From Fistulifera solaris (taxonomy: Eukaryota > Bacillariophyta > Bacillariophyceae > Naviculales > Stauroneidaceae), in contig AP026142.1 in the NCBI GenBank assembly GCA_030295235.1, forward strand, positions 62,001 through 126,000: a stretch of DNA of 64,000 nt. Reading direction: 5' to 3'. Below the pieces are notes generated by a model. The model saw nothing but the letters and a program-made list of their open reading frames with translations, made no database searches and had not been told where the DNA came from. Every line of letters begins with the position of its first letter. Position 1 is the first letter of the stretch. This document shows, piece by piece, positions 1-64,000 of the stretch. Both the position numbers and the translations under genes were made by a program.

Positions 1-454
1 ACTATTAGAACGGTTTGTTCCGTTGGGATTTCATTCCGTTTCGTTTTGCAAAGCCGACTCGGAGCGTCCGAGTGCGATACAAAAACCAAGTGCGAAAGCG
101 TTACTACAAACTTGGCGATCTTCGAAACCGAAATCAGACGATAGCAACGGTGATGACAGTCAATACAGTCATCTTCCAGACCAACCCGAGGCCACATGGC
201 AAGAGACATTGTGTAATATATGGTGTGTTTTAGAAAGGGAACTCCTTCTGAACAGCAATAAAGCAGTGGCAAGTGGCACCATGAGTTTGTCGGCTTCTTT
301 GGATCGAATTCGACAATCGCTGAACGAAGACGAAGGCGCATCTGGCGAAGTGTTGATCGCTGGATCCTTGTATCTAGTCGGATCGGCCCTGTCGGCACTG
401 TCTTGGAAAGAAACAGACGCGGAGGGAACATTGATGGCAAACGAGTCTTCGTGA
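1..454 (+). CDS. C-terminal part of a folylpolyglutamate/dihydrofolate synthase-like protein
   Basis: The frame is open from base 2 to a TGA at 452-454 (about 150 codons) with no natural start, so the gene begins left of the window. The end of the protein carries a VLIAGSLYLVGSAL segment, which matches the last conserved strand and helix of FolC-type Mur ligases (typically a VLVxGSLYLVG sequence). The family adds glutamates to folates with ATP in cytosol, mitochondria or plastid. Only this terminal motif supports the assignment; the preceding 100 residues are low in recognisable motifs. No membrane segment or repeat is seen. Confidence 0.5.
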   Translation, partial: LLERFVPLGFHSVSFCKADSERPSAIQKPSAKALLQTWRSSKPKSDDSNGDDSQYSHLPDQPEATWQETLCNIWCVLERELLLNSNKAVASGTMSLSASLDRIRQSLNEDEGASGEVLIAGSLYLVGSALSALSWKETDAEGTLMANESS

Positions 455-1323
455 CCCAAAAAAGAGTAGACTTGAGTGATAAAGTAGACACAACTATGCG
501 AGCAAACTAATCTCGCTCTAAACTCGTTCAAGACGTAGAAACTCATATTACGGTTGCTCTCTAAGTACAATAGCTTTGATAGAAGGTAAAGGAAAGAGCT
601 ATTCACTATCCACAGTTACAGGGTCGGATTAGTTCTAACGATGGTATGATTGCATAGAAATAAATGACGTCCTCAAGAGACCGGGACTGAATATCATTTG
701 AGTCCTTAAAAAGGTCGCCTACTCTTTGTATCATATTCGGAACAAAGGCCCTCAAAAACGTAGTGCATCGCATCGACCATGATCTCTTGTGAAATGCACG
801 TTCACAAAACAAATGATAACGTTGGATTGGTGTATTGAAATCAACGGAACTATTTTCTTCGACTTTTTCTTTAGAAAGTAATCATCGTAATCGAAAGCGA
901 ATCTGTCTGTTCTTCTGTCCTATCGATGACGTGCGACAAGCGGCAAGCTTCCACGAAGCGCACCGCATCGCCTTTCCGTTGCAATGATATCAAGGAAAAT
1001 TTCTGCTCACTAACCTTCACTACCCGGTACTTATCCGTTAAATATTGGCGCAAAGAGAACATGGAAATATCGAAACAGCCATGACGAAAAAAAATTGTTA
1101 GACAGTCACATAAGATCACTTATACTTTGAGAGAGGACCTCCTCTCGAACGGTTATAGCCTTCCCGGCGCGCACGCCTTGAGAATTTCGCAGCGGTCAAG
1201 ACCGCCGCTTCTCCTCTTTTCATCTCTCTCTCATTGACGTTGCTCTCTCATCCGTGGTAACTTCACTCGACTAGCTTCTCTTCTCTCATAACTTTTTTAC
1301 TTAACACAACAACAGATTGAATC
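455..1323. other. Intergenic region upstream of the sulfotransferase gene
   Basis: No convincing gene on either strand; the short open frames lack family motifs. The last 130 bases before the next start are rich in TCTC/CTTCTC tracts, a pyrimidine-rich composition that fits a core promoter and 5' UTR of a compact protist gene (inference). Confidence 0.5.
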
Positions 1324-2654
1324 ATGTCAATGGCAATGGGAGCAAAGCTCCAATTGGAGCCGGGAAGTTTGCTAGAAACTCTTTACGACATTTACATTGG
1401 TATCGTCGTTGGAGCCAACCATTCGTTCTACATTGTCTCTCGTTGGTGGTACCTCAACCTCTTCCGACCCATTCTGCTGGCGTTTGGGATTGATTTGGGT
1501 GTCTTTGAGGCCAAACCGTCTGCAGGAACGAAAGAATCCTTGAAGGTGGTGGCCGTCGGCTTTGGCCGCACGGGGACGGTATGTGATTCGCGTCGCATCG
1601 TGTCCGTTTGAGTACCGGATGATAAGTCGAAAAACTCTTCTTCGTTCTTTTCGAACTTCATCTGTAACTCGAAAACGTCCTACGATGTCCTTTGCATAAG
1701 GAAATGACCTTTATGTTTGCTTTTCACCATGATAACGAATCGCTCTTGTTACTTTTCTTCACTTTGTGTTGACTTCAATGAATAAATGTCTCACACTCCT
1801 TTTTCATTCTCTACGTAAAGTACTCGCTGATGCTAGCACTCGATGAACTCGGTTTTCCGTGCTTGCACACGCAGCACTTGTACGAACACAGCGAGATTAT
1901 AGCCATGTGGACGAACAAAGTGTTTACACCTGCCGTAAAAGCGAAGCACGCTTCCATGGGCAAGCCGGATTTTCAACTCATTGTGGACCATGGATTCACG
2001 GCTACGGCAGATTTGCCCATGGCGTTGTATTTTGATCAAATTGCGGAGCAATATCCGGATTGTAAATTCATTTTGACGACTCGTGATAACTCGGAAGTCT
2101 GGTTTCGCTCGTGGGATACTTTGACAAAGTCGATTACTCAACCAACGCATTTGGGTGCTTGGTTCTTTACCAATGTGAGGCAATATTCGTTGTATTTGCG
2201 ATGGTTGTTTTCGGTAGTCAATAAGGACGATAGTTACCTGACTGCCAAACTCCCTTTGCCCGACCAAAATCGAGAGGCAGCCATTGCCTCTTACGAAGAA
2301 CACAACAAACGAGTGCGCGAACTCATTCCCTCCGATCGATTGTTAGAGTACAATGTCAAGCAAGGTTGGGAGCCGTTATGTCAATTCCTCAACATTGCGC
2401 AATGTCCCGACACTCCGTTTCCCAAAACAAATTCCGCCCGCAGTGTGCAGGTACAGGCTATTTCGGCTACCATCATTCCGTTGGTGATTGTCTTGTTTAT
2501 TTTGTTTACGGCTTTTGCCAAATTCTTTCAAAAGGCTACCAACAAGACCGTCCTCCAATGGGCCAACTGCCAATCCAAACAGTTGCTGCGACGGGTATTG
2601 CTCGGCGAAAAGGTTGTTTATGTTACTCCCTGTACAAGAAAGCAAAAGCTATAG
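1324..2654 (+). CDS. Sulfotransferase-family protein with a C-terminal membrane span; one intron
   Basis: Two exons, 1324-1578 and 1821-2654, are joined across a 242-bp GTATGT...TAAAG intron in phase 0. Splicing makes GFGRTGT-YSLMLALDELGF, the PAPS 5'-phosphosulfate loop of the P-loop sulfotransferase fold, which the intron cuts just after the loop. Further on, a strand-and-loop segment with FILTTRD and WFRSW fits the 3'-phosphate-binding region of this family. A hydrophobic helix near the C-terminus (IIPLVIVLFILFTAF) suggests a tail anchor in an endomembrane, and the N-terminal 50 residues are moderately hydrophobic. Expected activity is transfer of sulfate from PAPS to an unknown acceptor. 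About 362 residues. The acceptor substrate cannot be read from the sequence. Confidence 0.8.
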
Positions 2655-3509
2655 TGCGGGTGCGCTGGAAATAAATGTGTGTGTGTGTGTGTGCGTCATG
2701 TGACTGATAATCCATTATGGTCAAGAATGATATATTGCTCAAACCTCATCTTGCTAGTGGGTCTATATTTTATAGTAGTTAGCCGATGGAACACCATGAG
2801 GCTCTAAAGGAAACGACGAATTGCTTATTCGAACCAAGGTATGAGGTGTCGGGCAGGCTAGAGATTGCAATTCTCTGGACCGGAAATGAATGACGGATAG
2901 AAATGCAATACTTTCAATGCGAGCAATTTCTTGTTACCTACAGGTCTAGAATGGTGCACCTTGTGACACGTGACACGTGATTCGCCTCTGCGCCATTGCG
3001 TACCTGGGACCTGGTACGCGAGAAACGCAACACAAGGATCATTTTGGCTCGTGACTCAAAAATGCAGTCGTGCCGAAAAACGAACAACACTCGAGTCCAT
3101 AGTAAATCGAAGTCAATATTTTGACGACTTTGTTTCGCAATTGTGCTTCAAAAGAATTCTCAACAAAAACCAGGTATACCCTGGTAGTGGAATCACATTT
3201 TTCATACCAATAAAGATCCGGAGGACCGACGTGTAGGTGAAAAAGGTGAACGAGTCGGGTCGATAAATAATAATAATAATCCAAGAGTCCAGAGTCCGGT
3301 ACAATTGACGGAATAGTAGCGTACGTCGGACGTCCGCATTCCACACCCTCGTGGGTTGACGTCATCATCATCGTCTCTTTGCTTCCATTGATTTCTGCCA
3401 ACACACTCACACATACACACAAGGCGAACGTCTATGAGAGGAATTTTGGATCTTCTTGCTATCATTGAATACATTTCTCTTATTCTTTTATCAACAACAC
3501 TGCACAAGA
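2655..3509. other. Intergenic region with a short (TG)n tract
   Basis: It holds the 3' end of the sulfotransferase transcript with a (TG)9 microsatellite at 2676-2693, just after the stop codon, and the GrpE promoter. A TACCTGG/CCTGGTAC stretch near 3001-3016 resembles GTAC-rich segments in other intergenic regions of the window. No gene is supported. Confidence 0.5.
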
Positions 3510-4194
3510 ATGAAACGATTTGCGGTTACTTGTGTGGCGAAGAATGCCTTAACACGACGTGCGGTCGTCGTGCCGCGTGTCTTCCCGGTTGCGGAGCTGC
3601 GTCGCTGGAATTCGACCGGTGCTAATAATAACAATCAGAACACTACAAATGCAACGGAATCCGTAACCGAAGAACTCAAACTACAAGAAAACGAAACACA
3701 ACAACCCGTTGAAGAAGAAAAAAGAAGAAGAAGACCCCGTCCCCGCGCTACAAGCACAAATTAAAGAATTGAAAGATCAAATGCTCCGCAGTTTGGCCGA
3801 ACAAGAGAATACCCGTCGGATTGCGCAACGTGATATCAGTCAAGCGAAACAATTTGCCATCCAGTCGTTTGCGAAAAGTTTGTTGGAAACGTCCGATAAT
3901 TTGGAACGCGCTTTGGCGTTTGCAACGGAACAAGAGCAAACGAGTGCTTTGTACGAAGGTGTCAAAATGACCGAGAATTTGTTATTAAAAGCTTTTGAAA
4001 AAAATGGATTGATGAAATTTGGTGCCGTCGGGGATGTCTTTGATCCCAATCAACACGAAGCATTATTTGAATACGAAGATGCGAATGGTGAGGCGGGTAC
4101 GGTCGGGCAAGTCATGAAATCGGGATTTTTGTTGCACAGTCGAGTGTTGCGACCGGCGGAAGTGGGTGTCATTAAAAAGACGGAATCTTCGTAG
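3510..4194 (+). CDS. Mitochondrial GrpE nucleotide-exchange factor (one frame break)
   Basis: GrpE is the exchange factor of mitochondrial Hsp70, acting in protein import and folding. The ATG at 3510 starts an arginine-rich, acid-free presequence (about residues 1-36, with RRAVVVPR and LRRW), as expected for a matrix protein. A low-complexity Asn/Glu linker follows, then a GrpE core with the long coiled coil (QIKELKDQMLRSLAEQENTRR), NLERAL, and the C-terminal beta domain with FDPNQHEALF and VGQVMKSGF. The two parts lie in different frames. They meet at an A6 run (3718-3723), where one A fewer gives a continuous protein of about 227 residues. The break falls in the variable linker and is probably an assembly error. 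It converges on the calmodulin-like gene. Confidence 0.88.
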
Positions 4195-4384
4195 AATCAA
4201 ATAAAAATCATCTTATTGTGCAGTTGAGCGATAGACGTAACAATAGCATAACGAATAGGCGAGTGAAATACTTTGTAGTGAAAACAACAAACATAACGAA
4301 AAGAAACAACTTCCACTACCCTTTTCCGATAAGACTTGTTCTCTATTCTTGAATTTTCTGTTATAGAGTGTTGTTTACTTTTAT

Positions 4385-4930
4385 TTACTTGATCACTAAC
4401 ATTTTGAATTCTTCAAAACTAATCTCCCCATCCCCATCCGTATCGACTTCATCCATAATGAGCGTAATTTCTTCTTCCGTCAAATCTTGTGCCAACTTTT
4501 TCATCAAAGTCCGCATTTCATTTCGATCAATGCAGCCACTGCCATCGGCATCAAACATATCAAAGACTTCTCGCAAATGATTTTCGGCATCGTCGCCCGA
4601 TTCTCCCATGCGCAAACGCATCAAGGCCAAAAATTCCTCAAAATCAATTTCGCCGTCGCCATTCGTATCGACGGCAATAATCATGTCGTCGATTTCTTCG
4701 TCTGTAGGATTGTCGCCGAGTTGTGTAATGACTTGCTTTAGTTCGTGTGTTTCAATGGTGCCTTATAAGCCGACGGGTGTGAGTGCTACGGTGGGCTTTT
4801 TTTATTCTCTCTCTATCGTTTTTTTTTCTACTTTCAAATAGACAAACGTACCTCCCCCATCGAGATCAAACATACGAAAGGCGTCTCGAAAGGCCTTTAG
4901 TTCGGTATCGGTAAATTCACGGTCGATCAT
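4385..4930 (-). CDS. Calmodulin-like four-EF-hand protein; one intron
   Basis: A calcium sensor of calmodulin size (151 residues from the ATG at 4930). Exons are 4930-4852 and 4761-4385, with a 90-bp GTACGT...TAAG intron in phase 1 inside the first EF loop. Loops two to four are canonical (DTNGDGEIDFEE, DADGSGCIDRNE, DTDGDGEISFEE). Loop one reads DLDGGGTIETHE, with glycine at ligand position 5, so it may bind calcium weakly. The linker RMGESGDDAENHLREVF replaces the usual calmodulin central helix, so this is a divergent or calmodulin-like member rather than the conserved calmodulin. The frame stays open upstream to about 4996 without an ATG, so a 5' exon is possible. Transcribed towards GrpE. 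Confidence 0.85.
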
Positions 4931-6012
4931 TTGCGGTTCCGCAGTGGGAAGATTATACTTTTGTACATTTTCGGTCGCGGCATTTTGGTTGTGCAATGTT
5001 TCTTATTTTATCTAGACAAAAGGATAACGATAACAGCAACTGATATAGACGGATGTACCAACTCGCTGGCTTGCTAACTTGGGATATGGCACGAATGTTG
5101 CTAACTGCGTAATTCCTACGGGGGTTTTGCTATTATTATTATTTGTTGCGATGCAGAGGCGACAAAAAGAGACATTTGTGACACCCGCCTTCGGCGGCGT
5201 ATCCAGTGACTTTTCCGCCGGCTAGGAGCGCGCGCTGAAGTACAATCAAAGAGTGAATCATCGAATGGCGCGGACGAAAGACAGACGGCAAAATGAGGTG
5301 CTATAATATTGTTTCAACTTTCAACAAAGGAATGTTCGCCAGAAATTTTCACTATAAAATGAATGCGTACGTTGTTGCAAATGTCGCATAAGGCTAATGC
5401 TTTGATAAAAGAGGAAAGACACTCAACAAGCTAGCAGATCGAACGACGTCGAAATAGCTGATTGACTTGGGAAATTTCATTCATGACTGAAAAAAAGACG
5501 GGGAGAAGGTCCGCCTACACTATCGTTTCGAGCAAATACGAGAACCAAACGTTCCGCAAGGTTATACAACATTAGAATGTCCCTGACGCTTACGCAGAAT
5601 ATATACACAGAATGTCTGTATGATCAAAGGCGGTGTCCAGAAATTCCGTGTCAGAATGTCTGGAAAGAACACAGAATTTCCGTGTGATCAAACACACTGA
5701 CTCTAGAATTTCTAGACAGTACACAGAATTTCTGTATGATTGAAGGCAACGCTTCTAAAAGTTGTGGAACATACACAGAAATGCTGTATGATTGAATGGC
5801 GATCACCAGAATTTCTGTTTGAACGTAAAAGGAGCCAATCAACTACAGAAATAATCTTGCATAGTTGCTTTAAAGGCAATTCTATTTGATAAGCTTCCAC
5901 TGCTAGAGAGGAGTGGTCTAGTTACATCTCACACAATCGGCAAAGTTTTGGTCTCATTTTCTTCTTTTTTTTGTTCTGTTTCTGTCGCACTCGATGGACC
6001 TTTCGTTCTCAA
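4931..6012. other. Intergenic region between divergently placed genes, with a degenerate tandem repeat
   Basis: No gene is supported. The left part would carry the promoter and possible 5' exon of the calmodulin-like gene (a TTTTGTCTAG acceptor-like site faces it on the minus strand). The middle holds the repeat array annotated separately at 5605-5830. Confidence 0.45.
5605..5830. repeat. Degenerate tandem repeat with a palindromic core
   Basis: Four copies of an ACACAGAATtTCTGTATGATtgAA-like unit start near 5605, 5669, 5721 and 5773, a period of 52-64 bp. The best copies contain CAGAATTTCTG, a perfect 11-bp palindrome. Further half-copies (CCAGAAATTCCGTG, CCAGAATTTCTGTTTG) lie between and after them. 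Copies differ by several substitutions, so the array is old. Confidence 0.65.
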
Positions 6013-6777
6013 TTACCGCGTCGCACACAACGAATCACCCTCACAGGTAATACACTCTCCATCTTTATCACTGATTTGCAATTGAATGGTCGTATGACTA
6101 ATACCAAACGACTGACACACACGTTGAATTTCCCGCATCGCCTCGGTCGCACGATCGGACGATGCCACCGAACCGTGTACCGTCAATCCCGGCCGACCAT
6201 CACTGATACTCCAAATGTGCAAATCGTGAACATTGAAAACGTGCGGGACAGCCTCAATGGCATCGTGCACTTGGCGTCCACGAAATGTGGGGCGGGACTT
6301 CTTCCAACAAAACGGCCACGCCGCGTCGAATGACGGGCAAGGTCGAAGCAAAGACCATGGTACAAAAGAGTAGTGTAGCAATGGGATCGACAATCGTCCA
6401 AGTCGGTTGAAAGTAAATGATAATCCCGGCAATCAAGACTGCGACTGATTGTGCCAAATCTCCCATGACGTGCAAATAGGCAGCCTATAAAGTAGGGTGA
6501 TTAATCACGATATGAAGTGAGAGCGCATGAGAAATAAATACCAACGATAATGATGATAACACACGCATCAAAAAAAACGTACTCGTAAATTCACATTGTC
6601 ATGATGATGAGCCGGTGACTTGGTTTCGGAATGGTTTCGTGACAATGATCCGGAATGAGGGGTGTACGTTCCGAGTGATGATTATGCTTGTGACCAGCTT
6701 CAACCGTCTCCAAAGCAGCATGCTCTTGATGCGCATGATCGTGATTGCATTGATGCTTGTGGAAGGAAAAGGTTTCG

Positions 6778-6814
<37 letters not shown>

Positions 6815-7453
6815 GATCCTGATGGGATGATGAGGAATGGGAATTGTTATTATGATTGTGCGAGGAAGCATGTGTCTTCATCTTGGCGCCACAAGAACCC
6901 CCATGATGATGATTGTGACCATGATTATGATCATGACTACTACAACTACTCCTACTAGTACTATTACTGCAAGACGAATCATATCCTGGCAAATGCACAT
7001 GATGCTCTCCGAGCACGACCGCCAAAATAACATTCACCAAAACACCAATGAACGCGATGAAGGACATGAGCGGTCCATCGACATTTGTATCATGCGTAAT
7101 AAACAATCGCCGTAACGCTTCGTACGCCAATCCCAAACTCACAATCGCGAGTGAAACCATCGACAACAATGCTGCCAAGGATTCGGTCCGCCGCAATCCG
7201 TACGTGTGTTGATCGGACGATGGCAATTCTGCCAAATGACCCGCGAGGATGGCGACCCCAAACGAGGTCAAATCGGCCACGAGATGCGCCGCATCACTCA
7301 AGACCGCCAATGAACCCGAAAGTGTCCCACCAATGACTTCAACAATTAAAAGATGCCACATACGACGGCCGCTAAATGAAGGCGTCGGAGAACGGACGAG
7401 GAGGAGGAGGCGGCGTCGTTGTGCAGATGATGATGATGGTGTGGTTGTGTCAT
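6013..7453 (-). CDS. CDF/ZnT-type zinc (metal) transporter, one intron, three frame breaks
   Basis: A cation diffusion facilitator that moves Zn2+ or similar metals against protons out of the cytosol. Exon 1 is 7453-6583 and exon 2 is 6484-6013, with a 98-bp intron (GTACGT...TATAG). Signatures are SDAAHLVADL in span 2 and HVMGDLAQS in span 5 (the metal-site HxxxD/HxxxD pattern), and the C-terminal cytosolic domain with VHDLHIWSIS. The loop between spans 4 and 5 is very long and rich in His, Asn and Ser, with HDHNHGHNHHHGG clusters and a poly-Asn run, fitting a metal-sensing loop. Frame breaks: at the A4 run 7348-7351 (restores span 1, continuous from the ATG at 7453), near 6624-6626, and at the G4 run 6289-6292. 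About 448 residues in all. Likely intact in the organism. Confidence 0.85.
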
Positions 7454-7891
7454 TCTGTTCCTTTTAATACCAACAGAGAGTAATTACTCCGTAGCAATGT
7501 GATTATAGATTAGAAATACAGCAAATAATAAAGAATTAGCAAATGCAAGCAGGACTTCAGGAGTTGTTCCAATAACACTTTATGGCTTTGTGCGCGCGTG
7601 TCATCGATATTATTTATTTACTCCGTATTTTTTTGTCGCGATCATTTGCATCGGTGTCTGTGTCTGTGGTCTGTGTCTTCGGTTTTGAGGACTTCCGGGT
7701 CTCTTTTAAGATGTACGTCATCCACGGGACTGCAATTAGTCGAGTCGTCCTAAAAAGGTGTTCGACACATAATGCTATAGTAAATTGGAAGGATTGAATT
7801 ATACAGAGTATTTGAAGAAAGAATCATCATCGCAAAGGGCATGACGAGGTGTAGTGCTGATCCCAACAACAGCATCATCTGACTTAACAGT
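7454..7891. other. Intergenic region
   Basis: Between the CDF gene start and the 3' end of the upstream minus-strand membrane-protein copy. No supported gene; presumably the CDF promoter. Confidence 0.4.
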
Positions 7892-8390
7892 TCATTTTGA
7901 TTCCAGCAAAACTTTGTTTGACGTTTCTGTGTATTCTTCTTCTTTGCTGATCCACTCTTGTTTGGCAAGTTTCATTTTCTTCACGAATGTCTTGGTGTAT
8001 GGCATTCAAAATAGACTTTTGACATATTATAAGAATCGAGAGACCCACAAAGAGCACCAGCATGAGAACCTTTAAGAACATTCCCTGCTCTTTGGCAATC
8101 TCCGGTGTGAGGATACGGTAGACCGGCGCAACGGCATTTCCTAAACAGGCCAACATCATCAACAGATAGGATACGATCCAGTAACGCCTTGCTCGTTTCT
8201 GGTCTCGACTTTTCCAAAGACTTCCCAACAGTATTTGAATCGTCATGATACTGCCCAGAAGGATAAAGCCTTCCGTATAAATTTTGGTACATCCGAGTTC
8301 GTCGCCCACCAACATTATAACAGAATGAGCGAAAACAGAACGATTACGTGGTATTGCTGTAAGTCCACTATCAGCAAGTGCTGTATCCTC
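7892..8390 (-). pseudogene. Four-span membrane protein, copy 1 (broken paralog)
   Basis: This is a paralog of the gene at 8886-9458. Shared blocks include the IQILLGSLW segment, the MMLACLGNAVAP span and the EIAKEQG loop. The aligned start codon is AGG instead of ATG (near 8388). One base is missing near the TTATAATG at about 8316, and a T4 run at 7975-7978 (one too many) shifts the last 30 residues, whose other frame reads KLAKQEWISKEEE as in copy 2. An ATG at 8315 could start a shortened protein. Either a decayed duplicate or a gene hit by several assembly errors; the lost start codon argues for decay. The family is not recognised; both copies lack enzyme motifs. Confidence 0.45.
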
Positions 8391-8885
8391 CTAAATACAA
8401 AGTATATCAATAGACTGTTGATTAAAACAAATAGAAAAATGGTCGTCGAACTAATAAGAGTCAGTCGTCGTGAAATTACTGATATAATAAATTCAACAAA
8501 TAATCAGCAAAAAAAACGCATGCATCTTCGCGTCGTCGCACGCAAAAAAGACACCCCTGCGTTTTTTTGAGTCATGTTGTTGTTGTTTGGACGTCGACCG
8601 CATCGTCGTCTACAGTAAGGTTACTAGTTACGACCACATCCTATAGATAGCAAATAATGAGCAACGACGTTGAAAGTCATCACTTTTAGAGACCGTTGAG
8701 CGTCCATGTATAATAATTAAAAAGTTTTGGATGAGATATGTTGTAAGTGTGAGCTCTCGTGAAACTATGATGCTATCTCCGAAGAGGGAAAAAGATCGAG
8801 GTTGAAATACGAGAAACGGGAAACTAATAAGAAGAAAAGAGGAATACATAGATAGGCCGATTGTTTGACGAAAGTCATCATAACG
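8391..8885. other. Intergenic region between the two membrane-protein copies
   Basis: No gene is supported. It carries the 5' flank of copy 1 and the 3' flank of copy 2. An open frame upstream of copy 1 keeps some similarity to the N-terminal extension of copy 2 (IYFVFRRIQHLL against AVYFKMIQHLL). Confidence 0.4.
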
Positions 8886-9458
8886 CTATTCCGAGCCCAA
8901 CGTTACGTCACTGGAAGTTTCGGCGTCCTCCTCTTCTTTGCCGCTCCACTCTTGTTTGGCCAATTCCGTTTGTTCACCAAGGTCCAAAGACATGGCCGTT
9001 TGCATAGGTTTCTGACATAGAAGAGGAATCCATAGACCCACAATCAAAAGGATGATTATGACAGTTGCAGAAGTTCCCTGTTCTTTCGCCTCCTCCGGTG
9101 CAAAGATCCGGTAAAACGCCGACACGATATTTCCCAAACAACCCAATATCATCAAAAGATGTTGCGACACCCAATAGCGCATCAAACGTTTCATGTCTCG
9201 ATTCTCCCAAAGGAATCCTAACAGTATTTGAATGCTCATGATATTGCTCAGAATGATCGCCCCGTCGGTATAAATCGTCGATCCTACTAGCAGATTTCCG
9301 AGCAATGCAAACATGAGAAGCAGAAACAGGATGATCTCGTGGGATTGTTGAAACTCCACTTTCAGCAAGTGCTGTATCATTTTGAAGTAAACAGCTGTAA
9401 TCGAATCAAACACAAGAAGTTTCAATGAATGAAAGAATTGAGAAACGAATGAATACAT
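8886..9458 (-). CDS. Four-span membrane protein of unknown family, copy 2
   Basis: An intact frame of 190 codons. The second in-frame ATG (9383, MIQHLLKVEF) is the start best matched by the neighbouring paralog. Four hydrophobic segments are visible: EIILFLLLMFALLGNLL, ILSNIMSIQILLGFLW, LLMILGCLGNIVSAF and VIIILLIVGLWIPLL. Short basic loops (RDMKRLMRYW) and an acidic, Ser-rich C-terminal tail follow (KEEEDAETSSD). I do not recognise the family and see no catalytic motif. The tandem arrangement with copy 1, on the same strand and about 0.5 kb apart, shows a local duplication. It is transcribed divergently from HGH1. Confidence 0.6.
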   Translation of the reverse strand: MYSFVSQFFHSLKLLVFDSITAVYFKMIQHLLKVEFQQSHEIILFLLLMFALLGNLLVGSTIYTDGAIILSNIMSIQILLGFLWENRDMKRLMRYWVSQHLLMILGCLGNIVSAFYRIFAPEEAKEQGTSATVIIILLIVGLWIPLLCQKPMQTAMSLDLGEQTELAKQEWSGKEEEDAETSSDVTLGSE

Positions 9459-9798
9459 GCAAGATGATGATGCATCCGGGAAAAATAATTATAATAATAG
9501 AGAGGCATATCCGCCGTTTCAAAAAGATCTGTTTTAGTCGTGGTTTCCTTCCTGGTGAGGACGACCGACATCGGTCAGACCCGATCAAGCTACGTACGAA
9601 GTACGAACGCGATTTCCTTGTCAACACCACGAAAAAAAAAAACGACGAAAAGATGAAACGAGATGAAGAAAATAAACCTTCCTATCAATCTCGCGGTTAT
9701 TGGCATTCTGCTTTTCTTTTCTTTGCTCCTCTATCATACGTTCATTTGAATCCTTATTAACCAAAGAATCATAAAGTTTACCAGAAAACACTGTAAAA
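9459..9798. other. Bidirectional promoter region
   Basis: A 340-bp gap between divergent starts (membrane protein on the minus strand, HGH1 on the plus strand). No gene is seen; it probably drives both genes. Confidence 0.4.
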
Positions 9799-11124
9799 AT
9801 GAGTAGCAACAACGACGAAACGAAATATTATCAAGAATGGAAAGGATTTTTACAACAAACGACGCGATTGGATGTTCGTCTGGCGGCCATTACGGCCGTG
9901 TTGGAACATCCGCAAACGGTTCCTGACGATCTTTGGTCCGAAGGTGTCTTGCCCTTGGTGCATTTTGTTGACGAGGAGGATGACGACGACACGACAACCG
10001 TATTATTGCACAATCAAATCACTTTCAAGGCCTTGCAGTCGCTGCAATACAAAATCGAAACCAGTGTACTACAACATCCGGAATGGGTGAATCGTTTGTG
10101 GACACGATTGACCGATCTGGCCTTGAGTACACCACCACGACGTCAAACGTCACAACAACCCATGTGGCGACAATGTGTGAATGCAACGTGTGCTTTGTTG
10201 GCGAATTTGTCACGCGATGAAGCCGGAGCGATTGCTTTGGTGGGGACCACGTTGCCGGAACAAGCCGTCTATCGCCATTATCCTGCAGAAGAACTAGGAA
10301 AGGATGAAACAGTCGCACGCGTCAAACCGACGATGGAATTGTTACTGTCACGTTTTCTCTCTTTACAGTATTGGGACGGAAAAATGACGACAAGTATTGT
10401 CAACAACAACAACAACATCGACGACGACGACCTTTCCAAGAATGAGAATGCGGCTGATCCCTATCAGCACATGGCACATGTTTGGATGAATATTACACAG
10501 GTTGATTTGGGACGTCGTTTCTTGTTGCAATTGCATCATTCCAAAGATCATACTACTTCTACTACTAGTGTGTTGCAACAATTATTACCACAATTGCAAT
10601 CGCCCAACGCGATTCGTCGTTGTGGTATTGCCGGACTCTGTCGGAATATTTGTTTGGCCGAATCCGATTCGGTCGATTGGTTGTTACATACTTGTAAGAT
10701 CGTCACGCCGTTGTTGTGGCCCTTGGCCGGTCCCGAAGAATTGGACATTGATGAAAAACAAGGACTTGATCCGCAATTGTGGTTATTGACAGGTCCCGAC
10801 AAACAACGTGAACCTGTCGCGCAGATACGATTGTATTTGGTCGAAGCCATCTTGGCCTTGTTGAAACAAAGTCGGGCGGCGCGACACGTGTTGCGATTGC
10901 AACGTGTGTACGTTATTTTAAAGTATGCCGATATGGTGGAAGAAGACGAATTGGTATCGGAACAAATTTATGAATGTGTGAATTATTTACGGGGTGATGA
11001 AGAAGGTTTGGGGGAAGGTAGTAGTGATCGTGCGGTGGCCATGGCGTATCCGGATTTCCAGAAAGAGGCGGCGGAAGCGGCGGCGGTAGTGTTGCAGCAT
11101 GTCGATTATGATCAAGTGGATTAA
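9799..11124 (+). CDS. HGH1: HGH1-like chaperone for elongation factor 2
   Basis: A single exon of 441 codons with no break. Hgh1 is an armadillo-type cytosolic adaptor that works with TRiC/CCT on the folding of eEF2. The most telling block is near residues 300-350: LWPLAGPEELDIDEK, then LLTGPDKQREP and a helix with RLYLVEAILALL, followed by VILKYADMVEED and a short C-terminal stretch ending in YLRGDEEG. The family's LAGPEE and PDKQREPD motifs are seen almost unchanged. ALLANLSRDEAGA near residue 130 is a typical armadillo helix. There is an acidic loop at residues 55-65 and a short Asn/Asp insertion near 200, both low complexity. Confidence 0.9.
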   Translation: MSSNNDETKYYQEWKGFLQQTTRLDVRLAAITAVLEHPQTVPDDLWSEGVLPLVHFVDEEDDDDTTTVLLHNQITFKALQSLQYKIETSVLQHPEWVNRLWTRLTDLALSTPPRRQTSQQPMWRQCVNATCALLANLSRDEAGAIALVGTTLPEQAVYRHYPAEELGKDETVARVKPTMELLLSRFLSLQYWDGKMTTSIVNNNNNIDDDDLSKNENAADPYQHMAHVWMNITQVDLGRRFLLQLHHSKDHTTSTTSVLQQLLPQLQSPNAIRRCGIAGLCRNICLAESDSVDWLLHTCKIVTPLLWPLAGPEELDIDEKQGLDPQLWLLTGPDKQREPVAQIRLYLVEAILALLKQSRAARHVLRLQRVYVILKYADMVEEDELVSEQIYECVNYLRGDEEGLGEGSSDRAVAMAYPDFQKEAAEAAAVVLQHVDYDQVD

Positions 11125-11250
11125 AACGATCGGAATGAAAAGAGATGAGAGAAGAAAAGAGGAATAGGATGACGTTCTAGTTGGTCTACTACAAGTCCAG
11201 TCAAGTCAAGTCAAGTCAGCTCAACTTCTCTATTCCTATTATATTATTCT

Positions 11251-11511
11251 CTAAAAGAACGCTTGCGCCATGTTGTTTTGATAAATTTTTGTTTTGGTTT
11301 CCTGTTCTTTGGCTTTTTCTTGTTTCTTGGCGGCATTTTGACGCATATAAAAGTCCATCGGACTGACACCCGTAAACGCTTTGCCTTGATCGGTCTTGGT
11401 TAAGGAAGGTTTCTTGTAAACGGATTCGGGTGCCTTGTAACCGAATTTCGCATTCTGTTGTTGCATTTCGGGAATGTCTTCTTGTTTAGGGGTATTATGA
11501 TTGTCGTTCAT
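11251..11511 (-). CDS. Small hypothetical protein (86 residues)
   Basis: An intact short frame starting at the ATG at 11511 and rich in Lys, Gln and Asn, with no membrane span. The segment KFGYKAPESVYKKPSLTK is followed by GVSPMDFYMRQNAAKKQEKAKEQ, a likely helix. I recognise no family. Its codon use and position between two solid genes, convergent with HGH1 and with a clear gap of over 100 bp, support a real gene. It is probably a small cytosolic or nuclear protein (inference). Confidence 0.5.
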   Translation of the reverse strand: MNDNHNTPKQEDIPEMQQQNAKFGYKAPESVYKKPSLTKTDQGKAFTGVSPMDFYMRQNAAKKQEKAKEQETKTKIYQNNMAQAFF

Positions 11512-11987
11512 TGTTAGTAAGTAAGCTAGAGTAAGAGAGTAGTTATGAGAAACAAGGAAAAGGAAGAAAACGGTGATGAAATGAGTCGATAAAATGGATG
11601 CAAAATCCGAGCAACAACAAAAATAATAATAAAAGTGAGAGCGCAGCCGTTTCCGTCGTGAACGAGGAAAGAAAAGGTCATTTTGGTTGGGGCTGATGGA
11701 AGGGTCATTCTCGTAGTATAATGTAATGTGTTGTGGTGAGGGCTTCCATGACTATGGACGAAAGTGTTGATTGACGAGGATATTATTTCACGACTGGATT
11801 TGAGCCAAGAGCTCGTTGTTGAGTGACAGACGCGCGCGCACAACGGAAAAGCCGACGCAGGGACGACTTTTTTCCGAAAATGAAAAAGGAACGCGCAACT
11901 AAAGACGCCTCTCTCCTTCAATTTTTTCGTTGATTTGTCATTTTTTATAAGCCCTTCTTTCATTCTATCTTTCTTTCTTTCGTTCTC
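11512..11987. other. Bidirectional promoter region
   Basis: A 476-bp gap between divergent starts (small hypothetical on the minus strand, CTF8 on the plus strand). Long open frames here are antisense low-complexity and show no family motif. Confidence 0.4.
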
Positions 11988-12380
11988 ATGACGACGACGA
12001 CGACGACAACAACTACTACTACAACGAATCAACCTATTTTAATTCCTATACAAACTTCACAAACGAAAATCCCCGAATGGGCCATGTTGGAATTGAATGG
12101 TGATTTGTTGTTGCCTCACGAATGGCTTGCCAACGACGAAGAACATTGGGAATTGGGTTCGTTGCAATTCTCTACAACGAATAATAATAATAATAATAAT
12201 AGCAATAAGCCAGTACTCATTTGTGGAACTCACGAATTTCAAGGCACTGTTGAACAATTGAAACAACCATTTGTGGTGTTACAACAAGACAATGATGATA
12301 AGGAAGAAGGAATGATCGTACAAGGTGTCATTACCCACAAGCTCTTATTCAATCGTTATCCCAAGACAATCTTGTCCTAG
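11988..12380 (+). CDS. CTF8: CTF8-like subunit of the alternative RFC clamp loader
   Basis: A 130-codon single-exon gene. Ctf8 joins Ctf18 and Dcc1 in the alternative replication factor C that loads PCNA and supports sister-chromatid cohesion. Visible family features are PEWAMLELNGDLL at residues 30-42, the central KPVLICGTHEFQGTVEQLKQPF block at about 75-96 and the closing VQGVITHKLLFNRYPK. The small size matches the family (about 120-140 residues). The N-terminus is a poly-Thr run encoded by (ACG)n, and a (AAT)n poly-Asn loop interrupts the middle; both are species-specific low complexity. The ATG at 11988 is the only start that leaves the full domain. Confidence 0.85.
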   Translation: MTTTTTTTTTTTTNQPILIPIQTSQTKIPEWAMLELNGDLLLPHEWLANDEEHWELGSLQFSTTNNNNNNNSNKPVLICGTHEFQGTVEQLKQPFVVLQQDNDDKEEGMIVQGVITHKLLFNRYPKTILS

Positions 12381-12702
12381 AGAGAATCTACAGTAACGAA
12401 GAACGAAACTACGGAGTCATAAATTAGAAGAATAGGATGCCTACCCAAACACAGACACACACACACACACACAGAGAGAGAATTCGCGTATCTTTCATTC
12501 TTTTACTTTCTTTTTTAAATGTTAATGCTCAAATAATACACATCATCCCAAAACAACGGCGGCCACCTACGCAACTCCGCATTCCTCTCCAATGCTTCCA
12601 TTGTCTTAAAATATCAGAATGTATTCTCCAAAGAAAAAGGCGCGAGAGGGACAACCTTCTTCTTCTTTCTTCTTTTACATCATCATCATCAACAAGAATG
12701 AT
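12381..12702. other. Convergent 3' region with (AC)n and (AG)n microsatellite
   Basis: Between the stops of CTF8 and RPS2. An (AC)n tract at 12455-12473 passes into a short (AG)n tract to about 12481. No gene is supported. Confidence 0.5.
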
Positions 12703-13503
12703 TTAGTAGACTTTTTTGGACAAAAAGTCCGTATGCTCCTGGAAGGGTGTCGGCAAGACGGCTGTTTCTTTCCACAATTCTGGAGACAAGTATCCATAGG
12801 TAGCCTTGAGGGCAAAGAAGAGGGCCTTGATAAAGTTACCCATGGTACGCGAGTGACCCCTTGTACTGGTGTAACAATCATCGACACCAGCCATGTGCAA
12901 CAATTTCTTGCCAGCAGGAGACGACACGAGACCTGTACCACGCGGGGCCGGAATCAATCGGACGCGGACCGAACCACACTGTCCGGTGACTTTGCAAGGG
13001 ACAGTATGGGGCAAACCACCCTTACGACCCCAGTATCCACGACGGACGGGTGTCAAGTTGAGTTTGGCCGCCATGATGGCACCACGAATGGCATTGGCGA
13101 CTTCGGAAGCACACTTGACACCCAAACCAATGTGTCCGGCATTGTCTCCTAGTGCGACGAATGCCTTGAAACGCGTGCGTTGACCGGCACTGCTTTGTTT
13201 CTGGACGGGCATGATTTTCATGACTTCATCTTGCAATTTGTCCTTGAGGAAGTAATCAATGATTTCGGTTTCTTTGACCGGCAACGAAAAAAGAAAGATT
13301 TCTTCAAGACTACCGATTTTACCTTCTTTCACCAGACGTCCGAGTTTGGTGACAGGAACCCAAACATTTTCTTCACTGCGACCACCACCACTGCGACCAC
13401 CACCACGGCCTCCACCGCGTCCTCCACGTCCACGGCCACGACCACCGCCGCGTCCAAATCCTCCTCGTCCTCCTCCTCCTTCTCTCGGTGCTTCGTCGGC
13501 CAT
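12703..13503 (-). CDS. RPS2: 40S ribosomal protein S2 (uS5)
   Basis: A complete 266-residue frame from the ATG at 13503. uS5 sits at the mRNA entry side of the small subunit and contributes to decoding fidelity. The N-terminus is a Gly/Arg (RGG) tail typical of eukaryotic S2, followed by the S5 double-stranded-RNA-binding domain ([52 protein letters not shown]) and the S5 C-terminal domain ([29 protein letters not shown]). The longer frame upstream of 13503 is not conserved and is better read as 5' UTR. No intron or break. Confidence 0.96.
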
Positions 13504-13962
13504 CTTCTTCTTCTTGTTGTTGTTGTTGTTGTTGTTGAATTGGTGGCAAGCGAGTGCGTGCGAAAAAAATTGTGTGAGGAAATAAGGGGAGACGAGGGGA
13601 TTGTTTTGTGAGTAAAACGGTAAGTGGTAGATGGAGGATGGACGGACGACGAACCACGAGGCCGCCGCAAGCAAGGACAGACGGACAACCTATTATCCGG
13701 CATTATCCGGCATTCATTCAAATCGGTCACGGTACATTTTGTTTCGATACAGCAACAAGTCCGTTGCTGACGGAACATTCTCTCTTTGTAAGACAATGAA
13801 TGATCTGACGGACCGCCACTGAAAACGAATGCATTTTTCATAGAACGACCAACACCAAGAAGATAGGACAACAATACGGAGCGTGTCATTTCCATTTCGT
13901 CCTCTTCTTTATTACTCCGTAACTAATAATCATCTATCTGACTCAATATTGAAAGAAGAAGA
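13504..13962. other. Bidirectional promoter region between RPS2 and the TBC gene
   Basis: Contains the RPS2 5' flank with a (GTT)n tract near 13513-13536, and a direct repeat of TATCCGGCAT at about 13692-13712. No gene is supported. Confidence 0.45.
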
Positions 13963-16290
<2,328 letters not shown>

Positions 16291-16298
<8 letters not shown>

Positions 16299-16944
16299 GA
16301 GAATTTCTTTTTATTTAAATCTCACGGATATTCTTTTCTTTTGGCTTATCAGTGGGGCTCCAGTTGACTTTGTTGTAGCCGTAGAGGATCAAGACAAAGA
16401 ACACGTTGATATTCCTCTCCATCGCGCATCTAGTGTACCATTTTTACCCAAAGTTGGACAAGCCGCGCAGCAGTTTCAGACACAAATGGGGCACCAATTT
16501 GATACGATTCGGGACCAGACGGCACCTCGCATCCAATTATTGGTTCAGCATTCTAAGCATCAGATTGCACAAACAGTCCCCCACATTCAAAAGGTCGTGG
16601 AACAGTCTAAACGTGTGGCTGCGCATGTGCAACACGAATTGTCGGATCTTCCGGAAACCCGATGGAAAGAACTGGCTGTTGCTTTGCAACAGGGCTTCCA
16701 GCAGAAGGCCCTAGTCCTGCGCGACAATGCGGCTCGTCCCAGCTGGAATCCCATTGCTAAACGCGTGCAGCGCTTTCGTCATTCGATTTGGTGGTTTCTC
16801 CAAACGATTCTGTTAGAATCGTCGCGGTTGGTGAAGCAGTATCAACTGTCCGACATGCCGCTGCGATCGATTCGCATGGTGCGCAACATGTGCCCCAAGA
16901 CAGAAAGTCAACCACAGGCCAAAATTCCCTTTTTCTGTGAATAA
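16291..16944 (+). CDS. Coiled-coil protein with N-terminal hydrophobic segment, or the last exon of the TBC gene
   Basis: A 217-codon frame overlapping the end of the TBC gene by 8 bp. From the ATG at 16291 it would start with a hydrophobic stretch (ILFFWLISGAPVDFVVAV), then amphipathic helices rich in Gln and His (QFQTQMGHQFDTIRDQ, QHSKHQIAQTVPHIQKVVEQSK), like apolipoprotein or perilipin-type helices. Overlapping genes on one strand are unusual in a nuclear genome. A good intron (GTAAAT at 16287 to TTATCAG at 16352, 66 bp) would join this region to the TBC gene if the G4 run at 16354-16357 held one G fewer. Both readings are open. No family is recognised. Confidence 0.45.
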
Positions 16945-17861
16945 TGTGTGAATTTGATTTTGTAAATTTGAAAAGGATACATAAATCCGCGTGAAAGAAC
17001 CATAACGAATATATATGATTGCGTGGGGGCTTCTAATTACGCCAAGATGGAAAGTCCCGGCAACACAAATTGGCAAATGAGTGTTCGCATACGCTTTACT
17101 TGCTCAATCTACTTTCGGTTCTCAATTGTAATACCTGGTACACGCGACGCGAGATGAACCATCGACTCGTTGTTTTCACTAGTCTGCATCTCCCTTCATG
17201 TCGGAAATGCTGACGGATCGTTGTGTTCCGTATGGTACTATAGCTATAGACATAATCCGGGGACGGCTCTTGACCACGACTGCATTTCAGTCATGAAACA
17301 ATATTGAGACTGCTACTGTACGGAACCTTCGTTCGTTTTGACATGGTCGTTGAAACATATTTTGTTTATTCCAATACGTAAATCTTTAGCAGCATTTTGC
17401 AATCCATGTATCGACCCGGAACGTCGATGCAACTTGTGCATCAATGTCTTTTGCATTTACTATATGTCCAAAGTGTTTCCCGTTTTTCGGCACGACAGTC
17501 GTTCTATTAAAAACCAATAGTCTGCCAAGTCAAATTGGCTGGGGATCATTATGATAGCTAAAGCTTGCTATAATTGCGTCTCCGCAATGCATTTGCCATT
17601 CTTGGCAATGCGTGCTTCAATGATGATTCATCACGTCGACCAGGATAATGTGATGGTTGCATGGACAGTGACTCGGCTCAATTTGAGTCTTGTCATGTGC
17701 CCCCTCGTTCGCTAGAGGCGACGTTATTGCTGCAGAACTTTGTATGATGTTGTTGTTGCTGTTGTTCTACTCGAAATAATATACTGTTCCTTGTTGTTTT
17801 TCATTATACTTTCTATTCATCAATGTATCTGCCGGTAATAATATAAAACAAACAAAAAACG
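16945..17861. other. Intergenic region
   Basis: No gene is supported on either strand. Contains a TACCTGGTACAC stretch near 17132, similar to the GTAC-rich palindromes seen elsewhere, and an AT-rich 3' part that fits the promoter of the next gene. Confidence 0.45.
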
Positions 17862-20800
17862 ATGAAACCGTGGCAATGGGATTGGAAACACCCGCAATGG
17901 CATCATCGTAGCACGAGAGAAACCATCCTTGCAGGAGAACTCATCGATCATGCGGCTGCTCATGTTTCTAGAAAGGAAATTCCGGCGTCTTTTGATCCTG
18001 CTTCTCTGAATTTCGTGAATGATAGCGACGTAGTCTTGACGGTTTCATTGCTGCGACAACCGCCGTCGACGTTTGTTTTAAACATTACCATTCTGCGACA
18101 CGATGCGACCGCTGGAACTTCGCGATCCTTGACGTGGCCGTCTTCCTTGTTGCAAGAAAACGACAACAATTCTTCTTCGTTCTGGTCGTTCGGATGGCGT
18201 CCACAGAAGCAACATTCCATCATGGCCGTCTGTCTTTGTCGATTAACATCCGACAAGGATCCAGAAGTTTGGCTTATTTTGAATGCATTGTCTCTCGTAT
18301 CTGCCCCGCACGAACTCGCCACCACCAAGCACACAGAATTGCGCCTTTTGTGTCTCGCAAGCAATGGCATCGTATACATGTACGATCCCTGGTTGTTGTT
18401 ATTGAGCGTCAAAACAACACCGCAGGACGACGACATCGACTTACAGGACGGGATGGTGTCGTTTTTATTGGTGAGGCCTTGTTGCAAACATTGCAACAAT
18501 CCATGTTTCCCCCTCAGTCAACCGCTGCGGACGTGGTCTCTGATGATAGAAAGCAACAATAAGGCTTCAATACAACTACATAAGGCGGTCGTCGTTTGGG
18601 ATTCGTTGTTGTGTGTTTGGGGAAGTGACGTGGCGAGCAACGCCGGTTTCATTGAGTTTACTTCCTTACGGACGTTTTCGACCTTACGGACTGTGTCGCT
18701 CGAATTTGTGCCACTTCATCTGACTCCTGTATTGTGGAAGGATCAAGAATGGGTCATGGTAGTAGGAGACAGGCAAACGGTGCTGATACGGACGGATGCG
18801 GCGACTAAGGAAAAGAAAGAAAATGAGGATACCGTCGAGGTGGATCGATTTCAAATGCTATGCATCGATTTGGGAATGTCGATGGATACTACTTATTCGT
18901 CATGTCAAATTGTCGGCTGGGGTATGCGATCCAAGGAGGATCCAGTCCTTGCCATTTGTTGTGTCGAGGGAACGGTGGTGCGGATCTGGACCAGAACGCT
19001 GACTACGATCCGGTTTGCGGAAGAAGGTACACCCGTCGTGATGACTCGGGAAACTCGTGCGCCGTTTACCCAGTTTCAATTACCCAATCTCAAGACTTCC
19101 CCAACTACAACGCCACGATTTCACATGGGGCCGGGATGGATTCTCATGGTGGGATCTGCGGGCGTCTACTTGGTTTGTTTGGAGGGAGCCACGTCGAATG
19201 GTGGAGCTTATGTGCAACGATTGTCGACAGAAGCGATGGATGGAAGTCAAGTAATGGATATAGCGCCACTTTCACCGGACGATGAAGATGTAAAGCACTT
19301 TGATCTCAAGTTGTCTTCGAATCATCCTCTCTCAAGAACTGGAAAAGAACTTAACTGGCTCGAAGGAGACGTTGGCGGTTCGTCGTTGCATGACTCGATT
19401 GTAGAAGCCCTGAATGATCTTCCCAGCAATGCTGCTGCGTTGAGAAATGATAAAAACGATTCCGATTCACCAAAAATCACTACGACGTCTAAGGAACGAG
19501 TACAGCGGCTCTTACGACATTGCTCTAGTTGGAAGCAGTTGGATGAAAAGGATGCGGCTCGACAGCGATATTTTGAACGACAAATGCCTTGTGTATCTGT
19601 CGGATCACAACACGTTGTTTCGTTTCGCCAAAGTTCGACTGACTTGAAGACGCGAGTACCGTTTCAAAGTGTGCTTTCATGGCTGTCCGATAGGGAGGAT
19701 TACTTCACTGCCGCGAGTTTGGCGTTGTGTCTCCTAAACGATGTTCGTACTCTACGCCACTTATGGAAATGCTTTGACAAGGCTGAGAATGAAGACGATC
19801 TGTCAACTTTGGAAGGCTTGTTGGACGGCATCTTGCCGCTATCAGACAACGAAAAGGATGGAGGTAATGCGAGCGGAAGCAATACTCAATCCCAGTTGGC
19901 GGATATGGCCATTGGATGTCTCATCAAGGGCGGAGTGGACATGTCATCGACACTGACACTATTTCTGGCTACCAGTCACGATTATGATCCGTCTCGTATC
20001 TGCCTAATGCTTGCTGCTGCAATATCTTCGTCATGTTCGGCATGGAAAGACAGGGCGCAAGATGCACTGCAGCAAAATGACATGGAACAGAGTTTGTGGC
20101 CCGTGCGAGCCCTTCTAGAAGTGGGAAACTCTCGTGATTGCCTATCGACAGCCATTTTATTGCTAAATGCTATTATACCGGACGAGCTGCGGTGCCGAAC
20201 GTCTACGGAGAGCAACACCACGCCCTCAATGGAACTGTGTCAGGCCCTAGTTCATTTGATTGTGACTCTTTCAGACGCAGCCACACAGATGTTAATCGAT
20301 ATGACTGATGAACAATCGCAGAAAACCTTTTGGGAATCACTGGATGATTCGACGAGACAAGAATTGGCTTTGATTGAGGAGAAAGGAAAGTTTCCTTTGT
20401 TGAGGCAAGTGCAGGTTCGTTCGTGGGCGACGGCTCATCTTTCCTTATTGATAGAACATCTGGCATCGGCAGAGGTCATTTCGATAGAATGGTGAGACGA
20501 CTCGCAATTTGCTCGTTATTAAATGCTGATTGTCCTTTGGCCCAGCAAAGGGAGATCTGTCGCTTGGAGGCCAGGACCAAACCAACGACACCTTGCTACG
20601 ATACAAGCAGCACGTTTTGCAATTGCGTAAAGATCTAGTTGCAGCGCCAGGTAGCGGTGGGTTAGATGTTGATCTTTTGATCCCTTGTTTACTCATATTG
20701 ACAACCAAGAACGAGCCTCTTTTCCCGGCGTCTTCGTATTCAACGCAATCAATTTTGAATGCTGCTTCTCATTTTGCAGGACGTCGGAATACGGAAGCAC

Positions 20801-21614
20801 CCTTATTTCCGATGAACGCGGTAGTTCTGATGCGCGAGTGCTTTCTCGCTGATAATATATTGGCGGGTGCGCACTTTATTGGTGGCAGAGACGGCCTGGT
20901 TTTACAATGTTGTCATGTATTGATGGGCTGCCTGGATAATTTCAGCATGACGGACGCCGAGCAGTTTGTTCTGGCGACGTCGACGTCGTCTCTTTGCATT
21001 TTGAAACAAGTCCAACGCGTTCATCGGCTATAAATCTGAGCGAATCGCATTGCGCGTTACTGTTTCTGTTGGAAGAACACGTGTTGTCAATCCGAAAATA
21101 TGGCGATTTTGATACCGCTCACAGTCGCGAAAAGGTCGATCCTGAGTTCGCCGCTCGTGCCATCTTGCGTACTTGGTGGCGTACCTTTACTTGTACAAAT
21201 TCGATTTCTTCAGAATGGCTTATGGAATGGCTGGATGATGGATTGCAGTTAGGGCTCAAGAATCGTGCGACGACAAGTCCGTACCGGCTGGCATGTGCTG
21301 CACTGATTCGAGTGTTGCTGTGGTCCGACGAGGACAATACTCCTTCCTTGGCGACACTATTGGGGTTTTCAAATGACTTTTTGGTGCGTTTGTCCTTGTC
21401 CTGCTGTGGGTTGGTAGAAGCTTTACCAGCTTCTGTCATGGAAAAGAGCTGGAAGCAACATCATTATTATTCGACTAGTACTTCGAATTTCAAAGGGCAA
21501 CGCTCTGAAAGTCCTCCATGTAGTCCCATAACTACCCCTTCGAGGATGACCAGCGATGGCGGCATGGATGATATTAGTTTTCAAAGTGCTGTTTCATCGT
21601 TGGATATGATGTGA
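17862..21614 (+). CDS. Large unrecognised protein, beta-propeller-like then helical; several frame breaks
   Basis: The first frame (877 codons to 20495) continues in the other two frames up to 21614, giving roughly 1,250 residues. The N-terminal half consists of short hydrophobic strands spaced like a WD or propeller protein (VMVVGDRQTVLIRTD, VLAICCVEGTVVRIW, WILMVGSAGVYLVCLE). The second half is helical with PFQSVLSWLSDREDYFTAASLALCLLNDV and later LLEEHVLSIRKYGDF and FAARAILRTWW. This architecture is shared by nucleoporins, vesicle coats and GATOR/HOPS-type proteins, but no specific family could be named. Breaks lie near 20491-20500, 20555-20590 and 20990-21030, each a one-base shift of the same sign. 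A GTGAGA...CCCAG intron at the first break was considered but does not restore the frame. Confidence 0.6.
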
Positions 21615-21888
21615 AGAGAATCAAGTTCCTCATGACTAAAATACCTTGCAACATGAATGCTTCGCTCATGGATGACCCAAACGTCAGTCACGATGCGGTG
21701 TAATGCCTTGTCAATAATACATTACTGTACCAGGTACCTGGTACCACATCAAAGTTTTCGTTGTCCAATTAGAGTAAAAAACTCAGGTGAACCGAAGTGA
21801 GCATTGTTTGCAAACTGGAGTCTCTTTTGTAGGGTCGATGAGTATGTTCAAAAGATAGACTGTGATTTTGAATCATACAATTCCATCA
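21615..21888. other. Intergenic region with an 18-bp GTAC palindrome
   Basis: The 274-bp gap holds the perfect palindrome GTACCAGGTACCTGGTAC at 21727-21744. It lies 145 bp before the first BTB gene of the window. Confidence 0.6.
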
Positions 21889-22443
21889 ATGACAATGGAT
21901 AGTAAAAGAATTGTCATCCATGTGGATGTAGGAGGAACGCTGTATAAGGTATCGCGTCAGACCCTCCAACAGCACAGAGATTCTCTGCTCGCGCGCCTCG
22001 TGTCGAATACTTGCGAAGGAGAAAAGGCGGATGAACCCATTTTTATTGATCGCAACGGTCGCTTGTTTGAGTATATCCTTGATTACTTAAGAACGGAGCG
22101 GGTATACCTACCGTTCTCTGTGAGCCGGGATGCAATAAAGGAAGAATTTGTATTCTACGGGATTGGCGTGGATATGAGGAAAGTGCATCGAACTACTGAT
22201 ACTGCGGACTTGGAAATGCTTGATGCGAAAACTGAAGCAATTCGAGTTCAAAGACTTGTTCATCGGACGATGGTTGTTATTGAACGTGAATTCATGAAAC
22301 AGGGGTATTATCCTTGCAGCCCAACGATACTGCTACCACAGGCAGAATTCTTGCAGCTTTCTGAACATGAAGCTTTGCTTCAAGAGCAATTACTCAAAAG
22401 AGGTATGAAGCTTGTCAATCTGAGAATGGGAAGTTGGCGGTAA
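21889..22443 (+). CDS. BTB/T1 (KCTD-like) protein 1
   Basis: 184 residues from the ATG at 21889. The N-terminal domain is a T1-type BTB fold as in KCTD proteins and voltage-gated potassium channels: VDVGGTLYKVSRQTL, then DEPIFIDRNGRLFEYILDYLR and VYLPFSVS. An EEFVFYGIGVDM helix follows. The rest is a helical linker and a C-terminal LLQEQLLKRGMKLVNL motif that recurs across this family. No membrane span, so it is not a channel. KCTD-type domains form oligomers and often bind CUL3 (family knowledge); its role here is unknown. It stands apart from the main array, 7 kb upstream, and belongs to the short subfamily (PIFIDRNG, FYGI). Confidence 0.85.
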   Translation: MTMDSKRIVIHVDVGGTLYKVSRQTLQQHRDSLLARLVSNTCEGEKADEPIFIDRNGRLFEYILDYLRTERVYLPFSVSRDAIKEEFVFYGIGVDMRKVHRTTDTADLEMLDAKTEAIRVQRLVHRTMVVIEREFMKQGYYPCSPTILLPQAEFLQLSEHEALLQEQLLKRGMKLVNLRMGSWR

Positions 22444-23459
22444 ATTGCCGCCATACATCCAAGTAAAGAGAGCATAAACTGATGGTGCTGGTCTCAAGGA
22501 AACATAAAACTTGCCCAAAGGCGAAAGATTTGATTTGTTACATTATGGTGTACTCCGAATCTACGAGGCAACATAGTTACTAGTACTAATACCTCTCTTG
22601 ATTTTAGGTCTCGCATTCAATTCGTTCGGTGCAGGTTTCATGTATCATCTAAGAAGTCGCATGAATCTGTTTAACGCAAAAAGCTAGTGTTTATCCGCTG
22701 AATTTGGGTCACATCTCGACACCTTGCTCGACACATCAAAAATAGCTCAACGCGTGACGAAAACCTTCAACACGGACTATCGCCCCCACCTCATCATGAT
22801 CGCGCGCCTTGCGAACATTTTCATTATTTTATTCGCCCTGTATTCAGGTGAAAAGACGGAGGACCGGAATGGCAAAAGGGGCGGTGACGTTTGTTCGCAG
22901 AGGAACGAACGAAATTTATTCATACCTGCATTGATCTGCAAGCTTTTTTTTCAGTTGTAGATCCATAGCTCACAACTCTAGTTTTCAAAGGGTTTGTAAA
23001 AAAACGGAGTAGAGATTTTGTTTCATGACTGAAATTCAGTAGTCACGCAAAAGGTCGCCTGCAGTATGGCCTATAGTCATGCTACAAAATGCGGCTAAGT
23101 CGCCAAGTCGGGAAGCATTTTTGATGCAATTTCATCGAACATGCGTTGCAAGCGAGCAAGCAATGAATATAATATCATCATTGCGAGGAACGGTAACAAA
23201 GTTTTTGATTCAACCTTTTTGAGCCTTGAAGGAAATCCGGTCTTGTCGAGGTTCGGTACTCGGTACGGTACCGTACCCTTTTCCGTACGACAGACAAGCA
23301 AGCGTTCCGCATCGCCATCAACATAATAAACATGGAAGGCAAAAATAATAAAGAAGAAATCGTTCAGAGTTGCTAGGAATAATTCTTTGAAATTGTCGTT
23401 CTTTTTTGTCAATCTTATTTTCTATGCACTCCGTTTAAAAAATTCAGTTGACGAGAAGG
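22444..23459. other. Intergenic region with a 16-bp GTAC palindrome
   Basis: No gene supported in about 1 kb. The perfect palindrome GGTACGGTACCGTACC lies at 23262-23277, next to GTTCGGTACTC. Confidence 0.5.
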
Positions 23460-23677
23460 ATGAATCGGTTATCAGTTTTATCTTGTGTAGCTTGGCTGAT
23501 ACTCTTTCAAAAACTACCACAATGTACAAATTCCTTATCGACATCACCCAAAGTTACCATTAGTAATAAACGCGTCGTCAAATCCGCCGCCATTCATCGG
23601 AACGAACGTCGCAAGAATCCTGCCTTGTGGCGTCTCGAACATGTCGACGACAAAGAGACTACAACTGCTGTAACCTT

Positions 23678-23708
<31 letters not shown>

Positions 23709-26449
23709 CGCAACCAACGCCCACCCCTCATCATGGCCCCCGCCGGTGGTTGGCCCCAATTGCGCGCGGCGGTCGCGAATGGTGCCGATGCCGTCTATGT
23801 GGGATTGTCGGCCTTTTCGGCCCGGGCACGGGCGACCAATTTCGATGCCTGGCAACTAAACGAAGCCGTAAAATACTGTCATCAATACGACGTGCATTTG
23901 TACGTCGCCTTGAACACCTTGGTCTTTCAACACGAATTCGTCGAACTCATCGACTGGATCCGCGTGTGTGAACAAGCTCAAGTCGATGCGGTAATTGTAC
24001 AAGACATTGGTTTAATGAAACTGATACAAGCCGTGGCGCCTGCTCTCAAGTTGCATGCTTCGACGCAACAAACCGTCTCGGATGCAAATGGGGTCGCCTT
24101 TGCGGCTCAACAGGGCACCACCCGTATTGTCCTGGGACGCGAACTCAGTGTGAACGAGATCCATCAAATTGCGCATCAAACTATGGATGGCACGGAACTC
24201 GAAGTTTTTGTCCACGGGGCATTGTGTGTCAGTTATTCGGGACAATGTTTCAGTAGTGAATTTCAAGGGGGTCGGAGTGCGAATCGGGGACAATGTGCAC
24301 AAGCCTGTCGTTTGCCGTACGGGTTGGTCGTCGATGGGGAATGGCACGATCTGGTGGAATCGTATTTGTTGAGTCCGCAAGATTTGTGTGGTATCCAACA
24401 TATTCCGCAATTGTTGCATTCCGTGTCTTGTTTGAAAATTGAAGGACGATTGAAGGATGCGGCGTATGTCGCGGCAACGACACGGGCGTATCGACAAGCC
24501 GTCGATCAGGCGTGGCAAGAAAGTATGGAAAAAGATGACTCGACAATCAATTATTATAGAGCACCACGACAATTGCAACATGCCGACACCAGTGTGGATC
24601 GGACAACATTGGTGCAATTGTTTTCACGAGGACAGGATGGGCAACACGATGGATTGACATCCGGCTTTTTTCAAGGTTCGCGACATCAAGAATTGGTGAT
24701 TGGGAAATCACCACGACATCGGGGTGTTTATATTGGCAAAGTCGTACAGTGCAATCCGAAAACGGGGGTTATTCAAGTGCAAGTCGACAATGAGGCTAGC
24801 ATACAATTGAAACGAGGAGATGGCATCGTTATTGATCGTGGACTAGCGGAATTAGAAGAATTGGGTGGTCCTATCTACGAAATTGGCCAGGATGATCACG
24901 ATGAAACGATGAGTTACATTCAATTCAGTCATAAGACCAAAGTGACGACCGAATTGGTGCCGCCAGGTGCTTTAATTTGGCGGACCCACGATGCGGTGTT
25001 GGAACAACAAATGCAAAAATGGTGCAGGCAGAGCCGCCAAAACGGACTGTATTGTTGCAAGTAGAAGCTCGCAAGGATCAACCGTTGCGTATCACCGTTA
25101 CTTTGCCTTCACTAGATGGAGATAAATCAATCACCGCGGTGGCCGAGTCTGAAATGGTCTTGGTATCAGCGTCTCGAACAGCACTGTCAAAAGAAGCAAT
25201 ACAAAAAGCCGTCGGAACGTTGGGAAACACTCCATTTGCTTTGGCGGAACACGGCGCAATGAACATTGAATTAGAAGACGACCTATGGTGTCCTGTTTCG
25301 GCAATCAAGGAAACGAGACGGAAAGCAATCCAAAATTTACAAGACGAATTGGATGCGAAGAGTGGTTCGGCGAACGCAAAGTTAACTTCTCGGCAAGAAG
25401 ATAGATCTACGTCGTCGTCCAAACACATCATTTCGCAGCTCATGGATCAAATGAAACCTTCGGCAGCAGCATCGTTGCAACCGCAGCGAAACATGGCCTT
25501 GTCCGTTTTGTGTCGTAGTCTGGAACAAGTGGACGTTTTGTGTGATATGATTGAGAATGACGAATCAGCAATTGTTGATGAAATCATTATTGACTTTTTA
25601 GAAGTACAAGGGATGCAGGACGCAATGGAACGCATCCAACTAGTTACAAAGAGAACAATCCGCATCGTTTTGGCCTCGCCTCGTATTCTGAAACCAGCCG
25701 AAGATGGTATCTGGAAGACTTTATTATCGTTACGGCCAGATGCATTGCTGGTCCGCTCGCCGGGTCTCCTTTATCGAATGCAACAACTTCAGAAAGTTGG
25801 ACAAGTCGAAATAAATGGCGAAATGATTCCGATTCCTCCCCTGTTTGGTGATTTTTCTTTAAATGTGGCGAATCCTTTGACAGCGTTCGAATTTTTACAA
25901 CAAGGACTGGAACGTATCGCTCCTACGTACGATTTAAATGCTCGGGCCATTTCAGCTCTTGCGCGTACCATGGCGTCGCCTCAGCAACTTGAAGTGGTCG
26001 CGCATGCCAAATTGCCGACGTTTCATACGGAACACTGTGTATTTGCTCGATTCTTATCCAAGGGCAACTCGTATCAAGATTGTGGGCACGTTTGTACCAG
26101 ACACAGCGTTCATTTGAGGGATGGTAATACGGGGGCAGATCAGCTCGTGCTGGCGGACATGGGATGTCGAAATACAGTCTTTTCAGCAGAAGCACAGTCG
26201 GGAGTTCATTCGTTAAAAGAATGGCATCAAGCGGGAGTCGGACGTGTCCGTATTGAGCTTGTCGATGAATGTCTAGAGGATATTCGAAGGATGATTACCG
26301 GTTACGAACAAGTTCTAAATGGCACCTCCAAGCCAAGTATCACGTGGGAAATGCTACAGAATGTGCGTGATACCAACGGTCGCATTTCTGGTGTATCATT
26401 GGGGTCGTTGCGAAATCAAGTCGAACGGCGGGCCGGTGAATTGAAATGA
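23460..26449 (+). CDS. Peptidase U32-family protein with DUF3656-like second half (one frame break)
   Basis: U32 proteins include bacterial YegQ, UbiU/UbiV and RlhA; several are now known to modify RNA or hydroxylate ubiquinone precursors rather than cut proteins. From the ATG at 23460 there is a hydrophobic leader (LSVLSCVAWLILFQ) and a poly-Gln linker, fitting an organelle-targeted protein. The U32 core follows: APAGGWPQLRAAVANGADAVY, LHASTQQTVS, and the Cys-rich signature EVFVHGALCVSYSGQCF, GGRSANRGQCAQACRLPY. The second half has a DUF3656-like region and a further Cys set (HTEHCVFARFL, SYQDCGHVC). The two halves are in different frames; one extra A in the A5 run at 25015-25019 joins them into about 996 residues. 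Cys in both halves may bind an Fe-S cluster (family knowledge). Confidence 0.85.
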
Positions 26450-26904
26450 GGAAAGTTACGACCAAAGCTACTGCCCCAAAGCTATTCATCTTGATAAGAT
26501 TCAGGTCGTTTTGGCAATCGGGAGCTACACGACAATGGAGGTAAAGGTTTAAATGGGAATTCACCCCGTCGTCCTATATCTTCACGTCTCGCATCAAAAT
26601 TTGCCGCAGCTTTTGAATCGCATATTGCCAACAATATGCCATGAACAGATGAAACGACCAAAAAAGATTGTGAAATGATCTTGGGAGCGTTTAGTGCTAC
26701 TTACAATGCGCGTGATCGTTTTAAACGCGACACTGCTGACATCGCGAGAAGCGTTATCTTATGAAGGGGGATATATTTCTTGCGAAGTACGATGGGCCAG
26801 AACCTTAACGTCTTGACAGATCAAGTTTCTGCTATTCTTAACTTATGTGCATCAACGTAGTTGTCCGTAGCAAACACCCATCCACAAGCAAATAAAAAAT
26901 GTAA
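26450..26904. other. Convergent intergenic region
   Basis: Between the 3' ends of the U32 gene and the DUF3605 gene. No gene supported. Confidence 0.4.
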
Positions 26905-27456
26905 CTAGTTGCATTGCACAAGTACCAAGATGTGAACATGATCGATTCCTGGAAGTGATTGAAGGCGAGGCGGATTGACCCAGTGCAACATGTCTTGGAC
27001 AAGTAATTGTGACTGTAACTCATTCTTTGCTTTCAGAAGGTCTTCATCCGTACAAACAGCGCCTAACTTCCACAGTATCCAATGTTGAACGGAATCCTCG
27101 AAACAGTAAGGAAAATCATTGCGAGCAAGAGCCGTTCGCAGTGATGTTTTGCTGTCTGCCTCGTTTCGTACAACGCGCTTGAGACCTTCTTGTACTTCAG
27201 AGGGCAAATCAAATTTTGTACATAGCACATAATCCAGCATGGAGGCCCATTCTTGTTGCAAAGCCCGCTTACTCAGCTCGTATTCACGCTGTTGTGAAGC
27301 ACTCCGTGTCAGACGATCGAAATTTTGTTCGACAAGGACAATTTGTTGAATCTCTCTCCATTGCAATGGCGTTTCGCAGTAGCCATATTTTAGAGCAGGT
27401 AAAACGATATTGTCTGACTTCACATCATTAGATTTCAAGAACTCGTCATCAGCCAT
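26905..27456 (-). CDS. DUF3605-family protein
   Basis: 183 residues from the ATG at 27456 (an upstream in-frame ATG at 27513 is less likely since MADDEF opens a typical soluble N-terminus). The C-terminal WVNPPRLQSLPGIDHVHILVLV block matches the signature of DUF3605, a family known mainly from fungi and protists, and is preceded by the expected PLQWREIQQIV segment near residue 30 and a central helix (QQEWASMLDYVLCTKFDLP). The function is not known. No signal peptide or membrane span. Confidence 0.7.
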   Translation of the reverse strand: MADDEFLKSNDVKSDNIVLPALKYGYCETPLQWREIQQIVLVEQNFDRLTRSASQQREYELSKRALQQEWASMLDYVLCTKFDLPSEVQEGLKRVVRNEADSKTSLRTALARNDFPYCFEDSVQHWILWKLGAVCTDEDLLKAKNELQSQLLVQDMLHWVNPPRLQSLPGIDHVHILVLVQCN

Positions 27457-27626
27457 CCTATTCGAAATAACAGTAAAAAGACTCGCAATTGTGTGTCCTT
27501 GGAACAAACACAAAAAATACAGTGGCGATGTACGCGCAACAGACGGACGCTACAGTCTGATGCGATGCGATGATGACGTCTCACAATACTTGATCAATAC
27601 CGCTTTAATGTAGCGGAAACGAGAAA

Positions 27627-27765
27627 GCCTGCGTATCAACGACGTGTTTTGTGGGAGTCTTTCACGCTTTCACGTTTATTTGAAGAAACGCCACGTCAAT
27701 TTGCAGTCAATTTGCAGCATAGTCTCCCAAAATGACGCAAAACAAACGCATACCGCCCGTCGTCA
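27627..27765. repeat. Fold-back intergenic element, copy A
   Basis: Starts with GAAAGCCTGCGTATCAACG, continues through TTTCACGTTTATTTGAAGAAACGCCACGTCAA and ends in AGTCTCCCAAAATGACGC. The TGGGAGTCT at its left pairs (one mismatch) with AGTCTCCCA at its right. A BTB gene fragment begins immediately after it. Confidence 0.7.
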
Positions 27766-27986
27766 ACATTGTCGCTTTGAAAGACGAGTTTATGTACTAC
27801 GGGATCTCGGCGAATTGGGATAAATCGATTGTCAAGAATGTCGCCGATGATGACATGAAGGTTCAGAGCACTAGCGGCACCATCATCAAGTCATTCACTT
27901 TGGCTATGATTGGATGGAAGGTGGTCGGACTATTCGCAATCATGTATCGGAATTTCAATTCTGCTCGGGTGCTTCACAACAAGTAA
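27732..27986 (+). pseudogene. BTB gene fragment fused to element A
   Basis: The frame starts in the AAAATGACGC end of element A and continues as VVNIVALKDEFMYYGISANWDK. This matches the segment just after the BTB core of the intact genes (NIEAVKEEFEFYGIDADM in the gene at 36401). No BTB core precedes it. The rest (SIVKNVADDDMK, then a hydrophobic segment) matches nothing I can name. It is a breakpoint relic: the 5' half of a BTB gene is gone and the repeat takes its place. Confidence 0.6.
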
Positions 27987-29514
27987 TAAGTCGCTGGTGT
28001 GTGTGGATCGGAGCAATTGACATTCGTCGTAGACGTAACGTGAATAGAAAATGTGATTGAATGTCGTCGTAGACGGAACACAGCACTCATTTTCGCCATT
28101 GGTATCCAGTTGTGTTTAACGCATTCATTTAGATTGTTTTATTGCGTGCTGATGAATGTTGAAAGCTGGATGGATTAGACATTGCACGGGACTCAGCTGC
28201 ATTTTGGTCGAGTGAGAAGGAGGCGTCCGTCGTCTCAAACTTTCCTCGGTGATGCGGTACACATTAATTACGTCACTCACAGGGTGTATACAAGAAGAAG
28301 TAAACGAAAAGGAAAGCGTCCGTCTCATCGCGTCAGTTTGTGTGAGGCTTTCTCATTTTCAACGTTTTCAAGGAAACGCCACGTAAAATGAGACGAAAGT
28401 CTCCCAAAATGACGCAAAAGCTGAGAAAACTTGGACACCATGTGAGACAACGCCACGCGAGCGCGAAAATTCATGCCACATGTCACATGTGACATGTTAG
28501 AGCCAAGTGACAACTCTCATTATTATCGCGAAACAAGCTACTACTACGAAATACTATGAGTTGTGCGTTAAAGGATTGGTTTGCGAGATGCCATTCACTT
28601 CACCAGTCTACGTGGATATCGACAGATCAACATAGGATGTGAAAGAAAGGTTGAGTCCTTTATTGTTCGGACTTTTATCTGAAACTCTCTTGCGTTCTAG
28701 AAAATAGGTATCCTGTGCATTCTCTCTCTGTGGCGAGAACGGCTCGACGAAACCCTTTTTGATACCCATGGATTTGGACCGTTGATGACATCTTACGACA
28801 GCATAGTCTGCCTTTCCGCTTCTCTTTGCAATAATGACACAATTTATTTCTCGTCCGCACCGTAAACGAGAATGGCGATCAATGATGCCCGAAATATGAT
28901 CTCCGGAACCAGGTGCTGTATGCGGATGGCTCTCGCCGTTAAGTGGCTCTAAGTCATTTTATGTCATCTAGTGTGCCTGTATTTGGTGGAGCGTTCTACT
29001 ACCAGCGTGCTTTTGAATTCGGGAGTTGTTTGTTTTGTTACCTTTACCATTATCAGTGGATGGTTACGTTGAGCAGCAGACGCAAAAGGGCACAAAAGTT
29101 AGGCGGTCTGAATCGGTTTAAAGTAAAAGTAATAGCATAACATCCCACCATTAAACGAATGATATTGAAAAAGCCGTTGAATGAATCATCAAGAACACCA
29201 TCACAACTGATCTAGGAAAACGCTTTCGAAAACCCTATCTGGAGTCTCTAGTCTCTAGAGAGGTCGATCACCATGTGCCCGTGCGGCTGCAGTACAAAAC
29301 ACACGTGACCTGTCAATTGCATCCCACGTCACGGACCAACTCGAAGAACAAGACCAACAGATGCTGTCGTGCCAAAAACTCCACCCCCGCGTGTCGTGCG
29401 CCTTTTCGCCGCAGGGTAGTGAGCGCACCTCTTCATCGCTTTTTGCTCACCCTGCCTTTCACGAACCCTGTCGCATTCGAATTGATATATTATAAACATT
29501 CTTAAAGCAACAAC
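27987..29514. other. Intergenic region containing element B
   Basis: About 1.5 kb without a supported gene. Element B (28309-28475) lies inside. The rest shows no domain-like frames. Confidence 0.4.
28309..28475. repeat. Fold-back intergenic element, copy B
   Basis: Contains GAGGCTTTCTC, then AACGTTTTCAAGGAAACGCCACGTAAAATGAGACGAAAGTCTCCC, in which GAGGCTTTC pairs with GAAAGTCTC (one G-T). A second block (GGACACCATGTGAGACAACGCCACGCGAG) follows as in copy D. Confidence 0.8.
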
Positions 29515-30180
29515 ATGACCATAATGAGTTGTCAGGAGAGAGGCAAAATTGTTCGACTGAACGTAGGAGGTACTCGATACGATGTCTCGCGCACTACACT
29601 CGAACGTTGCGAAGGATCGATGCTGAACAGCTTGATTTCGGAATACTGGAAAGAAGGCAATTCCGATGAACCGATTTTCATTGATCGCAATGGTCGTTTG
29701 TTCGAATATGTGCTGGATTATTTACGAACGGCCAAAGTGTATTTGCCATCTTCCGTCAGTTTACTCGCCTTGGAAGAAGAATTCGATTTTTACGGATTGG
29801 ATGTAGATATGACCAAAGTGCACTGCATGGATGCCAGCATGGGTTCGTTGAATGCATTGTACGAAAGTCATTACTTGTTGGGACTCGCGGATCAAATATC
29901 GGCCGAAGCCTACACGACCGCGGCCCGGCGGGCCGTCGAAAAGAGTTTACGGAAAAGTGACATTGCGCCCAAACCCTCCCGCGAAATACCCTTCTTTATT
30001 CTGGTGGAATGTTACAAGCGCAATCCGACACCGGGGGCATCGTTTTGTGTTTACATCCCCGAAGAATATCAGCCCCATATGGATACCGATTTGGTGAACA
30101 ATATTTTGACCAATCGGGGCTTTGAAATTGTGAATTCAGCCTTTAAGCACTTCTTGTACATTAAGAAGGTTTCTGAATGA
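29515..30180 (+). CDS. BTB/T1 (KCTD-like) protein 2
   Basis: 221 residues. The T1-type BTB domain is textbook: LNVGGTRYDVSRTTLERCEGSML, DEPIFIDRNGRLFEYVLDYLR, VYLPSSVS, EEEFDFYGLDVDM. The helical middle holds a SAEAYTTAARRAVEKSLRKS segment. The C-terminal part has VYIPEEYQPHMDTD and a divergent family C-terminal motif (LVNNILTNRGFEIVN). It belongs to the short subfamily with the genes at 21889, 36401 and 39635 (shared IPEEY and DRNGRLFE). An ATG at 29515 is followed closely by a second at 29524; the first keeps the longest N-terminus. No break. Confidence 0.88.
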   Translation: MTIMSCQERGKIVRLNVGGTRYDVSRTTLERCEGSMLNSLISEYWKEGNSDEPIFIDRNGRLFEYVLDYLRTAKVYLPSSVSLLALEEEFDFYGLDVDMTKVHCMDASMGSLNALYESHYLLGLADQISAEAYTTAARRAVEKSLRKSDIAPKPSREIPFFILVECYKRNPTPGASFCVYIPEEYQPHMDTDLVNNILTNRGFEIVNSAFKHFLYIKKVSE

Positions 30181-30797
30181 TGAAAAGTCTGGTAGGGGAA
30201 GAGTTGGCACAAGAGTTAAAAAAAATGAAGAGGGCGGCGCTAAAGCTGCGGTAGCACGCATCTTTGTCATTTGAATCGCAGTTCAGATCGTGAATCTATT
30301 CTCGATCTGTGAAGGAAGTGATGGTGGCATGTCGTCCATTGGGACGTACAATAAGTTTTCCGTGTGTATATAGAAGGAACTTATCTACAAAGGCGCCTTT
30401 TATCTGATGTTACTTGAAAAGTTCACCCTAGCAAAACATTCGTGTTGCCATCATTCATAGCTACTTTGGGTCGTGCGTCCTGCGTCATAAAGGACGTGAC
30501 GTCTATCCAGCGAATTGTACGCGGGAGAGGGACCGTTTCGTGGGTTAAACAACCGGTCATCGGTCATTTTTTTCGAAAATGGGTTTTTATTGCGGCTAAA
30601 TTATTCTGACGTTTTCAAACACGATTAAATAATGAAATTGTCTTATCGCTCTTCATCAATTCCTTCTTCATAAATTATTCAGCGAGGAGTCGATCTAGCC
30701 CGCAAAAGAATCATCAAAGTCCTTGCCTTCCAACAATTGCTCTCCTCTCCGGTCGGTACCGTTCCCTGCCACAACTCCTTAGGCTTTTCATCGCGAT
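30181..30797. other. Intergenic region with remnants of a lost N-terminus
   Basis: The bases just before the next gene (ACTCC..GGCTTTTCATCGCGAT, 30773-30797) match the coding N-terminal extension of the gene at 32191 (CTCCGACGGCTTTTAATCGCGAT), but a TAG closes the frame. Otherwise nothing is seen. Confidence 0.55.
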
Positions 30798-31493
30798 ATG
30801 ATTTGTCTAAATGTGGGAGGCATTCGCTATCAAGTCTCTCGTGAGACATTAACGCGATACGAAGGATCCTTACTTGCCACTTACGCCAACAGTTGGAATG
30901 AGAATACATTCAACCAAGAGATTTTTATTTTCCGCGACGGGCATTTATTTGCTTACGTCTTGGATTATCTGCAATCCGGAAAAGTTCATTGGCCTTCGTC
31001 AGTCATTCAAATGAAGCTAAAACAGGAACTGGATTACTATGGAATTCCGGTGGATGCGAGCAAAATTGTGGAAGAAAAGGACTACTTTATTATTGATCGA
31101 TTGACGAAAGAGATCAAAGAACACAAGGCTGCTATCGAAGAAAAGGAGAGACAAGTAGTTGCGATCGTGGAGTCGTATCGTCTGACGCATCAGTATGCAG
31201 AAATCGTCTCAAAGAGCAGCGGTAATGGTTTTTCTACACACTCGTTCCCTGTGACGGGAAATTTTGACAAGAAATTGCTGCAGGAAAGCTTGCTTTCCCG
31301 CGGACTCGATGCCTACTTTTATCAGAACGCGAAGCAGGGAGCAAAGGTTATACTAGGTCCTATTACAGAAGAGGATAAGAGAATCTATGGCGAGAAACGC
31401 ACCGGCTTTCAGTTTACATTTCATGACAACACAACGACACCCCTTGCTTCCGCAGCCATCAGACGTCGGATCGTGAGATCGAAGAAGCGCTAA
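30798..31493 (+). CDS. BTB/T1 (KCTD-like) protein 3
   Basis: 231 residues, starting directly at the BTB core (MICLNVGGIRYQVSRETLTRYEGS). Its closest relative in the window is the gene at 32191. That gene has an extra 66-residue N-terminus, which here is cut off by a TAG just upstream, so this copy has a shortened N-terminus. Other features are IFIFRDGHLFAYVLDYLQ, ELDYYGIPVDASKI, a coiled coil (TKEIKEHKAAIEEKERQVVAI) and the C-terminal LLQESLLSRGLDAYFY motif. A Lys/Arg-rich tail ends the protein (RRRIVRSKKR), which could serve as a nuclear signal (inference). Long subfamily. Confidence 0.85.
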   Translation: MICLNVGGIRYQVSRETLTRYEGSLLATYANSWNENTFNQEIFIFRDGHLFAYVLDYLQSGKVHWPSSVIQMKLKQELDYYGIPVDASKIVEEKDYFIIDRLTKEIKEHKAAIEEKERQVVAIVESYRLTHQYAEIVSKSSGNGFSTHSFPVTGNFDKKLLQESLLSRGLDAYFYQNAKQGAKVILGPITEEDKRIYGEKRTGFQFTFHDNTTTPLASAAIRRRIVRSKKR

Positions 31494-32190
31494 TTTTAAG
31501 CCTTAGGTCGAGTCTCAATTGTTGGTCTCTTACACGTCTTACCTGGTAGCTCTTAGCTAGAAAACAAAAAGATAACGAGCGAATTTTCGCTAGCGTGTCG
31601 AACCTTGAAGGCGCGGCACTCAACGTCAATGCAGCTGTTTAGCGGTAATCAGCTTCATTTCATCTTAGAATAATCAAGGTTGGGTATTTTGAAATATAGC
31701 TACTTTATAATGAAAATTCAAGCTTGCTAGTTAGTCTATAAACCTCAGTTTTTTCCTTTACACTCCTCGTGACTCATGAACGACCGTCAATCACGCAAAG
31801 AAATGAGGAAAGGAAAAACTGTTGCGTCAAGCGGTACTCATCAAGAGGCAGTATACTATAAACTGTCTCCAATTCAAGAAAGCCTGCGTGTATTTCAAGT
31901 CATTTTGTGTGACGCTTTCTCGCTTTCGACGTTTTCGAAGAAACGCCACGTAAAATGGAGGAAAGGCTCGCAAAATGACACGCGAAAAGCGAAAGACGTG
32001 ACAAAATGGCGGACAAGAGAGACGAAATTTGGGTCACGCAAGCAATGCAACAAAACCAAAAGGCCTCTCATCCTTCACGTCAATAATAATTCATTCTATG
32101 ATTGTTGCTTTTGCTTGAACATTCAGTTGATCCGTTGCTCAATCAAAATATATTGACATTCATTTACTGACCTTTTCGCATGTATTAACC
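31494..32190. other. Intergenic region containing element C
   Basis: Element C (31877-32000) sits about 200 bp before the next BTB start. No other feature is supported. Confidence 0.45.
31877..32000. repeat. Fold-back intergenic element, copy C
   Basis: GAAAGCCTGCGTGTATTTC, then GACGCTTTCTCGCTTTCGACGTTTTCGAAGAAACGCCACGTAAAATGG and a divergent right arm (GGAAAGGCTCGCAAAATGAC). The inner CGTTTTC/GAAACG pair is kept; the outer arm has diverged. Confidence 0.75.
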
Positions 32191-33036
32191 ATGGCAGATG
32201 CTCGCATCAAGAAAACACGATTGTCGTTGGACGATGACCTCAATGAAGACTTCGAAAACCTCACTGTCGAAGAAACAAAGGACGACACAAAAGTATATTC
32301 TTTCACATTCGGGGAAAAGAAGGAAGCAAAGGATGACCAGCCTCCTCCCACGAACACTCCGACGGCTTTTAATCGCGATATAATTTGCTTGAATGTTGGA
32401 GGAATCCGTTATGAAGTCTCTCGAACGACGATGACGCAATACGAAGGATCCGTTTTAGCTAGTCTCGCCAAGACGTGGAACGAAGAAAAAATTAACAGTG
32501 AGATCTTTGTGTTCCGTGACGGGCCTTTGTTTGCTTACGTTTTGGATTATCTGCGATCGGACAAAGTGTACTTACCGTATTCGATTACGCGGGCTGCGCT
32601 ACAAGAAGAATTCGATCACTTTCAGATTCCTGCGGACATGGGAAAGGTTTATGTCGAAAAAGATTACTTTACTATTGATCGACTGACGAAAGAGATCAAA
32701 GAACACAAGGAAGCTATTGAAGAGAAGGAGAGGGCTGTCTCCGCCATCATTGAATCCTATCGTCTTGCGCACAATCTTACGGCCTCTGTCATGAAACACG
32801 GATTTGATTGGTCCCAGGTGGTGACACCTAGCTTTACTGTCACCCCGGGCATCGACAAGAAACTATTGCGCGATTGTTTGTTGGTGCAAGGAGTCGAAGT
32901 GTATGGGTACCGAATGGAAAATTTTGAAGCGCGCATTTCATTGGGGCCCATTCAAGAAGATGACGGAGGAACTCCCTGCAAAGGTGCTTACCGTCAGACG
33001 GCCACTGGATCGCCATTTCGCTTTTTTGATCCATAA
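32191..33036 (+). CDS. BTB/T1 (KCTD-like) protein 4 with N-terminal extension
   Basis: 281 residues. An acidic and Lys-rich N-terminal extension of about 66 residues precedes the BTB domain (ICLNVGGIRYEVSRTTMTQYEGS; IFVFRDGPLFAYVLDYLR; VYLPYSIT). Then follow EEFDHFQIPADMGKV, the coiled-coil segment TKEIKEHKEAIEEKERAVSAIIESYRLA, and the C-terminal LLRDCLLVQGVEVYGY motif. The extension reads MADARIKKTRLSLDDDLNEDFENL and looks unstructured. The downstream C-terminal tail is longer than in the other members. It is the longest intact member of the array; no frame break. Confidence 0.88.
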   Translation: MADARIKKTRLSLDDDLNEDFENLTVEETKDDTKVYSFTFGEKKEAKDDQPPPTNTPTAFNRDIICLNVGGIRYEVSRTTMTQYEGSVLASLAKTWNEEKINSEIFVFRDGPLFAYVLDYLRSDKVYLPYSITRAALQEEFDHFQIPADMGKVYVEKDYFTIDRLTKEIKEHKEAIEEKERAVSAIIESYRLAHNLTASVMKHGFDWSQVVTPSFTVTPGIDKKLLRDCLLVQGVEVYGYRMENFEARISLGPIQEDDGGTPCKGAYRQTATGSPFRFFDP

Positions 33037-33774
33037 ATGTGAGAAATTGGAGCCCTGAAACACAGGACATCTTTTTCTTCAAACTTCATGTAGCATTCCG
33101 ACTATGGGACCAAATCGTAGACGGAACTTACAAGGACAACCTCGACTGCTCTCCGTCATGAATCTAGAATGTAAGAGTAATAGGATCGTGCAATAGCAGC
33201 AGTTTTCCTCGATCATTTTTATACGACTACTTTAGCAAGTTGATCAACGCACACGTCGATCTTATCATCAAGTAAGAGTTTTCTCAGCTAGCGTGGCTAA
33301 CTTGGCGTCAGAAACTGACGTCACAGATTGATCATAGTCACCATAATCCCACACGCTCTGTGACTACTACGTACAACAAGGATTTTGACGTGAAACGCAA
33401 AAAGACATTATTCGCTTATAATTGCGTTGCTGCGAACGTCGAAAGCGACGACACAAAGTGTTTCGTAATTATCGCAATAATAGGCTTTTTCTTGAGAGTG
33501 TGACTACGACTGCTTCTCTGTTTCGCGGCGGAGTCTTCATTGAAGACAAACGGATACATAAGCGAGTCCGGTTTTCTCAAACAGAGGGACGGCTTTCGCG
33601 TGAGTTCAGCGTTTCCATTTGCCACAACAGCTCTCCATTTCTCATCTGTAATTATTCGTGTAAAACAGTCGATAACTTAAATACTCGGCAAAACTCAAGA
33701 ACGATTTTGAGAAGCATTTTGTATCATAAACTTTTACTGATAATCATTCAGAGCAAGAAAGAATCACCAGCAAC
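33037..33774. other. Intergenic region
   Basis: No clear copy of the fold-back element; only a weak TTTTGACGTGAAACGC near 33383. Nothing else is supported. Confidence 0.4.
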
Positions 33775-34509
33775 ATGACAATGACCGCAAATGAAACTCT
33801 TTTTTCAGAACAAGCTACTGAGATTCCTTCCGCTACAGCAAGCGAAACCAAGAGCCAGTCGAATGATACACCGAAAGCCAAGCCGACAACTCCACGCTGT
33901 GCTAGCTCGCGAGGAATCGTCCGTCTAAACGTAGGAGGCTCCCGCTACGAAGTTTCCCGCAACACTTTGACGCGTTACGAAGGATCCATGCTGGCCAGTC
34001 TTATTTCCGGCAAATGGAAGGAAGGAGAAGGCGATGAAGAAATCTTTATCGATCGCGACGGCCGTCGCTTCGGGTACATCTTGGAATATTTGCGTTCTGA
34101 CCGTGTGCATCTACCGCACTTGTCGGCCCGGTCTGCCTTGATGGAAGAGTTTGAGTATTTCGGAATTGATGCCGACGAGAGCAAGATTCTCGTCCAGCAC
34201 GACTTTATGTGTATCGATCAACTCAAGAAAGAAATCATCGTTCACCAAGCTGCCATCGCCGAGAAGGAAAGGGAAGTGGCAGCCATTTTGGAATCCTACC
34301 GCATGGCCAAGGAATTTTCCGAGTACGTCAAAACATGGGGATTGAATCTCATGATGCAGATTTCAGTCCAGAAAACTGTCGATCGAGAGATGCTTCGTGA
34401 ATGCTTGCTATCGCGGGGACTCAAGGTGGAGAACTACAATGTGAAAGAAGATGGAACAGTCATTGCCCATCTTGTTTCGCTGGGTATGTCTAGTCGTGCC
34501 AATAAGTAG
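33775..34509 (+). CDS. BTB/T1 (KCTD-like) protein 5
   Basis: 244 residues. A Ser/Thr/Pro-rich N-terminal extension of about 42 residues leads into IVRLNVGGSRYEVSRNTLTRYEGSML, EIFIDRDGRRFGYILEYLR, VHLPHLS and EEFEYFGIDADESKI. The coiled-coil part is KKEIIVHQAAIAEKEREVAAILESYRMA and the C-terminal motif is MLRECLLSRGLKVENY. A short basic tail ends it. It is closest to the genes at 38172, 51738 and 63439 (shared GKWKEGEGDEEIF and RSDRV). No frame break. Confidence 0.88.
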   Translation: MTMTANETLFSEQATEIPSATASETKSQSNDTPKAKPTTPRCASSRGIVRLNVGGSRYEVSRNTLTRYEGSMLASLISGKWKEGEGDEEIFIDRDGRRFGYILEYLRSDRVHLPHLSARSALMEEFEYFGIDADESKILVQHDFMCIDQLKKEIIVHQAAIAEKEREVAAILESYRMAKEFSEYVKTWGLNLMMQISVQKTVDREMLRECLLSRGLKVENYNVKEDGTVIAHLVSLGMSSRANK

Positions 34510-34711
34510 CCGCATAAAGAATGTGTTTCAATAAAAGACTACTTTGCAAACAGAGACTCGACGGTCGCTTCTCGTCAACGCCTTTCTTTCAATTAATCAA
34601 AGTGTGGATCGCATAAATGAGGGCAAAGGTTTTGCTTATCCTTATCCCATAGAATCGGCTTAGTGTTGCGATCTGAAGCAGCAAGACACTCGAGAATGAC
34701 GAAAAGTTTTA

Positions 34712-35118
34712 TAAAAAAACGATACGATATGATGTTTCTCACAACACCCTCGAACGCTGGGAGGGCACGATGCTGGCATGCATGATTTCGGAACCTTCGC
34801 GAGATCGCTTCTCCGAAAAACGAATAAACCTGTCCTTCGAAAATGGTGGTGACTCGCTTGAGTAAGACAACGCACCCATTTCATTGATCGCAATGGATTA
34901 CTGTTTCAGTACGTCCTCGATTATTTCACAGTGAAGTTTACTTGCCATCGATTGTGAGTCAAGAGATGCTGTTGTGAAGGAGTTCGATTTTTATGCAATC
35001 GATTGACCTGAGCAGTAGATTGTTTTGAGTATGTTCTTGAGTATCTGAGATCAAATGAGGTCTACTTGCCGTCCTCTGTAGACCGATCCGCTGTGGAAAA
35101 AGAATTTGCGTTTTAAAT
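34712..35118 (+). pseudogene. BTB/T1 pseudogene with a partial internal repeat
   Basis: Frames change several times, yet BTB segments are readable in order: RYD, VSHNTLERWEGTMLACMISE, then after a gap PIFIDRNG-like and LLFQYVLDYF, then KEFDFYAID followed by stops. Beginning near 35026, a second partial copy reads FEYVLEYLRSNEVYLPSSVDRSAVEKEFAF, ended by TAA. The losses include deletions and substitutions outside homopolymers, so this is real decay and not an assembly artefact. It resembles the short subfamily. Confidence 0.75.
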
Positions 35119-36400
35119 AACATTCATGGAAAAGCTCGGTCCAAAGTTTGTTCAATACCTTGTCTCGAAAATTGCATCCACAAAAAGAGACATGCACTTG
35201 CTCATGGCCAAACAAACTTGCCACTGAAACAGCAACTTTTGTTGAATTCATTTTCATTTATTACACGGAGTAATAATAGCTCTATCCATTTGTCGTAAAA
35301 GGACGCATTTACAGCTGCAAGGTGCGGGAAAAGCCCCCGTAGAGAAATGTACCAAGCAGAGGTGCGTTCCCGTGTCTCCCAGTTGTTGTCGACCGCGCCC
35401 ATTGTGGAGGGCAAAGCGGTACTCATTGATTACGCCACACACGTGTTCTATACAGGGAAAAGTGGGCAAAAGGAACGCCCCCGTCTCATCGCGTCAATTT
35501 GTGTGAGACTTTCTCATTTTCGACGTTTTCAAAGAAACGCCACGTACAATGGGACGAAAGTCTCTCAAAATGACGCCGCAAACAAACGAGAACTCGGACA
35601 CCATGAGGCAACACCACGCGAGCTCTCTCGTCCGCATGTCCGTATAAGTATGTGACAGAAACAGAATGCCATGTTATCGTGATGGTGAGGCACAAACATG
35701 CTTTCAATGCATTATAAAGCAAGTTCCTGAGCAGCGAGACGAGGCCTCCGCTCCATCACGTTATCTCTGCAATGTCAACCTATCAAAAAGTGGGTTGAAG
35801 TTCGGCAATGCTTCCCTTCGCTGCATTGTAAACATAAACCATCACGAAAGCTTCCGCCGAGTGTTTCTATCATCACACCTCCACAAAAGACTCGCTTATC
35901 ATCTGTGCGTGAATAGAGCAAAGATCGTATGCTACATCAAAACGACTGTGTGAACGCCGTATAAACCTAACAATCCGACGCCTCTTCTAATATGGCATCC
36001 TCGAAATCATCATTCAATAGCGACTTCTTTATAATACACGCGACGACTACTGAACGTTCCATATCGCCATCAAGCGGAAAAAACAAGCTGCAACCAGCAA
36101 AACTGCGGCAATGAATCACGTGACATTGAGAAAGTTTGCGCGTTTTTCTACACAAGTCGTCGCACGAATCGTATCTTACCATTCTTCCGTGATGTTCCGA
36201 AGCGCTATAAGTGTCACAAATCTTTCCTCGTCACGAAAAGTACAGTCCGCGGTATTCGCCACTTTCAAATGCGGAGGTGACTTGGAACGGTTCGCAATAA
36301 AGAAACAACTCGGATTATTTTTTTTGTTTCACCGAGCGCAACAAGATTCCTGGCATTATTACTTGCAACGTGCTCTCGCAATACGAATCTCTCCTTAACA
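35119..36400. other. Intergenic region containing element D
   Basis: About 1.3 kb. Element D is at 35464-35625. No gene is supported in the rest. Confidence 0.45.
35464..35625. repeat. Fold-back intergenic element, copy D (best preserved)
   Basis: Outer arms GAGACTTTC (35505-35513) and GAAAGTCTC (35556-35564) are a perfect 9-bp inverted repeat. Inner CGTTTTC (35524-35530) and GAAACG (35534-35539) pair with one bulge. GCCACGT lies between them. A second block, GGACACCATGAGGCAACACCACGCGAG, follows. Confidence 0.85.
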
Positions 36401-37024
36401 ATGACGACGGAAGAAACCAAACCCACAATTGTTCAGCTCGATGTGGGAGGCACGCTTTACAAAGTATCACGTGACACAATCGAGCGTTGCGAGGGATCCA
36501 TGCTGGCCAGTTTAATATCTGATCAATGGAAAGAAGGCAATACCGACGAACCGATTTTTATTGACCGCAATGGTCGTTTGTTTGAGCATGTTCTGGACTA
36601 TTTGCGCGCGAGCAAAGTGTATTTGCCTTCGACGGTGAACATCGAGGCCGTGAAAGAGGAGTTTGAGTTTTATGGGATCGATGCCGACATGGGGGAAGTT
36701 CACGAAAAGTACGGTCACAAGTATTTACATGAGCTCAATGAAAGGATTCGTGTCCAAGAAGAGAGCTTGTACGCGTTAAAGGCGGAAGCCCATGCGATTC
36801 AGGCTTCGATGATGGTGGAACATGAATTTTTCAAAGAACATGAGACTCCCTACATTCCAATTCCCGAAGAATATCGACCAAAGCGTCACACGCGGTGCAT
36901 TGATTTGCCGGAAGAGTATAGACCGTTTGACAAAGAAACGCTGCGAACTTGCCTGCAACAGAGAGGTTTTAAACTGAATCGAGCGGATCGAGACTATGTT
37001 TCAGTTGAGGATATGGAAAGCTAG
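36401..37024 (+). CDS. BTB/T1 (KCTD-like) protein 6
   Basis: 207 residues. BTB core LDVGGTLYKVSRDTIERCEGSML, DEPIFIDRNGRLFEHVLDYLR, VYLPSTVN, and EEFEFYGIDADMGEVH. The middle is a helical stretch with YLHELNERIRVQEESLYALKAEA. Near the end are two IPEEYRP/LPEEYRP repeats and the C-terminal LRTCLQQRGFKLNRAD motif. It is a short-subfamily member. No break, and the ATG at 36401 is the only reasonable start. Confidence 0.88.
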   Translation: MTTEETKPTIVQLDVGGTLYKVSRDTIERCEGSMLASLISDQWKEGNTDEPIFIDRNGRLFEHVLDYLRASKVYLPSTVNIEAVKEEFEFYGIDADMGEVHEKYGHKYLHELNERIRVQEESLYALKAEAHAIQASMMVEHEFFKEHETPYIPIPEEYRPKRHTRCIDLPEEYRPFDKETLRTCLQQRGFKLNRADRDYVSVEDMES

Positions 37025-37226
37025 TAAGCAAGCAAACAAGCAAGCAAAGTAATACCAAAACGCTTATTCACTTCCTATTGTCACTTGTAGAACTACAAGA
37101 TTCCCATTTGCGTTAAGTCGATGGTCGATATCTGTTCTATTTCCTTGAAACGCAGGTATGACAAAAAGCTGGATCTGACTGAATGTATTTTATCAGAATA
37201 AAATCAATCGAAGCGTTTATCGTAAG

Positions 37227-37436
37227 TTGCGCTTGAACTCTTTGGTAGCCGAATTACTTCGTGATTGTTTGCTATCTCGCGGCGTGCAGGAATCGGCTAG
37301 GCGGATAGTTGATATCTGTGTCACCGGGTTAGAAGACCAATACCTGGTACGCCTCAGAGAGCTCTTAGACTCTACTGTTTTCAATCAGAAAGTCAGAACT
37401 ACTGTTCATGATGAGTTAAGCGCTCTCATTTCTTAA
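37227..37436 (+). pseudogene. C-terminal fragment of a BTB family gene
   Basis: Reads AELLRDCLLSRGVQESARRIVDICVTGLEDQYLVRL, which matches the C-terminal motif of the long subfamily (TELLRACLLSRGLHVVNY...VDLCAIGLKDQ in the gene at 38172). No BTB core precedes it. It is a remnant of a deleted copy; whether the short frame is expressed is unknown. Confidence 0.65.
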
Positions 37437-38171
37437 GTCATAGTTTCTAGGAATATTTCAAAATACACACCTTTACGTCTAGGTCGAGTTTTATGGCCGA
37501 TTTGGTCGCGACTGAACAGATCATGAGTACCAGGTAGCTTGGCTGACGTCAATCACACTCACCCGGTACTCATCTGTGCAGGTGCATTTCTCACGTTTGA
37601 CGTATTTCGAGAAAAGCCACGTAAAATTGGACGGAACGTCTCCCAAAATGACGCGAAAACAAAGATAACATGCGAGCTCTTTTCCGCTTATGACAAGACA
37701 TCGTGTCACTGCAAGACAAGCTACGTGCGAAACATCCTATGATGTGGTTGATGTGTTCGCTTGCTAAGTACCGGTACCTCTTCTTGTCGTGAGGGTTTGT
37801 GCGATTCGTGCTATCATGGAAACGGAAAAATGGATTGAATGTAACTGTTATTAAAAATGCGTGACAAACCGTGTGGCTAATCGGCCTCTTTCAAGAGAAC
37901 CACTCCATTTTCGTGCAACTCCATCGCAACAATTACACGTTGAAATGGGTTCTCTCTCTATAAAAGTTCGGGGATGTAAAATAGCACGCGCGCATGCACG
38001 AATGGGGCGCAACATGTGTTTGTTCTCTCAATATCGTTTCAACCTGTCCCACATCTCTAGCCGGCGTTGACAAATGTTTAAGACAGAGCCAACGGCTCAA
38101 TAACAATGCTCACAAAACCTGAGGTTCTCTTCGTTCGCTCGTTGCGTTGAACTCCTATTTGAAACGCAACC
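37437..38171. other. Intergenic region containing element E
   Basis: Element E lies at 37586-37680. A GTACCGGTAC palindrome is at about 37769. No other feature. Confidence 0.45.
37586..37680. repeat. Fold-back intergenic element, copy E (degenerate)
   Basis: TTTGACGTATTTCGAGAAAAGCCACGTAAAATTGGACGGAACGTCTCCCAAAATGACGCG. The right half is well preserved; the left arm is reduced. Confidence 0.7.
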
Positions 38172-38824
38172 ATGCCACGACGAAAGAAACAAGCGTCTTT
38201 GGACGGAGAGAGTGACAACATGGACACTGGTATCGTCCGCTTGAACGTGGGAGGAACTCGTTATGAAGCAGCACGCGAAACATTAACGCGATTGGAGAGA
38301 TCTATGCTGGCAAGCCTCATAGCGGGCACATGGAAAGAAGGAAATGGTCAAAATGAGATCTTTCTGGATCGCGATGGCAAACTGTTTGCTTACATCCTGG
38401 CGTATTTGCGGTCCGATCGAGTCTATGTGCCCGATCTCTCTGTTCAATCAGCGCTCCGAGATGAATTTCAATACTTTGGTATTGATGCCGACATGAGCAA
38501 AGTGTCTGTCACGGACGACTTTGTGACGATCAACGAGCTCGGCAAAGAAATCAAAAGGTCTGAAAAATCCAACCTTCAGAAAGCAAAAAGATCGCTGCCA
38601 TCAAAGAATCGTATCGTCTGGTCGGTGAGTTTTCGGTCCGGGCCGAGACGCAAGGTCTGTTTTTGCGACATGATATTGATGATGATGTTGACACGGAGCT
38701 ACTTCGCGCATGTCTGCTGTCGCGGGGACTTCACGTCGTTAATTACCACACTGATTCGATGCCTCATACCGTTGATCTCTGTGCCATTGGATTGAAGGAC
38801 CAGTGCGATAAAAGTGCTGGATAG
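38172..38824 (+). CDS. BTB/T1 (KCTD-like) protein 7 (one frame break)
   Basis: A basic N-terminus (PRRKKQ) is followed by IVRLNVGGTRYEAARETLTRLERSML, EIFLDRDGKLFAYILAYLR, VYVPDLS, DEFQYFGIDADMSKVS and the start of the coiled coil (INELGKEIK). The VSR of other members is AAR here and EGSML is ERSML, so the core has diverged. Adding one A to the A5 run at 38585-38589 lets the frame run on through IAAIKESYRLVGEF, DTELLRACLLSRGLHVVNY and AIGLKDQC to a TAG at 38822-38824, giving about 217 residues. Without it the protein ends in a basic nonsense tail at 38795. Probably an assembly error. Confidence 0.8.
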
Positions 38825-39634
38825 TCGTATTCAGTCGCGACTAAATTTTTTTGTCGAATAGGCAACACAGCTTTAAACTAGCCTATTCCACTTCTTTTTA
38901 TCAACAAAGACCATCATGGATATCCATCAGCGTCAAATCTTTTCGACTTTTTTAAGCTCCTAGCTAGATAAACTACAGTAAGATTAAGTGTAACATTGAG
39001 TTCTAAGCGGTACTGAACTCTCTTGTAAAATGTACCCTGTTTCGGAAAGCCTGCGCTGTTTTTCATCACTTTGGACGAACGTTTCTCGATTTCGACGTTT
39101 TTAAGGAAACGCCACGTAAAAATTCAACGAAAGTCTCCTAGAATGACGCGAAACAAACATATAACGACGGACACGATGAGAAGAGCCACAGAAATGCCAC
39201 GCGAATCTCGCTCCAACGTGACGACCGTTTTATTGTACTCGGAGTAAATAGGAGTGAAGATGAGGGACTTATTGTTTGTCAAAATAATGACCGAACTGAG
39301 CAGAATTGGAAAACGCTGCAATGGAACAATTCACTCAGTCGCTTCTGTTGTCCGTGGCTAAACCTAGAGCTAGGGGAGAATCTTATGCGTTGCGGCCGGG
39401 AAATTGGATGCTGATGGATGTACACGCAAGGACGACCGACTCGGTGGTATCCGCGGCTGCACCCTTGTCACGCTTTGGAGCGCACGTTGGAAACGGTCAT
39501 GATACGATGTTGTCGCGTGGACGGATTTCGACTGGACTCGCGAAACGAATCAATCTCGAAGATTCGGTGGAAGGAAAGAAAGGCGTGTGTTAGATGATTC
39601 ACAAAAGACGCTTGCTTGTAACGAAGCTTGAAGA
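38825..39634. other. Intergenic region containing element F
   Basis: Element F (39043-39210) is the main feature. An open frame at 39306-39593 has no similarity to the family and is not accepted as a gene. Confidence 0.45.
39043..39210. repeat. Fold-back intergenic element, copy F
   Basis: GGAAAGCCTGCGC, then GTTTCTCGATTTCGACGTTTTTAAGGAAACGCCACGTAAAAATTCAACGAAAGTCTCC, then a second block with GGACACGATGAGA and AATGCCACGCGAA. Confidence 0.8.
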
Positions 39635-40264
39635 ATGGAAATGGCAGAAAATGAAAACAATTGTATTTCGGTTGATGTGGGAGGAACCATGTATGAGATA
39701 TCTTGGGACACGCTCGCACGTTGTGAAGGTTCCAAGCTGGCGAACTTGATAACGGAGCAATGGAAAGGCGCTGCCATTGATGGTTCCATTTTGATCGACC
39801 GTGACGGCGAGCTTTTTGAGTATGTGCTCGATTACTTGCAAACGAATACGGTGTTTTTACCGCGTGCAGTGACTCGCATTGCTTTAGAGAAAGAGTTCAA
39901 GTACTATGGAATTGAAGCCGACATGACCAGTGTGCATGACTTGTATGGATTTGAACATCTTTGTATGATCAAAGAGGAGATTGGGGTACAAGAAGCTCAC
40001 CTTGACGTGTTAAAGAGTGAAGCAATGGCCATTCAGCTATCCATGTTCACCGAACTTGAGTATCTGAGAAACATACCGGGCAAGACTGATTGTGTGAACT
40101 TTGACATCCCCAAAGAATACAGCAATTACAACAAGGCGCTCTTCAAAGAATGCTTGGTTGCCCGAGGATTGGTGTATGTCCGAGGAACACTCAACGACAG
40201 GTCTTTGAACATCGCCAAGCAACTCAATGACGATGCGGATACAACAGAGCAGAGCGACGCATAA
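39635..40264 (+). CDS. BTB/T1 (KCTD-like) protein 8
   Basis: 209 residues. VDVGGTMYEISWDTLARCEGSKLANL, ILIDRDGELFEYVLDYLQ, VFLPRAVT, EKEFKYYGIEADM. The VSR of other members is ISW and the EGSML is EGSKL. The linker is helical (KEEIGVQEAHLDVLKSEAMAIQ); the C-terminal part holds DIPKEYSNY and a LFKECLVARGLVYVRG motif. Short subfamily; closest to the gene at 36401. No break. Confidence 0.86.
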   Translation: MEMAENENNCISVDVGGTMYEISWDTLARCEGSKLANLITEQWKGAAIDGSILIDRDGELFEYVLDYLQTNTVFLPRAVTRIALEKEFKYYGIEADMTSVHDLYGFEHLCMIKEEIGVQEAHLDVLKSEAMAIQLSMFTELEYLRNIPGKTDCVNFDIPKEYSNYNKALFKECLVARGLVYVRGTLNDRSLNIAKQLNDDADTTEQSDA

Positions 40265-41489
40265 GTAGCGTAAAATAGTAAACAGCTGTACTATTTCAAA
40301 AAAAAGCTTTTCAGGTTCTATAGTCTGGCAAATAAATCTATAGTGACGCTGTATGATAAGCCAGTAGTATTCATTGAGCGTACGCCGTATCGAAACTGAA
40401 GACACGATAATAATTAATTGAGGATCCAAGCCCTCGGATGGAAGCCTGAATTGTGCCTTTAGTCATTTACTTCAAGCTGAGACAATTCATGAAGATGCGT
40501 GCAGCGTTGACGAGAAACTTTCAATCCTTACCTATACCGATCTGCTAAACCTTACCGTAGAATCCGACTGTTACGAAGCATGTTTCTTTGAGCCTGACTA
40601 TGTCACCTAGTCTTTGTTTGTTGTGCTAATTTTGACACGCTGCATCTGTCATTAAGGCATTGTAACTGTCTTCAGCAGCATGGGCAATTCACATTCAGAT
40701 GTTCTATGATCGTTCTATGATCAAAATCCTTAAGGACCGAAATATACACCCGAAGTGTAGGCTCAATTTGGCCAAGACTGCAAGCCAGTCGTGTTTTCGT
40801 TTAATTGCAATTGATGATTCTGTCGTCTATTATGCCTCTGTTGCCATTGCTATCTGTAATTTATTTGTGTTTGATGGTAATCATTCATTTCCTGTTACGT
40901 GCATTTGATGTTCCATAGTGAGAAGCTTGTTCGGTGACGCGTGATTTCAACCAAAATGCGGCAATGGACGCGCTGAGCGAACACGAACGATTTTGAAAAA
41001 AAAAGCTGTTTTCATCGTCTGCGGTGCAATACTTTCGAACGTGTCTTGAGAGTAGAGAGATGGAAAAGGTTCTCATGCTAAACTTTGTGATAGGAATGTT
41101 CTTGGCGGTTGAGTCCTCGCGCCTCTACTTTGTGCTAAGATTTTTCGCGATTAATAAGGGCGATGACCTTGTCGATTGTCGACACACTTAACGGATGGCA
41201 GCGTTCGATTTGAGTCAGTCACATGAAATGGAATGAATACTTCAAAGTCCCTGATAGATCTAGGAACTGCAATGATTTGTTTGGGTTTGTGGCGAGCAAC
41301 GCATAATATGTTCACATGATCATTTCATCGGTATTACAGTGCGATGATGCTTTTCGACACGCCTAAATCGAAAAAAGGTCCACTCTGTTCATGCGATACG
41401 ATTGTTCTCAAAGGGGTCAGATTGGTGTCACCTGTTTTTTTGATGACACAAATTACGAATAATCATCAAGATTCGGACATTATCAGCGA
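40265..41489. other. Intergenic region
   Basis: About 1.2 kb without a supported gene or a clear copy of the fold-back element. Confidence 0.4.
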
Positions 41490-41813
41490 TTGATTTCGAC
41501 GCAACAACACAAAATTATGTTTTCCAAAACGCAGCTGGATCGACGAAGGAAGGCGAAGAGTGAGAGCTGCTTACCTCGCATTATAAACTATATCCCCACA
41601 ATTTTAAAAACTATCTGCTTCGCAAGTGAATTCTGGAAGTTGAATCATACGCCATCATCACTTACTATCCCGATAACGTATGATGATGTCAAGGCATTTG
41701 GAAAAAGTGTAGATTTGCTTCGTGAGCGCTTACTTGACAGGGGACTGCAGCTTGTCTCAATAAACGGAGACAGATTGGAGGCCCTCCTCGTTGTCAAAGT
41801 AGCAAGCAAATAG
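41490..41813 (+). pseudogene. Second C-terminal fragment of a BTB family gene
   Basis: The end of this 107-codon frame reads SVDLLRERLLDRGLQLVSINGDRLEALLVV, which matches the family C-terminal motif (LLRECLLSRGLKVENYNVKEDG...V in the gene at 33775). The first 60 residues show no BTB sequence. It may be a 5'-truncated relic or a short gene made of the C-terminal domain alone. Confidence 0.5.
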
Positions 41814-42102
41814 TCCTGACCAAGACGAAGACTTGGCGGTGTTCGATAGCGATCATAGAAGTATAATTTGAAAGCGTTCGATGCGCACACCTTAAACTGT
41901 AATAGGATGCTTCTACGCTTAGTTTTACTTGAGTGACATTTTGCAGTCTCTAGAATTTGATTTGAACTCAGCACAACCGTTGTCACTCATAGTAGGATCT
42001 AATCACCCCGCTGGTTCGCCAAGCGTGCGAAGCAACGAATCACACAAGTGTTTGCTATCTCTAGAGTAGTAGCTCGTCATTCAAATCTATAATTACAAAT
42101 CT

Positions 42103-44034
42103 TTATGGCCCCCAATAGCTTCGATACTTCCATTCAAAACTTTCATTGAGACTCATGTCATTGTTGGCGCACTCCGCGTCTGCGCAAAGCACGCAACACG
42201 AACATTCCTCGGCATTGTTCACCAGTACGGAGGAAGCCGCATTTTGGCACATGAACTGCCAGTTTCCAGCAATCCCCGTGTCTAATAAAAAGGCTTGCTT
42301 CAGATTCGTTAGAGATTGGAACGACGCCGGCAACGGCCCCGTGATTTGGGCATTGTGACTCAAAAGAGATATTCGAGTTGGGGCAGTTCACCCCAGGACT
42401 CGGGTATTCCGCCCGTGAAATTGTTGCGACTCAAGTCCAATAGCTCCAATCGCGTCCAATTCTGTCCCAACCAGGCCGGCAAGTCGCCCGTTCGGTCACT
42501 ACCACCGATATGAAACGCAACCATATTACTCAAAGCAGCCCAGTCGTCGGGAATGGGTCCCGCCGTAAACGGATTGTCATTGAGGAACAACGATCGTAGA
42601 CTCGTCGACAACGTCGGTGGCAACGGTCCTGTCAAACGATTGTGATGCACAATCAGATGCGTCAATGCTGTTAAATTCGAAATGGCGGGAGGAAGAATTC
42701 CTTCGATATCATTGCTATGAATCGACAAAAACGCAATTTGTCATTGTAGGGAATACTCCATGTCAATTTTCCCGAAATGGCATTGTCACCCAGGGACAAG
42801 ACTTCCAAGTTGGGAGCGTGATACAGCAGCTGGTGCGGAAATGCCCCACCCAATTGTTGATTCCCCATGAGATCCAACAAAACCAATTGCTCCGCGAGAT
42901 GATCAAACGCCAATTCAATATCACCGTAAAATCGATTTTCTCGGGCCGATATAATTTTCAAATAAGACATACTGGCCACCAAAGACGGTAAATCTTGTGC
43001 AAAGTCGTTCGTATTAAGATACAATTCGGTCAGATTCGCCATTATAGGTAACGCTCCCGTCATTTGATTGAAATTGAGATTGAGGATTTGGAGTTGTGTT
43101 AGAGAAGAAAAACACGACGGCACTGTACCGTTGATTTGATTCGAATGCATATTGAAGAAATGGAGTTCGGTCAGACGACACAACTCGGTGGGCAAGGAAC
43201 CCTGTAAAGCATTTTGACCCAACGAGACATGTTGTAGCGTCGTTAGCCAACCCAATTCGGTCGGCAATTGTCCCGATAATCCCAAATTGTCTGTAGATGC
43301 GATAGATGAGAGATTTTGTGTCGTAGCAGAAGCCTCTTTGTTGTGATTATTGTACCTACCGAAATGGAGAGCAATGGGAACGCTTTGGGCATCGCATTCG
43401 ATGCCAGGTTGACCATCTTTGGAAAACCAGTCACACACGGACGAATCAAACGAAAAGAGAGGTCCCCCTAATGTCAAAAAGGTCAACATGAGAACATAAC
43501 GGACCAAAAAGGATAAGAACCGAGTTCGGTCGCTCCCGGGTGCACCGCCATCCAGTGCAAAGCTTCGTAATGCGGAGAACCGGCTTGTTGTAAGGCAGTC
43601 TCAGACGATATTTGATTCTCTATCAAATATTGATAAATGGCGTTGACTTGTTCGTCGTACGCATTCATTGTAGGCTCATTCGCTTCCTCACTCGTTGATG
43701 GCATCCTGACGAGACTAACGACGAGAACCGTCGTCAAGAAAATCAACCCCATCCAAAGCAAACAAAAGGCTTTCGGACACGCGGTACGCTTTCGTCGCAA
43801 CGCATCAAGTCGCACAATTCCGTCGAGTCCTTGATTGAGATGCAATTCCCCAAATTCGTCGGGAATCGCTTCATCTTCATCGTCATCGTTGCCGTGCAAA
43901 CGCCGTTTGACGGTCCAGACATTGCCGTGTGCGTGCTCCAATTCGCAAGTATCTTCCGCAAAAGCTGTGGAAGAGAAATTAATGTCTTCAAACGTGGTAG
44001 AAGGTGGTGGTGGTGGTGGTGATTCGGGAATCAT
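42103..44034 (-). CDS. Leucine-rich repeat membrane protein (receptor-like), three frame breaks
   Basis: An intracellular, acidic N-terminus (about 85 residues with a Pro run) leads to one hydrophobic span (FCLLWMGLIFLTTVLVVSLV) and an extracellular juxtamembrane region. A cap with SVCDWFSKDGQPGIECD follows and then about 13 plant-type LRRs (NLGLSGQLPTELGWLTTLQHVSL, NQINGTVPSCFSSLTQLQILNL, NNFTGGIPESWGELPQLEYL), ending in a Cys-rich tail (CSCCVLCADAEC). The topology is a receptor-like protein without a kinase. Breaks are in homopolymer runs: A5 at 43506-43510, A5 at 42727-42731 and A4 at 42362-42365, each one base short. Filling each makes a continuous protein of about 644 residues. Such LRR proteins are common in diatoms (family knowledge); the ligand is unknown. 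Confidence 0.82.
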
Positions 44035-44208
44035 GATGGTGTCGTTGTGAGAGAAAAAGGAAAGTGTTTCATTCTGTTATACGAATGTAGACCCGTAAAA
44101 GCCCTCGATCTGTGTTTCTCATGTTTGTTGTTGGAGACGAAAATAACATTAAATAATGCGGAGAGTGCGGAGGAATGTGTGTTGGTTTCGCATTTAGGAT
44201 GCTGGCAC

Positions 44209-44226
44209 GCCGGCAGGGCTGCCGGC
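44209..44226. repeat. Short perfect hairpin
   Basis: GCCGGCAG-GG-CTGCCGGC, 8-bp arms with a 2-base loop, followed by TTATTTATT. It resembles a terminator-like hairpin or cruciform but has no known role in a nuclear genome. Confidence 0.6.
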
Positions 44227-44553
44227 TTATTTATTACTATGGAAGAGAAAGCAGGAGAAATGGATTCAGAATTAAATGAGTTAAATTCTGCCTCCAAGAT
44301 CCAACAACTCCGAATGCAGAATATTGAGTACCGGTACACTCCCAACGCAGTCAAGTCCATTGAATGGATCTTTTCATTCCCGAATGGAAATAAGATACGG
44401 CACTCAAGATCCTCTTCATTGAGACGTTTTCGACACGATACCAGTAAGCAAGTTAATTGCTATGTGCGGATTGCGGATGCACCATGACAGCCATTCAATT
44501 TATATGGTGCACGCCATGATTGAATAGGAGAGACCTGGTAATCAGAAGGGACC

Positions 44554-44602
44554 GTGAAAAGTGGACCGCCCGAAAGGAACGAAAGTCCACGGGCGCTTTT
44601 CA
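44554..44602. repeat. Structured palindromic segment, copy 1
   Basis: GTGAAAAGTGGACCGCCCG, a 12-base purine-rich spacer, then GTCCACGGGCGCTTTTCA. TGAAAAG pairs with CTTTTCA; inside, GTGGAC/GTCCAC and CGCCC/GGGCG are interleaved rather than nested. A related segment lies at 51514-51582. Confidence 0.55.
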
Positions 44603-45670
44603 TGTTTGCAATTATCATATTTATGTATATGTGTAGACCGAATGGGTGATTATCATGGATGAACTCTTCGGCAGTTTGCAAAATAGGGATTGAATTTTAT
44701 TTAATCATCGGGTGTGACATGCTATAACAATTTTGATTCTTAACGCCTACGTAGCGAACCAAATACGATTGCGACAATGTTAGCATTTCTCATTACCTGG
44801 TCTCATCATCGGTGTCACGAAGTTCACCATCATTACAGTGATGATCTTGATTCCATCGACAATGACGAGGCATTGTCAACCATCTCCTTTTCTATCTTCA
44901 TAGCAAATGTTCCATTCTTCACTACCATTAACAATCTACGAAGATGTTCAATAGCTTTGCCGTTGGAGTTGCGCTTGCTTTTATGTCAGTCCAAACATGA
45001 ATTGATCCACTGCTTCAAGTGCATGGTTTGTGAATTGTGAATTCACCTTGTCGACGCGTCATTGGAATAATGAAAGCCAAAATTTCAACGGCGAATCAAA
45101 ATTGGATACGAGCGGAATCGGGTTCTTGTGTTGTGAGAAGAAAAAAGAACCCCTGGGGCAACATAACAAGCCAAAGGTCTAACCAAAGATCATAACACCA
45201 GAAACCAAGGTTGACACATGCGACGATACCCTAGTCGAAGATGTGAAGCATGCGTTAAGAGACGAACCCAATACGGGGACGCATACACTGAAACGTGGAA
45301 TCGAGGTTATGCCTGTCCGGAATCACGAACAGCTCCTCTATGCTAAAAGCGTCTGAATGCCCGTGATCTTCAATTCTGCAACAATCTTACGCGGCATGAT
45401 GACGTCAAACTAGGGATTGATTTACTACTACTAGAACAAAAAACGTTTCAAGCCAAGCGGAAATGCCGCGTTTGCGTAATTTCGTATGGGGCCTTTCCTT
45501 CTTTGAAACAACAATTAATCACTAATATTTGTTCCTAATTTCCTAAAGTCAGAATGTAATTTTGACATTCGACTGAAATTTCCAATTTTTGTTTTTTTTG
45601 TCACAAATATATTAATCTGGCACTTCGCTGACGTGTCGAAAGGAAAGGCCACGCCAATTGTACTCCGTTA

Positions 45671-45775
45671 TGGAAAGCCTTCGCTTGCTCGCATAATTTT
45701 GTGCGTGGCTTAGTTCTTGGTTCGAGAAAGGCCACGCGATTGGCGTAACACGGCAACTGTGACTGCCACGTTACC
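45671..45775. repeat. Fold-back element, copy G (degenerate)
   Basis: GGAAAGCCTTCGCTTGCTC, then TTCGAGAAAGGCCACGCGATTGGCG. Only the opening and the GCCACG part are recognisable. Confidence 0.4.
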
Positions 45776-45851
45776 CGATGTTGTGTGTCACGTGAAACGT
45801 CACTTAGATCGCGCAGAAAGAAGTCAACCGGTACTCGAAAGTGTTTATCAG

Positions 45852-46336
45852 TGTTAAAATCTCCGCGGTCTTCTGTCTTCTTCTCTCTCACCACCGGAAC
45901 TCGATCCCTGGTGAGACGCTCTATGAAACCTAACTTGTTCCAAACTCTCTGTCTACAGATTATAATCTAAAACTAAACTCTCTTGTTCGACGCAATCCTC
46001 CAACAATCCTGGTAATTAGTCCTCTCAAATAATTTCCCCTGACCTTCTACTATATTGCCGTCAATCCTAGTCAATCCCATCTCCTTAGAAAATCCGTATC
46101 CTCCATAAGCCATCACCTCCGAAATCTCCACATTCGGACTGATGCTCCAATTATTCCAATCCTTCATGCGACCTGGGAAAACCTCCGTTCCACGATTCCC
46201 TACAGAGTAAAACCCAGTCGCCCCACTTCACCTCCGCAATCACCCGCGACATCTTTTGTGCGTCCGGCTGTGCTCACGTCATCTTTGCACCAGTCCGACA
46301 CACCATCATGTCGCATAGGGGCGTCATGCTTTGACA
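45852..46336 (-). repeat. 3' LTR of the copia element
   Basis: By eye it matches the other LTR base for base except for three runs that are one base longer here: C4 at 46221-46224, GG at 46266-46267 and G4 at 46318-46321. Confidence 0.95.
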
Positions 46337-46411
46337 TCCTCCCTGTCGGCTGCCAAGATGGCTCTAATGAACTCTCTCATTAGTCCCTCACGCACAATGG
46401 GAGCCAACCTA

Positions 46412-46850
46412 TCATGAACCTTCTCCGTCCACGTTCTTGGTCGCAATATCTGCAATGTTGTTCTCTGACTTGACAAACTTAACAACCAATCTCGGGTCCA
46501 TGTTTCCTTCCTTCGACATCATCTCTCTGATATGATGCATCCTGATATCAATGTGCTTAGTTCTGTTGCCAACCACTTGGTTCTCCATAAGGAAGATCGC
46601 TGCCGGTGTTATCTTCAAGCAACACACCCGGCCGAGTCAACTCCTTTGGAAACAACTCCTCAAACAACATCTGCAGAAACTTGATATCCGTTGCACGTAG
46701 ACGCCGCATAATACTCTGCTTCAGTGCTGGACAAAGTCACTGACGGCTGCAACTTGCTCGAAAACACGCAAAGTCCACCGCCCACCGTAACAAAAAAATC
46801 CAGTCACACTCTTTCTCGTCTCTTTATTCGTAGCAAAGTTCGAATCCACC
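46412..46850 (-). CDS. RNase H end of the copia polyprotein
   Basis: The segment VYAWVDSNFATNKETRKSVTGFF starts the copia-type RNase H. After a frame break near 46740, the C-terminal part reads NRTKHIDIRMHHIREM and ENNIADIATKN, typical of the end of copia polyproteins. It degrades the RNA of the DNA/RNA hybrid during reverse transcription. Confidence 0.8.
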
Positions 46851-47928
46851 CAGGCATATACCTTTAGGTTTAACGGCTCTCGCAACTTCAAGTGCACGTC
46901 AGTACTTGCCAAATAGCCTACCAAACGCTTCATGGCCTTCCAATGCTCCTTCCCAGGCTTATCCATGAACATTGCCAACTCGCGCGTCGCGTTGCTACAC
47001 TCTGGTGCTACCTTTCTGACCATCCACATGATGCGACCCAGAAACTTCCTGTACACTTCGAGGTCAATCGGTTCGTCTTCACTCTTAACCAGTGACTCAT
47101 TTGGATAACCGGGCGTCTTCTCCACTTTCAACTCGCCGTACAGTGCCTTCCAGTCTTTGACAATCGCCTTCTTGTAGTCATCCATCCTTACTTCATAATA
47201 CTCTCCTGCAGCATCGCACTTTCGCTCGTACCAAACTCCAAGATGCTTCTTGATTGGTCCCAACTCAGCGATATTGAACCGTTTCTTGATCTGGGTCTTG
47301 AACCACTCCACTTGTTCTTTTGGCCCAGCCACAATGCAGTCATCAACATAAACCACAATGATCAAAACAGTCTCCCCATTCTCTTCTTTGTACCAAACAC
47401 ACGGATCTGCTGCGCACTGCTTGAGTCCCAGTTTCTCCAACTCGCTGCCATACAGCAAATAGTACTGTCGAGGCGACTGAACCAGACCGTACATCGCTCT
47501 ATCCAACAATATCACATACTCGCGTGCTTCTTCCTCTGTGATGTAGCCAAATTCAACCAATCCATAAGGCCACTCCAGGTACACTTCTTCATCAAGACCC
47601 GCTTCCAAAAATGCCGGCTTCAACATCTATCAACTCGGCAATCCACTTGTCCTTTCTCTTATACAACACAACCAATAGGACCATTCGAACCGAAGTGTCC
47701 GAGGCCACTGGTGAGTGCGACAAGTTGAAATCCACGCCAGGAATCTGCACAAAACCTCGTGCAGGCGCGTGCCTTGAACCTTAAGCCCGTGACTTCATTC
47801 TTCTTCTTGAAAATCCACTTGAGCTCACAGGTTTTCTCCCTTTTGCTTTCATCTTCTTGCGTAGCTCTTTCTTCCAAGCCTTTCTCTTCAAGAAGTTCTC
47901 TATCTCCTTCATCAAAGCTGCCTTCCAC
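46721..47928 (-). CDS. Reverse transcriptase region of the copia polyprotein
   Basis: Contains ALYGLVQSPR-like RAMYGLVQSPRQYY, the catalytic YVDD (47339-47350), and the CELKWIFKKKN start of the domain in another frame. The segment between 47626 and 47660 holds a frame change. It copies element RNA into DNA in virus-like particles (family knowledge). Confidence 0.88.
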
Positions 47929-49264
47929 TCAACAGCTTCCTTTCCACTCAATGCTTCCTTTACGGTTTCGGGTTCCCCCGGATCTGACATCAGCTCTGCA
48001 TTCAACACAAACTGCTTTGCATCATCGATCCCTCCACCCACATACTGATCATTCTTCAAGTCTTCAAAATTCATGCTCAGGATCATGTTGACCGCTTCAT
48101 TAAAAGCTTCTTCACCATCGGGGTTCGCTACATTGTATGACGTCCGGCCGTGCCAGCTCACGCACCAATCTTCCTCGCCGAGTCGCTACTGGAGCACTAT
48201 CCTTCGCACTTTCTGTCTCTTCGGCGACTTCCGGCTCCACATACTCTTTCCTCCCTGCTTCAGTAGGGACCTGAGCGACTTCCTCCCCAATCTGATCATC
48301 CGTGGTGTCGATGTCCATATCGGTGGCAAACATCCTTAACTCTTTCAGCGACCGAACCACTCGATCCGTGCCAGTCTGCCCATGTGACATCACGCTGAAG
48401 AACCACCGTCTCCGACTCAGGCTTGAACACCCGATCATTATCACCCGAATGAAGGTCTGCATATCCAACCATGACCACCTGCACCGATTTCTTCGACAGC
48501 TTTGGCTGCTGGTCTCGAATAGTCATGTATCCAACTCGACCCCATTGCACCAAGTGCTGCAAGAAGTTTGGCTGACTGCCATACCACAAGAGATCCGGAC
48601 TCTCTTTCATGTTCCGGTTCGGCACAGCATTATCCAACCTTGTGGCAGAGTTCACCGCTTCAGGCCACAACTTCCCTTGGTGCTCATCAGTGAGCTTTGC
48701 CGCCAGCATCATAGCCACGGCCTTGTCTCGAATCGTCACAAACTTCCTTTCTGCAACGCCATTCATCTCGCGGTGTGCGAGCGGTAAATTCCATAGTAAT
48801 TCCTTTCTTTTCACACATTTCTTTCATCTTGTCGTTTCGCCTGCATTGTCACATCGAACGAACTTGACCTCCACACCACAACCACTCAGCTTATCAAGGA
48901 ACTTCTCCATCACATCCTTGATCTTCGACTTCTTGTCAACAAAGAAACTCCATGCCTTGCGCGTTAAATCATCCACCACCAGGATCCAATACGAGTTCTT
49001 CGCCAACGACATTTTGTACGGGCCACTTGTATCCACAAACAAGCTCGCCTTTCTTTGTCGCCTTCACAAGCGTTGATTTGCACACTGCCTTTGCTTTCGC
49101 TTCGCGTATGCACAAGCCTCACACGTTTTCTTCTCTCCCGTGAGCACGATACCAAGCTGCTTCGACACCTCCTTCAATGGAGTATTGCTTGCATGTCCGT
49201 ATTTCTCGTGCGCCCTCGTTGATATCCAGTTTCGACGTACTTTCCACCGCATCGACACCTTCAC
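47929..49264 (-). CDS. Integrase region and linker of the copia polyprotein
   Basis: The HHCC zinc-binding start (HEKYGHASN, then CEACAYAK) lies near 49064-49264. The catalytic core follows with YWILVVDDLTRKAW and VEVKFVRCDNAGE, and the conserved NGVAERKFVTIRD helix near 48750. A low-complexity acidic linker leads to the reverse transcriptase. At least three frame changes occur. Confidence 0.82.
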
Positions 49265-49904
49265 TGACTGGCGTCGCCTCTAAGTAGTAAAGCGTCCCGT
49301 TCCTCCTTGGGATCTTAACAGAATGCTTTCCACTGGCATCCGTAATTGTCATAACACCATTTGACATCTCAATCTTATTGCCTTGTTTTTCCAACGAGCC
49401 GGTACTGATAATGTTCTTCGCAAACGTGGGTGCCACTCGAACATTTAGTAGCTTCACTAACCCACTCTCAGTACGCAACGTCAATGTCCCAGACTTGACT
49501 GTCGTCACCTCCTTTCCGTTTCCGACAATCAACACATCTCTTTTATCTTGGACATCGGTCAACATCGTCTCATCAACAACAACGTGACACGTCGCACCAC
49601 TGTCGAGCAAAAACTTTTCTTCCGTTCCAGTCGACCCAACAAATTTTCCTTCGCCTTGATTGACTTCACAGCAAAAACTCATTCCAACGAACATTCCCAA
49701 GTCTTTCTTGTCATCATCTTTCTTGTCTGTTTTATCAGGACATTCATTTGCCTTGTGGCCTTCCTTGCCACAGTTGTAACAGACCAACTTTTTCTCTTTC
49801 TTGCACTCAAATGCCTTGTGGCCGATCTCGCCACAGTTTCGACAACGTCCCTTGAACTTCTTCTTTGCTCCTTTCTTCTTGTTGCCGCCGTTTTCCACAT
49901 TCAA
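49265..49904 (-). CDS. Zinc-knuckle and protease region of the copia polyprotein
   Basis: Two CCHC knuckles (CRNCGEIGHKAFEC, CYNCGKEGHKANEC; about 49743-49844) and the aspartic protease active site LLDSGATCHVV (Asp codon at 49602-49604). The protease is the pepsin-fold retroelement type that works as a dimer. Confidence 0.88.
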
Positions 49905-50578
49905 TGCATGGTTTTTCTCTTTCTTTTCAGCTTCCTCGTCATGGGCTTGAAATCACGCTTCCATTTGTTTCGAATTTCTTCCTCGATTGCGAACACGTCG
50001 TAGTCGGCGAGTTTTCCACTCAACTTTGTCAGCAAATCGCCGTACTCCTTTGGTAAGTTTCCGGTGTAATGCGCCTTCAACTCAACTTCCGACTTCCGAT
50101 GTTCTCTCCCAATAGCCGCCAGCCTGTTGTTCAATCGATCCGTTTCCATGAACCACTTGTCAGGATCGTCTTCTTTCTTTGCCAACTTGCAACGACTGAA
50201 CGCAGCCAACGCCTCCGCCAAATCCTCTTCCGAGTTTCTTGCATACTTCCGATCGAGATACTTGAATGCCAATCTTGCATCCCCATCAGCTCTCATCACC
50301 AACCCGAAGCGGAACTTCCTCGCGACGCGATCACAAGCTGCTCAAACACCTCCTGATTGTGCTTGACCAACAACTTGTTCTCCTTCGATACTTTCTCCGC
50401 TTCCATCTCTTCCTTGGTCGGGATCTTGACCATCACATTTTCGATCACATCCGCCCAACCTCGTTTTCTTGAAGTACGCCATCGTCTTGTAACGCCAACC
50501 ATCGTAACCCGTGTCAGCGATCTTGTCGTTCAACGGATAGTAACGCAAAGTAGCAATCTTATCACCTTCGTCACTCAT
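49905..50578 (-). CDS. Gag N-terminal region of the copia polyprotein
   Basis: Starts at the ATG at 50578, shortly after the 5' LTR. It has copia Gag (UBN2-type) helices: GWRYKTMAYFKKTR, then in another frame LVIASRGS, and DKWFMETDRLNNRLAAIG, LPKEYGDLLTKL. At least two frame changes. Confidence 0.75.
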
Positions 50579-50634
50579 CTTTCTTCGTAGCTTCTAGCTG
50601 CTTGCTTCTAGCCCTTTTGGTTAACACTTAACAC

Positions 50635-50650
50635 CACGCTTTAAAGCGTG
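50635..50650. repeat. 16-bp palindrome across the inner border of the 5' LTR
   Basis: CACGCTTTAAAGCGTG reads the same on both strands and overlaps the last two bases of the 5' LTR (in element orientation). In that strand it occupies the place where a primer-binding site is expected; the TGGTGTTAAG just beyond it starts with TGG as a tRNA-primed site would. Confidence 0.6.
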
Positions 50651-51130
50651 TTAAAATCTCCGCGGTCTTCTGTCTTCTTCTCTCTCACCACCGGAACTCG
50701 ATCCCTGGTGAGACGCTCTATGAAACCTAACTTGTTCCAAACTCTCTGTCTACAGATTATAATCTAAAACTAAACTCTCTTGTTCGACGCAATCCTCCAA
50801 CAATCCTGGTAATTAGTCCTCTCAAATAATTTCCCCTGACCTTCTACTATATTGCCGTCAATCCTAGTCAATCCCATCTCCTTAGAAAATCCGTATCCTC
50901 CATAAGCCATCACCTCCGAAATCTCCACATTCGGACTGATGCTCCAATTATTCCAATCCTTCATGCGACCTGGGAAAACCTCCGTTCCACGATTCCCTAC
51001 AGAGTAAAACCCAGTCGCCCACTTCACCTCCGCAATCACCCGCGACATCTTTTGTGCGTCCGCTGTGCTCACGTCATCTTTGCACCAGTCCGACACACCA
51101 TCATGTCGCATAGGGCGTCATGCTTTGACA
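50649..51130 (-). repeat. 5' LTR of the copia element
   Basis: Runs from TGTTAAAA to TTTGACA on the + strand. It contains an open frame of 113 codons on the minus strand, with no known protein family. Same insertion as the 3' LTR; three runs are one base shorter (C3 51018-51020, G 51062, G3 51113-51115). Confidence 0.95.
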
Positions 51131-51164
51131 TATCAGCACTAATTGTACCCATAAGGCTGCATAC

Positions 51165-51310
51165 TACGTATCATCAACGTGTTTTGTAAAAGTCTTTCTC
51201 GATTATGACGTTTGGAAAGAAACGCCACGCAAATGTCGGAAGACAGTCACCCAAAATAATGACATTCGAAAGGAAAGAAACGATGATGGCAAAAGAGAAA
51301 CGCCACGTTA
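51165..51310. repeat. Fold-back intergenic element, copy H
   Basis: TATCATCAACGTGTTTTG, then AAGTCTTTCTCGATTATGACGTTTGGAAAGAAACGCCACGCAAATG and AGTCACCCAAAATAATGACA, then a second GAAACGCCACG. Confidence 0.75.
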
Positions 51311-51513
51311 TCGCGGTACCAGTATCGGTATCGCGGTATCGCTGCTCGCAAAAGCTTATACTGTAAACAACCATGGTTGAGGCGAGCATTTTCACGGACT
51401 GAGCATTCATAATGATGTGAAATTATGCAGATTTGTGATAAGCATCTGCCACGAGAAAGGTGCTACGTTGCATTGTACTACCTCTATAGCACTTTCGTTA
51501 AAGAATAGGCCCG

Positions 51514-51582
51514 GTGAAAAGTGGATAGGGCAAGTTATAACGTCAAAATTGATCGCGGCGTTACGTTCTGCGCCGCTTTTCA
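51514..51582. repeat. Structured palindromic segment, copy 2
   Basis: TGAAAAG (51515-51521) pairs with CTTTTCA (51576-51582); inside, GCGGCG (51555-51560) pairs with CGCCGC (51571-51576) over a 10-base loop. The outer GTGAAAAGTGGA and CGCTTTTCA match the segment at 44554-44602. Confidence 0.55.
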
Positions 51583-51737
51583 AATTTTTTACCAATCGTG
51601 GGACGCTGTCGGAAACCATCCTCGACGAGCGACGAGACGGTTTTTAAACAACCTGTTCGCTGCTCATATGGACTCACTATTTTGGCAAACAACCTTATTA
51701 ATCACCCCGCTTCATTTCTCCTTTGTCTTCTTGAACG

Positions 51738-52457
51738 ATGACGGACGGTGTTTCACTTGTTCAGCAAGGTAACACCCTTAAAACCGACGCTCAGAAGCAA
51801 GCCGATGAGTTTGCTTCATCATCTACGACGAAACCACGAGTCAACGCACGGACCGATATCGTTCATTTGAATGTAGGAGGTACACGCTATGAAGTATCGC
51901 GAAGCACTTTGATGCACTACGAAGGATCGATGCTGGCCAGTCTTATTTCCGGCAAATGGAAAGAAGGAGAGGGCGATGTAGAAATCTTTATCGATCGCAA
52001 TGGTCGGCGTTTTGAATGGGTATTGGACTACTTACGATCGGATCGAGCCTATGTGCCCGATCTATCGGATCAATTGGCACTCAAAGAGGAGCTGGATTAT
52101 TTTGGTATCGCTGTCGATATGAGCAAAGTCTCCGTGACGGACGACTTTGTGACGATCAACGAGCTTAGTCAAGAGATCAAGGTACACAAAGCAACTATTG
52201 CGCAAAAAGAAAAGAGAATAGCCGCCATCAAGGAGTCGTACCGTTTGGCCGGTGAATTTGCTGATTACTCGGAAAATGAAAAGCTGAAAGTTCGTTTGAG
52301 TGTCAACAAGGACGTCGATACAAAGATGCTCCGTCGCTGCTTGTTATCTCGTGGATTGCACGTTCTACGATCCGGTAGCAAAGAATCCGGTGCGCCAACA
52401 TTATATTTATGCGTTGCCGGACAAAAAAGTAAATGTGTCACCAAGCTTACAAAGTAA
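51738..52457 (+). CDS. BTB/T1 (KCTD-like) protein 9
   Basis: 239 residues. After a Ser/Thr/Lys-rich extension of about 37 residues comes IVHLNVGGTRYEVSRSTLMHYEGSML, EIFIDRNGRRFEWVLDYLR, YVPDLS, EELDYFGIAVDMSKVS. The coiled coil is INELSQEIKVHKATIAQKEKRIAAIKESYRLA. The C-terminal motif is MLRRCLLSRGLHVLR. This is the cleanest long-subfamily member and a good reference for the frame of the gene at 38172. It lies just right of the copia element, with element H upstream. No break. Confidence 0.9.
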   Translation: MTDGVSLVQQGNTLKTDAQKQADEFASSSTTKPRVNARTDIVHLNVGGTRYEVSRSTLMHYEGSMLASLISGKWKEGEGDVEIFIDRNGRRFEWVLDYLRSDRAYVPDLSDQLALKEELDYFGIAVDMSKVSVTDDFVTINELSQEIKVHKATIAQKEKRIAAIKESYRLAGEFADYSENEKLKVRLSVNKDVDTKMLRRCLLSRGLHVLRSGSKESGAPTLYLCVAGQKSKCVTKLTK

Positions 52458-53829
52458 AATCGACTTTTTTGCACGCAATATTGTGCCAGGTCAGCTTCTG
52501 CATTCTCCAAGACAAAGACACATCTGTAAGGCGTTTACTCCTGATGTAATCTTTGTATGATCTTCCGATTTGGGTAAGAAAATTCACGTCAAACCCCGTA
52601 TTCATCAGACAGCGAATCTCTGTTTGTCTCCGTGTTTCTATTAGTATGAAATTATTGATGATATGAAACTTAGAATTTGCGTTTTAATAATAGCCACTGT
52701 AGCAATTCGTGACAAACAAGGTTGAAACACAGATTTCTCCCAAAAAAGGTACTCGTTCCTTCAATTTGTCTGTATAGTACGTTTTCGGTATAACTGAGGA
52801 AAGGTTGCGTATTATTAACGTGTTTCGTGTGAAAACTTTCTCGTTTTTCGAGGTTTTCAAGGAAACGCCACGTAAAATGGGACGAAAGTCTTCCAAATAC
52901 AAACGAGAACTCGGACACTGTGAGAAAATGCCACGTGAGCCCTATCCGCATGTGACGAACACGTAAAACGACATTATTTTTTTTACTCTTCATATCGGTC
53001 ATCCTTTTCATACGCCGGAAATACAGAACAACTAACCGATCAATCGACACAAATAAGCGGAGCGAACTTTACGGGACGATTCACGGCAAGTAGCAATCAT
53101 GTCGACGGAGTTGGTTGATTTCGCTTTCAATGAAATGGAGAGGAAGGGACAGCGACGAAACGTTTGGACTCATACACGGCAACCAACAAGCTCGCTGCGC
53201 TGAATACGACATGGATTTGTTTCGACATATGCTCCATTGTGTGCCTTCGGTTCGCCGAGCCGTAATGGAAGAAAAGGTGGGTGCCTTGGGTGTTGTTGGA
53301 TATCGAGGAAAAGAGATGGCCGTATCTCACGTTCAGTCGACCGAAGAAGACCAGGGTTTGCTTCGTGTTGAAAAGTTGTCATTTTGAAACGCGATTGTGA
53401 CGAATAGGAATCTAAACAAAGGGGCATGGTTAAGTCGCGAGTCAAGATCTTCCTATCGACAGATCTGCAATAATGCGCATCTTGAACTGTGCCTGGATAT
53501 ACTGCGCAACCATTTACGTGCCTCAGCTTCAGAATACTTCGCAAATCGATCGCCAAAGTAGTGGTGAATTTTGAAAATGCCACGTAAAAACCTGCAGACA
53601 GTGGTAAAGTCTAACACCTATCAATCAAGCACTGAAATGTCTTACCTAGTTCGAATAGTGTAGAATCTATTTTCCACGATTGGGTTTTAGTCATGAGGTG
53701 AGAACGCAACACAGACGCGACGACCGACGACGCAGTGATGCGGATCGCATTTCATTTTACCAACGCACAGCAAGATTATTACTGGTGCTATAGACACCCA
53801 ACGCAGCATTCGACACTGAAACAAATACA
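52458..53829. other. Intergenic region containing element I
   Basis: Element I lies at 52800-52945. An open frame at 53115-53387 has no recognisable motif and is not accepted. A GAAAATGCCACGTAAAAAC near 53571 is a fragment of the same element. Confidence 0.4.
52800..52945. repeat. Fold-back intergenic element, copy I
   Basis: AAAGGTTGCGTATTATTAACG, then AACTTTCTCGTTTTTCGAGGTTTTCAAGGAAACGCCACGTAAAATGGGACGAAAGTCTTCC, then a second block GAGAACTCGGACACTGTGAGAAAATGCCACGTGAG. Confidence 0.82.
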
Positions 53830-55740
53830 ATGAAGAGAAGCATTGAAGACCTTTCTCCAACGACGACTCGAGAAAACGCGTCGCTGCTGTCTCTTCACGA
53901 CGACGCGCTCATGACAGTTTTGCTGCGCACACGAGCCAGCGACCATGCGAATTTGAGACGCTCCTGCAAGCGCATTCGAGATATGATCGACTCGTTTCAA
54001 TTTCGAAAGGAGAGAGGTGTGCAAGGTTTTGCGGAAGTTGACGTCGACTTGCTCTCTGGTTTTGAACAGTATCAGCTGTCGAAGAAATCGTTAGGGGAAC
54101 ATCCTCCCAGTGAGGAAGATGATAGTTTCTATGCGCAGTACGATACGCTTGGATACATATATGAATACGGCGACTACTCATTCGAAACAGATTGTTTTCG
54201 TGTGTTTGTAGATGGCCGTCCGCTGCACAAGCTTCGCAGAAGGGAAGAATTCAATTTGCATGTACGGCTTTTGCCACTCTGTGCCCCATTTTGGGAACTA
54301 TGTGATTGCTACAACCAAACCCTCTGCGATCTGGGAACTTTGTTATTTACCAATAAAGGCAAGCCAAAGGTTGCATCGATCAAGAACGCACTTACTTGCG
54401 ATGACTTTTGTGCTTCGCACAATCTTTTGTACATTCAGGACTTTGTGCTTCCTTTTGAGTACCGATTTATTGAGTCAACCGTTGGGCCTTTGCTCATCAA
54501 GGGAGTCCTGAAGCTTTTTTTAGACTTTTACTCAATAACCATGCGTTCAGTATAGAGACACAATTCACCGTGAGAGGAAGCCGATGCTGAGAGAAACACA
54601 CGCTTTCGTTTCCCGACCGAAGAAAAGACGGATGAAGATATCCAAGCCGAAGAAGAGCGGCAAATCCGTAATGATCGTTGTAAGCACCAAGATATGCGGC
54701 AGTTCTTTAGGGCCGGATTTCAACAAGTAAATGACCAATTAGTTGTAGAGAAGTCGGACTACAGCTATGTTTTCGCAATTCCTGAAGTTACTGGCGAGCC
54801 GATCTTATCGCTAGAAGAAACGTTGAAAATACCTATTGCACGCCATGTGACCAGAGCCAAGAGGTTTAGCAAGGGAATTTTGGCTTCTCGTTGGAAAGCA
54901 AATCTCGCGAATGGAATGTCATGACCGAAGAGCTAAAAGATCTACGCATACCTCCCCCTCGAAAAGCCTTTGTTCGCCCAAATGATTGATGACTTTAACG
55001 GCAATGTGCAACAGCTAAAAGATCAAGAAGACGGGCTCAGTAATTCTATACAGGAGCGTGCACAGATGGATAAAGACGTTAGCACACTGGAGGAAAGTAG
55101 AGAGATTGTGCGCATCGCGTCGTGACCTAGAAGAGAAGATCAACACGTTGTGTACTACATTGCAAAGCCGGATTTGCTGAAGCGTTAAATCGAAAGGAGG
55201 CAGAAATGAAAACTTGGCAGGATAAAGCTCGAAAAGACTTAAAGACTGTACTTGAAAAGGCGGAAAATACCCTGCAACTGTTTTATGAATCGGATGCGAT
55301 TCATGTTGCTGCAGCTGGGAAGAATTTGGACCTACTCTTGATGCTGCTTGAATTCGTTCCAGACTCTGACAGGCCAATGGCGGTGAACGCACTTGATCGT
55401 TTAGGGCTAACACCTCTTATGGTATTGGCAACCATCGCGCCCTAGTGCTGGTTTGACCAAATGTCGACAGACAATGGAGGCTGTGATCAACATGGGCTGA
55501 CACGGTATTGTTCATTCTATTAATGGTTTATCAGCTTGGACACTTTCAGCGACAGTCATGAGCAAGAAGAAAGGCACCGAATCCTCTTTGGCTTACCAGA
55601 GCCCTCAGTGGAACTCAAAGAAGAAGTTGTGTCGGATTGAAGCGCTTTTACGCCCTGCCGACGGTCCAACTGCCGCAGACGAAGCTATATTGGAAACAAG
55701 GAAAGATGCGGATTCAAATGACGGCGAATCTGACTACTGA
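53830..55740 (+). pseudogene. F-box/ankyrin gene, copy 1 (broken)
   Basis: The first 241 codons (to 54555) are intact: an F-box-like N-terminus (LSLHDDALMTVLLRTRASDHANLRRSCKRIRDMIDS, residues 20-56), then a middle domain with FRVFVDGRPLHKL and LLPLCAPFWELCDCYNQTL. A stop at 54553-54555 ends this frame. Downstream are disjoint pieces matching copy 2: RQFFRAGFQQVND, NTLQLFYESDAIHVAAAGKNLDLLLMLLEFVP (ankyrin) and IEALLRPADGPTAADEA, in three frames with stops between them, some outside homopolymers. The break pattern is heavier than in copy 2. The truncated F-box part could still be made. Confidence 0.7.
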
Positions 55741-56032
55741 AAGGCTAATATCTTTCGGTTACGTATTTTGTTGGCTTGTCGGTTGATATTATAAAAGTCA
55801 CTTTCTTTACACGTTGTCACGTTAAACACCGCCATTACCACATCACGCTGACTGAATTTTAGTCACGAGTCAAACTGAAAAATATGATCGCGTTCGCAAA
55901 AATCGCAGGCAACCAAAAACGATCTGTATCGTTCTTTTAAAAAAACGATCTGTATCGTTCTTTAAAAAAACGATCTCCTTCTAAAGAAGTAAAAAAGCGT
56001 TTGTTGCAGTCATTCTAACTAAAACAGACACA
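55741..56032. repeat. Spacer with a short palindromic tandem repeat
   Basis: At 55918-55975 the unit AACGATCTGTATCGTTCTTT with an A-run spacer occurs twice plus a partial third. Each unit holds ACGAT-CTGT-ATCGT, a 5-bp-arm hairpin. It lies about 60 bp before the start of copy 2. Confidence 0.7.
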
Positions 56033-57944
56033 ATGAATAGAAGCATTGAAGACCTTTCTCCAACGACGACTCAAGAAAACGCGTCGTTGCTGTCTCTTCA
56101 CGACGACGCGCTCATGACAGTTTTGCTGCGCACACGAGCCAGCGACCATGCGAATTTGAGACGCTCCTGCAAGCGCATTCGTGATATGATCGACTCGTTT
56201 CAATTTCGAAAGGAGAGAGGTGTGCAAGGTTTCGCGGAAGTTGACGTCGACTTGCTCTCTGGTTATGAGCAATATCAACAGTCGAAGATGGGAGAGGATC
56301 CTTCTAGTGACGACGACGAAAGTCTCGGTAGAAATTACGACGAACTTGGCTACATTTGCGAGTACAATGATTACTCATTCGAGACGGATTGCTTTCGAGT
56401 TTATGTGGATGGCCGCCCGTTGCATAAAATCGAGAAACGGGAAGAGTTTAAAATGCATGTACGGCTGTTGCCGCTTTGTGCCCCATTTTGGGAACTAAGT
56501 GATTGCTACAATCAAACCCTCTACGATCTGGGAACCTCATTATTTACGGACAAAGGCAAGCCCACGGTGGTATCGATCAAGAACGCACTAAATTGCGATG
56601 ACTTTAGTGCTTCGCAAAATCTTTTGTATATTCAGGACTTTGTGCTTCCTTTCGAGTACCGGTTTATTGAGTCCACCGTGGGACCTTGGCTTATCAGAAT
56701 AATCCTGCAGCTCTTCCAACACTTATACACGGTCAGCATGTACGTTCCGTATAGAGAGACGCCAATTTACAAAAGTGGAAGCTGAAGCCGAGAAAGGCCA
56801 ACGTTTCGTCTTCGCCGATGAAAAGACGGATGCAGATCTCCAAGCTGAAGAAGAGCGTCAAGTGCGAAATGAACTTTTTGAGCACCAAGATATGCGACAG
56901 TTCTTTAGGGCTGGGTTCCATCAGGTAAACGACCGGTCAATCGTAGAGACGTCTGGCTACAGCTATGTTTTTGCAATACCTCAAGTCATGAACCAGCCGA
57001 TTCTATCGTTAGAGGAAGCTATGAAAATACCTATTGCACGCCAAAACGCCCACGCGACCAGAACCAAGAGGCTTGGCAAGGGATCTTTGGCTTCTCGTGA
57101 AACGGCAAACCATTGAATGGAATGATATGATCAAAAAATCAGACGATCTACGCGTTCCATTTATTGAAAAGCCTTTTTCGCTAGAAGATATAATGAGGTC
57201 AAAGAGGATGTGCAACAGCTGAAAGATCAAGAGGACGAGATTAACATATCTATACAGCAGCGTAATCGGGAGGGTAGGGACGCTGGCGAACTGGAGGAGC
57301 TTAGGGAAAAAGTGCGTGTAGAGCGTTTCGAGCTTGAAGAGAACACCGATGAGGTCTGTCGTATATTGCAAGATGCACATGAGAAGGCGTTGGGTGAAAT
57401 GGAGGCCAAATTTAAAACTTGGCGGGAGGAACATCGAATTGAAGTAAAGGCTATCATTGAGAAGTCGAAAAATCCCCTGCAACTATTTTGCGACTCCGAT
57501 GCGATTCATATTGCCGCAGCTGGGAAGAATTTGCAGCTAGTGCGATTACTTCTCGACTTTGTACCAGGGGCTGACAAAGCAAAGGTTATGAACGCACTTG
57601 ATCGCACAGGCCTAACTCCTCTTATGGTATTGGCAGACGTCGCACCTAGTACTAATTTGATCGAATGTCGACAAACAATGGAGACTTTTATCAATATGGG
57701 AGCAGATACAAATGCTGCTCATGCTATTAACGGTCTATCCGCATTTGGACACTTTCGCGACAGCAATAAGCGAGCGGAGAGGTCTCGCATCCTTTGGGGC
57801 TATCCAGAACTGTCCGTGGAACTCAAAGAAGAAGTTTCTCGAATTGAGGCGCTTCTACGCCCTGCCGATGGCCCAACCCCTGCTGACGAAGCTATATTTG
57901 AAACGAAGGAGTCAGATTCGGATGACGACGAATCTGATTACTGA
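56033..57944 (+). CDS. F-box/ankyrin protein, copy 2 (best preserved, frame breaks)
   Basis: An N-terminal F-box-like region (LSLHDDALMTVLLRTRASDH, SCKRIRDMID) with the same middle domain as copy 1. After frame changes near 56770 there is an acidic helical segment (DADLQAEEERQVRNEL, RQFFRAGFHQVND), then after further changes near 57110 and 57200 a coiled coil (ELEELREKVRVERFELEENTDE) and two or more ankyrin repeats (DAIHIAAAGKNLQLVRLLLDFVP, NALDRTGLTPLMVLADVAP, GADTNAAHAINGLSAF). The end is acidic. A missing C in the GACGCCAATTT near 56760 would account for the first change. F-box proteins recruit substrates to SCF ubiquitin ligases, with ankyrin repeats as the likely substrate-binding part (family knowledge). 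About 630 residues. Confidence 0.72.
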
Positions 57945-58050
57945 AAAGAATATATCCTGCCGATGGCCCAACCCCTGCCGACGAAGCTGTATTCGAAACG
58001 AAGGAGTCAGATTTGGATGACGACGAATCTGATTACTGAAAAGAATATAT
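57861..58050. repeat. 95-bp direct tandem duplication at the end of copy 2
   Basis: Two adjacent 95-bp units, 57861-57955 and 57956-58050, differ at only a few positions. The first encodes the last residues and stop of copy 2; the second lies after the stop. Confidence 0.85.
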
Positions 58051-58325
58051 CGACTTCGGTTTTTAGTTTCTGCTCGGTTGTTATTATCTGAAATCATTCT
58101 ACATTATAAAGAACACTTTCTACTAGATGTACGTCGTACGAGTAATAAAGCCTTTGACTCTCACCGTGATCAACTCGCATGACTGGTTTTAGTCACGAGA
58201 CAAGCTCAAAATTATAAGATCGCGCATCCGATCGTTGCAAAAATTATTTGCAGTCAACAACACACAATTTCTCATGTCACGAATATAGAAGCGTTTGCTG
58301 CATTCTATCTAACTAATTCAGCAAT

Positions 58326-59190
58326 ATGAAACGACACATTGAAGACCTGACTCTTCCTACGGCGAACGGCGCATCCTTGCTGCCCCTTGATGACGACGCT
58401 TTCATGGTAGTTCTGCTGCGTACACGCGCCAGCGATCATCCTAATTTGCGACTCTCTTGTAAGCGCATTCGTGATGTCATCGACCCGTTTCAATATCGAA
58501 AAGAGCGCAGTGTGCAAGGTTTTGCGGAAGTTCAGGTAGAACTATTATCGCCGTTTGAGCAGTAACAACAGGTGAAGAAATCATCGATGGGGAGGATCCT
58601 CCCTCCGAAGAAGACGCTTACTTCTGTGATCACTACGTTGAGCTGGGCTATATCTATGAGTACGAAGACTATTCTTTCGAAAAGGACTTTTTTCGAGTGT
58701 TTGTGGACGGCCGTCCGCTGCACAAGCTTAAGACAGACGACTTCCAGTTGCATGTCCGGATCCTGCCGCTTCAGTCTCCCTTCTGGAGCGCGCATGATTG
58801 CTACAATTTAGAGCTCTGTGATCTCGGAATATCCTTGTTTTACGAATAGTGGTGATCCAAAGGTAGATTCGCTCAAAGGTACCATTGATTCTGAGTTTGG
58901 GCCTTTCTACATGCTCTATCTCGAGGGACTTAATGTTGCCAAACGAATACCGATCTCTCGCGTCCACCGTCGGGCCAAATCTCATCAAAAGCCTGCTGTG
59001 AAATTTTTGTGGATGGTATTCGATTGCCCTCGACATCCCCCATAAAGATGCACAGTTCACAAAGGAAGAGGCTGACGCTAGGAGGTATAGGGAAAACTTC
59101 ACCTTTCGCGACGAGGATGAAAGAACAGATGAAGAAATTCAGACTCCTTTGCGTCGAATGTCGAATACTACTACGAGTATCACTTAATTT
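58326..59190 (+). pseudogene. F-box/ankyrin gene, copy 3 (truncated)
   Basis: The F-box part is open to a stop at 58563-58565 (MKRHIEDL, LLPLDDDAFMVVLLRTRASDHPNLRLSCKRIRDVIDPF). The middle domain continues in another frame (YEDYSFEKDFFRVFVDGRPLHKLKTDDFQLHV, RILPLQSPFW) and then ends. A third piece (KEEADARRYRENFTFRDEDERTDEEIQ, about 59060-59150) matches the helical segment of copy 2. The coiled coil and ankyrin repeats are absent. It is a decayed third copy in the tandem array. Confidence 0.75.
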
Positions 59191-60160
59191 TCCTTTTCGC
59201 TACCATAGCTATTGTTCAATTCACCGAGAGGCATTAAATGGAAAAAACGACAATGCACTTCTTGAGCTGGCGAGGGCGTGTCATCGGGAAACATCACGCT
59301 GCTGCTGTTAACCGTCGTGCGCGCGTTGACGTTGACAAGAATTCAAGTATCATGACGTTCGTTCTGTCCGTTTCCATCACGTGATACGAATTGATTGGTA
59401 AAGATCGTTTACACTCCGAGACAAATCGTGCTTTAAGCGACGAAGCGCAAGGACACAAAGCTGGAAATCATTTCCTTATTATCGCAGTTCCTGTCTGCAG
59501 CGAAGAGTGTCGACATGACGACGAACAAACTTACGATCTTTCGTTCATGTGTTCTGATATGGATCAGCATATATCCTGGGTGCTGGAATTTTGGAAGGCA
59601 AGAAGTTTCGAAGTTATACAAGTCCCTAAGGATTCCTACAAAATAACGATCCAGAGACCATTGAAAATCGACTGAAAAGTGTGGAGTAAGAACGGTCAAA
59701 CCTGGCGATCCAATAAACTGTGCTTGTTAGGATCTATTAGCCGGGAAAATTTGATTGTGGCGTTAACCTATTAGCTTATAGTCATGTAAGAGAGTCACTG
59801 CGTTTATTTATAGGAGAAGAAGCAAGTCGCCAAGAAGCAATTGATTGCAGATGAATTCAAACATATTGGCATTGTTTTTCCAAGTTTAGTCCCTCATCCT
59901 GAATCATAAAAATAACACGACAAGTCGACGGATGCTCCTCCTCGAAGTATGGTGCTGGATCTCTTCGGACTACTGGTACTTGTTCTACGAAGCTTCTTGG
60001 CTCGCTGCTGAGGTCAAACACGACTCACTCTAGAGAGACTTATAAATTCGGGAAAATCAAATTAGTGTTGAAAATGGGTTTAAGAACGAGCAGCTCATCG
60101 TTCGCCTTTTACCACTACACGAAAATGTCGTGAAAATTCTTGCAGAACATTATTTAAGTT
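59191..60160. other. Region without a clear gene
   Basis: An open frame of 94 codons at 59391-59675 has no family match. Its end (ISWVLEFWKARSFEVIQVPKDSYKITI) faintly resembles the spacing of the BTB family C-terminal motif, but not enough to call. Nothing else is seen. Confidence 0.3.
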
Positions 60161-62740
60161 TTACGTTTGCTCAGACTCTATAATAAAGAGTAACGAGGCA
60201 AGATCTATATTGCCAGGAACATTTGACCGTGCTCTATGATTCCGTGCTATTTGTGTCCGAGCAGGTGTTTGTGTTTGTCGTCGCTGGCGTACTTGTGTAT
60301 TGGTGATGCAAATCTGGCTTGATCCCCTTCTTCTATTTGTAACGGTTGCTGCAGTCACTGATGTGGTGTCTGCATCACTATTTGCTGATTGTGTTCGCCG
60401 TCTTTGCCTGGGACGGCCGAGAAATGCCATTACGAAGTATCTGTGCTACTTTCTTCACCGGCTGGAGTGCCGTGCTCGCCTTGATCCTGTCCTTCTATTG
60501 GAAGCATCCTGTGGTGTTTCACTGACGTTGTGGTCTTCTTCGGCTTCTACAGCTGGTGCATTTTTCCTTGCATTCTTCAACTTTTGAACGGCTTTCAATG
60601 TTGTGGTCCAGGCTTCCTGGCCAAACCCAAATTCTTTGCCACCGTCTCAAAAGCCTCCTGCATGTTCAACTCTGAAATAGTTTCAAAACCAAATTTCCGC
60701 GCTTCGGCCTCAATAAATTGACAGAGAATTTTCATGTCGCTTGCCGTCCTTTGGGATTCCCGTCTCTTTCCTTTTCGGTTGGCTTGCAAACGAGACGATC
60801 TGTTACATTCACCCGCTGATCGCTGTTTTTCATCAAGGAACTTGTAGGATTTTTGTGCTTACGTTCTTTAATGCAGGAATATTTTGTTCTCTATTTGGAG
60901 TATTCCATTGCACCCACAAATCCAATGTGTTTGATCTTGGAAATTCAAAGTCGATGGGCAACTCAGTTGATGAGAATGCGTTACCATTGGTAGGCTCTTC
61001 AACGTACATTCCACGAAGGGGATTCTGTTGAAAAGATTCGACCAAACGCTCTAGTTGCAATGTTAGTCTATCAAAAACCTCGGAGCGTGTACTATCCGAA
61101 GCTCGCTGTATAAGCTCCATCAGGGCGTTCTTCAGTTAATTCACCGCCACCAATTCGTCGAGTCTCAAAATAATCAGTCACGCCTTTCATCACCTTTTCA
61201 AATATCCTTTCAGCAATCGATCCTAGCTGGTCCTTGATTTCAGCTAGATCCACTAGCTCCTTCACATGAGGGGGTACTCCAGATATGTGATTTGTTGTAT
61301 CCCAGGCTTTATGAGTCTTTAAAGCAGCCAGACCATGTTCCATGAGGTTGTAATCGCGGAAGATAGCAATAGATTTTCTTGCTGGATGATTTGCCTCAAA
61401 TCGCGCTTAACATAATCGTGGTGGTGAATCATGCTTGCAAGACAACGTTGTAGAATCTTTTGCATGCCGTTGATATGATGGAAGCAAGGAAACACTTTCT
61501 TAACACAGTTTGCCATCCATTCATTGTCAACAACTTCTGGGCAAAAGTACGCAGGTGACGATGCAAAGTCACTAGACATCAAATTTAAGAGAGAAAGACA
61601 CCGTAACAAATTCATCTCCAGCGTTGTAGTTGCTGGAAATAGATATCCAACACCTTGCCAGTACTCCAACCGCATCGGTGGCATATTGCTACTGGAGATG
61701 GCCCACCTGGCAGCGATCCCAAATAAGTAGCTGCGCCTTTTCGGAGAGAATGTAAGCCAATGTCGGAGATGGAAGCATATCCCATAGCTATGACTTCATC
61801 TTCGTGAAGCTCAAGTACCTCCTGAAGCTTACGGCTGACGCGTTTTGTTGTACTATCGGAAGTCCCCGGGAACAATCGATAGCCAGCTTCTTGCACCGTG
61901 GTAAAGTTTGTTGCTAGATAGAGACCAAGCAAGAACGTGAAGTCAATGTCGGGCTCATTGATGTTGGAATACAGATTTCTTTTAACTTGCTTTTCTGCTC
62001 CAGTTACATCTGTCTTTGTGTGCTTGAAGTTTATCTGCATTGCATCGAACTTTGTCCAGGACAAGTGACTAAGCTTCAATTTTGCCGTATTGTTACTGCG
62101 GCAAGCAAGATTCCATGTGAGACAAATGAAACAAGCAGCAAGCAAGCTGTCAACTGATGCATATTCTAGCAGCCATTTGAGGATTGAACGGTACAGCTCG
62201 GTGGATATAGCCTCCTTGCCTTCATTGAGCTCATCACGGTCGTCTTCCTCATCATCGCTACTGTCGCCATTTCCATCTTCATTCTCGTCTTCATTCTGAG
62301 GACTCCTATTACTCCGCTTCCTTCCAAATCCCTTCCAATAGTTTCCAATGCGCTGCTTGTACTCCTCCGTGGGACCCCGTCCATTATGACAACGTAACAA
62401 ATGAAAGATGGCAGAGCGTTTTCCCTTGTAGGATGATCGTGAAAGCGCTTTCCCAGTTTGCTGATTGGCCCCCGATGCAATGTACTTCATAACAAGGCCA
62501 GGAGTAATGTTCTCTTCAATAACAAGAGGACTGTTTCTGGCATTGCGAATCAGATTCATATAAACAGCTTTCACCCGAGCTCTATGTTTCTTCTTGCTCT
62601 CGCCTTCATTGGGATCTCGACAATCTTTAACTGTTTCTTTAGCAAGTTCCGTCAAAAGCTCCGATGTCTCGTCAACATTTTGCACAGCACACCAGTTGAT
62701 GAAGTGTATGATGCCATTACAATAGGAACTAAAGACGTTT
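60161..62740 (-). CDS. Tyrosine-recombinase transposase, Crypton-like, with frame breaks
   Basis: The N-terminal DNA-binding half is followed by the recombinase core. Visible catalytic features are an Arg in NLACRSNNTAKLKLSHL, HSLRKGAATYL (the HxxR pair) and a nucleophile Tyr in GKVLDIYF. After the Tyr comes AGDEFV in another frame, and then RCLSLLNLMSSDF and SPAYF, typical of protist Crypton-like proteins. Further frames towards 60161 give ISGVPPHVKELVDL, FEFPRSNTLDLWVQW and a basic C-terminus. At least five frame changes in all. The N-terminus likely starts left of 62685, since FENVFSSYCNGIIHFINWC is open upstream in the same frame. Crypton recombinases cut and rejoin DNA without terminal inverted repeats (family knowledge). 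Confidence 0.72.
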
Positions 62741-63438
62741 TCGAAACAATCCCATCATCCATCTGCTGTAGTGACATTGGTCGTTGCAAGGACCACGCGG
62801 CCTGCAACGACATTTGCTTGTACTGGTACGTTTTGAGCTGACATGATGAGGTTTCTGTTGGTTATGGTAGTAACAATTCTTGGAATAAAAGGCTGTAATT
62901 GTCATTTGCACCATTGTTGTGGGCTCAGCTGTGGGTGCTTTTGCGGTTCGGATTTTTGCCAAGTAAGAACTTGTCACTCCTGTAGAAAAGCTACCAGCCA
63001 AAATTTGTCCGGCAATTGTCTCAAGTTTGCCGACGATTGATTCTCTACAAAAAGACACGTTGCACTTGTACGAAAAATGATCTGAAGATGTTTTACCATT
63101 ATCGACGATTGCCGGACAAGCGGTCCGCAAACAGACGGGTACGTATGTAGAAAGTCTACTAGAAACAAGTTGAGTAGCGCACCGCGACCCAATTTGTCCG
63201 GCATTTGTCAATTAACCTTCGTTCATCTATCTGACATATTTGGTACCGCTACGCTACATAGACGCGCTGTAGATAAGCTCTGAAAAATCATGCCGACAAA
63301 CCAAAAAACGGATAAGACGCGAAAAGTCCGCTTTCGTTTGTTCGTTGACGTAGATACGAGTTTGCGGGAAACGAACATAAATGTTCACAACAATTATTCA
63401 TTCCCTTTTATATCTTTGCCTTGCAAAAACGAGTATCT
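62741..63438. other. Region between the recombinase and the last BTB gene
   Basis: No gene supported. It holds three copies of a 16-bp motif (63005, 63104, 63194) listed separately. Confidence 0.4.
63005..63209. repeat. Three copies of a 16-bp motif upstream of the recombinase gene
   Basis: TTGTCCGGCAATTGTC at 63005-63020, its near-perfect inverse GACGATTGCCGGACAA at 63104-63119 (15 of 16 match), and TTGTCCGGCATTTGTC at 63194-63209 (one mismatch to the first). They lie beyond the N-terminal end of the tyrosine-recombinase gene. Confidence 0.75.
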
Positions 63439-64000
63439 ATGTCGAGTTCACAAGACGAAACCTCTCCGATGAAACGCCATAAAGTCGCTAAAAGCGATGC
63501 GGGAGGTACGAAAACAAGCAATGCTTCTCCTAAATCGTATCTCGCCAATGCCAGTTCACCCACCGGCGTATCAGCTCCAATCGTTCAGCTGAATGTAGGA
63601 GGTACACTTTACAAAGTATCACTCGACACGCTGATGCGATTTGAGGATTCGATGCTAGCAAATCTCGTTTCGGGAAAGTGGAAAGAAGGTAAAGGTGACG
63701 ACGAAATCTTTATTGATCGCAATGGCCGACGTTTCGAATGGGTACTTGATTACTTGCGCTCGGATCGAGTGTATGTACCATCTTTATCTGATCAATCTGC
63801 ATTGAAAGATGAGTTTGACTTTTTCGGTATCGATGCTGATATGAGCAAAGTTTCGGTCATGGACGACTATTCTTCAATTAAGCAACTTACGAAAGAGATC
63901 AAGGAGCATAAAGGGATCATTGAGCATAAAAAGAAGAAGATAGCTGCCATGAAAGAGTCGTATAAGCTGGCTGGAAGATTTGCGAATGCTGTAGACCGTC
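63439..64000 (+). CDS. BTB/T1 (KCTD-like) protein 10 (runs off the window)
   Basis: Starts at the ATG at 63439 and is open to the window end (187 codons). The N-terminal extension holds a basic stretch (PMKRHKVAK) that could act as a nuclear signal (inference). The BTB core is IVQLNVGGTLYKVSLDTLMRFEDSML, EIFIDRNGRRFEWVLDYLR, VYVPSLS, DEFDFFGIDADMSKVS; here the usual VSR is VSL and EGSML is EDSML. The coiled-coil region is QLTKEIKEHKGIIEHKKKKIAAMKESYKLA. The C-terminal motif lies outside the window. It is closest to the gene at 51738. No break. Confidence 0.88.
   Translation, partial: MSSSQDETSPMKRHKVAKSDAGGTKTSNASPKSYLANASSPTGVSAPIVQLNVGGTLYKVSLDTLMRFEDSMLANLVSGKWKEGKGDDEIFIDRNGRRFEWVLDYLRSDRVYVPSLSDQSALKDEFDFFGIDADMSKVSVMDDYSSIKQLTKEIKEHKGIIEHKKKKIAAMKESYKLAGRFANAVDR

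Follow-up and report, generated by a model that had tools for sequence, protein, structure and literature searches.

Expansions of adaptor families are usually described in animals, plants and intracellular bacteria, and a row of BTB genes in a unicellular alga raises the question of what these genes encode, how they came to stand together and what they may do. The locus lies in a stretch of 64,000 nucleotides, here called the window, from Fistulifera solaris, a hybrid (allodiploid) diatom; its features are given in Table 1.

The BTB array and its homoeologous counterpart

All ten ORFs assigned to the array by the first-pass annotation matched the T1-type BTB core (PF02214) over the cut-off, with E-values from 1.9e-13 to 1.1e-19, and all lie on the + strand, which agrees with that annotation. 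The array ORFs encode about 184–281 aa; for 63439 the full frame was taken from the DNA adjoining the window. Besides PF02214, only BTB_3 was over the Pfam cut-off, on three of the ten window genes. Peak 19-residue hydropathy stayed below 1.25 in 33 of the 34 array ORFs, the exception (1.7) being the frameshifted 38172 ORF, consistent with the earlier statement that none has a membrane span. The window was also searched by tblastn with the array proteins, and five further + strand BTB fragments were found (22833–22916 being marginal), where at least four had been announced. Pattern matches to homologues occurred in five stretches of prokaryote genomes and 37 of viral contigs, none of them confirmed.

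A genome-wide BTB_2 scan gave 53 matches (matches rather than genes, some genes being split in two): ten in the window array, 36 in an array on the homoeologous contig C32, which retains more members, and seven elsewhere. All ten window genes have collinear reciprocal-best partners on C32, and all ten pairs are sisters in an unrooted tree of 35 rows. In nine pairs dN/dS was 0.02–0.28, against 0.04–0.36 in alignments of neighbouring genes between the two contigs; most retained members are under purifying selection. The collinear partners and these ratios show an old array that is mostly maintained by purifying selection and is no assembly artefact. Two single-base frameshifts were found, one in 38172 and one in the C32 homoeolog of 32191. 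Since the window fragments match collinear C32 loci, the copy difference reflects, at least partly, loss in the window. The family was most likely shaped by birth and death, its members being lost to different extents in the two parental-genome lineages.

Table 1 Features of the BTB array in the window (C32, homoeologous contig; element identities are to the homoeologous copy, followed by those of the two flanks)
Feature	Position	Strand	Evidence
BTB gene, short subfamily, 184 aa	21889..22443	+	PF02214 9.1e-18; homoeolog C32_90908, dN/dS 0.28
BTB fragment, marginal; relic matching C32 gene 92722	22833..22916	+	tblastn E 0.001; blastn C32 93228-93365, 77%
Element by BTB fragment	27626..27749	+	
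BTB fragment	27735..27896	+	tblastn; C32 103561-103641, 88%
Element upstream of 29515	28316..28459	+	
BTB gene, short subfamily	29515..30180	+	PF02214 1.1e-19; dN/dS 0.07
BTB gene, long subfamily	30798..31493	+	PF02214 4.7e-17; dN/dS 0.26 at dS 1.3; partner less certain (96/70)
Element upstream of 32191	31881..31995	+	89%; flanks 68/72%
BTB gene, long subfamily	32191..33036	+	PF02214 1.9e-13; C32 homoeolog cut off by frameshift
BTB gene, long subfamily	33775..34509	+	PF02214 2e-18; dN/dS 0.12
BTB fragment	34722..35215	+	tblastn 1.2e-15; C32 114155-114437 and 115433-115546
Element upstream of 36401	35477..35620	+	79%; flanks 44/58%
BTB gene, short subfamily	36401..37024	+	PF02214 2.9e-18; dN/dS 0.02
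BTB fragment, C-terminal part	37200..37343	+	tblastn; C32 match
Element upstream of 38172	37559..37677	+	84%; flanks 40/60%
BTB gene, long subfamily, frameshift after core	38172..38795	+	PF02214 3.9e-17; frame intact in C32 homoeolog
Element upstream of 39635	39048..39202	+	72%; flanks 41/44%
BTB gene, short subfamily	39635..40264	+	PF02214 1.8e-15; dN/dS 0.21
BTB fragment, C-terminal part	41604..41774	+	tblastn; C32 match
Element upstream of 51738	51164..51307	+	76%; flanks 33/50%
BTB gene, long subfamily	51738..52457	+	PF02214 4.1e-16; dN/dS 0.26
Element upstream of F-box ORF 53830	52803..52937	+	75%; flanks 40/27%
F-box ORF with element	53830..54555	+	PF00646 1.3e-5, 25.4 bits (cut-off 20.5)
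Second F-box ORF, tandem copy, no element found	56033..56785	+	PF00646 1.4e-5, 25.2 bits (cut-off 20.5)
ORF with weak ankyrin-repeat matches	57210..57944	+	Ank_2 1.7e-4, below family cut-off
BTB gene, long subfamily	63439..64000, on to ~64164 past window edge	+	PF02214 1.3e-17; dN/dS 0.15

Two subfamilies and their order along the array

A single branch of the same tree, supported at 100/100, divides a short from a long subfamily, and the four short and six long window genes fall on its opposite sides exactly as they had been assigned from the sequence at first sight. The features said to mark the subfamilies fared less uniformly. PIFIDRNG is present in three of the four short genes, 39635 having SILIDRDG instead, and the C-termini, described as subfamily-specific, are less distinct than that, as a terminal ‘..LL..CL..RGL..’ module is present in both. 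Its conservation in alignment A3 partly reflects the choice of rows, because the 23 C-terminal rows were picked for showing it. The module had no match in PDB sequences or Pfam, either with C-terminal profiles or among the families listed for the 23 C-terminal parts.

Seven homoeolog pairs were pooled (30798 is saturated, 32191 truncated and 38172 frameshifted, and these were set aside): the core had 85.5 non-synonymous and 171.5 synonymous differences, the C-terminus 128.3 and 180.7 (p = 0.054), and the idea that the C-terminus evolves faster was rejected on this count. No positive selection was seen in the comparison. Individual pairs differ: the 21889 pair had a dN/dS of 0.45 in the C-terminus versus 0.12 in the core, and the 29515 pair 0.02 versus 0.09.

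The alternation of short and long genes had been taken to indicate duplication of multi-gene blocks, for which we found no support. Their order does not depart from a random one (runs test: on C32, P = 0.137 for this number of runs or fewer and 0.936 for this number or more; on the window contig C33, 0.688 and 0.601), and the tree of long genes is not concordant with that of the nearest short genes (r = −0.26, p = 0.92). Seven element-bearing upstream regions of C33, the set compared pairwise, had little in common beyond the element described below. Nor did closer relatives lie nearer to one another, the pattern expected from simple local duplication (Mantel test, p = 0.12 for long and 0.36 for short genes).

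A shared upstream element and its F-box neighbours

New here is an array-specific, non-coding element of about 112 bp located before BTB ORFs of both subfamilies and before an F-box ORF. Altogether 21 copies were identified, upstream of 14 of the 34 BTB ORFs, five fragments and two F-box ORFs (one per homoeolog); 20 BTB ORFs have none. Matches in genome-wide searches, which also missed some array copies, all fell inside the two arrays (12/12, 10/10, 3/3 and 3/3) and in one orientation only. Identity between homoeologous copies exceeded that of both flanks in six of six pairs, and presence or absence agreed in nine of the ten homoeologous BTB pairs, that of 29515 being discordant. A coding role was rejected, as no frame is open in all 21 copies (some frame is open over 115 bases in 20 of them, and copy 90316 of C33 has stops in all six), and so was a structured RNA, with no conserved pairs or consensus structure among the copies; an Rfam search of the window found nothing. 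The element is not a strong palindrome, with dyad symmetry of z > 2 in just five of 21 copies versus none of 21 flanks.

bZIP-type TGACGT/C sites occur in 19 of the 21 copies, the two F-box copies lacking them, and in both orientations in 11 of 21, compared with 170 of 19,908 background windows taken from the same two contigs outside the arrays. TGACGT/C is reported as the diatom CO2/cAMP-responsive motif targeted by PtbZIP11 (PMC11142338), and TGACGT as the aureochrome target (PMC4721966). The CO2/cAMP-responsive element of diatoms has TGACGT/C as an inverted repeat close to the promoter. The likeness lies in these sites, whereas the element is longer, has the conserved core GAAACGCCACGT and lacks the motif in its F-box copies. 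As they have one common array-specific element rich in bZIP sites, the 14 BTB ORFs and the F-box gene would probably be switched on together.

The F-box ORF 53830 has a partial homoeologous ORF on C32 (76% over 137 aa; the C32 ORF matched by similarity alone), and with 56033 it looks like a local duplicate; the 57210 ORF is possibly a later exon of an F-box gene. F-box proteins are adaptors of another cullin class, with CUL1 as the expected partner, and no cullin of the genome could be clearly assigned to CUL1.

Putative function, competing explanations and known systems

Fifty-five PDB sequences were matched at E ≤ 0.001, the best being KCTD15 (3.9e-17), followed by KCTD1, KCTD16 and SHKBP1 (5e-15), with Kv4 (1.7e-13) behind these. 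CUL3 is encoded on contig C13 (Cullin-3 3.4e-165 versus Cullin-4B, the next family, 8.8e-122), and C14 carries a near-equal, nearly full-length cullin match. Sequence comparison gave no match after the BTB core to the KCTD-CTD, an alpha/beta domain defined by fold (PMC8699099); the KCTD1 C-terminal region gave a very weak secondary match (0.9 bits), not confirmed with C-terminal profiles.

We give about even chances to the array being an old, locally duplicated birth-and-death family of soluble, KCTD-like putative CUL3 adaptors, some members of which would share their regulation with an F-box gene. In the protein plan, a linker that is helical or a coiled coil would join the T1-type BTB core to the small C-terminal module; the cores would probably form ring-like oligomers docking on CUL3, and the variable C-terminal half may pick the substrate. 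A bolder version appears quite unlikely: CO2/cAMP or blue light would act through the element as a bZIP module, KCTD-like/CUL3 and F-box/CUL1-type adaptors would form the one regulon that it switches on, and the C-terminal module would be a new substrate-recognition domain; if true, the diatom would re-programme protein degradation via a single genomic locus.

A KCTD1-like function without CUL3, as oligomeric scaffolds or transcriptional co-repressors, is rather unlikely, although KCTD15, KCTD1 and KCTD16 are the closest BTBs of known structure: KCTD1 is reported as an atypical member and transcriptional repressor (PMC7618933), and KCTD1/15 and KCTD8/12/16 as CUL3 non-binders (PMC10856315; for KCTD16 also PMC5664961). 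According to the same survey, overall BTB similarity does not predict binding or separate binders from non-binders (PMC10856315), the binder SHKBP1 (PMC5664961) is nearly as close, CUL3 is encoded and the element is common to the F-box gene. That the proteins have little function, their numbers drifting mainly non-adaptively with the element as passenger of duplicated spacers, would fit the many fragments, the two frameshifts and the strongly unequal copy numbers of the two homoeologous arrays, and non-adaptive processes have been proposed for the F-box/BTB families of Parachlamydiaceae (PMC4209131); this explanation, already weakened by low, neighbour-like dN/dS, is distinctly unlikely, as the element is better conserved than its flanks and is the main common piece of the compared upstream regions.

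The element itself might be a mobile-element remnant or gene-conversion tract rather than a cis-regulatory module. Its weak dyad symmetry and the near-identical C32 copies 102693 and 120982, whose genes are non-orthologous, point that way; its confinement to the arrays in the genome-wide searches (some array copies missed), single orientation, concordant presence or absence, and the lack of a common open frame or RNA structure speak against it, and we consider it unlikely. Collapsed or false duplicates in the assembly are next to impossible: tandem repeats can mislead assemblers and the two frameshifts could be sequencing errors, but the members differ strongly (33–52% identity to 33775 in alignment A1), and the homoeologous array is collinear and diverged, with dS well above dN.

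A unicellular alga here holds a diversified, selectively retained KCTD-like set, and because this set sits at a single homoeologous locus, its two copies give a direct record of gain, loss and selection. The element common to both BTB subfamilies and the F-box gene makes a concrete candidate regulon, and simultaneous editing of both homoeologs has been reported in F. solaris (PMC13276009).

Among known systems, KCTD proteins, with human KCTD1/15/16 nearest, usually oligomerise as pentamers, and many of them are CUL3 adaptors. They share the T1-type BTB_2 core, the lack of a membrane span and a small C-terminal part after the BTB; the array differs in its C-terminal module, unrecognisable by sequence, and in its tandem arrangement. 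The six-helix channel that follows T1 in Kv channels is missing from these ORFs of about 184–281 aa, which have no Pfam channel domain, and no MATH, BACK or kelch Pfam match, as expected of MATH-BTB or BTB-BACK-kelch proteins, was found in the ten proteins or listed for the 23 C-terminal parts. BTB/POZ and KCTD-annotated families are reported from the pennate diatoms Seminavis robusta (PMC7335047) and Antarctic Nitzschia (PMC13149256), and in Seminavis sexual reproduction elicits a response in some BTB/POZ genes, and the tandem duplicates include ubiquitin ligases (PMC7335047); excerpts of the two accounts describe no array, subfamilies or element. Many BTB paralogues in one lineage are also reported for the MATH-BTB genes of C. 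elegans (PMC1257465) and the F-box/BTB genes of Parachlamydiaceae, the latter likewise with birth and death and F-box genes (PMC4209131). Compared with these expansions, as far as excerpts of the reports describe them, the diatom array is of KCTD rather than MATH-BTB type, has an element common to both adaptor classes and occupies a single homoeologous-pair locus.

Two BTB subfamilies and their neighbouring genes

The observation of the array was right and the BTB family is real. In a Pfam domain search, all ten window ORFs matched BTB_2 far over cut-off, in agreement with the ten genes and at least four fragments of the first-pass annotation, the fragments coming to five. Across the assembly searched (51.7 Mb in 61 contigs), we have identified 53 BTB_2 matches: 36 in the array on C32 (the homoeolog of the window's contig, C33), 10 in the window array, five on C9/C10 and a lone pair outside the arrays (C32:419820 and C33:422443). 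Thirty-four ORFs, 24 on C32 and 10 on C33, scored at least 110 bits to the core HMM, and a C-terminal module was found by reading to be in frame in 24 of them (C32, 15; C33, nine). The BTB-core tree was made from 33 of these 34 array ORFs (one chimeric frame was dropped) and the lone pair. A single branch with 100/100 support divides its 15 long rows from its 20 short rows, as expected from the two subfamilies proposed previously; since the tree is unrooted, short and long represent one split, not two independent clades. The lone pair groups with the short rows.

The interleaving of the subfamilies had been attributed to duplication of multi-gene blocks, an idea that was not supported. On neither contig does the arrangement of short and long genes differ from random, the branching order of the long genes is not shared by neighbouring short genes, and the upstream regions compared share little besides one element. 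In 20 of the 21 pairs formed by seven element-bearing C33 upstream regions this element was common, otherwise only short pieces were; the longest match, of 211 bases, spans the element where 29515 and 36401 are compared (short genes, named, as others here, by start position). Duplication of BTB-gene blocks is not needed.

Further genes were recorded in and beyond the array (Table). The U32 peptidase gene is collinear on C32 and stands between the first BTB gene and the others. Within the Copia-like stretch (GC skew about -0.3), 49119-49904 (-) encodes CCHC zinc knuckle and Pol_BBD domains, and a reverse-transcriptase-like ORF was seen by eye. For the recombinase-like ORF, neither a Pfam match over cut-off nor a counterpart among the ORFs of the C32 stretch compared was found. 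Proteins of the C9/C10 family carry an N-terminal coiled coil ahead of the T1 BTB core; the longer ORFs add a C-terminal region that finishes near GKGEWTIT or a variant of it. Core matches came from four ORFs of the C9 locus.

Table. Other genes and remnants in the window array, and KCTD-like loci elsewhere
Feature	Location	Strand	Basis or content
Second KCTD-like family, outside the array	C9:1156001-1166000 (L015); C10:587001-597000 (L016); C10:1136001-1146000 (L017)		
Copia-like retroelement remnants, inside the array	window 46721-49904	-	Pfam domains and inspection by eye
ORF resembling a tyrosine recombinase	window 61612-62685	-	by reading
U32 peptidase gene, two overlapping frames	window 23448-26449	+	Peptidase_U32, DUF3656
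Leucine-rich-repeat ORF, inside the array	window 42671-44034	-	LRR in 42671-43507; homoeolog on C32

A shared upstream element

A recurrent intergenic sequence of ~112 bp with a conserved GAAACGCCACGT core is present in 21 copies, all on the + strand: 12 on C32, eight in the window and one just outside it. The element model was built from 20 of these; one copy spans two sequence stretches. The element precedes 14 of the 34 BTB ORFs (eight short, six long), five BTB fragments and one F-box ORF per homoeolog (53830 in the window), at 186-1056 bp from BTB start codons and at 893 and about 1842 bp from the F-box ORFs. Its presence or absence is concordant in nine of ten homoeologous BTB pairs, with 29515 as the exception.

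Genome-wide, one element copy retrieved 12 matches, two divergent copies three each, and the core pattern, allowing at most two mismatches, ten (reversed control, zero), all within the arrays; some known array copies were missed and these counts are lower bounds, and a diverged copy may therefore exist elsewhere. At the lone BTB pair the element was looked for and is absent. Weak partial model matches (E 0.005 and 0.09) occur at window 45629-45746 (+), with no BTB gene assigned. Two C32 copies, L003:2693-2835 (C32 102693) and L005:982-1121 (C32 120982), are nearly identical and their downstream BTB loci non-orthologous, which suggests sequence exchange between paralogous promoters.

In all six homoeologous pairs, identity is 72-89% in the element versus 27-72% in its flanks. 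Neither a consensus RNA structure nor a reading frame open in all copies was found. ACGT occurs 55 times in the copies (8.9 expected), GCCACGT in 18 of 21 copies and TGACGT/C in 19 of 21, both F-box copies being without the latter; eleven of the 21 copies carry TGACGT/C in both orientations, compared with 170 of 19,908 background windows. As the copies were found by similarity, the enrichment partly reflects shared descent. Excerpts of PMC11142338 tie a TGACGT/C inverted repeat in Phaeodactylum to PtbZIP11 and the CO2/cAMP response, and those of PMC4721966 give TGACGT as an aureochrome site. From these parallels, a candidate bZIP-type regulator acting on the element would be a reasonable guess, no more.

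Homoeologous pairs, selection and gene loss

The window covers C33:62001-126000, and the assembly contains a single, exact match to a 25-base primer published for the F. solaris apt locus (excerpts of PMC13276009), with none for the reversed primer; the species name is based on this one primer and on the pairing of contigs. F. solaris is an allodiploid diatom according to excerpts of PMC13276009 and PMC5935921, and C32 and C33 share long collinear blastn blocks, the ten top-scoring at 76-89% identity. All ten window genes have reciprocal best hits on C32 in strictly the same order and are sisters of their partners in the BTB tree (nine at the starred threshold, the 30798 pair at 96/70). NG86 estimates of dS lie at 0.41-0.70 except in the 30798 pair, where a value of 1.3 makes the partner less certain. 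For dN/dS, nine pairs fall at 0.02-0.28 and the frameshifted 38172 pair reaches 0.43; truncation of the C32 copy limits the 32191 comparison to 160 codons. Conservation is strongest in 36401 (dN 0.013 versus dS 0.62). Flanking non-array gene alignments gave dN/dS of 0.04-0.36, and F-box, ankyrin and LRR ORFs within the array 0.10-0.39, with one alignment saturated. A single-base frameshift breaks one copy in each of two pairs (window 38172, C32 111599), and sequencing error may be its source.

The best nucleotide match of all five window fragments is the collinear C32 position, two matches being weak. One falls in C32 gene 92722, another fragment matches both a broken C32 locus and gene 115116, and the remainder match C32 loci themselves broken or truncated, or DNA just past one; the smaller gene number in the window is thus at least partly due to loss. 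End branches of the 13 tree rows found only on C32 measure about 0.4-1.4; although several of these rows are truncated ORFs, such lengths suggest that most of them arose before the two parental genomes separated.

KCTD likeness and other diatoms

Among PDB sequences, the closest to the array BTB cores are KCTD15 (3.9e-17), KCTD1, KCTD16 and SHKBP1, followed by a kelch protein and Kv4. The array proteins are likely KCTD-like adaptors, a class already known. Most human KCTDs form pentamers, and CUL3 binding is common among them but not universal (excerpts of PMC10856315 and PMC5664961). The genome encodes a clear CUL3 (C13), and C14 gave a cullin match that is near-equal and nearly full-length. 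A CUL4-like cullin (C24) has its partner on C23; the third pair, C21/C22, matches no cullin family clearly, and the fourth, C5/C6, is weak. Given the KCTD likeness and the encoded CUL3, the array proteins could plausibly serve as CUL3 adaptors, the C-terminal half selecting substrates; an argument against this is that the KCTDs closest in sequence are reported not to bind CUL3. For the region after the core, which the first-pass annotation proposed to compare with domain models, relatives of the C-terminal module were sought in Pfam and PDB sequences and none was detectable.

Within this known class, the novelty lies in a conserved array of two subfamilies with an array-specific upstream element that is common to both and is found ahead of an F-box gene as well. 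Among open-licence PMC titles and abstract beginnings for diatom with KCTD, Fistulifera with BTB, and diatom with cullin, F-box and BTB, neither array nor element was found. KCTD-annotated proteins are contracted in a polar Nitzschia (excerpts of PMC13149256). For Seminavis robusta, excerpts of PMC7335047 describe BTB/POZ families whose members react to sexual reproduction, and list such families among the genes showing signs of positive selection, in contrast to the purifying selection observed in the F. solaris array.
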